Shown here piece after piece: positions 1-64,000 of a DNA stretch of 64,000 nt. The DNA is taken from contig NC_049992.1 in assembly GCF_000003815.2 (NCBI RefSeq), forward strand, positions 12,864,354 through 12,928,353, written 5' to 3'. Source of the DNA: Branchiostoma floridae (taxonomy: Eukaryota; Chordata; Leptocardii; Amphioxiformes; Branchiostomatidae). A model generated the notes under the pieces. That model did not search any database, was not told the origin of the DNA, and saw only the letters and a program-made list of their open reading frames with translations. The position numbers were made by a program, and so were the translations under genes. Every line of letters begins with the position of its first letter. Within the stretch, counting starts at the first letter, position 1.

Positions 1-2049
1 AAAACAGAGTTGCTCATTGTCAATACTACGTACTTCGTCAAGAGGTGACCTTTCTTCCTATAGGTACAAATTGTGCGTTCCGAACTCCCCAAGCCTGATC
101 CACTGGACTTGACACGACAAATAAAATTACAGCGACTTTTGTCAGGTCTACATGTATAGCAACTACTTACAGTACAACTTAAGACACATAACGTTATATG
201 GATATCTATAGGTTTGAACAAATCAACATATATGGTCTAGCATGTCATTTACACTATTGGTCCTATGGTATAAACATTCGTGGATATATTGCCTACTTGT
301 ACACAATTAGGATTATCGCCTGCCAGAATGTAGTTTAGATTTATCTATCGTACAGAGAGTAGCAAATTCTTTAGAGCAAGCGGAAAGTAATACTAGTAAC
401 GTTATATCTAGAGAGATCAGTTAAAGTATAACGAACTGTAATTTCGAGAAGTAACTAACATATACTAGTTATTGACGATGCAACTTATTAAATCGTCGGC
501 GGACAGAAGTTGGTACCTTTAAATCTGAACCGGAACAGAACATATATAACTTCTTAATCATTTGTTGGCGATTATCGGATATTACTGCAAAACATCAAAG
601 CATAGGTACTTAACCGTAGAAATGGAAAATATAAGTATAGAAATGCAAATATATGACGGACCAACAGACTCTGGCTGTAAGAATAATTGCAATTTTCTCA
701 TTGTTTGAAGCGCTAATTGTGATGAGCAGTTAGGATCGTGTTTTTTTTGCCCCGCAATGCAGTGGACTGTCTCTGTGTCAGTGTCTCCAGAGGGCTGATG
801 TAACAACTCAAAATCGAAACGTTTCTCAAGCTCTTGCTTTCCCTAAGCGTTTAAAGTTTAATCCGTCCTTTTAGGCTAGCTGATAAGCGGAACCGGGAGC
901 TTGAGAAATTTTGCCTTCTCACACCTGCTTGGACATTGCTTAGACTCCACCTGCAGCTTCGTCTACCAACGTCTGGATGGGGGGTGGGGGGTGGCTGAGG
1001 GTGCTTGTATACATGTAGATTTATGTAGAGCGTATATGCATATAAGTTATATAAAGGTAGTGTGTCAACTGCCCTATGTATTGACAAACTCGATCCGCAA
1101 TGAAGTTTCCACAAACTGCTCAAAAATTCGCAAAGGATTTTGATAGAAGCATTTTCTTTCCCCTAGTCACCCCTCCATACGTAATTGGAACAATTCAGGC
1201 GTAAATCGTTTATCGTCAGGGTACCAAGTAAGTTTTTGCCCTGTTTAAGTGCACGAACGTACCAAGAAAGGAACTTCAGGTACCAAGAAAGAACCCGTAT
1301 CTTAAAGATAAGATTTGATATCTGTATAACATGCGTTGAATGTTTTATAGAGAGAGCGGGCCAATAAGGTTAGAATAACATTGTACTTACTTGTATTTTC
1401 ACCCAAATACAAAATGGTACATTCTAGAAGCACTGCTTTACATAGACCAATCACAAACGAGAATTGTGCTGTGATTTTCCGTTCAAGACATTGGGCGCCA
1501 TTGTCCGACTCTTTTTTCGACGGAGGAACGTCGGATCGCGGATCGCTGGATCTGTTCGCAAGATTGAACTGAAATGTTTCTCGTCTGCGTTCACCGTGCA
1601 TTGTGTGAGTGGCTGCAGGCCAGTCCAGGGAGGTTTCTATAATATTTTGTCTGGAATTTTTCAGTCAGTCATTCCGTCAGAGCCTCAAAAATCTTACGTC
1701 AACAAAGAACGCGGCACTAAAGACAGCAAAGTTGGCTTTTAATTGAAGCTTTTATCCAGATTTTTGGCACAATTTTCTGTTTATATATTGATGATCTCAG
1801 ACAAAACGCGCGGGTCCCGGATCGATATGAAACAACAACCAGTGCCCCAGCTCACTATGTAGAGTGAAATAGTAACGTTAAGTCAGAACCTGAAAAACTC
1901 CCACAAAGATTTAGATTTAGTTTGAGTTGTTGTTTTTTTAAGGAAGGAAAATAGAAAAGAAAAGCTCAGCTGTAGTGGTCTCGACAGATGGTCTCGACAG
2001 ATGTAGTGGTCTGTCAATCACCTGATTCTCACCTGTCGTACGTGTTTGG
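1..2049. other. Gene-free stretch, nothing recognised
   Basis: Only short open frames occur on both strands, none with a recognisable domain, a convincing splice pattern or a protein-like composition. The sequence is AT-rich and looks like ordinary intergenic DNA. A small direct repeat of a 'ggtctcgacagat' unit lies around 1978-2003. I see no RNA gene. Confidence 0.5.
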
Positions 2050-2052
2050 ATT

Positions 2053-2480
2053 GTTTGTCACAATTAGCCCCTAAGGTACAGTTTTCTCACAAAAATACCT
2101 CAGATTGATATTGAAAAGTGTTCCGAATTCTAGTAGTGTCACTTTTGTTTCATTTTTTCCCTGTAAAACCTGTGATTTTTGTGCGTTCAGTTCTCACTCT
2201 GCAGTGAATATAATACCCAACCGCAGTACGTCTGAACGTGTTCCCGCCAAATTGATTTAAGGACAATTCGTTTGTCACAATGTTAGCCCGAAAAGTGCCC
2301 AATTTCGACATAAGCATACCTCAGAATCATCGTGAAAAGTGCACCAGTGTCACTCCTGTTTAATGATCTTTAAATTTCAATCTTGTTTTGTAAGATTTTT
2401 ATAAGTTCAGTTCTCTCTCCGCGGTAATGAATGTAACGTTACCGTCCCCCACCGCGGTCTGTCCGTTTTCCCGCCAAAAG
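2053..2480. repeat. Two-copy tandem duplication, unit about 217 bp
   Basis: Two diverged copies lie head to tail. The first starts at 'gtttgtcacaattag' (2053) and the second at 'gtttgtcacaatgttag' (2270), a 217-bp spacing. Shared landmarks in the same order are 'acctcaga', 'gtgaaaagtg'-like, 'agtgtcact', 'gttcagttctc' and 'cccgccaaa'. No coding content is visible. The function is unknown and it is probably a local duplication. Confidence 0.6.
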
Positions 2481-3324
2481 GCATGTAATGTTACATACAG
2501 CTACTTCAGCTGGTCTAATTAAGAAAAACTGAATGCAGCTGCGATATGTTTCAACGACTACCACCGTGCGACTACAGGTGACACAGTGAATGATGAAGAT
2601 CAAACAACTTAATAGTATTTTGTTGAACCGCCCTTCGTTAAATTGCCATGTCAGTCATAACCATGGTCACGTTCGTCTTCAATGGGGAGAAATGGGCTTA
2701 GATTGGATTTTTGAAAACACGACACGTTTTTAATTCATTGCTTGCAGCTCCAAAAGCGCCGACTAGCTGAACACCATCAAACTGCAGAGCAGACTGATAA
2801 GAGACGAGCATACGTTCTTGTGCGCTTCTATCTAAAAAAATATGTATACATTACACACATTTTAGAAGAAATCAAGATGCGATGCGTGGCATATTGAATA
2901 CTTATTTCAGTTTTTATTCATGCACCCGTTTCACTTTCAAGAAGCCAATGCAAACTGATTGGTTTTAGACACCACTATGTTTTGCTTATTCGTTGTTCCA
3001 TGCAGGCTCTGATCATGATGTACATGTATAAGCATGAATTTGCTGACATCTTTTATCAGGTCTGTTACATATTTTGCATGTTTTTACAATCTTAAACACC
3101 TGTCTCTCGTAGGCCACACTTAAATCTCTAATTTTGCTTACAGATGGCGAAAGACTGATGTGCAACTACGGGTCTATCTGCCTGAATCTGAACAGGGATG
3201 GAAGCAAGTCAAGCATATGATCACGCAAGTGTGAGAGAGTTTTGTTATATAGTCAAACAGGCATGTGAGCTGAGGCCCGCTCTTTGCTGCGTCAACGCTG
3301 CGTGAGCTTTGCCTAGAATTTACT
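2481..3324. other. Gene-free stretch before the minisatellite
   Basis: No frame here resembles a known protein and no transposon terminus is evident. It is plain unique-looking intergenic DNA as far as reading by eye can tell. Confidence 0.4.
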
Positions 3325-5085
3325 GCTAAAACGATTTTGACTTCGTGATTGTGCCGCGAATTTACTGTTACAACGACGACTTCGTGGTTGTGCTGCGATT
3401 TTACTGCGACAACGACGATTTTGTCTTTGTGGTTGTGCCGTGAATTTACTGCTACAGCGATAATTTTGTCTATGTGGTTGTGCCGTGACTTTACTGCTAC
3501 AACGACGCTTTAGTCTTAGCGGTTGTGCCGTGATTTCACTGCTACAGCGACGAAATTGACTTCCATGGCCGTGTGATTTTACTGTTTCAAAGACAATCTG
3601 CCTTTGATTTTGCGCGACTTTACTGCTACAATGACGATTTTGTCTTCGTGGTTGTGCCGTGACTTTACTGCTACAACAATTTTGTCTTCGTGGTTGTGTC
3701 GTGACTTTACTGCTACAGCGATGATTTTGTCTTCGTGGTTGTTTACTGGTACATTACAACGACGATTTTATCTTCGTGGTTGTGCAGTGACTTTACAGCT
3801 ACAGCGGTAATTTTGTCTTCGTGGTTGTGCCGTGACTTTACTGCTACAGCGATAATTTTGTCTATGTGGTTGTGCCGTGACTTTACTGCTACAACGACGC
3901 TTTAGTCTTCGTGGTTGTGCCGTGACTTTACTGCTACAGCGACGATTTTGTCTTCGTGGTTGTGCCGTGACTTTACTGCTACAGTGACGATTTTGTCTTC
4001 GTGGTTGTGCCGTGACTTTACTGCTACAGCGATAATTTTGTCTATGTGGTTGTGCCGTGACTTTACTGCTACAGCGACGCTTTAGTCTTCGTGGTTGTGC
4101 CGTGACTTTACTGCTACAGCGACGCTTTAGTCTTCGTGGTTGTGCCGTGACTTTACTGCTACAGCGACGATTTTGTCTTCGTGGTTGTGCCGCGACTTTA
4201 CAGCGACGATTTTGTCTTCGTGGTTGTGCCGTGACTTTACTGCTTTAACAATTTGTCTTCGTGGTGGAGCCGTGACTTTACTGCTACAGCGACGATTTTC
4301 ACTTCGTGGTTGTGCCGTGACTTTACTGCTACAGCGACGATTTTCACTTCGTGGTTGCACCGTGACTTTACTGCTACAGGGACGATTTTGTCTTTGTGGT
4401 TGTGCCGTGACTTTACTGCTACAACAAATTTGTCTTCGTGGTTGTGCCGTGACTTAACTGCTACAGCGACAATTTTGACTTCCATGGCAGTGAGATTTTA
4501 CTGCTACAAAGACATTCTGCCTTTGAGCGACTGTACCGTTACAACGACAAATTTGTCTTCGTGGTTATGTTGTGACGTAAGTGCTACAACGACGATTTTT
4601 TTTCACATCATGGTTGTGCCGTACCTTTAATGCTACAACGACAATTTTGACTTTGTGGTTCTGCTGCGACTTAACTGCTACAACGACGATTTTGTTTTCG
4701 TGGTTGTGCCGCGATTCTACTGCTACAAGGATGATTTCGACTTCGTGGTTGTGCAGTGAATTAACTCCTACAACGACGATTTTGTCAGCGTGGTTTTGCC
4801 TTGACTTTACTGCTACAACGACGATTTTCACTTCGTGATTGTGCTGCGACTTAAGTGCTGCAACGACAATTTTGATTTCGTGGCTCTGCTACTTTATTGC
4901 TACAACGACAATTTTCAGTTCATGTTTGTACGACATTACATCTACAGCGACGACTTTGTCTTCGTTCTTGCTCCGTGCCTTTACTACCACAACGACGACT
5001 TTGTCTCTGTGTTTGCGTCGTGACTTTACTGGTACTGCTGCAACGACGATGTTGCCTTCGTGTTTGTGCCGTGATGTTACTAGTA
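3325..5085. repeat. 45-bp minisatellite, roughly 38 diverged units
   Basis: The repeating unit reads approximately 'ttcgtggttgtgccgtgac' followed by 'tttactgctacagcgacga' and 'ttttgtc', 45 bases in total. The unit length is clear at 3908-3952 and the units after it. Because 45 is a multiple of three, open frames run through parts of the array on both strands, with 15-residue repeats such as SWLCRDFTATATILS. A higher-order pattern is visible: the 'gtctatgtgg' variant followed by a 'gctttagtc' variant recurs 180 bp apart (3861 and 4041), which is four units. Units after about 4450 are more diverged and vary in length. There is no start context, splice structure or domain, so I treat it as satellite DNA and not a gene. 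Confidence 0.9.
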
Positions 5086-5700
5086 TGGAGGGCCCATTTG
5101 GAAACCAACTTTCTAAAGTTAAAGGGATTACCCACTCGTCTTAAGAAATAAATGCACCAATTCTAATTGGCACTAATGTTTGGCAGCATTGACGTCATGC
5201 GCATCCTGACATGGCCACTAACAGTCTCCGCATATAATGTGTCTTGTGTGCACCTGGCTCAAATATCTACAAAGATCTGTATTCAGAAAACAGATTCAAG
5301 ATTCAGAATCAGGTTTCTCCGTTGTTGGACAGACTGCAAGTATTCAAGCTGTTTGGATATTCTGACCTTCCAAAGTGATAGCTATATAATCCGTGAGCCA
5401 AGTGATGCTCAAGACTTGAGATATTCCTGTTAAATCTGTTGGTTCTTATGTGGAGAATGTTGATGGTTGTGGGCAGGATGACGTCCCAAATTCCCTCAGC
5501 AATGGAGGTACACCTTGACGTGGTGCTGGGGCTTTTGCTAAGATGCCTCCCCTAAATTAATGAAAGGTAAGATGGTAAGTTGTGGTGTACAATATAAGTG
5601 GAGGGTACTATCATGTGAAGACTAATCCACTTTGTCAACCAGTCCCAACAACCCCTCACCAGTACCAAGAGACTACAAGTAGCTAGCGCAGTATATTGTT

Positions 5701-5746
5701 TTCTTTCTTTCCTCTCTCTCTCTCACACGCACACTCTCTCTCTCTC
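5701..5746. repeat. Pyrimidine (TC)n microsatellite
   Basis: A run of ctctctct interrupted by a short 'cacacgcacac' segment. Simple sequence repeat. Confidence 0.85.
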
Positions 5747-5977
5747 GTTGTTCGATGATATCAGAAGGGTGTATAATTTGTACAACCACCTTTGTTAATT
5801 GGATTATACTGAGGGAATGCTGTCATAAACCACATAAATGAATTTACGAATATTGATTACCGAAACTTAAATGCAATGAAATATGACCTTAATACCCTAA
5901 ACTTATGAATGATGTCATCACAATAACTTAGTGCCCTATGGAATAAGAGATGCTTTGTAGTTGACCAGTCTCTTGAC

Positions 5978-6362
5978 CAGGGGTGGGTACCGGTACAAAA
6001 CCGTTTTTTTCTTATTGGACCGGTCCAGAAAAGGCGAAAATATGATCAGGCATTCACATCTTATGGTGCTCACCGATTGAGGAAAATAACAAGTGCGAAG
6101 TAGAGTAGAGTCTATAGTCATTTCTACCAAGTTTTACAGTCAATAGTCAGCTAACAATTAGCCTTGAAGGATTTTAAAACGTCCATGGGAGTCGAATCTT
6201 CTACAAAACAGATTCCTTTGAAGTGACATGTACCGTTGCTTTGAGTATCGTCCATTCACAAGTTTTCACATACTGAATCAGGTCCAGGTTCAGGTCCGAA
6301 CCTGGAACTGATCCTCTGGACCGGACCTGGACTTGAATTTTCTGTACCAGTACCCACTCCTA
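5978..6362. mobile_element. hAT-type MITE with 8-bp target duplication
   Basis: The left end reads CAGGGGTGGGTACCGGTAC and the right end is its imperfect reverse complement, GTACCAGTACCCACTCCTA (16 of 19 positions pair). The element is flanked by a perfect 8-bp direct repeat, CTCTTGAC, at 5970-5977 and 6363-6370. An 8-bp target-site duplication with CAGGG/TAGGG termini is characteristic of the hAT superfamily. There is no transposase frame inside 385 bp, so it is a non-autonomous element. The interior carries nested repeats of a 'ggtccaggt'-like motif. Confidence 0.85.
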
Positions 6363-6797
6363 CTCTTGACATATGGCGTATTGTTAATGTTTATTCGTAC
6401 ACCTTCTTGCCCACAGTGACGTAATATGTGGACAGTCAACTAAGCGAATATTGTTTTTTCCAAACGCCGTTGCATAACAGCCATACCAGGTTCGAATCTG
6501 AGAGGCAGTTACAAAACTTGAGTGCAGTGCCACATTGTCCTTGACTATCCAAAAGCAAATAGAAAAAAATGTCTTGCCCCTTTGCTCAATATCAACCAGT
6601 ATTACGTGCTAAAACATGTTTATTTTTAACACATGTAGAGAGTGATGGACAGAAGCAGAATGTTTAAGTGTTTAATTCCAAAGGTTTACTTGGGCTCCAC
6701 TTGTTTACCTCTTATAGATAAACAGGTGTCAAAATAACACGTACGAATTAAAGGCAAACATTCAGAGACGCTCATGTAAAAACACCACTTAAAACGC

Positions 6798-6943
6798 TCT
6801 CTCCAAGCAGACGTTTCTGGGGGAAAGTCTTGGCCTTAATTCTTTTATACTCCGTTTTCTTCCCCCAAATTAGAAGGGAGTGTGGAAAAAAATCCATTTA
6901 AGATGAAGGTCATAATTTTTCCCACCAACCTCTGCTTGGAGAG
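6798..6943. mobile_element. MITE, TIR family 'CTCTCCAAGCAGA'
   Basis: The 13-bp terminal inverted repeats are perfect: CTCTCCAAGCAGA on the left and TCTGCTTGGAGAG on the right. The element is about 146 bp and non-coding. Related termini occur at 14750-14926, 56459-56621 and, as a half, near 61190, so a family is present in the window. Confidence 0.7.
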
Positions 6944-7317
6944 TACATGTACCAAATAAGGCTGGTATTAGCTTCGTTTCATTCGTTTTTCTCCTTGTTC
7001 CTCTGGTATTTGCTCAAGTATTTTGTTTATAGTGCAACTCGGAAAATTAGACAGTCTTCCCATGAAAGATGATTTGCGTACCCACCCACTCCACAGGAAC
7101 AAGATGCCGCAATTCGTTTTTTTTTGCCACTTGACCGCCAGGTCATGAGTGCACTTTCCTACCGGTACCATTGACAGGATCATCCTGTCAATAATAGCCA
7201 CTTCCATGATCCAATGATGATACGCCAGAACATTGAAATCATTTTTGCTGATGTATAATTTTTATGGTTGATAAATTATCCAGACAAATTACCCGGATTT
7301 GAATAACCGTTTGACAT

Positions 7318-8344
7318 ATTATATATATAACTTTATTGCACAACAATTGTATGAGGTACAAAGTATGGCATCTGCATAACTACAGTGCTATAACTTAACT
7401 TAAGGCTTATCTAACTAATACAGGAGTTGTAGTATGGGATAAGTTTCTTACAATCATTGGAGGCTTTTACAATCATTTGGGGAATTTCTAATGTCTAAAC
7501 CTTCTTTGATATATTTTTCTATATCTGCCATGCAAGGATTGTCACATGTCATTATGTATTTGAATTTGCACTTCAGGTCCATTTGGATAAATCCTTGTGT
7601 ACAAAATGACAGCCTTCTGTATAGAGAATTGCGTATATCGGAATATTTGGGACATACAACCATAAAGTGATATTCGTCTTCTATTAGCTCTGGACAGAAT
7701 GGACAAACCCTCTAGTCGATAGGGATTTTTTTTTAATCTTCCGGTTTCTATATTTAATTTGTTACAGCCAATTCTGAGTTGTGTGATTGCCCTACGAACG
7801 TCAAGGCTCTTTATGGTTAAAATGTAATTTTCTTGCTTGTAATGCTTGTTCAATGTAGAAAGAGAGGAGAGTTTGGAATTGTTTCGAATAGAAGAATGCG
7901 AATTTTGCACGTATATATCTTGTAAACGTTGTCGTAACTGAGTGGTGATTGTGTCTATGTGGTATGACCTCGGGTTTAGCCATATGTGTCCAAAGCCTTG
8001 GTAGTTGAGGATATTTTTTACGTGGACAATGAAATCATGTTCTCCGAATGAAACAGTATTGTATGCCTCACGAAGAAGGGCATCTTCGGACAGATTAACT
8101 AAACGATGCCAATATTTTACAAGTTGTATTTCTGCATCAATCCTAGCTGGGAAAGTTCCCAATTCTCCCCTGACACCATCGTTGGAGGCTTTGGCATGAA
8201 TGCCTAACAGAAATTTTTGGAAGCGCATGTCAATGATGTCAAATTCTGGAATTTGTTGATTTGAGTCTAGGTTTATAATTTGGAAGCCGTTATCTTGTAA
8301 AATATGGCTATTGGCATGGCACAATAGTATTCTTTATCGTATTC
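7318..8344 (-). pseudogene. Non-LTR retrotransposon (LINE) 3' end, frameshifted
   Basis: The minus strand encodes the C-terminal part of a LINE reverse-transcriptase polyprotein, nearly identical in sense to the copy at 25615-27258 (shared stretches such as FGHIWLNPRSYHID and CPKYSDIRNSLYRRLSF). The frame breaks at a T run near 7726-7735: this copy has nine Ts where the other has seven and a net +1 shift, so the zinc-finger-like tail (CPxxCxxH..C) falls out of frame. The element ends in 'caataaagttatatatata' on the minus strand, which holds an AATAAA signal. Its upstream side is lost in the assembly gap. It is a dead fragment. Confidence 0.85.
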
Positions 8345-8444
8345 NNNNNNNNNNNNNNNNNNNNNNNNNNNNNNNNNNNNNNNNNNNNNNNNNNNNNNNN
8401 NNNNNNNNNNNNNNNNNNNNNNNNNNNNNNNNNNNNNNNNNNNN
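8345..8444. other. Assembly gap, 100 N
   Basis: Exactly 100 unknown bases, the usual placeholder for a scaffold gap of unknown size. It falls inside or at the edge of the LINE copy, which is a likely cause of the assembly break. Confidence 0.99.
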
Positions 8445-8826
8445 TATCGGTACATGTACTACTTTTTCTTCCAATTTCTTACCTAATTCACCTTCGGAAG
8501 CTCAAAGGTTATAGTTATACAACCTGTATAGTTAAACAATCTGCGAAAAACACACCACACCGACAAAATCAAACATACTCATGGCCATATCTTTCCCATG
8601 ATGTCAACTCTGTCTACGAAACTCACGTGGGTGTAAATTTACACAGGTCAAAAGCCTGTTTGTCCTTGGCTATGTCATTAAGTCCTACAGTCATCAAACA
8701 AAGTTTTCTGAAAAACACCTTTCCGTAACTGGGTAACCACGATCGCATATTGGAATGGTGACGACAGATGTTGGGGTAAGGCATAGCTATAGGATATGTA
8801 CTATGGAGAGGCGCCAGCCTTGTCTA

Positions 8827-9078
8827 GCCCCCCTTTCCACAAGACGGCGATCGGGCTGCGCTCTCACTGCGACCTAAATAGGATACGTGTATCATTCGAT
8901 TTCACACTGAGTATATCATACAAAACGTAAAAGTGTGACTGAGAAGACAACAAAACACACAAAGTCTCTTTTCTTTTCTATAGTTTATAGTTATTATAGT
9001 CAATTCGTTGAGCGATCTGTCAAATTTGAGGTCGCAGAGAGCGCGGCGAGAGCGCCGTCCTAGTGGACAGGGGGTATC
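8827..9078. mobile_element. Foldback/MITE element with ~50-bp arms
   Basis: The left arm (about 8827-8878, 'acggcgatcgggctgcgctc') and right arm (about 9028-9078) are imperfect reverse complements ending in a 'gcccccc'/'gggggt' edge. The interior contains 'acgtaaaagtgtgact', which recurs as 'acgtaaaagtatgact' near 13445 and in reverse orientation near 25500. The elements at 13430, 25379 and perhaps 33274 are therefore relatives. Non-coding. Confidence 0.7.
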
Positions 9079-9117
9079 AATGGTCTCGTTCCGAAACGCC
9101 AGTCTACATTCCATCCC

Positions 9118-9405
9118 AAGATCCCTCTAGAGATCCCTGACTCTCACACTGTCAGACATAGGAGAACTTTCCTTCCAACAGCAGTAAGACTATGGAACAA
9201 GCTATCAGAGAGAATAGCTACCATTAGAGATAGACAGAAATTCAGAATGTTCTCCTTTGTTCAGTTTATTACAATTGTGCTTGTACATATGTAGATATGT
9301 ATAATTACAATATGATATTGAAAATACCAGTGCCATTTCAGTTTTACATTGCTAATCTTAATTTGTCGGATCACTCCGGCCGAGCTCTAAATAAAATAAT
9401 CTCTA
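9118..9405 (+). pseudogene. LINE reverse-transcriptase C-terminal remnant
   Basis: Reading the plus strand from about 9150 gives a stretch like SHTVRHRRTFLPTAVRLWNK, then LSERIATIRDRQKFRMF. This is the typical C-terminal tail of CR1/Jockey-like non-LTR retrotransposons (R..FLP.AVRLWN.L). The block ends with a 'gagctctaaataaaataat' tail containing AATAAA. Only the last ~50 codons and the 3' tail remain. It is a different LINE lineage from the one at 7318. Confidence 0.75.
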
Positions 9406-10422
9406 TCCACCGTTTTTAAAAAGACCGAAAATGCGACATTTTTTGCAAGGCCTATGTAGAGGCATTATTGAAGTGCATGTTCCTTTCTGTATGGTCAACA
9501 TAGTTTTACAGCAACAGTATCTGAGATCAGAATATTACAACGAAAATGGTAATGATAAAGAATATTATCATATAGCCAGGGGACGTGGGCCAATCAGAAG
9601 GCTCCATTTCATGCTGGTTATGACGCCGTAACAGCCGTGCATTAAATTTTTGATTATCGCACGTGTGCATTAAAAACATTTGAAAGTTGAAACCAATCAG
9701 AAGGACAGACAAACAGGACGCTGGCCAATCAGAATGAGATATCCAGGAATCGTCCATCTGCCAAGATAGGGGAATAAGTACAGGCATGGCAGGGGGGATG
9801 GCTCCCTCTATCAACATCGGTAGTGCGTGGTTCTTTGTTCAAAGGAAACATTTGCCGTCTTAAAACAACATTGAATTACCTATAAAATTTAAGACAATAA
9901 AATCTATTTCAAGTCATGTCCAATTTAAACTGCAAATGGAAAATAAAATTATTTGCACCCCCGCCCATTCAAGTTCAGACGGCAATAACACCACGGTCCG
10001 CCATTGAGTAGCGGTCATGGCGCTGGAGGACCAAAATGCTACCTTTCTTCGGAGAAGTCGTGTCTGGGTTCGTAGCGAACGAGATTCTCAAGAGCTGTGA
10101 AGCACAGGGATCCCGGAATGCCTCAGAAAATCCGGCAGAGATTTAGCGCCTGATACGAACGAACTCGACAAACTGGAGAATGGGCGAGTGGAGAAATACG
10201 GAGCGTGCAACAGTTTGTAACATAATGAATCGACTTTGTTCTTATTTTAAGCCTTGGAACAGAAATACATTTCACGTACAAGTTTTATGTTGTTCAAATT
10301 CACTGTTCACTGAATAAAAGATGTATGTTTTATAAAGGAATTTGTCGCTCCTACTCAACCGGAAACTCTACTCTACTCTACTCTACCCTTAAATGGGTCA
10401 GTGTGGGTAAGCTATATGATAA
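9406..10422. other. Gene-free stretch
   Basis: Short shadow frames only. Several 'ccaatcaga' motifs lie between 9590 and 9735, and a GC-richer patch lies at 9990-10200. I see no exon structure or element ends. Confidence 0.4.
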
Positions 10423-10604
10423 TAGGGTTAATGACCCACCTGTTCCTCGGTATATATGGTGTCATAACGCCTGGTCCTTTGCTATAACCACCTCATAAAA
10501 CCACCTCGTTCGCTTCGCTCACTCGGTGGTTTTATTCGGTGGTTATAGCAAAGGACCAGGCGTTATGACACCATATACACCTCGGGGCGGGTCATTAACC
10601 CTTA
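10423..10604. mobile_element. Foldback MITE, ~85-bp arms
   Basis: The arms are near-perfect reverse complements: 'tagggttaatgaccc' at the left edge pairs with 'gggtcattaaccctta' at the right, and 'cgcctggtcctttgctataa' pairs with its complement. The loop around 10508-10525 is short ('cgttcgcttcgctcac'). It lies 315 bp downstream of the stop codon of gene A. Non-coding. Confidence 0.8.
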
Positions 10605-10918
10605 ATTACAGTGTACATATAATTTTTTCCATGAATGGGGAACATAAGGTGGATTATCAGAAGGCAATTTTACTCACCTGTCTATGTAATTAAGTAAGTA
10701 GAAAGGGTCCAAATAGCACACTATCTATACTTAAGTCTTATTCCATATTTCAACATACTAATATATCTATATATGGTATGTTACTACATCTAAGAATCCT
10801 ATGCAATTACATGTAACCAAAAAGCAAATGATGAGCTAGTTTGAACACTAACCAGTCCATAGCATCTTGAATATTCCTACCCTTTGACTTTTATCTATTC
10901 AAAAGAACTATTATACAA
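10605..10918. other. 3' flank of carotenoid oxygenase gene A
   Basis: The 314 bases after the stop codon (minus strand) carry no clear AATAAA on the transcribed strand. The 3' end of the transcript cannot be placed from sequence alone. Confidence 0.3.
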
Positions 10919-13900
10919 TCAGAAAACTCCAGGGAAGAATCGCCCGTGTATGGCAAACGGGATGTAAGTCTTGGCGTAGGCATAGTTGATGACGTTCAAA
11001 GTCTGAGCGTCAAGTATCAACAGATAACTCTCCTTTCTTGGCCCATCGAGAACGGTAGCGATGAGAACACCCTGGTCTTCTGCCTTAGCGTTTGGTTCGG
11101 GAATGAAGTAAGGTTCATTAGGGTAGTGATTAGGAAGGTACCAATACTTGTCCCCCTTTCCACCGTTGCAGAGATCTTTTTTAACGATGGCGAAGTTGTC
11201 GTGCACAGTTGGAGTTTGCGAGTCAAAGGAAAAGACGACTCCGTAGACGTAGCAGTAGTTCCCACTTCGATGATTTTCGTTGATCACCGGAAGCTCCATT
11301 CGGTTCACGAAGTTCAGCTCGGGTGTTTTCGGAGAGAACGTGGAGACCCCGACGCTCGATGTTTTCATGTTGAGAGTGAAGCGCTTTAACAGTGCATGGT
11401 TGGTCAGTTTGCTCCTCTTCTGTGCGTCTAGCATCGTGGCAATCTCAAACTGGTAAAGCATGGAGTTGTCCGGGTAAGTTATCATATCAACGACTATGTC
11501 GTCATCCTGCTCAAAGGCGTTGACGTGATGCACTGCAAAGAACCCCGGCGTTTTCATCTCTGACACTTTGCCGTCTTTAAGTGAGATAATCAGAAACTTG
11601 GTGTCATCCTTGCCCTCCCATTCAAGACATTTGCCCGCTTCAGCTGAGTTCAGCATTTTGGAAACGCTTACGTAGAGAGGATAGAGAGAGATCACGACGT
11701 AGTTGTCTGTGATAGAGAAGCTGTGCATGTATGACATTCTCTCTAACTTGACGTTTGTAATGATCTCTTGTGTGGTGGTGTCCTTCATTCTGTACAATGT
11801 GAGGGTGTGTTTAAGTCCCGGTACGATGTTTACAGTGTACACCAAGTTGATGGTATGGCCTGTTTTTGGTTCGTACAGGGGATGAGCTGTAGACATCAAT
11901 GAGAGAAGGCTTATGATTGGATGAGTGATGTCAGGTTTGACCAGACTTATGGTGTTCAGCGTACCAATGTCGAACTTAGAAAAGACAGCGCCATCGGTGA
12001 GACCGACGAACTCGGCGTTTCGTCCCGTTCCTATCTTCCAGATGTTTGCGTTGGTGTTGTCGATGCCGTTCACTAGAGATTCGGCCCTCTCTTCGAACGT
12101 GAAAGCGGGGTTAACGCCGTCAAACGTGATGGAGGTGGCGTAGTCGTTCTCAGCGATAGACCGTGTGTAAGTGGACGTGCCTAGGAATTTGGCCGAGAAG
12201 AGAATCTTTGTGCCGTTGTTGATCTTGAAGGAGTGAAGCTTAGCGAAACCGTCAAACGTGTGGATGACGCTCCGCCCTCCGATGTTAAAGCGACCTGGGC
12301 CGTTTCTTACCTGAAAAAAAAACATAGAAGAATGAAGTCAAATCTAACTTGATAAAGATTACAAAAGGTATAAATTGGTTTCCATGAGCCTGAGGTCGTC
12401 ATTAGATAGCCTTAGAATAGCGTATATTGCAGTGAAAGTTCGCACCATAACATTTGGTATTGACCCAGATCGTCATTTCAAAATGGCCGCTTACGGAAAA
12501 GATTACTTCAAGGCACGGATCAATTTTCACAGAGGTAGATCTATATGACTGCTTTTTATCATTTGTTAAAAAACACAAAATCTACAAAAAAATTCGTTTT
12601 CTTCAATGAGTACTTGAACATTACAGTCTTTGTTAACATATCTATCACACGAATTCACGAATTTGCCTTCTCTTATATAGTAAAGTACAAGAGAGGAGGT
12701 TGACATTGACAAGTAGTTATAAACTGATTGACAAGTAATTATATTTCATATTAGCATAGTCCATTTTAGACCTCCAGGGAGAAAGATAAATGTGTTGCAA
12801 GCTATCAAATTCATTTGATAAATGTGATTTAATATAAGCGTATGAAGAAAAAAACAAACCCTTATTAATTAACGACTTAGGTACGGAAACATTTTCCAAA
12901 GATACCGTTATTTTATTATCCCCTACCGTACTGAAAGTTCTGTGTTGCTAATATTCTCGTGACCGGGGCGAATCAATATACATGCCAGTAGTGTCACAGT
13001 AAAGTATTAATGTGACTGTTAATCTGTGTTCTAGCGGAAACCCGGAAATACCAGCGGTCACTGTGACGGACTCGGCAACAAATGGCCTTTGGGCCACAGG
13101 AAGTAAATGTTATGGATGACATCAGGGCCCTCATTAATTTTCGATTTTTTCCCCTCTTGAGATGGTACATGGTGGACATGACGAGGAATTACCAAAATGG
13201 AATATTGTGTGGTAGCCTTGGTTGTATAGACGTTACACCAGTAGAGTAGATGTGGCCTTAGCCGTAGTTGTAAAATAAACTATATGTGTAAATCATATAT
13301 GGTTTAGTAGTAAAGTGGTATACCAATGCAGGAGCCATAAGTGTAGTTGTCAAATTAATTGGTAATTTATGCCAGTGTCACATTGAGCACATTTTTAATA
13401 CAGAAATAAACACTTCTTGGCTATGATACCATCTTTACGCAATACGTAAAAGTATGACTTAGAAGACAACAAAATGCAAAAAAAACGGAAGAAAATTAGT
13501 TCTTTATCTCTGAAATTATTTCAGTCATCTACGACCCCACAGTGCCGCCAGTGCCGCACTGCAAGTGCAGTGATCACATGAGAGTCCAAGTTTTTAGAGA
13601 TTTGAAGTTTTCAGAGGATGTTTTTCATAAAATCTATTTGTCATGGCCTTATTCAGGAGACGAATGACTCGCTGACTCTCGTCTGTCAAACAGCTGGGAC
13701 CTTGTTGCAATGGAACAAATGTTGACATTTCTCTGCTTATCACGTTGTGTAACATACTTAGTCAACACGCAATGAGTAAGGCAGTCATGCCAAGTCAATT
13801 AATCAATCAGAATGTTTGTTTGAAATGGTTGCTCAGTCCTTAGTTAGACACCCGAGTCTCTTTTGTTTCATTTGTAAATGTGACATTTCTGTCAAATAGA

Positions 13901-15349
13901 TGTTGTGGGTTCCTGTACAAAGATCTACAAAGACAAAGGGGCATTCAGGATGTAGAGATAAAATGTGTCATGAAAAACGACTTTTAATTTCTTTTTCGTG
14001 TAGGACTTTCACACTCTTGTGTGTTAGGCACTCTGTGCCATCGATGTAATTTTTGTAAAAATTTGTAAAGATTCTTTAGGTTGTCTGTTGATATCATCGA
14101 CACAATTAATTACACAATAAACAGGAGTCCTAATATCAACAATGACATAATTATGGTCGAACGTATACATTTCGTGTGGATTTTGCTCATCTTATAACCA
14201 ATCATTAGCATGGACGTTTTGCATTATACGGAATGAGCACGTGCACGTCATTCATATGCCCACCGTTTTGTGATTGATAAAAGGTGAACGAACAGGCAAA
14301 GATTCCACATGACTGTTGAAAAACGAGGAGAATGACTACTAGACTGTAAATGATATGAAGTGAAATCTTTTAGTATCAAATTTCAGAAATATCCTCACAA
14401 TCGCAGTTTTCTATCTATGACTACATGTACTTTGTGTGTTCTCATGTGTGTTTTGTTCTCAACACGTATGGAACCTCTATGCAAAAATCAACGAGAATAG
14501 ACAACTCTCTTTTATAGTTATCTTTCTATACTCAAACGCGGTGTGTGCACATATACGAATACACTTCAGTCAGACCTAGTTCAGGGTCCATGGTTAATTA
14601 TGGGCAAAGCTTCTCAAATCGAATAACAATCTGTTAAACAGTCATTCTTATATATTCTTATAATACCCCCTTTGCACTAGAACGGCACTCCCTCTCTGCA
14701 ACTATACATGTATAGTACAATCCCCGTGATCCAATCTCTGCTTGGAGAATTATCTCCAGGCAGATTTACCAGTGGCATAAGATAGTATCAAAGCTGGCTG
14801 AGGAGTACAGCTGGCCAAAGGGCGTCATCTGCCACTGGGAAGACCAAACACTCTCCTAGGCCGGCTTCACTCCTCTGGCAGCTTTTGATACTATCTTATG
14901 CTACCGTATGATCTGCTTGGAGATTACTTGCTTGGACAATACCTCCGGCCTTTTAAAGTCACAATACGTGAGAGCGCAGTGCGATTGCCGTCTGGTGGAA
15001 AGGGGTCTTAGATACATACACAACTCGCACGTGTTTAAACACAGAAATTTAAACACAACCTTGGATGGTCAAATTTTCACAAAACATCTACTGGTAGCTA
15101 GGCTACAGCCGTCTCCGGCTAAATTGTTACAGAACTCTCAATGAATGAGTTAAGAGAGGAAATACTCACGAAAGTGCCGTGGACCCAGTGTGGGACAGGC
15201 GTGCTGTTGGACCACTGGATCGGCCGATCTCGGAATTCTTCAAAGTTATCTGTGAAGAAATATTCTAACCCAACGGTGCTTGCTTGAATGAAGCACGCGA
15301 GTGCCAGAACAACAGTGGACAAAAAGATAACCTTGTTTCTCACCAACAT
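10919..15349 (-). CDS. Carotenoid oxygenase-family protein A, predicted secreted
   Basis: Two exons: 15349-15170 and 12310-10919, phase 0, donor GTGAGT and acceptor TTTTTCAG, giving 523 aa. The family (BCO1, BCO2, RPE65, NinaB) is Fe(II)-dependent and cleaves or isomerises carotenoids and retinyl esters. The splice restores GTF|VRNGPGRFNIGG, the classic N-terminal family motif. The four iron-ligand histidine motifs are present: STAHPLYEP (H203), YMHSF (H256), HHVNAFE (H321/322) and FAIHGRFFPG (H515). The PDPCK loop is replaced by VNPAFT. The chosen start, MLVRNK, is followed by a hydrophobic core to about residue 23, a signal-peptide shape. An upstream in-frame ATG at 15379 is possible but would bury that core. 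Paralogous to B and C, but with no intron at their exon 2/3 junction (TYTRS is continuous). The substrate cannot be told from sequence. Confidence 0.88.
13430..13580. mobile_element. Partial MITE related to 8827 and 25379 elements
   Basis: It contains 'acgtaaaagtatgact' and 'agaagacaacaaaa', shared with the element at 8827 (plus) and with the reverse strand of the element at 25379. It ends near 'cactgcaagtgcagtg', which resembles the family terminus. One end is missing or diverged. Confidence 0.5.
14750..14926. mobile_element. MITE, 'TCTCCAAGCAGA' TIR family
   Basis: The left end, 'tctccaggcagat' followed by 'gcataagatagtatcaaagc', is inverted at the right as 'gcttttgatactatcttatgc' ... 'atctgcttggaga'. 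The arms are about 48 bp. The inner motif 'atagtatcaaagct' is shared with the element at 56459 and the half copy near 61220. It lies inside intron 1 of gene A. Confidence 0.75.
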
Positions 15350-15438
15350 TTCGAGGCAGTTTTTTTCTGAGGTGTACAAGAACGAGATGACTGAGTTCTT
15401 GCAAATTTAGAAGTGAGACAAACAGCTTTAAGAGGGGA

Positions 15439-15444
15439 TTTATA
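15439..15444 (-). promoter_or_regulatory. Candidate TATA box of gene A
   Basis: The minus strand reads 'gatataaatcccc', with TATAAA about 90 bases upstream of the chosen ATG (15349). A start of transcription near 15410 would leave a leader of roughly 60 bases. No experimental support. Confidence 0.4.
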
Positions 15445-15714
15445 TCAATTTAGGAAATGTTTGTCCTGTCAATCACTTAACAAATAGAGACATTGGCATG
15501 ATGATCTCATATAGTACTACTGCGCATGTGCGGTATGTCGACGGATCACGTGATTTGACGGACTGTATGAGCAGGTGACCGTGACATGTCATATTTCATT
15601 TCAGACAAAAGATAAACCATTCTGTGAGGTATTGTCCCCGATTATATATATATATATGTGTAGTATAAAAATATATAGTTCTTTTAATCATAAAAACTGA
15701 AGCTTGTTACATAA

Positions 15715-15885
15715 AGCTTAGCTTGTCTCCCTCTGCTTCCAAAAAAGAAGTCAAACCCAACCTGTTTAGAAATAGCCAACACTAGTATTAGAGTAGAATA
15801 TTGTTCATGACTGTCCATTGTCACTATGTTTATACCATTTACTTACAATTAGCCCTAAACTTGCAAATAAACTTCTATATTGAAT
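15715..15885 (+). mobile_element. LINE 3'-end fragment
   Basis: 'aaaaaagaagtcaaacccaa' followed by 'ttagagtaga' and a terminal 'caattagccctaaacttgca' then 'aataaac' matches, with divergence, the 3' ends at 17755-18010 and 47755-48118. These are 5'-truncated copies of one non-LTR family. This copy keeps only the last codons and the 3' untranslated tail. Confidence 0.65.
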
Positions 15886-17318
15886 ACGCTGTGTACTATA
15901 CGGCGTGATTGGAAATTTCCATACTACTATTGTAATACTGTATGACGTAGTGTTACCTTCTAGCAATTAGCGCAAGCTTAGCTTGTGCAAATCAAAGTTC
16001 AACTAATCAATTATGCAACATTAATCGTCGGACTCAGGGACAGTCAGAAAACCTGTTAACATTACACATATCTCGCTGCACATAGACTGTTTACCGTGTC
16101 TGTGCAATCTTTTATACTCAAATAAAATAACAATTAACCTTTAGACTTATTCTGTAGTGCTGATACGTAACAGGTGGTAGGTCCGGGGTTCATTTTTTAT
16201 GTTTTTCAGAACAGGAACAGGAAGTTCAAATCTTTTAACTTCCTAAAGTACTATTTCCAAAGAAGGTTTTTAGGTGGCGTATGTATCTATCTGACTAAAG
16301 TTTGTATGCGGTATATCAGCATAACTCAGTAATGGCTGCATTGTCCTATCAAAAAGAAATTATTGAATTGCCCCCCCCCCCCCAACCCCCCCTGTCGGCT
16401 TACTGCAACAGAACGTCTAGCCCGTGTTCTTGACAAGCTATGGTAACGATTTGAAAGTGGTAGATAGCTCTTAGACTTAAAAAGAAGTGATATGCGTTTG
16501 GGTCCTCTAGCTTCTTTGGAACAGCAAGGGCGTATCAAGGCAAGATCGACAAGAAGGTTTAAAAAATTTGGCAAAGGCATGCGTTTAAGATTTCTTAATT
16601 GAATAACAATGGGTGCAAACACGAAATTCTAATATTATTTACTTAACGTATTGTGTAATGTGAGTGTGTTTGCCGACAATTATGTGTGTTTGTTTCGTCG
16701 ACTGTGGCTCACGGTCCTTCTTCACGGGATTCCGAAAAACAACTTACCGTTGCTGAGTGACCAGAGCGGTTTGCAAGAATGGTGAGGCCATAGCAAGTAA
16801 ATTCATGGGTGTCATCAGCGCGCTCATTTTTTACCATTGACTTTCGACTGAATACAAAAAGAAAAAGAAATAAGGACAAGGGAAAATTGTTTACCTCTAG
16901 AGCTGGTCTACATGAACAAAAAAACTACAGAAAATTGGGGGGAAATGACACAAGCTCGGAAGTTGTAGAAGCGACACTTGGTGTACTAGTGTTTCAGTAT
17001 AGTTGCAAACCTGGTAAGTGATGCTACCACACTAGTGCCACTTTGTGCACTGATCGAATACAGGAATGGGAGATTTCTTGTCCGTGATTCCATGTTTTTC
17101 TGCTTCATTTCTCCTACAACGTTTTATGTTCTCTAGTCTGAAATCTCTTGGTAGTATTAGTCATTTGGGATTCATCAAAGAGAGGTGTCGATTTTATGTA
17201 AGTGGCAGCAATGCATATGCTTTACAATATCTTCGTTGCGAACGACAACACATTAAATATCTAGCATGTTTGCAGTACTTTCAACCTTTAGAAAGCAAGC
17301 AAACATAGAACCAGGTCA
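15886..17318. other. Gene-free stretch between genes A and B
   Basis: No supported gene. A poly-C/poly-G tract (about 16371-16391) is present. Frames of 60-100 codons (16326-16622 minus, 16809-17021 plus) show no recognisable domain and no splice context. Confidence 0.4.
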
Positions 17319-17427
17319 GCGTGGCCTTGCATAACTCCACTTGCAGGCTTCAGGCCGTTTGGAGCCTGCAACGGAGGCGAGAACTGTCACAGGACGTGTA
17401 GTTTGGTGAAGTGGAGTTATACAACGC
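17319..17427. mobile_element. Short inverted-repeat element
   Basis: 'gcgtggccttgcataactcc' at the left pairs with 'ggagttatacaacgc' at the right, giving arms of about 24 bp around a core that contains a second inverted pair ('gcaggctt', 'ggagcctgca'). It is followed by a (CA)n run. A MITE-like, non-coding element. Confidence 0.55.
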
Positions 17428-17754
17428 ACACACACACATACATACACACTCACACACAAAATAAAAGGCAGCCCCCGTTCGAAGCCTGGAACGGATCTGA
17501 GGCTATAACCGTTCCTGGTGACTGTTGCTTCTAATTTACGGTTCCAGTTAACACATCAACACATGCACTGTGACAGTGTCCACGCACTGCATACGTTGGT
17601 ACGAAACAACCACACCGGTAATGTGTAAGTCCGTTGTTACTCATGTGTAATTAGCAACATTACCACACGTACTATGAGCGTTTGCTGTGGAGTATTGTGG
17701 AGTATCGAGTAACATGATGATCACGTTAATAGCCACTTTCCCTCTATCTTTTAG

Positions 17755-18010
17755 TTGCAACATTACGACAAAAAGAAAACCGTTCTCCTTCTAACTTCAC
17801 AAAACCCACACATAATAGAAAAGGTGGGATCTTTCTTCTTCCGCTGTCTTCGAAAAAGGAGTCGAACCCAATAACCCAGGACGTAGAGTTAGCCTTAACT
17901 AGTTTTAGACTAGAGTAGACACCTTTGATATTGTTTTTTTTTTACTTTTTCTGAACCTCTCATGTTACCTGCAATTAGCCCACGGGCAATGATGTGTAAT
18001 AACATTCTCT
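17755..18010 (+). mobile_element. LINE 3'-end fragment
   Basis: The plus strand encodes a tail like LLTSQNPHIIEKVGSFFFRC then LRKRSRTQ, ending in a stop. This is the same peptide tail as the copy at 47755-47979. It is followed by 'gttacctgcaattagcccac' and the common 3' terminus. 5'-truncated, dead copy. Confidence 0.8.
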
Positions 18011-18985
18011 ATTAACACACGGACTCTGGCAGTTTGTAGTGACCTGCCAGGTGACCGTGAGGTCATTGACTTAACTTACAGTATTTGTTTATTATCCCTA
18101 AATAAGAAACAAAACGTTTTATTGGACTGGTCTACTTGTTGCCTGACCTCCATGACGTTGCCCACAAGAAGCGCCGCCTATCGGATTTTCAGAAATTTTC
18201 AGCTACAGGCTTCTAATCAATCTGCCACCGTGAATCTGCAGTCATAGTTCAAACATTCTTTTAGAGATTCCAATTTCTCATTTTGCTTCATAACCAAGTT
18301 TATGTCATAACCAGACAGCAGTTACTAGTAGTAGTACCCAGTCTCGTCAGGTGGTTGCTACATTGACATGTATATCATTACGCGCTCCTATCGGTAAATT
18401 GTGGTAGTTCAGTCCCCCGCTATGTTGTGACTATATCTATACGCGCCAAGAGACCTTTCCAATGATAGCAAGTTTGGCCTACTATAGCTAGAAGACACTT
18501 TATATGCTAACCCTTACCTGTTTAGCTAGGGTTGGGGTAAGGGTTAACTTTAAACACATATATCTCGAGAAGAAAGCACTAGACTTTAAAGCGGTTTTCA
18601 GATTACAACTACGTTTTAGAAACGGTAGAGGGCGCTTTTGCGCGCATACTGGTACACTGCGCGTCGAAGATCTATCAATTAGATGGAAAAGCCACTCTTT
18701 AATTGCTCGGTGATCAATGTACGTAAAAGATTCATATCAATTTTGCTTCTGATGTTATTGGCTACATGTGGTTATCATGTAACTGACGGAGTGGTGTATG
18801 TTATATTTTGAAGATGTTAAATGCTGAATCATTATTTTTACTCACATGACGTCAAAAGTTAGTAGCTGTTGGCATATTGCCTGTTTTATTCGATAAACCG
18901 AATTACAATGTTTTGCAATAATCAGACAAATATGCAAATTAAGTGCCAGTTTGCATAATTTGCATTTCATGATGTACATCTCTGT
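18011..18985. other. Gene-free stretch
   Basis: No gene or element boundary recognised. A small palindrome, 'gttaaccctta'-like, occurs around 18508-18546 ('gctaacccttacc' against 'ggggtaagggttaac'). Confidence 0.35.
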
Positions 18986-18989
18986 CTAA

Positions 18990-19440
18990 GCTACCTACAT
19001 ACCAAATATCATGTAAATTTGTCATTCCCTTCTTCAGTTATCGTCCTTAGAAGATTTTGACAAAAATGCCCCTGCAGTTCCAGAGCAACCTGCTAGGGGA
19101 ACCAAATATACACCAGATATCCCTTATGTCACAAGCTATCTGCCATCCAAAAAGCAAGACCATAGCACATCCAGTTCAAAAGATCCAAAAAATGAATTTC
19201 TGCTGCAGTACCAAGGTCACATACCAGGGGGCCCAAAATTGACCTTGACCTTTGTCTTCCCAACACCTACCCACAAACCAAATATCATCGTAATCCGTCC
19301 AGAGGTTCTTGAGTTATGCTCACTACAAAATCCGGACACACAGACACACACACACACAGACACACACACAGACACACACACAGACACACTCAAAACTATA
19401 TCTCCATTTTTCATGGAGATAACCACCAATCCATTTGTAC
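18990..19440 (+). repeat. Dispersed repeat with internal (CA/GACACA)n
   Basis: The block has the phrases 'ccaaatatcat' (twice), 'gttcttgagttatgctcac' and 'aaaatccggacacacagac', then a 60-base run of ACACACAGAC units and the ending 'tatctccatttttcatgga' + 'gat'. A related ending, 'acacctccattttatggagg', with 'gccaaatatcattgc' appears in intron 1 of gene B (about 24320-24490). I infer an interspersed repeat family, probably a LINE 3' region or SINE. The tandem CA run lies at 19337-19390. Confidence 0.6.
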
Positions 19441-19559
19441 TGACATGATTGTGCCTCTTCTTCAAACTAGTCGAACACCAAACTTGAAAACATGCTTTTG
19501 CCTTCTTCAAGAAGCTATTTCATGCTTCGCCGGGTACGAAAAGTTGCTGGTGTGCAGTT

Positions 19560-20300
19560 GCCATCGGTCATATCAAAAGTACATGCTTGTTGAGCACTGT
19601 AGTCCCACACTTTTCCAGGTACATAAATTATTGGTGATTGTGGTACGTAGTTGCCATCATCCGCCATATCAAAGTACATGGTTGTTTAGCCTAACTAAAA
19701 TCGCGCTCCTAGTGGTCGGCCCTACAATTGCCGAGGCCCTCGAGGAGAGGGTCATTAAGGTTTCAGAACACAGTTTTTCGCCTATGGGGATTTACATGGT
19801 TAAGGACCCTAAAGTGAGGTGGTTCGACGACTCCAAACGTATAGTAGGGTGCAGATACAATTTACAAGAATTTAGTAAGTTAAAGTTGAGGGTATACATA
19901 CAACCTACAAAATATCTGAAAATGAGCATAGATTTGCCGGCTCGTTTTTCTATAATAGACACTCGCCGGCCGAAGAACTAAAGTAATCCTACTTATGCAG
20001 TATCACCACCGATGTATTCCTCTACCATTCACGCTGCACCATTTACCACAGATTCCACCTCGCTGTTGTGCATGGAAGAATAACTACGGCCTTTACAAGT
20101 ACTGCGGTGTACTTTTTAACAAATACTGTGTTATGAGACCTTAACCCCAACCAGCGCGGGATTGTGCAAACAGGCTACATGGTTGTTGAGCATTGTAGTC
20201 CGGTACTTTTCCAGGCACGTAATATTGTTGGTGATTATGGTACGCAGTTGCCATCAGCCATATCAAAGTCCATTGCATTCTGCGGAGTCCCTCCCCCGGA
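19560..20300. repeat. Internal direct duplication, ~130-bp copies
   Basis: The segments at about 19560-19690 and 20165-20290 share order and wording: 'catgcttgttgagcactgta' against 'catggttgttgagcattgta', then 'acttttccagg', 'attattggtgattgtggtac' against 'attgttggtgattatggtac', and 'cagttgccatcagccatatc'. A further partial echo, 'ctcgcgctcctag' type, sits near 20870. A frame at 19700-19981 (KVRWFDDSKRIVGCRYNLQE) spans the gap between copies, and I do not recognise it. It could be a degraded mobile element. Confidence 0.45.
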
Positions 20301-22283
20301 ATGTCGCGAGGGTCGTGGACTTTATGATTTACTCAACCACGATGCGTGCATGCACTCTTCACGCGTACTACAGAACATGCAGACTATTTGTGCGACCTAT
20401 AAGCCTGACAAAGATAAGATTTTCCCGGTTAGTCCTTTGTTCTAGGTCAGTGCCCATTTATCAAAAAGGTGAAGGCAGTCCCGTAGCCTTTCAGAAGCTG
20501 TGGGGAATCGGGGGTGGGGGGGGGGGGGGTATTGGAATGTGGAGCCTACTCTTCAAGCAGAGATTGGTGGGGAAAATCGTGTCCTTTTCGTGGCCTTTCA
20601 TTAAACGTTTTCTTCAATAACCGCGAATACCCATCATTGCCCCTGAAGTGTACAAGTCGAGCAAATATCGGAATGAGGACATTTTTCTTAAGCAGTGCGT
20701 TTCCAAAGGAAACGAACATGTAGCCTCTAGACCTTGCCTAGCCACTCAGCAATTCGTCGTCACTACAAGATATTAGCTAATGTAGTACTAGCAACGCCGG
20801 CTCGACTTCAACCACATTCTCCAAATGCAGGGAGAGTTTTGGAACACTCTCTGAACATTATCCTGACTAAAGTCGCGCTCCTAGCGGCCTTACAGTTGCC
20901 ACCACTTATACTTTTAGGGGATGAGGGGTTCATTAACCCCAGCCAGCGAGAGACTGACATGTGTAAACACAGGCTATCTAATCATCTGCTCGGGTGGGAC
21001 TCTGTGACGTAGTGAAGATGCCTCCTGATGCGTTCCCGCGTTGCTGTGGTAGATTTTGTTTTGGACTAGCGGCTAGGTAGACATTTGTCGATGATTTGTT
21101 TGGTCTGTTAATGCTTTTAGATGCCTACACATACGATTGACAGAATACATACATTTCGTGGTCAAAATCTCCAATTCCATCTCTTGTATCAACTCTTAGA
21201 CATGAAGATGGAACTAGGTAAAGGTATCAACTGTTCAAACGGAAGGCTCCCAAGAAAGCTGTCCAAAACAATGGTTTGGCATTGCGTTATGTTTGCCATA
21301 TCATCAGCCCTTTCTTTCATTCAAAGATGCATTCATTAACATATGTAATAATCTATAAGAGGAAACAAAGGAAAACATGGAAATGTTGGTAGAATTTATC
21401 TTCCAAACAATATCTTTATTTAGGCCATTTCATACAAAATGTGCACATAACCATGTACAGGATATTTGTGCCTCCGATACCAGATTTATTGATCTTCTAT
21501 TTTATACAGATAAAGGTGATCCCTTTAGGTATAACATTATCCTTATCATTCCTCTAAAACGAGAAAAAGTAGCTCTCAAACAATATCTATCTAAAGATAT
21601 TGTAACTATTATAGTAGCCGTCTTCATTATAATCAGCCATGAGGAAATGTACAGAGTCCTAGTGACAGTAGTAGTGTGGTGTATTTTCCACCTTGTGTAT
21701 AGACTTTAGCAATCATTCATCAAATAATATCAAAGCTTTTGATAAATCAAGACAACATCATCTTGGTATACATATATTTTGAAGTATCCGCATAATTAAG
21801 TCTGATTAATTATGAATGATGCATTCTGTGCAAGGGCTAAAGTTCTGCGAAACAACCGTGGTTGATACTTTGTACCTTTCACGAATGTGTTTATTCCTTT
21901 GTTTGGTCATTTTATGTAAGGATTATAGGTCACTTTTGGTCATTTTATGTAAGACGTATCGTTGATATGTCTTAAAGGTTATAGTCCGCTAAGATCTAGG
22001 CCAGCATTTTGTCAAATTGCCATTGTACTGTGTGGGCAGGGTGGGTTGGTTGGTTGGTGTAAACAAAATCCATACCAAGGAGGTTATAACCTGTTATAAA
22101 TTTTTTGGCCATACAAAGCCCTTTCCTCCCAACGTTTAACCTTTTACAAAAGCTAATGGGTTATTAAAGGCTTCTCTTGCACAGCCAATAATGTCTCTCA
22201 CTTTACGTTACTTACGTTACTGGTTGTGTAAAAGAAAACTCCAATATGCCAACCTGATGAAATTATTTTTTGGAAAAGGGACT
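20301..22283. other. Intergenic stretch 3' of gene B
   Basis: Contains a poly-G tract (about 20510-20529) and several short frames without domains, for example 21377-21709 plus, whose translation is hydrophobic but not recognised. No supported gene. Confidence 0.35.
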
Positions 22284-22289
22284 TTTATT
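22284..22289 (-). terminator. Candidate polyadenylation signal of gene B
   Basis: 'tttatt' on the plus strand is AATAAA on the transcribed strand, about 110 bases past the stop codon of gene B. This is a normal 3'-UTR distance. Confidence 0.5.
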
Positions 22290-22398
22290 ACAGAAATGTT
22301 TTTTTAAAGTGAAGTACCACTTGATTTATATAAACGGAATTCATCATCTCCAGACTTGCCAACCGTGCAATATGTAAGCAACAACCCAAAAAACCAGC

Positions 22399-25124
22399 TC
22401 ATTCCTTGGGAAAATACTTTCCATGGAAGCCAAACGGAATGTATGTTGGCATGTAGGCGGTGTTGATAGGCTTCATACTTTTGCCATCGAGAATGAGAAG
22501 ATAGCTTTTGCCCAGATCGGCATCGAAAACAGCCGAGAGGACAACTACGTCATCTTCGGCTTTCCCTTCGGGATTGGGGACAACGCTCGGCTCACTGACG
22601 AAATGATTCGGGTGGTACCAATAGAGATCTTTCCCAGGGGTGCACAGGTTCTTTTTTACCAAAGCGAACGTACCGTTTAGAGCGTTGGAAGGAGAAAAGT
22701 CGAAAACGACGCCATAAAGGTAACAGTAGTGGCGGCCTCGGTAGTTTTCGTTAATGATCGGGACGTCAATTTTGTGGAGATAGTCCTGCAAGGGATCGTC
22801 ACTGCGGAAGGTTTTAGTTTGAACGGACTTGTTTACTATATCAATAGTGTAACGATAAAGCCTGGATTTGGAAGGCCTTTGGTGTAGTGTGGTTAGGTTT
22901 CGCAACATAGGGAGCTTATAATCAGCAAAAACAGACGCCCCCTCCCCAAACTGACAGACGTCGGCAACGATTTTTCCATCGGCCGTTTCGTAAGCATTGG
23001 CGTGATGCGTGTAAAATATGGGATCGGTTTCTACCGTGTCTATCTTGCCTGTTTTGAGGTTGACGACTACTACTTGTGTTTTTTCATCGGGAAACCATCC
23101 CAGAGCATCTCCCACCATCGCTGTGTTCACCATTTTTATAAAGTCAAAGAAGGCGGGTTGAACAAAAAACACGGCGTAATTTTCAGTCAGGGCAAAACTA
23201 TGCATGTACGATGCCTTGTCTGACTGAAAGTTGGCCAAAACCTCGAAAGTGTTCAGGTCCTTAATCCTTATCACGTAGTACTGTTGTTTCTGACCGGGGA
23301 TCAAGCTAGGGAACATTAAGTAGTTAATGCTGTAGTTTGTACCGGGTTCTATGAGAGGGTGGGCACAGGACTGGACAAGACGAGACCAATGAATGCCACT
23401 CACTTCAGGAATATCAACTCCTTGTGTGGCAAGACTTTCCAGGTCAAATTTAGAGTAGACCCAAGCGTCTGTGAGCGCGGCGTACACACTGTTGTCCCCG
23501 TGTCCGTACTTCCACACATTGACGTCGGTGTTGTCGTAAGGAAACTCGAAGGCTTCCAACCTTTCAACGGGGTTGAACCCTGGGTCGACTCCGTAGAACG
23601 TGATGGCTGGGGCATAACGGTTAGCCGCCTTAGATCTGGTAAAGACAAGTAAAAGAGGGTACATTGTAGTTTGTAGAGACGCTCTGTGAATACAAGTAAA
23701 GGGACCTAAACCAAGATAGATTAAATCATTGTAATGTCTTGGCGCAATTCAGCCGTTTGGCTGCTATATCTGTGACGACAAAGCTTTATTTCTATTTCGA
23801 AATAAAGCAGTCATACATATTGTTCGAAGTCATTTTTCCGTCATATTCTACGTGAAATACCATATTTGACGTACATAATTCATGTACTCAGAGAGTACAT
23901 ATGCGACATCACTGTGTCGTTTTCATTATACCTTAGCATTTACTTGATAGCACTCTATGATAGTGTCCTAGTATTTCTGTTGCAGAAAATATTACCAATA
24001 CTGGTTTAGAATTAATGATTAGGAAAATCGAACTATTACATGTGCAGCCATGCAGCAGGAAAATTAGGATGTATTTGTTATTGTTTTTTGGATCCATAAA
24101 AGCTAACCTTGTGTAGGCACTAGTTTGTAGGAAAGCCGAAGTGAAGTTGATGGCCTGCTGTCCAATGGCTATGCTGTGAATCTTGGCAAAACCATCGAAC
24201 ACGTGAATGGCTGAACGGCCACCAAGCTCGAACATCGCAGGTGCATTCCGGACCTACAGAACAAAATCATCAAGGAGAACCGAGTTAACGGTACAATGAC
24301 GAAAGCAGCATGTTATCCATATCAAGCTAAACCACCAGGAGACCCAAATTCAAACCTGATCATCAAGACAATACACCCAAACAATGTGCCAAATATCATT
24401 GCAACGTGTTCTGGAGATATATAGCAGGAATTCGGAAACGCCCCACTCAAGCACATACTACTGAAAACTACACCTCCATTTTATGGAGGTGAAAAGAATT
24501 AAGAGCGTTTCAGCTTTGAACTCGGTCATGAAAGTGCAAACATCTGTGGATGATTGCAAAAGCCTTTTGCCCCAGATTACAAAGTCTAAATGCATTGGGG
24601 AGAAAAACAAGTGAGATGACTTAAGCTTCTCCCGATAACATATAGCACATATTTTGCAGTCATTTGGTTTCTTTGTGTTATAACGAATATCTGGAAAGCG
24701 TGTTTTAAGCATTGGAAACATATAATACATACAGTACATGTAATGCTGACGAGCCTGATTTTTGGAGCAGATAAACTATCAGCTACGGGTCGCTATCATA
24801 TGGCATGTTCCAAAACGTAGTTAACTTTCTCAGCAACTGATCAACAAAATACATTTATGTTTTGCTAGTGCGATTTTCTGAAATACTAGTATTACAAACC
24901 GTATACGGGTTCTTCTTTTTTTCTCAAGACAAGTGGCATTGTCTACTCACCAGAGTTCCTTCCAGCCATTTCGGGATGGTGTTTTTGGAGTCGTACTTCA
25001 TCGGAACGTGCTGGAGTTCCTGCACATTTGTCTTGAAGAGGTCCATCAGATGTTTGGGTGTGGCTGAAACCACCGACAGGGTCAGAACCAGGAGAACACA
25101 CGCGCGGCGCGTGGAAAACGTCAT
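22399..25124 (-). CDS. Carotenoid oxygenase-family protein B, predicted secreted
   Basis: Three exons: 25124-24951, 24253-24108 and 23635-22399, giving 518 aa. The junctions read GTL|VRNAPAMFELGG and YT-R(split)-SK, with GT donors and AG acceptors. The iron-ligand motifs are SCAHPLIEP (H199), YMHSF (H252), THHANAYE (H317/318) and FGFHGKYFP (H511). The family RNGPG motif has become RNAPA, losing both glycines, and the PDPCK loop reads VDPGFN. MTFSTRR plus a hydrophobic core ending ...SVVSA looks like a signal peptide. Sequons occur at NYS, NLT, NKS and NGT, and two cysteines (C411, C438) are shared with A and C. There is no KDEL-type tail. An upstream ATG at 25154 is possible, but MTFSTRR matches the start of gene C. 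Closest relative is gene C, divergently oriented 5 kb away. The substrate is unknown; cleavage or another role such as pigment binding is possible. Confidence 0.9.
24320..24500. repeat. Dispersed repeat in intron 1 of gene B
   Basis: It shares 'aaatatcattgc' and the terminal 'ctacacctccattttatgga' + 'ggtga' phrase with the repeat at 18990-19440. Probably a truncated member of the same interspersed family. Confidence 0.5.
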
Positions 25125-25243
25125 TGCTGACTTCTTCTTATCCCAGAACTCCAAAGAAAAGTATTGAAATGAGAGATCTAGACTACTGAACTTCTGTTGT
25201 CCTCACCAAAAATTGTCCTTGTACCCAGGGAGCTCCGACGCGG

Positions 25244-25249
25244 GTTTTA
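25244..25249 (-). promoter_or_regulatory. Weak TATA-like element of gene B
   Basis: The minus strand reads 'ccttaaaacccgcg', a TTAAAA core about 120 bases upstream of the ATG. Weak match, placed by distance only. Confidence 0.2.
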
Positions 25250-25378
25250 AGGAAAAGGAAGACGATTAGATCGCCTCACAATTTAAAGGAGAAGGCACGT
25301 GGGGTCACACATGCAAATATTCCAATTTTTGTGTCGAGTCAACTTCGGTCTGTAAATCATTTACAGCAAAAGTGAGCT

Positions 25379-25589
25379 CTTAAGGTGCACTCTCACTGCA
25401 CCTGCGTCAAGCTTGCGTCACTGCGTGGTTCGAATGATACTCAACGAATTTCAGAGATAAAGAACGTATTTTCTTAGTTTTTTTCGTATTTTGTTGTCTA
25501 CTAAGTCATACTTTTACGTATTACACAATGTTTAAATTAAAAAAAAATCACGCAAGCTTGACGCAAGTGCAGTGAGAGTGTACCTTAAG
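25379..25589. mobile_element. MITE with 'TTAAGGTGCACTCTCACTGC' termini
   Basis: The left end, 'cttaaggtgcactctcactg' then 'cacctgcgtcaagcttgcgt', is inverted at the right as 'caagcttgacgcaagtgcag' then 'tgagagtgtaccttaag', with arms of about 40 bp. The interior, 'catacttttacgta', is the reverse of a motif in the elements at 8827 and 13430. Non-coding. It lies just upstream of gene B, between B and C. Confidence 0.8.
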
Positions 25590-25614
25590 TTAGCTAGGAC
25601 GATGTTCCTATGGA

Positions 25615-27258
25615 ATTATATACATATATAACTTTATTGCACAACAATTGTACGAGGTACAATGTATGGCATCTACATAACTACAGTTCTATAGCTTAAC
25701 TAACTAATACAGGAGTTGTAGTATGGGATAAGCTTCTTACAATCATTGGAAGCTTTTACAATCAGTTGAGGAGTTTCTAATATCCAAACCTTCTTTAATA
25801 TATTTTCCTATATCTGCCATGCAGGGATTGTTACATGTCATGATGTATTTGAATTTGCACTTCAGGTCCATTGAGATAAATCCTTGTGTATAAAATGACA
25901 ACCTTCTGTATAGAGAATTGCGTATTTCAGAATATTTGGGACATACAATCATAAAGTGATATTCGTCTTCAATTAACTCTGGACAGAATGGGCAAACCCT
26001 CTGGTCGATAGGGATTTTTTTGAATCTCCCGGTTTCTATATTTAATTTGTGACAGCTAATTCTGAGTTGTGTGATTGCCCTACGAATGTCAAGGCTCTTT
26101 ATGGTTGAAATGTAATTTTCTTGCTTGTAGTGCTTATTCAATGTAGAAAGAGAGGAGAGTTTAGAATTGGTTCGAATAGAGGAATGCCAATTTTGCACGT
26201 ATATATCTTGTAAACGTTGTCGTAACTGAGTGTTGATTGTATCTATGTGGTATGATCTCGGGTTCAGCCATATGTGTCCAAAGCCTTGGTAATTTAGGAT
26301 ATTTTTTACGTGGACAATCCAATCATGTTCTCCGAATGAAACAGTATTGTAAGTCTCACGAAGAAGGGCATCTTCGGGCAAGTTAACTAAACGATGCCAA
26401 TATTTAACAAGTTGCATTTCGGCATCAATCATAGCTGGGAAAGTTCCCAGTTCTCCCCTGACACCATCGTTTGAGGCTTTGGCATGAATGCCTAACAGAA
26501 ATTTTTGGAAGCGCATGTCAATGACGTCAAATTCTGGAATTTGTTGATTTGAATCTAGGTTTATAATTTGGAAGCCGTTCTCTTGTAAAATTTGGTTATT
26601 GGCATGACGCAGTAGTGTTTCTTTATCTGTATTTCTTTCCAAACATACAACATAAGTACTATTCAATGCAGAAGATGTGGTTTTTCTAATGGTAGCTGGA
26701 AAGTTGTCTTGAATGTCAAGTTTTTTAAGTAAAGTAGAAAAAACCTTTGAGGAGGATTCACAGATGTTATTGGTATGAGATACAATGATTCTTATACTTT
26801 TAGAAAAACGGTCAAAGCATGTGATTTCTGAACAGTACATAAAGATGGGTTTTACGAATTTATCGAATAGATTTTTTCCGAGATTGATTGAAATGTCCTT
26901 ATTGGAGAATAAAAGAGCCTTGAGTTTGAAAAGTGCTCTCATTGCTTTGGTTTTCAAATATTTCCTGGCGGTTTTGAATTTTCCGGAAGATGTGAAAGGA
27001 ATTCCGAGGTATGTATAGCTGTCAGTGATTTCTATATTTTTGCCATAAATATGGAATTTGTCTTTGTTATTCTTATTAGTACCTTTGCCAAAAACAACTA
27101 CCTTGGTTTTTGAGACATTGACAGATAGCTTCCATTTCTTACAATATTTTTCTAGGCAGTCAATACAATGCTGTAGTCCTTGTTTTGACGATGAAATCAG
27201 AGCGAGATCGTCTGCCCAGGATAAACAATATAAGCGGTTCTTACATAAACCCTAGGCA
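25615..27258 (-). pseudogene. LINE 3' half: reverse transcriptase C-terminal part
   Basis: The minus strand is open from about 27255 to 25743. It starts with SWADDLALISSSKQGLQHCI, the (F/Y)xDD catalytic motif of reverse transcriptase, here WADD. It then continues through YLGIPFTSSGKFKTARKYL and a long C-terminal region to a zinc-finger-like tail (CPFC...DEYHFMIVCPKY). The 3' end carries AATAAA followed by 'gttatatatgtatata'. Endonuclease and N-terminal RT motifs are absent, so this is a 5'-truncated insertion. Its uninterrupted frame suggests it is younger than the frameshifted copy at 7318. It sits in the spacer between the divergent genes B and C. Confidence 0.88.
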
Positions 27259-27654
27259 TTAAGACCTGCTCGTAAATGGTTGGACACACACAAGATTTGT
27301 GACTACGTGACAGGGGGAGCATTATCATTCAACCTACTTTGCATATCAAAATAAGAACTAGTTCATGGACAGCAATGGTCCTTGAGAGTACAGTTGGAAG
27401 GAAGTGGAAATATTGTCGTAAAATCTTATTGAAACTTGTGCAACCGACTTGTAGCATTAACCATGCAGACAGCAAGACGCGATCCACAGATGACCCTACC
27501 ACCAGAGACTCCTGACCATGGTCAAGGGCATTTGTGGAGTTGGGTGACGTAATAGTGGGGTGATTGGCCACGTGCCTTGGTACGTTGACCTGTAAACTGA
27601 ATTGTGCATGCCCTTGCCACGAACTTGCTTGCTGTACACAGGCGAAACTATTCA

Positions 27655-27785
27655 TTGCACAACAATTGTACAAGGTACAACGTATGGCATCTACATAACT
27701 ACAGTTCTATAACTAACTTAAGGCTTATCTAACTGATACAGGAGTTGTATGGAATAAGGTTTCTTACACTCATTGGCGAAACCTT
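27655..27785 (-). mobile_element. Short LINE 3'-end copy
   Basis: 'attgcacaacaattgtacaa' followed by 'ggtacaacgtatggcatcta' and 'tgatacaggagttgtatgg' matches the terminal ~130 bases of the 25615 and 7318 LINE copies in the same orientation. Severely 5'-truncated. Confidence 0.8.
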
Positions 27786-28429
27786 ATTGATGTGATTACC
27801 TAGATTTTGTTAAAGACATTAAACGGAGATTCTGTGTTTAAGGAAAATCATACGAGCACGTAAAATCCCCACCACACATGTAGACAGGAGTAAGCCTTAC
27901 TTCAGATAGATTTTAGATCTGTCTGGATATGAAGCGCGTGCTGTTCAGTGCAAACCTTGCGTATTACGCCATGAGGCGGTTAACCGTGTATGTACTATAG
28001 TAAACAGCACAGATTGTGAATGGTCGGGTGGTCGTCCTCGACCTTAACCCTTGACAACAATAACCTACATGTACAGGTAGGGCAATGCCTTGCAGCCTCT
28101 GACAAGTTGTCAGATACTTAGACCGTGACGTGACTAAATCCTACGGTATATTTTCTACCGAAAAGCGTTTCGGCTGAAAAAATTCCTGCTTGTATGTTTC
28201 ATGATTGTGTGGAGAAAGTTAACACATAACGCTTCGCCACTGAACATTCATGAAAGTTTCTGACCTTTGAACAGTCTAAACTTTGAATGACCTTTATAGT
28301 ATGACGTATGAAAGGTAAAACAAATCTTGCATAATATGGCCAAATGGTGCCCTATGACTAAAGGTCATTGGTTCCAAAATACAAGTATCGCAAAAGTAGG
28401 GCACACGCGTGCCTCAAACAAACGGCGAT

Positions 28430-28755
28430 AGGGCCCTGTCATTCTTTTTTTATTTATTTATTTGTTCAGCTGTTTACAAACAGCCAGGGTTGCCCAACTA
28501 GCCGTAGGCTATTATCAAGGGCTAACCCTGTACATGTTCGCACATGTTCGCGCACGACGGGTTATACCGCCCCTTACGGGGTGACACACCCGTCCGGGTG
28601 AATGATGTAGATCACCATGAGGCTGATACGAGACAGAGGTTCGCCAGGCCTCCATCCGGGTGATTTTGAAGTGAATCACCAACTCCCGACAGAAGGATTT
28701 GCACCAACGCACACCGCACCATCGCACGTGTGGGGGTTCTTAGACCTCATTTACA
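28430..28755 (-). mobile_element. SINE or LINE-tail insertion with (AAAT)n tail
   Basis: On the minus strand the element ends in 'agctgaacaaataaataaat', a simple-repeat tail typical of CR1/L2-type 3' ends. The preceding 'gggttagcccttgataatag' then 'ctagttgggcaaccctggct' recurs at 34612-34700 in the same sense. The sister duplicate at 29505-29520 lacks this sequence, which gives an empty-site comparison. I cannot decide between a SINE and a truncated LINE. Confidence 0.65.
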
Positions 28756-29689
28756 AACCGGGGCCCGGTCGGGCAGCATGTGGGACGAAAAGTAGGATAT
28801 ACAAGAGAACGCAACACGCAACACGTAGAAATAATAAGTCATGAGCACAATGCGTGTTTCTTGATACAAAATTGTATTCTTTCTTATTTCGGCGAGCAGC
28901 CCGGCCGGGCCCCGGGTTGGAAATGTGACGTTAACATAAGGCCTACGTCACATTTCCAAACCGCGGACCAGCCCCAGGCAGCTTTTGAAAAGGATGATAT
29001 AAAAGACACCAAGCTACATAAGACGTAAAGAGTCATTCATGGGCAGTTATTTTGTACATTGCCAAGAATACATTTCTTTTTTTTCGTTTTCCCGACTGGG
29101 CCCCGGTTTGGAAATGTGACGTTAACCAAACCAAGCTGATGTTTATCAGAATTACATCTTGTATCATGGTAGATCTAGCTAGTATTTTCAGCCTTGATTA
29201 TCGAGGGTCTCGGAGGGGGATACCAGAACTTCATAGCAAAAAACAGCCAGGGTGCTTTGATTATATGGATGTACATAGTATCCCATATTCAGCACACATG
29301 CAAAGTATGAGCCTATTTGACCGACCCTCATCTCCCAACCTCTGCCCGGTTATTCTGATTTTCTCCTTGGACTGTGAACAGTCTGAACTATGAGTGACCT
29401 TCGTTGGTGTACTAACGCTAAAGTCTTACATAAAATGACCAAAAGATGCACTATGACTAAAGGTCATTCACCCCCCAATAATGCAGGTAGCGCAAAAGTA
29501 GGGAACACTCCAAAACGGGGCCCGGCCGGGCAGCATGTGGAAAAGTAGTATATACAAGAGAACGCAACACGTAAAAATGATTAGTCATGAGCACAATTTG
29601 TGCATGTTTCTTGATACAAAGTTGTGTATATATTTCTAGCATGTCTAGACGCTAGAAATCCCTCCAATGATTGTAAAAAAAACATTTTC

Positions 29690-29790
29690 GTCCCATACTA
29701 TGCACCATTGTATTAAGTACAACTGTAGTTATGTACGTATCAGTAGATGCTATTCTTTGTACTTTGTACAATTGTTGCGCAATGAACTTA
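29690..29790 (+). mobile_element. LINE 3'-end copy, plus strand
   Basis: 'cgtcccatactatgcaccat' ... 'acaactgtagttatgtacgt' ... 'actttgtacaattgttgcgc' is the reverse complement of the 3' terminus of the LINE at 25615 (diverged). Only about 100 bases remain. Confidence 0.65.
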
Positions 29791-30124
29791 GGTATCTTTG
29801 TCAGAGTTATCGTGGTAGCTTGCATCTTTAGCTTTTGTTTTCGAGGGTCTCGGTGGGAGATACCAGAACTCTACAACGAAAAGCGGCCAGGGTGCTTTTA
29901 TTATAAGACTGTACATAGTTTCACATGATCTAACACAGATAGAAAGTATGAGCCTATTTGACCAACACCCATCTCCCGACCCCTGCCCGGTTTTGCCTGA
30001 CTTTCTCCTGATGAAATGACTCGTACGTGATGGTGACGTGAAACAGAAAAGTTTCAAAGTTCAAAAGTTCATAGTGATACCAGTCACAAGCCTTTCCCTG
30101 TCGCGTAGAAGACTCTAATTAACC

Positions 30125-32890
30125 ATGGCGTTTTACACGGTCCGTGTGGGCACCCTTCTCCTCGCCATGACGTTGGCGGCGGTGGTCGCGTCGGCTCCCG
30201 ACGGGGTGCTGAACCTCTTCCGGACGAACGTCGAAGAGCTCCGACACGTCCCGATGAAGTACGACTCTGACGACACGGCCGTCCCGAAATGGCTGGAGGG
30301 AACACTGGCAAGTAGAAATCCTACCGGTGCCCTTCATCACTCTGCATTACACGCGTATACGATATGAAGACCTTCTCCAGCAAGATTTCTCCAGTGTCAC
30401 TGAAGAAAGACTACGGATGGCTGTCTGAAACGTCTGATCGTTTCTGAAAAATTATATCCATGCTTGAGTAACTGCTTTTTGGCGAATCTAACCAGAATGT
30501 CTAACCTACATCGACGTATTCATGTGCTAGTCTAACCTTAGCTACTGATCTGACTGTTAACATTTACACTGGTCTGAAATATTTCTTGATTAGGGAAGAT
30601 AGTTTTGATAACATTAATATTTTTTTACAATTTTACTTGTAGGATGTAGCTGACGCTTAGATAACATAGAAATTGAGAGTTTTATGACTCTTATGACTTT
30701 CTTATTTAAAATGGCATGCTCTGTATTGAGTCTTAATGGAGGTAGCTCTAGGTTCAATTACATATCAAGTAATGTTACTGTATACACAGTGCTGTTGTCG
30801 TCATAATCATTTTGACTTTAAAACGGATAAATACTGATTTATCTTATTGTCTTTTAGGTTCGTAATGCTCCTGCAATGTTCGAGCTTGGTGGCCGTTCGG
30901 TCATCCATGTCTTCGATGGTTTCGCCAAGATGCACAGCATAGCGATTGGGCAGGAAGGCTTAAACTTCTCATCGGCTTTCCTACAATCTAGCGTCTACAC
31001 CAGGTAAGTCGTCATGGAATAGGAGGTAAAATCCACTGATGGTTTGACATACTATGTCACGTACACGTAATGGGTGGCTAATATAATCGTAGGAACTGTA
31101 ACTCGTGTGGAAGGCGTTTGTTTGACTAACAATCATTCTGGGACCTTAACTGTTACCTTTTTGAGTACTATTCGAATTCTTCATGTCAACCATTCTGAAG
31201 AGGGGTGGAGTCTCATTATTAGTGACTAAAATGTGTTATAAGCCATGCATGACCCAGTGCGAATGTTGTGGTAAAACATCACAGTTGTTGCGGAAAATGA
31301 AGGAAGTGGTGACGTTGTCGCGCCTATAGTATCTTCTTTTAACAAGTACCGGTTGCATAGCTAGAAGAACTAATATCAGAATTGCACATTCAAAAACAAT
31401 TCAATCTCTACAACTAGATAAAAAATTGGAGATACAATTCAGTCTCTACAATTGGGTAAAAATGAGATTTACGTCTGGAAGTAAATCTCCTTTTTTATCC
31501 AGTTATAGAGATTGAATTGTATTTGAATATTGTTTACCTGGATTTCTCCCTCATGATGGTATCAGAATTGCATATTCCTGTGAAGACTATCTACGCAATC
31601 TTCTTGCACGAAATTAACATATTGACCACACAATTTATTTTTCCTGATAGGTCTAAGAAGGCCGGTCGCTACGCCCCGGCACTCACGTTCCTCGGGGTGG
31701 ACCCTTCCTTCAGCGAACTGGAGAAGATAGAAGCTCTGACGTACAAGTTCGACAACACGGATGTCAACGTGTGGAAGTTCGGACACGGGAAGAACAGCGT
31801 CTATGCCGGACTCACCGATGACTGGGTCTACGATAAGTTTGACCTGGAAACTCTTGCCACCACAGGAGTTTCCATTCCTCCGATTCCAGGGGTCACTTTT
31901 CTGACCCATTTTGTCCAATCATGTGCCCACCCACTTATAGAACCGGGTACAAATAACAGCATCAATTATGTACTGGAGCTGGGCTTGCTACCAGGTCAGA
32001 AACAAAACTACTATGTGGTCAGAATGATGAATCTGACTTCTTTTGAAATTCTTGCCAACTTTCAGACTGACAAATCAGTATACATGCACAGCTTTGGTCT
32101 GACTAAGAATTATGTTATATTTTTTGCCCATCCTGCAGTCGTTAACGTTGAGAAAATGGTTACAACAGTGGAGGTGGCTGAATCAATGCAGTGGTTCCCT
32201 GATGAAAAAACAACAATAGTAGTGGCCAACATCAAAACTGGGAAGGTAGAATATCTTCAACATGACGCCCTTTTTGTTACCCATCATGCAAATGCCTACG
32301 AGACACAAGACGGGAAGATAATTGTCGACATATGTGCCTCAGAGATGGGTGTATCTATTCTAACACAGTACCAAATTCCCATGTTGCGAAATCTGTCTGG
32401 CCTCCACCAAAGTGTGGCCCAAACTAGAGTTTATCGGTACACCATTGATCTAGCAAATAAGTCGGTAGAGGCTAAACCATTTCGCAGCAAAGACCCCATG
32501 CAGGACTTCCTGCACCAAATCGAAGTCCCGATTATTAACGAAAATTACCGAGCCAGACACTACTGTTACCTGTACGGCGTTGTTCTCGACTTTTCTCCGT
32601 CCAACCCTGTCAATGGCTCACTGGCTCTAGTAAAAAAGAACCTTTGCACCCCCGGGAAAGATCAAGTTTGGTACCACCCGAACCACTACGCCAGTGAGCC
32701 CAGCTTCATTCCCAATCCGGACGGTACAGACGAAGATGACGGTGTTATCTTGTCCTCAGTTTTCGACGCCATGCTTGAGAAAAATTATCTTCTCATCCTC
32801 GATAGTAAAACTATGAAGAAAATCAACACCGCATATATGCCGACTTACATTCCGTTTGGCTTTCACGGCAGATTCTTTCCCCGACAGTAG
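30125..32890 (+). CDS. Carotenoid oxygenase-family protein C, predicted secreted
   Basis: Three exons: 30125-30307, 30858-31003 and 31651-32890, giving 522 aa. Intron 1 has a GC donor (CTG|GCAAGT) and a normal AG acceptor. Intron 2 is GT-AG, and exon 2 has the same length (146) and phases as in gene B. The iron-ligand motifs are SCAHPLIEP (H203), YMHSF (H256), THHANAYE (H321/322) and FGFHGRFFP (H515). RNAPA replaces the family RNGPG, as in B. MAFYTVRVG then LLLAMTLAAVVASA is a good signal peptide. Sequons NNS, NLT, NLS, NKS and NGS and the cysteine pair C415/C442 suit a secreted glycoprotein. The start lies in a good context (accATGG). Exon 1 and the first part of exon 3 are distinctly more GC-rich than the rest. 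B and C are recent inverted duplicates. Reaction and substrate are not deducible. Confidence 0.92.
30420..30530 (+). mobile_element. Degraded LINE fragment in intron 1 of gene C
   Basis: 'tatatccatgcttgagtaac' followed by 'tgctttttggcg' and 'gtctaacctacatcgacgta' corresponds to 'catatccagttgtttgagta' ... at 47610 and to the palindrome region at 56760-56870. It is a shared fragment of a non-LTR family. Confidence 0.5.
31385..31535. repeat. Long hairpin in intron 2 of gene C
   Basis: 'caattcaatctctacaacta' then 'gataaaaaattggag' pairs with 'ctccttttttatccagttat' then 'agagattgaattg'. The arms are about 40 bases. The middle carries a second half copy ('caattcagtctctacaattg'). Probably a foldback element. 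Confidence 0.7.
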
Positions 32891-33074
32891 CTAAGCCATA
32901 GTACTGTGAAATCACTTTAATGAACAATAGGGCCACAAAACTGACAAAAGTTAATGCAAGTCATAGGCAATAGGGATAACAAATCTAGCATTACTCAAAT
33001 GGAAATGGCTAAACATTATTGCTCCAAATTTTCATCGCATAGAAGTGTTCAAACTTTGCCATCATTCAGTTGCT

Positions 33075-33080
33075 ATTAAA
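33075..33080 (+). terminator. Candidate polyadenylation signal of gene C
   Basis: ATTAAA, the common variant hexamer, lies about 185 bases past the stop codon. A second ATTAAA follows at 33091. Either could serve. Confidence 0.3.
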
Positions 33081-33273
33081 CTGAGCTTGTATTAAAAAAA
33101 CACCATTCACTTGGTAACACACAATGTGTTTTGGAGAAGTCAGAAGCAGTACCATATTTGTAATGCAGCTGTTCATGAACCAGACAGACATTGTTTGTGC
33201 CAAAATGTGGGCGTGTGCGGCCAAAGTACAAGAGTACATGTATTTTTAGTCTCATTGTTTGCCAGGTAAAGGC

Positions 33274-33633
33274 TAGATGCGCTCCCACTGCACTTGCGGC
33301 ACTGCGGGGTTCGAAAGATAACTTTTCAGTAATAAAAGGATGTTTTCATTTCATACTTGGTGCAAAATATACAAAATATAACCTTGATACTGTTGAAGAC
33401 ATGTTGGCGTCACTGTTATGTCACTGTTGGGTCACTGTTGGGTCATCTTGCCACTTACGTTATTTTTCAACTTTCAAAAAAAAAAACGTCGCGCTTGCTT
33501 GTGTCACCTCTAAGTTCGCTCGTGATCACCTCTTGGTTCGCTCGCGTCACCTCTAGGTTCCGTGGGGTTACGTCTGCGATGTCGAACCCCGAAGCGACGC
33601 AAGTGTGACGCGAGTGCAGTGGGAGCGCACCTG
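33274..33633. mobile_element. MITE with 'TGCGCTCCCACTGCACTTGC' ends
   Basis: The left terminus 'gcgctcccactgcacttgcg' is inverted at the right as 'cgcgagtgcagtgggagcgc'. Inside are short tandem phrases ('gttgggtcactgttgggtca', 'ctcgcgtcacctctaggttc'). It is a relative, by its terminal CTCCCACTGCAC motif, of the 25379 element (CTCTCACTGCAC). About 360 bp, non-coding. Confidence 0.7.
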
Positions 33634-34610
33634 TAGGTTGCGCAAGTTAGACTATGAGTTAAGTTCAAATTCAGGTCATGGGAGTAATATAAGTAACCAT
33701 TTATTAAGGTCAATAGGTTACGTTCATAACCTTTGTAACAATGTTCCAAACAAAGATAAATACTACAGTTTATCAAACTAACACTGTGTATTCATATGCA
33801 AATACCAGTAACATAATGTGTGTAAGCGTTTAAATATTCAAATACTACGACTGTACTTTTTGACGGAGTGGCGAATTTCACTTAATATTCACATGGTCGA
33901 ACATTTGCCTGATTTTTTATTGTTTCTGTATATATCGATCAAGTTTTCTACCAGCCGCAGCCTATAAAAAAAAGATACAATTTTTAAAAAATAGCATGCC
34001 CAGATATTCCCTACTGGGCCATTGGGTAAGAGTCTGATTTGTGGCTAGCGGATTAATCATATTATATAAAGATTGTTGAAAACAATTACTGAATGCCTTA
34101 TAGCTACTATATATACTATGTATACACATGAAATGTGACTCACAAAGAGCCTATTGAATATGAGTATGTTAAAAAGATTATCAAGGTTAAACTTCAGCAT
34201 TTAGACTGGCATAAACTCCAGAATTTGCTGACAACTCTGTTGTTTGACAACATCCTGCTAGGTGGCGCTTTAGATAGTGCTTTCTTTGTATTCAATAATT
34301 ATTTTTACAATAGACACGATACAAACTATGCAGTTGTTGTGGAGTTATTGTTATAACCCTTTCGATGGCTACTCTTTTTTGTAACACTTAAACCTGGGAC
34401 ACTGGAATCATTACCCACATATCAAGCACATATTATACTAGTACTAATGCGTATGTTTATATCTGCCCATACGTCATCTCAACTCATGCTATGTCACTAT
34501 ATGAAAGCAGCTGAACGTCTAGTAGTCGTAGAAATCACAACCGGTACATTTTATATACAAACAATCTCCTCCTACACAAAATAGACACAGTTATTGTGTA
34601 TTGTATTGTT
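33634..34610. other. Gene-free stretch
   Basis: AT-rich DNA with no supported gene. The frame 34135-34356 (KKIIKVKLQHLDWHKLQNLL) is not recognised and lacks start or splice context. Confidence 0.35.
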
Positions 34611-34611
34611 A

Positions 34612-34700
34612 CCAGGGCTAGTCCTTAATAATAGCCCCCGGCTAGTTGGGTAGCCCTGGCTGTATCTTTTCTCTATACAACCGAATAAATAAAATCAAAC
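34612..34700 (-). mobile_element. SINE/LINE tail related to 28430 element
   Basis: 'ccagggctagtccttaataa' then 'tagcccccggctagttgggt' and 'agccctggctgtatc', ending in 'ccgaataaataaaatc', is the same block as the tail end of the 28430 insertion. On this copy the simple-repeat tail is at the right side. Confidence 0.5.
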
Positions 34701-34850
34701 AACAAATATGATATAACCGTTTCTTATACTTCTTTGCTGATATTCTTATGTCCCTCTACCACCACCGCCACGTTGAGCAAGTCACAGTGTCTACTAGCCA
34801 GACCAATGCATCCCTTAATGTAATCAGTAACGTTACATATGAAAAGGCAT

Positions 34851-34949
34851 AGCCTGGGTACCATCCTCCACAGTTATACCGCTACCGTTACTGTGGTAAG
34901 CAAGCGAAAAGGAAGAGCCAGTGATAACTACGGTGGTGGTACCCAGGCT
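34851..34949. mobile_element. Short MITE, 'AGCCTGGGTACCA' termini
   Basis: 'agcctgggtaccatcctcca' then 'cagttat' is inverted at the right as 'ataactacggtggtggtacc' then 'caggct'. The element is 99 bp with arms of about 28 bp. Non-coding. Confidence 0.75.
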
Positions 34950-37207
34950 GTGAAAACACAGGGTAAATGTGTGTAGACATCTCCCTAGACTGTCTCTTGG
35001 TAACAACATAAGGACGGCTGCCGGGCGCGGCTACAGCGGAAAAAAAAGACAACTACATTGTCGTCTGAGTCTCGGTGTAAAAACTTTGGTGAGTTCTAAC
35101 GTTTATAACGTTATATTGCATTGATTGCTAAAGCCTCATGTATGGACCTCTTGTGCTAAAAAGAATACATGTACATGTACATCCCATATACCTTACCTCA
35201 AAGAAACTTATATTTCAGACTGTCACATATCTTTGTAATGCTTGATCGACACAATAACGGTAAAGAATGCCAGAGGCTGAACCTCTGAACTAGTGTATGT
35301 TTCAATAGAGTAAATGAATACGATGAAGGACGTAAAACTACATGGCACATATATTCAGGCTGATGCCATGAATAAAGTAGAACAAGAATTATTTCTGGCA
35401 CAGAGTGAAGCGCTAATTTCTATTTCTACCTCAGACCCTTAGTGGAGCTGTCAATTATTTGCCATGCATGCTGACGTATGTTTTTTTAAAGATCTTGCCT
35501 TGATCTATTATTTTGTCACAGACAAATTTACTGCGCAAATATAAGATACTTTTTATCGTTTTATACCCAAATCTAATCAAAGAATGGTATATGTACATTT
35601 AAATGATATTTTATCTTTGCTATTTTCACCCTTATTCCATTTTTCATCATGTTTTATTAATCGTTTTACCGCCCACGTTTTACGTCAGCCGCCAATTTTC
35701 TGTAGGAAAATTTGATTCACTGAATGAATATGAAAATCCTAACTGCATAATGCAAACCTCCGTTTGCAGCTTCAATGCATAGTGTTTAGCATATGTTGTA
35801 TCGCCCTTTGCGTTATTCTTCTGTACTTCAAATTGTAAGGGAAATTATCAAAGTTCGACCAGCGTTCAACCAACGGATCTATATATATATATATAGATTA
35901 TCAGGTAAGGTCAAAGTTCAAAAGCAACGGGGTCAACCTTCACGCGGAAGTGAAAGACCAAAAAGTCGGCTTGCTGTGTGGCTGAAGAGGAAGCTTTCGT
36001 TCCTGTTTTTCGTCCCGAAAACGGGTTGTTTTTCTTCAGAAATGCAGTTCACGACAGGGTAGAAGAGGAGACAAGCCTGTTTAGCTATGCAGGGCTAAGA
36101 CAGGTCGTATCAGACGCGCGAGGTTCGCCTGGCGTTCCCGTAACTTTTATCAGTTAGCTTTCGAAGTAGACATGTTATCCGGTATGTGCAGATATTTCGG
36201 TCCGTTGTCGGAAAACAGGAAACCACACTGTCTATAGTGATCATTATATCGGGTAAGTACGCCCCTCTTTCATATAAGATATTTAGACACAACTTTGGCA
36301 ATTTTTGTATGTTTGTAATACCTGGAATGTAACTGAGAAGAACTACATTTTGTAACTAAATTCTAGCTCGTACATAATGTGTAGCGACCACACGATGGTA
36401 GAAACCAGGAGGTTTAGAAACTAAAGCATTTGTCATTCATTGCTATTTCCCAGCTTCTTGCACGTTTTGACTAGGCAGTGAGTAGCTGAAGTCACTCATA
36501 TATTAGGTTATATAGAATTTCGTTCTATCCGCTTTCCTATTTTTGTTCTGTTAAAGCAAGAAACGGAATTTATCTGATGTTTGCCTTCTCCCCCTCCCTA
36601 TTTTACTAGAACCGCCTCCTTTAGCTTGGCCCTGATTGGTCAGCCCACATGCGTCATCAATCTTTGATTGACATGCAACGATGTAAACAACTTTAATTGT
36701 CTGTTTCTCGTGCAAGAAAAAAAGTGACCTGCTGCTGCGGATACATATTAATCTTTGATGTGATTTTGTGTTTTATGTGTGTTTGCATTTAAGCAGCTTG
36801 TTTGCATAGTTTTATGTGGTTTTAGAGGCCACCTGTCAGATTATTTCTTCCCTTCAATAACACTTGCCATCCCTGTGGTGTTAAAACCCCCGAATGATTT
36901 ATTTATTGGCTAGAGGATAGTGTGTCCAAGTATTTTTTTTTTAAACAAAAAAAAAATGTCACAAATTTAGGTTGGAAAATGGACCCATTGTCCACTTTGT
37001 ACATTTGGAAGTTAAATATAGCTTTTAAAAAATCAGATATCAACATTTGGATGTAGCAAGAAAACAAAATGACAAATCTGGAATGGAATTTCCAGTTACA
37101 AATTGCTTATGACTGAGGACAACCTCTAAGTCTGACACTCATATTTTTGTTCATTCATTCTCACCACAGTCTCCACAACAAAAAACATGATCATGAAACC
37201 ACTAGTA
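34950..37207. other. Upstream flank of the PI3K gene
   Basis: Mostly unremarkable intergenic or intronic DNA, with a (TA)n run at 35880-35896. It includes the possible leader exon listed separately. No protein-coding exon recognised. Confidence 0.35.
35990..36252 (+). promoter_or_regulatory. Possible promoter and untranslated leader exon of PI3K
   Basis: A patch with CpG-containing sequence ends in a strong donor, CGG|GTAAGT, at 36252/36253. The first coding exon of the PI3K gene has a clear acceptor (cctatag, ending 39072) 19 bases before its ATG, so an upstream non-coding exon must exist. This is the best candidate I can see, chosen only by donor quality and distance. Confidence 0.3.
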
Positions 37208-37383
37208 GTACAGCCAAACCTGTCTATAGCAGCCATTCAATGGACTGGAGAAATGTAGACAGGTGGCCACACACTATAGAGAAAATGCTGATCAATTGAC
37301 TGAGCAGTAAGCTATACATGATTTCAGTAACCACTGGCCAGGTGGTCACTTAAAGGTGGCTGCTAATACAGGTTTGACTGTAC
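37208..37383. mobile_element. MITE, 'ACAGTCAAACCTGTAT'-type termini
   Basis: 'gtacagccaaacctgtctat' then 'agcagcca' at the left is inverted at the right as 'tggctgctaatacaggtttg' then 'actgtac'. Inside are 'gacaggtggccac' and 'ccaggtggtcactta', half-repeats of one another. A relative is embedded at about 50910-51035 ('caggtggttgcttgg'). Confidence 0.75.
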
Positions 37384-38370
37384 AAGACTGCACAAAATTC
37401 CAGTACATGTTAGTTTGGATTTCTCAGCCAATGAAACAAGCACAGCTGATTAGATTTGATTAGATTGTATTGTTTGTGGGAGGCAAAAACAGGACAATTT
37501 GATTTTGATTCTTTTAGCTTCCACTTCATATCTCAAATTCATATTAGAATTTATCCAGAGATGTACCATATTCCCAGTTAAACTATGTTTGAATTTGTAT
37601 CAAATAACCAAACATACAGGTAATTTGTATTCAATGCTCAAAGCAAATTGTTGAGATGAGTTCAAGTTTTATACTACTCAAAAGTCTAATAAAAGCAGGA
37701 GATTTGACAGACTATCTGTGAATTGTTCCCCTGTTGGCTATAAGATAGCCTGAGAATCTAATTCATTTGTCTTCAAAGATGATATTGATCAAATCTGTTG
37801 GATTATGTTGGGCTTGTCTGGCTCTGTCTGCAACATTATCCAATAGCTTTACTGTTGTTTGCAGGTAATCAGATATGAAAAACATTTTAACTAAAATGGC
37901 AATCATTCAAAGAATTTTCATAAATACACTGTATAAAGTCTCTCTTTGACAATAATTGCAAATTTTATGTTAGTAGATCAATTTCAGTGCCTAGCATCAA
38001 CAAAGTGCACTATGATACTTTCCTTAATTTAATAATTTTATCAGGCCAGAAAATCACTGAATAACAAGGTCCTTTAATAGTCCCTTCCAAGATGACAGCT
38101 GACATTCTGGTGACCTATCCATTCCCTTCCTCAGGGCAATACTCAGACTGGTTCTACAGGTATTTTGCACAACAGACATAGATATTGCTGCAGCAATAAT
38201 GTAGTAAATCCAAACGTATAGTCGAGCATGTATAATATGCAAGTTTAATATTGTCCAGGAGCAATAAACACTCAGTAAGAAAGTCAACCAAATATTCTCA
38301 GTTTCTTTTTACGAAAGTGGTCCCAAACGTAACTAAGTCTATATTCCCTTGTCTCTACCAGACGCCAAAT

Positions 38371-38573
38371 TGCTGGAAAAATTGTAGAAATGGAACAAAT
38401 AGAGGAGTGAGCTGGCCAGAGAGCTATAGCCGACTAGGGAACAGCATGCAATTGTGTGCTGTTTCCTAGCCGGCTATATTTCCTAGCCAGCGATCGCATG
38501 CTGTTCCCTGGCCGGCTATAGCTCTCTGGCCGGCTCACTCCTCTATTTGTTCCATTTCTATGATTTTTCCAGT
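38371..38573. mobile_element. Foldback element with ~82-bp arms
   Basis: The left arm, 'aatggaacaaatagaggagt' ... 'gggaacagcatgc', and the right arm, 'gcatgctgttccctggccgg' ... 'actcctctatttgttccatt', are near-perfect reverse complements. The central 43 bases contain a further 'tttcctagccggctata' echo. It could form a long hairpin. Non-coding. Confidence 0.85.
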
Positions 38574-39071
38574 GATCCAGAGACTAACAAGTTAGTATGG
38601 CACATATACAATCATACATTGCATGCTTTGTAGATTTAGACAAGGCACATGATAAATCCATATTTGTCTATCCACCTCAGTCAAAAGATGGAAATCAAAA
38701 TCAATCAAAAACATAGCAGCGAAACATTGATGCAATTGAAGTTTAACTTAGATGCAGCCCACCTCCACATGGTGGAACCAAGAAGGTCAACAAAAATGAA
38801 ATTACCAAAACGAAAAGACATGCCATTACATGGACTATGAACACTGAGCTTTCATTCTACTAATGTTTTTGTACCATGTATATGTAGTGATACATGTTTA
38901 TAGATTTATTAGGACTCAATGTAATCTGTATCTCTGTTATATCTGACCCTTACCTCCCTCATGACCTCAATGAAAAGTGGCCTGGAGGCGGATATAAGCT
39001 TCTCATGAATAAATAAAGGTTTAAAAAAACTCCTTTTTGGAGCTACTTACAGTTTTCCCCTTTACCTATAG
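38574..39071. other. Intronic or intergenic flank 5' of first PI3K coding exon
   Basis: No exon recognised. It ends in a pyrimidine-rich tract (cagttttcccctttacctatag) that makes the acceptor at 39072. Confidence 0.5.
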
Positions 39072-39091
39072 GTAACTAACACCTACCCAAG

Positions 39092-53359
<14,268 letters not shown>

Positions 53360-54930
53360 CCACTAAGCACTAAGAAAAGTCACAGCAACGTAAAGTATAG
53401 CCTGTGTAGTTTTTGGCAATGCCTCAGAGGTGGAGACGATATTGTACCTTTATGTACCTATAATTCCACCTTACAAGTGCCTTTCTAAATCTTTGCCTAA
53501 GTTCTAATCTTGCTTGATTCAATGGAAAAGAGGGCTGAACAGGAGCTGATGGTGGTTTCACATTGATGCAGTATTATTTCCTTACTGTAGAGAATACAAT
53601 GTTTTCTGAAGGGTCAGAAAAATTAAAATGCGTTAGGCAGATCACCTTAGGCCTGCTTACTAAAGTCCACGATAATCGTTTTAAATTACTTAAGGAATAT
53701 CTTAAGGAGGAAAATGTTCTGTAGGTCAAAAAGCCTTTCTTGCCTCTTTTACATGTATATTGACTTGTGACCACTTGTGTTTGGGGCCAATGGATTACTT
53801 TTGAGATTTAATGAAGTATATTGTATATGTCACGTAAAGCAATAACATTACATGATCTTTTAATTTTACAATTTTTAAGGCTTTTGAGGCAAAGACTGAT
53901 TTTTATATGTCTTTTTTTATATCTCTTTTCTATGCTGCACCAACAGTAGTTTTGTGAAGTCAAAAAGTGTTCAGTCTGGTGGTAATCTGGTGGTAATTTT
54001 AGAGAAAGTGATAGTTGGATTTTTAAAAAAATGATATTGAGTATTAAGGGGCACAATTGCCAAGGCTGCATCTTTGATTTTTATAAATTTCCAGAGATAT
54101 CTACTTCATTTTCTACTTGCTGGCTTTCAAGATGATATCAAAGTACGTGTCTTAGATTTAGTGACATCTGTTCCATATTTAGTGTTTTTCAGCATATTGC
54201 CCTCTTTATGGTCTAAATTCTTGTAGCCGAAAATTATTTTGATCTTGATGTTATTCTTCTTCTTATGAATAGTTGCGTGTGTAAGGTGCCTGTGCAATTG
54301 TTTCCTTACCATTTTTCCTCCAAATGTTTGAAAGTTGTATTATTCCAGCGCTGCAGGCAGTGTTGATGTTCTTAGGTGCAGTTGTGATTTTACTACATAC
54401 ATATATAGCTGTACTCTGTTATAATAGCACATAAAATGTGCTGTTATTTCGATCTTAGTTGGCATGAAGGCAACATTTGTTCACAATTTTATTGGAAAAT
54501 ATCATTCTGCTTTTCATATCTAGAAATACACTTTCCATCTTATGAGATGAGTGGTAAAATATGGTGCCATAATATAAGACAAAAACATGGTAGCAGTGCT
54601 ACAATTGTATAGGGTAATTGCCTAAGACAATGCCATAAATCAATTATTTACCTTTGTTACCACCTTTGTATGGAGGTCGAGGAGAGTTGATACCATTTTT
54701 ATTGCCCATATCAAATTTAGACAATCGTGTTTTGGACCATATTCATACGAGTGTCTCGCTAGGCTTATTTTGTTTGTGATTTTTATATTGAGTTCTCTTT
54801 GCAGAGCTACATAAATGTAATATAACGTTATATTCTTAAACTTCTATTTCTTAAATTTTTCTCAAACAGGCTACTATAATACACAATGTACATTTTGAGG
54901 TATACAGAGTCCAAATAAACTAATGATAAC
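53360..54930 (+). other. Likely 3' UTR of the PI3K transcript
   Basis: AT-rich sequence after the stop codon, with no other gene. The first plus-strand AATAAA that I see is at 54914-54919, giving a 1.5-kb UTR. An earlier non-canonical signal is possible. Confidence 0.4.
54914..54919 (+). terminator. Candidate polyadenylation signal of PI3K
   Basis: AATAAA in 'tccaaataaactaatg', 1.55 kb after the stop. A second AATAAA is at 55603-55608. Confidence 0.35.
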
Positions 54931-56458
54931 CATTCCAATCATGATCATTACATGTTAATGGTGCCATAAATATACAAACTTTCTTGAGCCTTGTTTTCAT
55001 CATCCCCAGACTTTTAGTACAAATCTTAAGACAAACATGCAGTTCCAAGGACATTTTTAAAGTCTGCACTTTGTAAAGATGTTATATATTCTGATGGCAT
55101 AATGATTGAAGTATTCAAGAACATTATTATTGTTAACCACCTACTGTTTTGTAGGATCGTCAAGAATCACTGAAAGATTCAACAATACAATATAGTGGAT
55201 TTTAGATGGTAAAAATGTTTATTGTTAATCACCTATACAGGTAAATTTAATCACTGTTTACTTAGGCAATTCATCTAGCCTTACTGGGTATGTCAGGATT
55301 TGAACTGAGGAAACATTTACTTATTTCTTAGATTATTGTTTTATATAGTTTGTTCTTTGCTTATGTAAATGCACCCGTTCTGTATATCACTCAGTTTATA
55401 CAGTACATCAGGTTAAGCTTCGTAGAATGCCTGCAATGGCGTTCTGTTGAATGTACATGGTGCATGCAGCTATCCACAAATCTATTGCATTGTTGCAAAA
55501 AATGCTATTTTATCTTGCACACTTACTTAGCGATTGAAAAAATACATTCCAGAAGACAATCAAAGTGTGAGCTTAAGGATTGTAAACAGTATGAATCTAC
55601 GGAATAAAGTACTTGAGCACAAATGTATTGTTACAGTGTATGTTTCCAATGGTATTATATATTGACTTTGATAGTATAATCTCACGACACATCAAAATTA
55701 TATTCTATAAACTACCCTTTGACAAACTGACTTGAACTTATGAACGACATCGAATAGATTTTTTTCAATCGAGCTATAGGTACTGCCGGTCAACATTAAT
55801 TTGTTAAGCCATTTTCTAAACTCAGGACTCGTAATCGTATGTCTGAATGACTTGCAATTTTGCAGGTAATTGCTGTAAGCCAGGTAAAATTACCTAGTTG
55901 CCTACGAAGAGTAGAGGCAACTATAGATAGAAGTCTAATCCTCATTCCACGAAGCTACCTTTATTGTGTGCCTTTCTCTTCGCGCAGCTCAGTGATAGGA
56001 GTCTACCATTATGAACTCCATATACTAGCAACAGTCCAGATAACTCGGTACATGTCAATGGCGCCCGTAGGCGGATTGTATGGCACAATAGTATTAACGC
56101 TTGCCCAATATGATTTTACTGTGGATATTCAAGTGTGGTGCCTGGCAGTAAAAGTCAACGTCAGCGAAGCTACACATTCATTGGTCAATAAATGTTACGC
56201 TGACCAATAGCCATATAGCGTTGTATGTCGTACGGGTACACCGGTAGATTATCCCTTTTCTAAATTGGTCATTGATAATTGGCTAAAGCAATACAATGAT
56301 AACAGTGTTAGAAATCGATCGAACTTACTGATTGGTCATTCATTATCCAATGAGTATTTAGCTCAAATTAAAGTGCATGCAAGGTCCTCGGTGTCCTGCA
56401 GAATAAATATTGATCTACTTTGATTGTATGGTCAACATATCTTATTGGACCAATCAGC
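54931..56458. other. Gene-free stretch 3' of PI3K
   Basis: Short frames only (for example 55860-56210 plus), with no recognised domain, no transmembrane pattern and no splice partners. Confidence 0.35.
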
Positions 56459-56621
56459 TAGTCTCCAAGCAGACCCAACTGTGCCTTAGAGATAGTATCA
56501 AAGCTGACCAAAGGGAGATAGCCAGCTAAGGGAGTCAAACGGGCACCTGCTGCCGCTATACTAAGTCCTTGGCCAGCTTTGATACTGTTTCTAAGGCACC
56601 GTAGGGTCTGCTTGGAGACTA
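56459..56621. mobile_element. MITE with TA target duplication, 'GTCTCCAAGCAGACCC' TIR
   Basis: The left end GTCTCCAAGCAGACCC and right end GGGTCTGCTTGGAGAC are perfect inverted repeats flanked by TA on both sides (56459-56460 and 56620-56621). The TA target suits a Tc1/mariner-type mover. The inner 'agatagtatcaaagctg' is paired with 'cagctttgatactgtttct' and shared with the elements at 14750 and 61190. Confidence 0.85.
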
Positions 56622-56796
56622 CCAATCAGCATCCACATCATGAAGTTAACATAGGCAGGTGTAGTGGCACATCATTCCATTGGGTGATGGCGGCGTTCTT
56701 GCACTGCATGTAACAGTTACAGCCAGGCCGTTTTATTTCATCACAGGCGAAATTTTTCATACGTCGATGTAGGCTAGACATCCAGGTAATAAGATA

Positions 56797-56872
56797 CGCC
56801 AAAAAAAGTTACTCAAGCAACTGGATATGGTTTCAAAACCATATCCAGTTGCTTGAGTAACTTTTTTTGGCG
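56797..56872. repeat. Near-perfect 76-bp palindrome
   Basis: Two 37-base arms are exact reverse complements around a 2-base centre ('ca'). The left arm begins 'cgccaaaaaaagttactcaa' and the right arm ends 'gagtaactttttttggcg'. The sequence is a LINE-family fragment (see 30420 and 47610), here present as an inverted duplicate. The lead-in at 56735-56796 also matches that family. Confidence 0.9.
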
Positions 56873-56924
56873 AAAATTTTCATACTTTTTCATGAAGTAC
56901 GTTATCTTGCTTGTTTAAGCCCCG

Positions 56925-57345
56925 TTTACAAATAAAGAATTTAGCTCGGCCGAGTTGTCGGCGAGCTCCAAATGGACATTTTCGGCCGGAGTATGACCGT
57001 CGTTTGGGCGATTATGCGGGCCTCGCCCGATTTTTAGCAGCTCGGCCGGCGTTTGCGGGGCACTTGCAGCTGCGCTTAATTTCAGCGAGCCCTTGGCGGC
57101 GAGCGTTGAGCTCGGAGAGCTCGTCAATGGGTTGCCTGTAGCTTGACCGGAGCTTGTCCGAGCAATGGCCAAGACTTGGCCAATACTCGGGCGGCAACCC
57201 GACGGTTTTCGACTCTCTTTCTTTCGGTCGGAGTTTGCCCGAACTCTTCGGCCTCGCGCCAGACTCGTTCGGGCTTCCTGCAATAACCGGACGATATTCC
57301 GTCCGACTTTTAACTACTTTGGCGTGCTTTAGCCTTTAATAGGCG
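56925..57345. other. GC-rich 'CGGCCGAG' block, unidentified
   Basis: About 420 bases with markedly higher GC than the surroundings and many 'ctcggccga', 'cgagctc' and 'gcccgaactc'-type motifs in both orientations. Frames are open on both strands (56911-57141 plus, 56915-57283 minus), as expected from GC richness. I recognise no protein. It is bounded by 'cccgtttacaaataaagaat' on the left. It may be a repeat or mobile element of unknown type. Confidence 0.4.
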
Positions 57346-58143
57346 AGCGTTGCGCTGGTGTCGCTGGGAGCTTGGGGAGGGCTCCGGCAGAATTTAACTG
57401 TCACCTAATCAATTTGACACCTGTGTTGAACATGCACGTCCCTTTGTTTTTGGCTTTCATCTTTAGTAAACAGTTTGTTTCGAAATATAAAATGAATAAA
57501 GACTACTGTATGAACTTCTCTAGAAAAAATTGCTATGGATATTAGGGTTCCGGTTCGGAATTTCAAGTGACCAGATATCTAAATAGTCCCTAAGAATAAG
57601 ACGCAAATCAGAGGTTGTCTCCATAGTTTTGGCTCTAGATTTTTCGGCTATCGCTTTAGCAACCTATAATCTTTTATACTTCTCCAAATGCTTGTTGTTC
57701 GTAGCGTTTTATGGTGTCGGAGATTTGATCGTGCGGCGAACACTTCCTGGTATGAGTGCGCGCGATAGCGGTAAAGCGTTTCGTAGCCTGATTACCCAGA
57801 TCGTGTGTTCTATGTGCGTTTTGGGAGCTCGCGGAAAACGTATCGGATAACTTTTTTTTCCTTTTTACTCAGTATACAGAAGAAGTCTTGACCTTCATTG
57901 CCATATTAGTCATTATCCCAGGAAAACTCATTTTTACCGTGTAGCGGCCTAGCTGTAAAAAATGGCCCCAAATTAGCAATTTTTGGATGAAAAGCCTATA
58001 TTTTTGATGGTTTTTACCAAAAATAACATTGCTACAGAAAATGTCAAATGAGTCTGTCGGTCAGCGACAAAACACCCTTTTCTATCGAAAACATTGAATT
58101 ATCCGAAAATAGATGTTTTGAGAAGTGCTAGTGCTTTTCTCAG
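57346..58143. other. Gene-free stretch before the satellite
   Basis: No gene recognised. A frame at 57629-57850 (plus) is short and has no domain. Confidence 0.3.
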
Positions 58144-58770
58144 AGACAATTTTTGCAAAGGCGCGGACCTGCGGAAAGTTTTCGGGGTCCAAAAATGAAA
58201 TTTCCCCAGACCGGCCGAGATGGCCCGTTTTTGGCCCAAAATGGCATTTTTGCAAAGGCGCGGACCTGCGGAAAGTTTTCGGGGTCCAAAAATGAAATTT
58301 CCCCAGACCGGCCGAGATGGCCCGTTTTGGGCCCAAAATGGCATTTTTGCAAAGGCGCGGACCTGCGGAAAGTTTTCGGGGTCCAAAAATGAAATTTCCC
58401 CAGACCGGCCGAGATGGCCCGTTTTTGGCCCAAAATGGCATTTTTGCAAAGGCGCGGACCTGCGGAAAGTTTTCGGGGTCCAAAAATGAAATTTCCCCAG
58501 ACCGGCCGAGATGGCCCGTTTTGGGCCCAAAATGGCATTTTTGCAAAGGCGCGGACCTGCGGAAAGTTTTCGGGGTCCAAAACTGAAATTTCCCCAGACC
58601 GGCCGAGATGGCCCGTTTTGGGCCCAAAATGGCATTTTTGCAAAGGCGCGGACCTGCGGAAAGTTTTCGGGGTCCAAAAATGAAATTTCCCCAGACCGGC
58701 CGAGATGGCCCGTTTTGGGCCCAAAATGGCATTTTTGCAAAGGCCCGGACCTGCGGAAAGTTTTCGGGGT
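58144..58770. repeat. 97-bp satellite, about 6.4 near-identical copies
   Basis: The unit begins, for example, 'aaaggcgcggacctgcggaa', continues 'agttttcggggtccaaaaat' and 'gaaatttccccagaccggcc', and ends 'aaatggcatttttgc'. The word 'aaaggcgcgg' starts at 58157, 58254, 58351, 58448, 58545, 58642 and, as a variant, at 58739, exactly 97 apart. Copies differ by only a few single bases. Since 97 leaves remainder one on division by three, each frame reads the unit in all three phases, and every phase is open on both strands. The long translated frames here are therefore artefacts. The homogeneity suggests recent expansion or ongoing conversion. Confidence 0.97.
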
Positions 58771-59110
58771 CATTCAGAGGAATGTGGTTATGTCGGCCTT
58801 TTTCAATGCGGAGTCTATGTGAGCTAATGCGGAGCTTTGTGATGGCTGTTCTGTGCCGAATGTTTGCAGTCTTTAAGTATTTCTCGTCGTTGTAAGTAGT
58901 CTTAAGTAATCTGTATGTTCGTAATTTGTTGTTGTTGCGCATTGCTGTTATGAAAGCTTGAAGGTACATATCTTTTAAACGTTGGTCGATGGATGGAATT
59001 ATTTGTGATGGATTTAGGACAGATGATATGGGAGAATGCCAGACATAGCCAAAACCACATTCCTCTAGCGTCTTGCGGACTCCAGTGTCTTCCATACAGA
59101 ATGGAAGACA
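58771..59110 (-). pseudogene. LINE reverse-transcriptase remnant interrupted by satellite
   Basis: The minus strand reads ECGFGYVWHSPISSVLNPSQ, then IPSIDQRLKDMYLQAF ... TAITKLRISSHRLRIEKGRH and IPLND. This aligns by eye with the C-terminal LINE region at 25743 (FGHIWLNPRSYHIDTINTQL, AITQLRISCHKLNIETGR, IPIDQ) but is a separate family. The frame then runs straight into the 97-bp satellite exactly where the CPxC tail should follow. 5' and 3' parts are missing. Confidence 0.85.
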
Positions 59111-60435
59111 TGAAGAAAACAGTACAAAACAGAGAGACCGATTAAAACCCATGAAAACACGTCAGAAGAAGCTGTAGCCGAACCTCTGCTTGGAATGTAG
59201 CATTAGAGAGTAGAGACCCTCCTCAAATTTAGGAAATTCCGAATCAGCACTACTCTCAGATGTTCGGCTCCGGTTGTTTTTTACGTGTTTTAAGCGTTTT
59301 TATCGGGATTTCCATTTATCCTGTTTTTGATGTCTAGAGCTTCGGCTCAGGCTGTTTTTTAAGCGTTTCTAGGCTCTAGTCGGAGGGGTAATCAGCCTTC
59401 CCTCCAAAAATAGGCGCCAAATCTGCTAGAGTTTCTGCAACGGATGTACTCAAATGTTTTGTATGTAACATTACTTTCACGACGAAGCCGTTAATAGACC
59501 CGACGATCTCCCGCACTCTTCAGTGCAGCAGAAATGGAAAATGTCAGCTTACCATGCCTGGTTAAGTCCACCTGTGGTTGATGGATATGGCATTAATGAT
59601 CAATATGTCATAATAACATCTAATCCATATCTACATGTGATTCCGGAAAGGCCAGGTTCTGCCGCAAAGTCTGATTAAATGTTTCCATCTGTCATCCTTC
59701 ATTGATATTCTGGAAATGTTGTTTTAGTCTATAATGTCTAAGATATTGCTTTTAAGTTAAAATGACTAGAATAACTAAATTCTCATCCAAACATTTCCTA
59801 GCTATGTCTAAGAAGTATCCATTAGCGTTGGTCTGTCACTGAATCTGACATGACGGAAATATCCATCAACTTGGTTTCTATCCCTTCTCTGTCCTTTTTA
59901 TTTAAAAGCTATCCTTTTTTATATTTTTTGGGAACATGACAAGTTATAGATAAACGTATTGTGGTTTTCAATTCATAGTTGGACCTCGGTGCGCGTCGAT
60001 AAGATTTCAATCTTATGTGTTGAAATTATATTTTTGTTCGTCCTGAGAAGGACACAGTAACGTTACAGTTGTTAACGGACTGTTTCGTGATCATTTCACA
60101 ATAAAGTAAAATCAAAGACTAAAAATTAAAAGAAACATAATAAGTGATCGATGAATCTTAAGTAGTTAGGATACGCGTTGGTTGTTTTATTCTCCATACA
60201 CGAAGTAGAGGGGGATTTGCATTCTGTTGAAAGCCAATTACTAATCCACACCTAGTGGACGCCGGTGAGAAGGACCGGAGATGAGCTCCTCAAGAAGCGC
60301 GGCGCGTTCATGAACAAAGAGATGAATCAATAGACCGTGTGACGAAACTGTGTGACGAAACTGTGCTTCTCATCTTCAAGTCTTTGTATGCTCCGGCTCA
60401 GTCTCGTGTCCTTGTGGATGATTATGAAGCAGGAA
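59111..60435. other. Gene-free stretch
   Basis: It contains a lone 'cctctgcttgga' half-terminus near 59184 and a repeated 'ggctcaggctgttttttaag'-like phrase (59269 and 59343). No gene. Confidence 0.35.
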
Positions 60436-60516
60436 CAGTGTCAAAAAAGTACAATATACGTATATGTATATATACTTATAATTGATATGTCAGCCTTTCC
60501 CCGATTTTCGACAGCT

Positions 60517-60603
60517 AAAATCAAATGTAGTGGTAGATAATCGTATATGTATATATCTATCGTATCGTATATATAGCGCTTATCTACCACTGCATTTGAT
60601 TTT
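60517..60603. repeat. Hairpin with 24-base arms
   Basis: 'aaaatcaaatgtagtggtag' + 'ataa' pairs with 'ttatctaccactgcatttga' + 'tttt'. The loop is AT-rich (tatatgtatatatc). It directly precedes the microsatellites. Confidence 0.8.
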
Positions 60604-60605
60604 GA

Positions 60606-60613
<8 letters not shown>

Positions 60614-60691
<78 letters not shown>

Positions 60692-60803
60692 CATATGTAT
60701 TTACATATGTATGTAGAGAGAGAGAGAGAGAGAAAGATATAATTCTAAAACATCTGAGAGAAGGATATATTTGTCTTAAATACATCTATATATATATATA
60801 TAA

Positions 60804-60835
<32 letters not shown>

Positions 60836-60848
60836 TGAGAGAGAGTCT
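60614..60848. repeat. Compound microsatellites (GT)n (AT)n (GA)n
   Basis: (GT)n at about 60614-60642, (AT)n at about 60647-60684, (GA)n at about 60715-60735, then (TA)n and (GA)n again at about 60787-60848. The open frames through these are meaningless. Confidence 0.95.
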
Positions 60849-61284
60849 ATATCAATTCACATTTCCACATATTTTATTACTCTAGATCAATGTATAATGC
60901 ATAAAGATAAGACATGTTATTCACATAAGCAAGTATTTCTATAAGCCTTATCAATCGGATCCTAAATCTGATTGGATCTCAAGATTTATTCCGTCTCATC
61001 TAATTTCCTGCCGGTGTTGAGAATACAACTATGAAGCCTCTAATATAATGTCATTCCTGAAGCTGTCGTCACACTAGTAGCGACCTTTGACAGATCTTTG
61101 ATCGCCAGAAGGTCTGACGGATTTCAAAATCGCTAGAGCGAGTTGGGGGTGTTTTTCGCCTGAAAATCTTCCCTACCACATTAGATGGTAATCTCCAAGC
61201 TTAGGCAGATCCTACTGTATCATAGAATAGTATCAAACGCTAATGCAAATGAGTGTAGCCGGCCTAGGAGTGTGTGTTGGCTAC
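60849..61284. other. Gene-free stretch with half MITE near 61190
   Basis: At 61190-61255 'ggtaatctccaagc' followed by 'aggcagatcctactgtatca' and 'atagtatcaaa' is one half of the TCTCCAAGCAGA MITE family. The other half is missing. Nothing else recognised. Confidence 0.45.
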
Positions 61285-61565
61285 CGAAGGTAATTTGACG
61301 GGGATCAGTGGCCTGCGAACGTAGGCCAACCTCTGAACATTCGAGAGGACAATTTGTCGCGTTGCTGCGGAAAGTGTCCTTTGGAGCTGACATACACACA
61401 CTGGGAGAGCTGTGTTTCTGTTGTGCAATTTGACGGGGTTCAGTGGCCTGTGAACATAGGCCAATCTCTGAAAAATTCGCTTAGTGATTGCGAAAAAAAA
61501 TGGTCGCATTGCTGTGTCCTTTGGAGCTGACATATTCTCGCTTGTAGAGCTGTGTTTCCGTCGTA
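61285..61565. repeat. Two-copy tandem duplication, unit about 143 bp
   Basis: 'aatttgacggggatcagtgg' (61291) and 'aatttgacggggttcagtgg' (61434) head two copies. Both run through 'cataggccaa'-type, 'ctctgaa', 'gtcctttggagctgacatac' and 'agagctgtgtttc'. The copies differ by indels in the middle. It lies about 0.5-0.75 kb upstream of the GPCR start. Confidence 0.85.
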
Positions 61566-62035
61566 TGCTGTCTGTTTTACAGCAAGAGGTTTACAGTTTC
61601 GTTAGTCCTCGCCGCGTCGTCGTCAAAGTCTACATTCCCACAGAGTAATCGGAGAATCGAAAAAAATGTATAGATGTCATTAATCTTTGATATTTTTTTG
61701 ATACATTAGAGATATGAGCTTCCCTCAGCAAGCATTTGGTAGGACCTTCCAGACGTATTTGGCAATTAACATGTTGTCGAATGAATCATTGAATTGAAGG
61801 TTGCTAAGACGACGGGGCGTCATCCAGTAATTTATTCTCAAGTCACGGATTGGCTTTAGCTTTAACGCCTGCATGTAAACGCCTCAGTATGCGTAAAAGA
61901 GGACCGTCATATTGGTTATGTGCTTTGTCCGCTCATCGTTTTGTTCAGGTAGGCATGCACTCTTTCAAACAGATTTCCTTTGACTGGCCCGTTCCGACTA
62001 TATCGTGACTCTCTAAGTATTCCCAGTGGCTAACC
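61566..62035. other. Upstream flank of the GPCR exon
   Basis: No TATA box stands out. The sequence just before the ATG ('gtggctaacc') gives a favourable context. An upstream non-coding exon cannot be ruled out. Confidence 0.35.
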
Positions 62036-62554
62036 ATGGCGTCCTCTCCCCGGCCTTTCCCTTACAACACGTCCGTGACATCCCCGACGGTGCATGCGGA
62101 GGTCAGCGCAATCTTCCCCACGGACAACCCGTCCTCCTTCGGGGAGGAGAACGGCACAGTCTGTACCACCGGTGATTATCCTTACACCTACAACCAGACA
62201 GTCTTTATCTCCTCCATTGTCTCTGTCGTCATCTTGGGGATCATTGTCGGGAACTTCTTCGTCTGTACGTCGACGCTGACCCAGAGAAAGCTCCGGACTG
62301 TCCACAACTGGTTCCTCACCTCTCTGGCCATAGCTGACCTCCTGGTAGGAGTCCTCATCATGCCCCTGGCCCTGGTGAACGAACTCCTGGGCTACTGGTA
62401 CTTTGGGGAGGTTCTGTGCGAAGTGTTTCTGTCCACGGACATCTTCGTGTGCACGGCGTCCATCCTCAACCTGTGCGGCATCGCCATCGACCGTTACTGG
62501 GCCGCCACCAACGCTACTGACCTGGCCGGGATCATGGAAAGAAGACGAGCTAAG
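62036..62554 (+). CDS. Class A GPCR, aminergic type, first coding exon (partial)
   Basis: 173 codons are visible, then a donor (GCTAAG|GTCTCA), so the rest lies in later exons. The N-terminus (1-57) has three sequons (N11, N39, N53). TM1 is about 58-80 with N1.50 (N73, GIIVGNFF). TM2 is 91-118 with LAIADLL (D101, D2.50). ECL1 is WYFG. TM3 begins at C128 (the disulfide cysteine), carries D135 at position 3.32, the amine-binding aspartate, then CTASILNLCGIAIDRYWAAT with DRY at 152-154. This pattern is that of dopamine, adrenergic, octopamine/tyramine and 5-HT1 receptors, Gi- or Gs-coupled at the plasma membrane. The ICL2 stretch TNATDLAGIMERRRAK is atypical. The subtype cannot be decided without TM5-TM7. 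The start ATG has a good context (accATGG). Confidence 0.88.
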
Positions 62555-62754
62555 GTCTCATTTTTTTAAGTTTTTGTTCCGTAGAAAAGTTTTTGCTGCT
62601 CATAGATGCTCATAGATATTCCAATGTCAAACTCTAACGTTGTTACTCCATTCTTCTCGAAATGACTAAAAACATTCTTTGAATTAGTAAAATTCATCCG
62701 AACTACTTGAGTTTTCTATGGGAAAATCGCCCAAGATAAGGATTCACACCCAAA

Positions 62755-63062
62755 GACGTTTCTAGTGAAATTCCCAAACCCACTTATTGTGTAAATATAG
62801 CGCGTGGGGCAGTACATTAACCAGCGCCTTCAGAGAAGAAGTCAAACCCCAAAAATATAATCCCACTACTAGTAAGAACTAAAAACAACTGCACACAGTT
62901 CAGATGCAGATCTGCCAGATTCAGTAATAGTATATTTCCTTTTATTGTATCATTGTTGAACGGATTTTAATGAATTTCCAAACAAATGTCTATGTCTCAT
63001 ACCCCAATTCAGCCTTATGGCTTCAATGGTATTTGCGTACGTTTCATCGCAAATAAACCAAT
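62755..63062 (+). mobile_element. Decayed LINE 3'-end fragment
   Basis: 'cccaaacccacttattg', 'agagaagaagtcaaacccc' and a terminal 'catcgcaaataaacc' recall the 3' ends at 17755, 47755 and 15715. Strongly diverged. It lies in the first intron after the GPCR exon. Confidence 0.45.
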
Positions 63063-64000
63063 CATTCATAACGCCAAAGATAGTACACGTATACGTATCT
63101 TATAGTTGGTTAGACATTAGTAGTATATAGTCCATTACTTTTTCTTTTACATCTTTTTCTTTGATAATGTACATTCATAAAGCCATTGGCTTAGGGCAAA
63201 TGAATATCATCATTTTCCGTGCACTTGTCATACTAATTCCCCACTTCTATCTGGAGAATATCCTAATAAGACAGAGGCTTTATTGAAATTATTTACTGAG
63301 CTGCGGCCTAGCGGTTCATCCTCCCAATGAAATGAAATGTTCTACTCCATCCACTTTGGAACGTCTCCCGACCTTCGCCGCCCTGTTCATCAGCTTAACG
63401 ACCATGGCTGTACTATAAAAGACCCCGATAAATGGATCTAGTGTAAAATGTCGCAGATAATCTGACTTGGAAGTCGTGCTGTATACCTGGTGTCCTCTGT
63501 ACTGGCTTAGACAACATACCAAACAGCCACTCTTCAATACACTTAACTATTGGCGATAACGGATAGGACATGAAGGTTTAGCTGAACATGAAGCGTATCC
63601 GGTTCCAATTTCTGATGTTTAAACAAGATCTCTCTGAAGCTAAACAAGTCCTCAGATAAACCAACAGTCGGCATCATACTGAGATAAGTTTTCTCTGCCT
63701 CTAGAAAATTTCAATGGGCGCCGCTGTGCTTTGATTCAAACTAACCAATAACAATGTCACACCATGGTATTTACTGTCTCATTGATCTATATTGCAGGGT
63801 ATTTTGTTAAAAGGTTCTTTGTATACAACTAACAGCAGTGATTCGGCAGCCCTTGTTCCTACCTTCCTCGGGGCAATGCTGACTAATTCTACCGCTTCCA
63901 TGACGAACCAAAACCTCGATAGCTGATTGTCATTAGCTGCGAAGAAAGAACTCTAATACTAAGTCAAATCACTGCTGGATCTAATGACGTCAACTATTCA
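63063..64000. other. No further GPCR exon recognised
   Basis: I looked for a TM4-like segment (W4.50 with flanking hydrophobics) following an acceptor on the plus strand and did not find a convincing one. The remaining exons probably lie beyond the window. No other gene seen. Confidence 0.35.

What the first reader, a model, noticed from the sequence alone, without database searches (positions are those of the whole stretch)
10919..32890. Cluster of three carotenoid oxygenase-family enzymes that all appear to be secreted
Genes A, B and C each begin with a hydrophobic signal-peptide-like segment just before the catalytic fold. They also have several N-glycosylation sequons, a conserved cysteine pair (A C413/C441, B C411/C438, C C415/C442) and no ER-retention tail. 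Known vertebrate members are cytosolic (BCO1), mitochondrial (BCO2) or ER-membrane bound (RPE65). A secreted or lumenal branch with all four iron-ligand histidine motifs would place carotenoid cleavage, or pigment binding, outside the cytosol. I do not know of a described secreted animal branch, but I cannot search.
Basis: partly seen in the sequence, partly recalled or inferred. Interest (0 to 1): 0.75.

Follow-up and report, generated by a model that had tools for sequence, protein, structure and literature searches.

The report
Secreted lancelet carotenoid-cleaving enzymes (BCOL)
Three neighbouring lancelet genes encode carotenoid-cleaving enzymes with a convincing secretion signal, but this secreted branch of the family (BCOL) was already described in 2017 and 2020, so the finding is correct and not new.

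Summary
A, B and C are complete spliced genes (523, 518 and 522 aa). Each starts with a strong signal peptide directly before a carotenoid cleavage oxygenase fold, keeps the four iron-ligand histidines and the stated cysteine pair, and has no ER-retention tail. The weak point is the sequons: A has only 2, and none of the three counts exceeds shuffled expectation.

The genome is Branchiostoma floridae: another of its genes is near-identical to the solved lancelet protein BCOLg (PDB 9plv). I found seven such genes, all with the signal and the cysteine pair. They form one fully supported group with 9plv, apart from canonical lancelet genes, RPE65 and NinaB.

The branch is already published. Poliakov 2017 (PMC5643517) named it BCOL, called signal peptides by TargetP and showed carotenoid cleavage by BCOLg. 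Uppal 2020 (PMC7221588) reports a significant fraction of BCOLg secreted from HEK293F cells and writes of "the secreted BCOL subfamily". A, B and C very probably are BCOLc, e and f.

I did not find in what I read of those papers the BCOL-only cysteine pair or a BCOL-only Glu-to-Asp change at the RPE65 E148 position. Both are leads.

The parts
15170..15349 (-). Gene A exon 1; signal peptide 15281-15349 (23 aa, predicted cleavage after residue 23)
10919..12310 (-). Gene A exon 2 with stop; RPE65-family fold (PF03055, 281 bits); Cys413 at 11252-11254, Cys441 at 11168-11170
   Evidence: codon positions read
24951..25124 (-). Gene B exon 1; signal peptide 25062-25124 (21 aa)
24108..24253 (-). Gene B exon 2
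22399..23635 (-). Gene B exon 3 with stop; PF03055, 239 bits; Asp163 at 23467-23469, Cys411 at 22723-22725, Cys438 at 22642-22644
   Evidence: codon positions read
30125..30307 (+). Gene C exon 1; signal peptide 30125-30193 (23 aa); GC splice donor at 30308
30858..31003 (+). Gene C exon 2
31651..32890 (+). Gene C exon 3 with stop; PF03055, 237 bits; Cys415 at 32564-32566, Cys442 at 32645-32647
   Evidence: codon positions read

Best explanation
A, B and C are three members of the published BCOL (BCO-like) branch of animal carotenoid cleavage oxygenases in the lancelet Branchiostoma floridae. Each is translated into the ER through an N-terminal signal peptide, folds as a propeller that holds iron by four histidines, probably with one hairpin disulfide, and enters the secretory pathway, so that it cleaves carotenoids or their derivatives outside the cytosol. 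Shown by others for the paralogue BCOLg: carotenoid cleavage in E. coli and secretion from HEK293F cells. Shown here for A, B and C: gene structure, signal peptide by matrix score, iron ligands, clade membership and (B, C) purifying selection. Inferred: that they are exported in the animal, that the cysteines are bonded, and the substrate and place of action, for which the gut lumen or body fluids of this filter-feeding animal are my guess.
For: Best solved relative of each is BCOLg (PDB 9plv): A 372.5, B 451.5, C 427.6 bits, against 97.5, 64.9 and 82.8 for RPE65. BCOL rows form one group at 100/100 in an 18-row tree. Signal-peptide scores in 7 of 7 genes. Four histidines and FDG in 7 of 7 genes, PDPC in 0 of 7. 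Mature dN 0.21 and dS 1.24 between B and C. Published: TargetP 'S' for XP_002610867, XP_002610868 and XP_002610869, consecutive accessions, the middle one 518 aa like B; BCOLg cleavage and secretion.
Against: No expression, localisation or activity data for A, B or C themselves. SignalP/TargetP were not available here and the matrix was typed from recall. The 2017 authors took the signal peptides as possibly indicating traffic to ER membranes, and only 'a significant fraction' of BCOLg was secreted, from overexpressing human cells. BCOLg activity was measured in E. coli. Sequon counts are not above chance. A is only 39-40% identical to the other six genes, so its function may differ.
Confidence: 0.9

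Rival explanations
1. The proteins enter the ER but stay there or on its membranes as resident carotenoid or retinoid enzymes, rather than being exported.
For: The 2017 authors read the signal peptides as possibly indicating traffic to ER membranes; only a fraction of BCOLg was secreted.
Against: No KDEL-like tail and no second hydrophobic stretch as strong as the signal in A, B or C; the 2020 abstract calls the subfamily secreted.
Confidence: 0.08
2. The N-terminus is a mitochondrial presequence, as in BCO2.
For: 1 of 20 proteins in the published table (an oyster one) is called mitochondrial; the 518-aa B. floridae protein BCOLc, probably gene B, has the highest mTP score among the lancelet rows, 0.232.
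Against: Long hydrophobic cores with only 1-3 K/R and no D/E in the first 25 residues of A, B and C; published SP scores of the five B. floridae members are 0.83-0.97.
Confidence: 0.02
3. The secreted proteins mainly bind carotenoids (pigment or transport proteins) and cleave little or nothing in the animal.
For: Not tested here. All 8 BCOL rows have Asp where the 9 other rows with letters have Glu near the iron site, which could weaken catalysis.
Against: All four histidines and the two checked glutamates are kept; BCOLg lowered lycopene and beta-carotene to 31% and 39% of control in E. coli.
Confidence: 0.1

Closest known systems
BCOL subfamily, BCOLg of B. floridae (XP_002601288.1; PDB 9plv)
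   Same: Same species and clade; signal peptide, cysteine pair, four histidines, FDG motif, short loop without PDPCK, Asp at B163 position
   Different: Different paralogues: A 40%, B 48%, C 48% identical to the chr2 gene, which is BCOLg; A lacks intron 2 and the SCAHP cysteine
Published BCOLc, BCOLe and BCOLf (XP_002610868, XP_002610869, XP_002610867)
   Same: Three consecutive accessions of the same species, TargetP 'S'; the middle one is 518 aa like gene B
   Different: The other two are listed as 533 and 502 aa against 523 and 522 here; sequences were not compared, so identity is inferred
Archaeal CCO NdCCD (PDB 6vcf)
   Same: Second-best PDB match of A, B and C; equally short loop where canonical animal members have PDPCK
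   Different: No cysteine pair; Glu at the Asp position
Canonical BCO/RPE65/NinaB
   Same: Fold family PF03055 and iron ligands
   Different: Have the PDPC motif; no cysteine pair; group apart in the tree

Membership tests
BCOL subfamily | Groups with BCOLg to the exclusion of canonical animal CCOs | tested here: met
   100/100 in an 18-row tree; canonical and RPE65 rows were fragments
BCOL subfamily | PDPC(K) motif absent | tested here: met
   0 of 7 genes
BCOL subfamily | Four iron-ligand histidines and FDG motif | tested here: met
   7 of 7 genes and 9plv
BCOL subfamily | N-terminal signal peptide | tested here: met
   Recalled von Heijne matrix, 7 of 7 genes at 5.0-10.6; TargetP itself not run here
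BCOL subfamily | Carotenoid cleavage and secretion | not testable with these tools
   Published for BCOLg only
Canonical BCO1/BCO2/RPE65 | PDPC(K) palmitoylation motif | tested here: not met
   Absent in A, B and C; present in 4 of 4 canonical lancelet loci
PF03055 carotenoid oxygenase family | Profile match over the curated cut-off of 27 bits | tested here: met
   281, 239 and 237 bits

The most novel reading that the evidence does not exclude
The lancelet BCOLs are a secretory redesign of the carotenoid oxygenase fold. A disulfide ties the two ends of one propeller hairpin (the cysteine pair is in 7 of 7 genes and 0 of 10 other rows), and a fixed Glu-to-Asp change beside the iron site alters the chemistry, for example towards cis isomers or isomerisation, for extracellular processing of algal carotenoids in the gut lumen or body fluids. 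I saw neither residue change mentioned in what I read of the two BCOL papers; the 9plv structure may already show both.
Probability: 0.15. Interest if true: 0.5.

Novelty: already known. Interest (0 to 1): 0.2.

Why it matters
The vertebrate members work inside cells, so a secreted branch moves carotenoid cleavage outside the cytosol. That point is already in print. What stays open is what the seven lancelet genes do in the animal. The window gives clean chromosome-level models of three of them and the genome gives four more, so expression, localisation and activity tests are straightforward.

Tried and rejected
Structure of A exon 2 (AlphaFold2, three rows): mean pLDDT 45.9, pTM 0.48, too poor for disulfide geometry. 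It shows strands at 354-362 and 368-379 (exon numbering) with the two cysteines at 353 and 381, as a hairpin would, but at low confidence. No fold search was run on it.

Prokaryote origin: one scan of genome contigs with the B/C/A alignment gave 1 relative among 37 pattern matches, a haloarchaeon at 28% identity. This gives no sign of recent transfer, but the scan used only two peptide patterns.

Sequon enrichment as support for secretion: rejected, counts are not above shuffles. Three positions are shared by 5 or 6 of the 7 genes, none of them in A.

N-termini of the canonical lancelet genes as a negative control for the signal peptide: not done; their first coding exons were not located.

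Literature: searches for lancelet tissue expression gave nothing that bears on it; no paper on 9plv was found; a 2020 review of metazoan CCOs, whose DOI I recalled, is not held.

Full report
What is in the window. The window lies at C14:12864354-12928353 of a 513.4 Mb genome. Another CCO gene of that genome (chr2, locus L012) matches PDB 9plv, 'Beta-carotene oxygenase like g (BCOLg)', with 3 differences in 61 residues of exon 1 and 8 in 420 residues of exon 3 (counted by eye in the alignments); the 9plv chain sequence includes the signal-peptide segment. BCOLg is a Branchiostoma floridae protein, so the organism is B. floridae.

Gene models. A: exons 15349-15170 and 12310-10919, minus strand. 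B: 25124-24951, 24253-24108 and 23635-22399, minus strand. C: 30125-30307, 30858-31003 and 31651-32890, plus strand. They give open proteins of 523, 518 and 522 aa (a first try at B had wrong exon ends). Introns are GT-AG except C intron 1 (GC-AG). The PF03055 search of the genome gave 27 matches: seven long exons (three of them A, B and C) and short exons of four multi-exon loci. The four other long-exon loci gave models of 521, 519, 538 and 530 aa with the same three-exon plan as B and C. A alone lacks the second intron. B and C are under constraint: mature dN 0.21, dS 1.24.

Signal peptides. A von Heijne matrix typed from recall scores 5.0-10.6 in 7 of 7 genes. In the window 310 ATGs have at least 45 open codons; 28 score 3.5 or more, and B, C and A rank 1st, 2nd and 5th. 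The first 25 residues of A, B and C hold 1-3 K/R and no D/E. No 12-residue stretch after residue 40 is as hydrophobic and none of the three has a KDEL-like tail. Between B and C the signal region diverges faster at the protein level than the mature part (dN 0.44 against 0.21) while staying hydrophobic. This looks like a cleaved signal peptide and not a mitochondrial presequence. SignalP and TargetP could not be run.

The cysteine pair is at the stated residues. It occurs in 8 of 8 BCOL rows (7 genes plus 9plv, which is the chr2 gene again) and in 0 of 10 other rows: four canonical lancelet loci, RPE65, 7wh1 BCMO, NinaB, ACO and two archaeal proteins. The four histidines are in 8 of 8 BCOL rows; several other rows are fragments with gaps at some of these columns. 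The sequon claim is weak: A 2, B 5, C 6 against shuffled means of 5.2, 3.2 and 3.5. Three positions are nonetheless shared by 5 or 6 of the 7 genes, B and C among them, A not.

What they are. Each of A, B and C has BCOLg as best solved relative by a wide margin (372.5, 451.5 and 427.6 bits; next, an archaeal CCO at 200.2, 122 and 153.9). A canonical lancelet gene instead has RPE65 as its best (340.8 bits; BCOLg 119.7). In an 18-row tree the BCOL rows form one group at 100/100 and the canonical animal rows another at 95/92; where the archaeal rows attach is not resolved. A is the deepest BCOL branch (93/92 for the rest) and 39-40% identical to the other six; B and C group with the chr18 pair (97/96). 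PDPC is in 4 of 4 canonical lancelet loci and in 0 of 7 BCOLs. At that place BCOLs have a loop four residues shorter, as the two archaeal rows do, so the motif may never have been there.

Already in print. Poliakov et al. 2017 (PMC5643517; parts 1-3 of 5 and passages seen) described the BCOL family: 8 lancelet BCOL proteins, two of them domains of one 925-aa model; no PDPC(K); four histidines; and TargetP 'S' for 19 of 20 listed proteins. Among these are XP_002610867.1 (502 aa), XP_002610868.1 (518 aa) and XP_002610869.1 (533 aa). The three accessions are consecutive and the middle one has exactly the length of B, the middle gene here, so I take them to be these three genes; the sequences were not compared. 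BCOLg cleaved beta-carotene and lycopene in E. [quoted passage not shown] Uppal et al. 2020 (PMC7221588; abstract, Results and passages seen) report that a significant fraction of BCOLg was secreted from HEK293F cells and write of 'the secreted BCOL subfamily'; the supplementary figure was not seen. A solved BCOLg structure is deposited (9plv).

Possible additions. (1) The BCOL-only cysteine pair: 'cysteine', 'disulfide' and 'glycosylat' do not occur in the 2017 main text, and in the 2020 text 'disulfide' occurs once, in the name of an antibody target, and 'glycosylat' not at all. (2) At B residue 163 all 8 BCOL rows have Asp and all 9 other rows with letters have Glu; I recall this as the RPE65 E148 / ACO E150 position, a second-shell partner of an iron-ligand histidine. 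Against weight on this: the 2017 DIVERGE2 analysis found no residue significantly diverged from BCO1 or BCO2. (3) The chr18 pair here (92% identical, about 318 kb apart) are two complete genes with start, signal peptide and FDG. The 2017 model BCOLa_2, which lacked the first methionine and FDG and which its authors suspected to be a pseudogene or misassembled, may be an artefact; that the chr18 genes are BCOLa and BCOLd is inference.

Mechanism and certainty. Shown in print for BCOLg: cleavage and secretion. Shown here for A, B and C: signal peptide by matrix, iron ligands, clade, and constraint for B and C. Inferred: export in the animal, the disulfide, substrates and place of action. The structure attempt was too poor to judge geometry.

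Verdict. Interest is low apart from the two diagnostic residue changes.

Noticed in passing
B residue 163, window 23467-23469 (-), and equivalents in A and C: All 8 BCOL rows have Asp where 9 of 9 other CCO rows with letters have Glu; recalled as the RPE65 E148 / ACO E150 second-shell position.
   Followed up: partly
10919-15349 (gene A): A lacks the second intron, the cysteine of the SCAHP motif and the sequons shared by the other genes, keeps the canonical RNGPG, and is the deepest of the lancelet BCOLs.
   Followed up: partly
L009 and L010 (chr18, 12.28 and 12.60 Mb): Two complete BCOL genes, 92% identical, on opposite strands about 318 kb apart; they may correspond to published BCOLa and BCOLd, one of whose domains was suspected to be misassembled.
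   Followed up: partly
30308 (+): GC splice donor (GCAAGT) in intron 1 of gene C, which may explain why older gene models differ in length.
   Followed up: no
25743-27251 (-) and 7542-8333 (-): Retroelement pieces: a reverse-transcriptase fragment (RVT_1, E 1.2e-8) between B and C, and a closely similar stretch downstream of A.
   Followed up: no
58082-59161 (-), 3313-4244 (-), L010 about 8402-9464 (-): Long open frames made of short tandem repeats, minisatellite-like.
   Followed up: no
42974-43306 (+) and 62009-62569 (+): Neighbouring gene exons: a PI3K C2 domain and a rhodopsin-family receptor.
   Followed up: no
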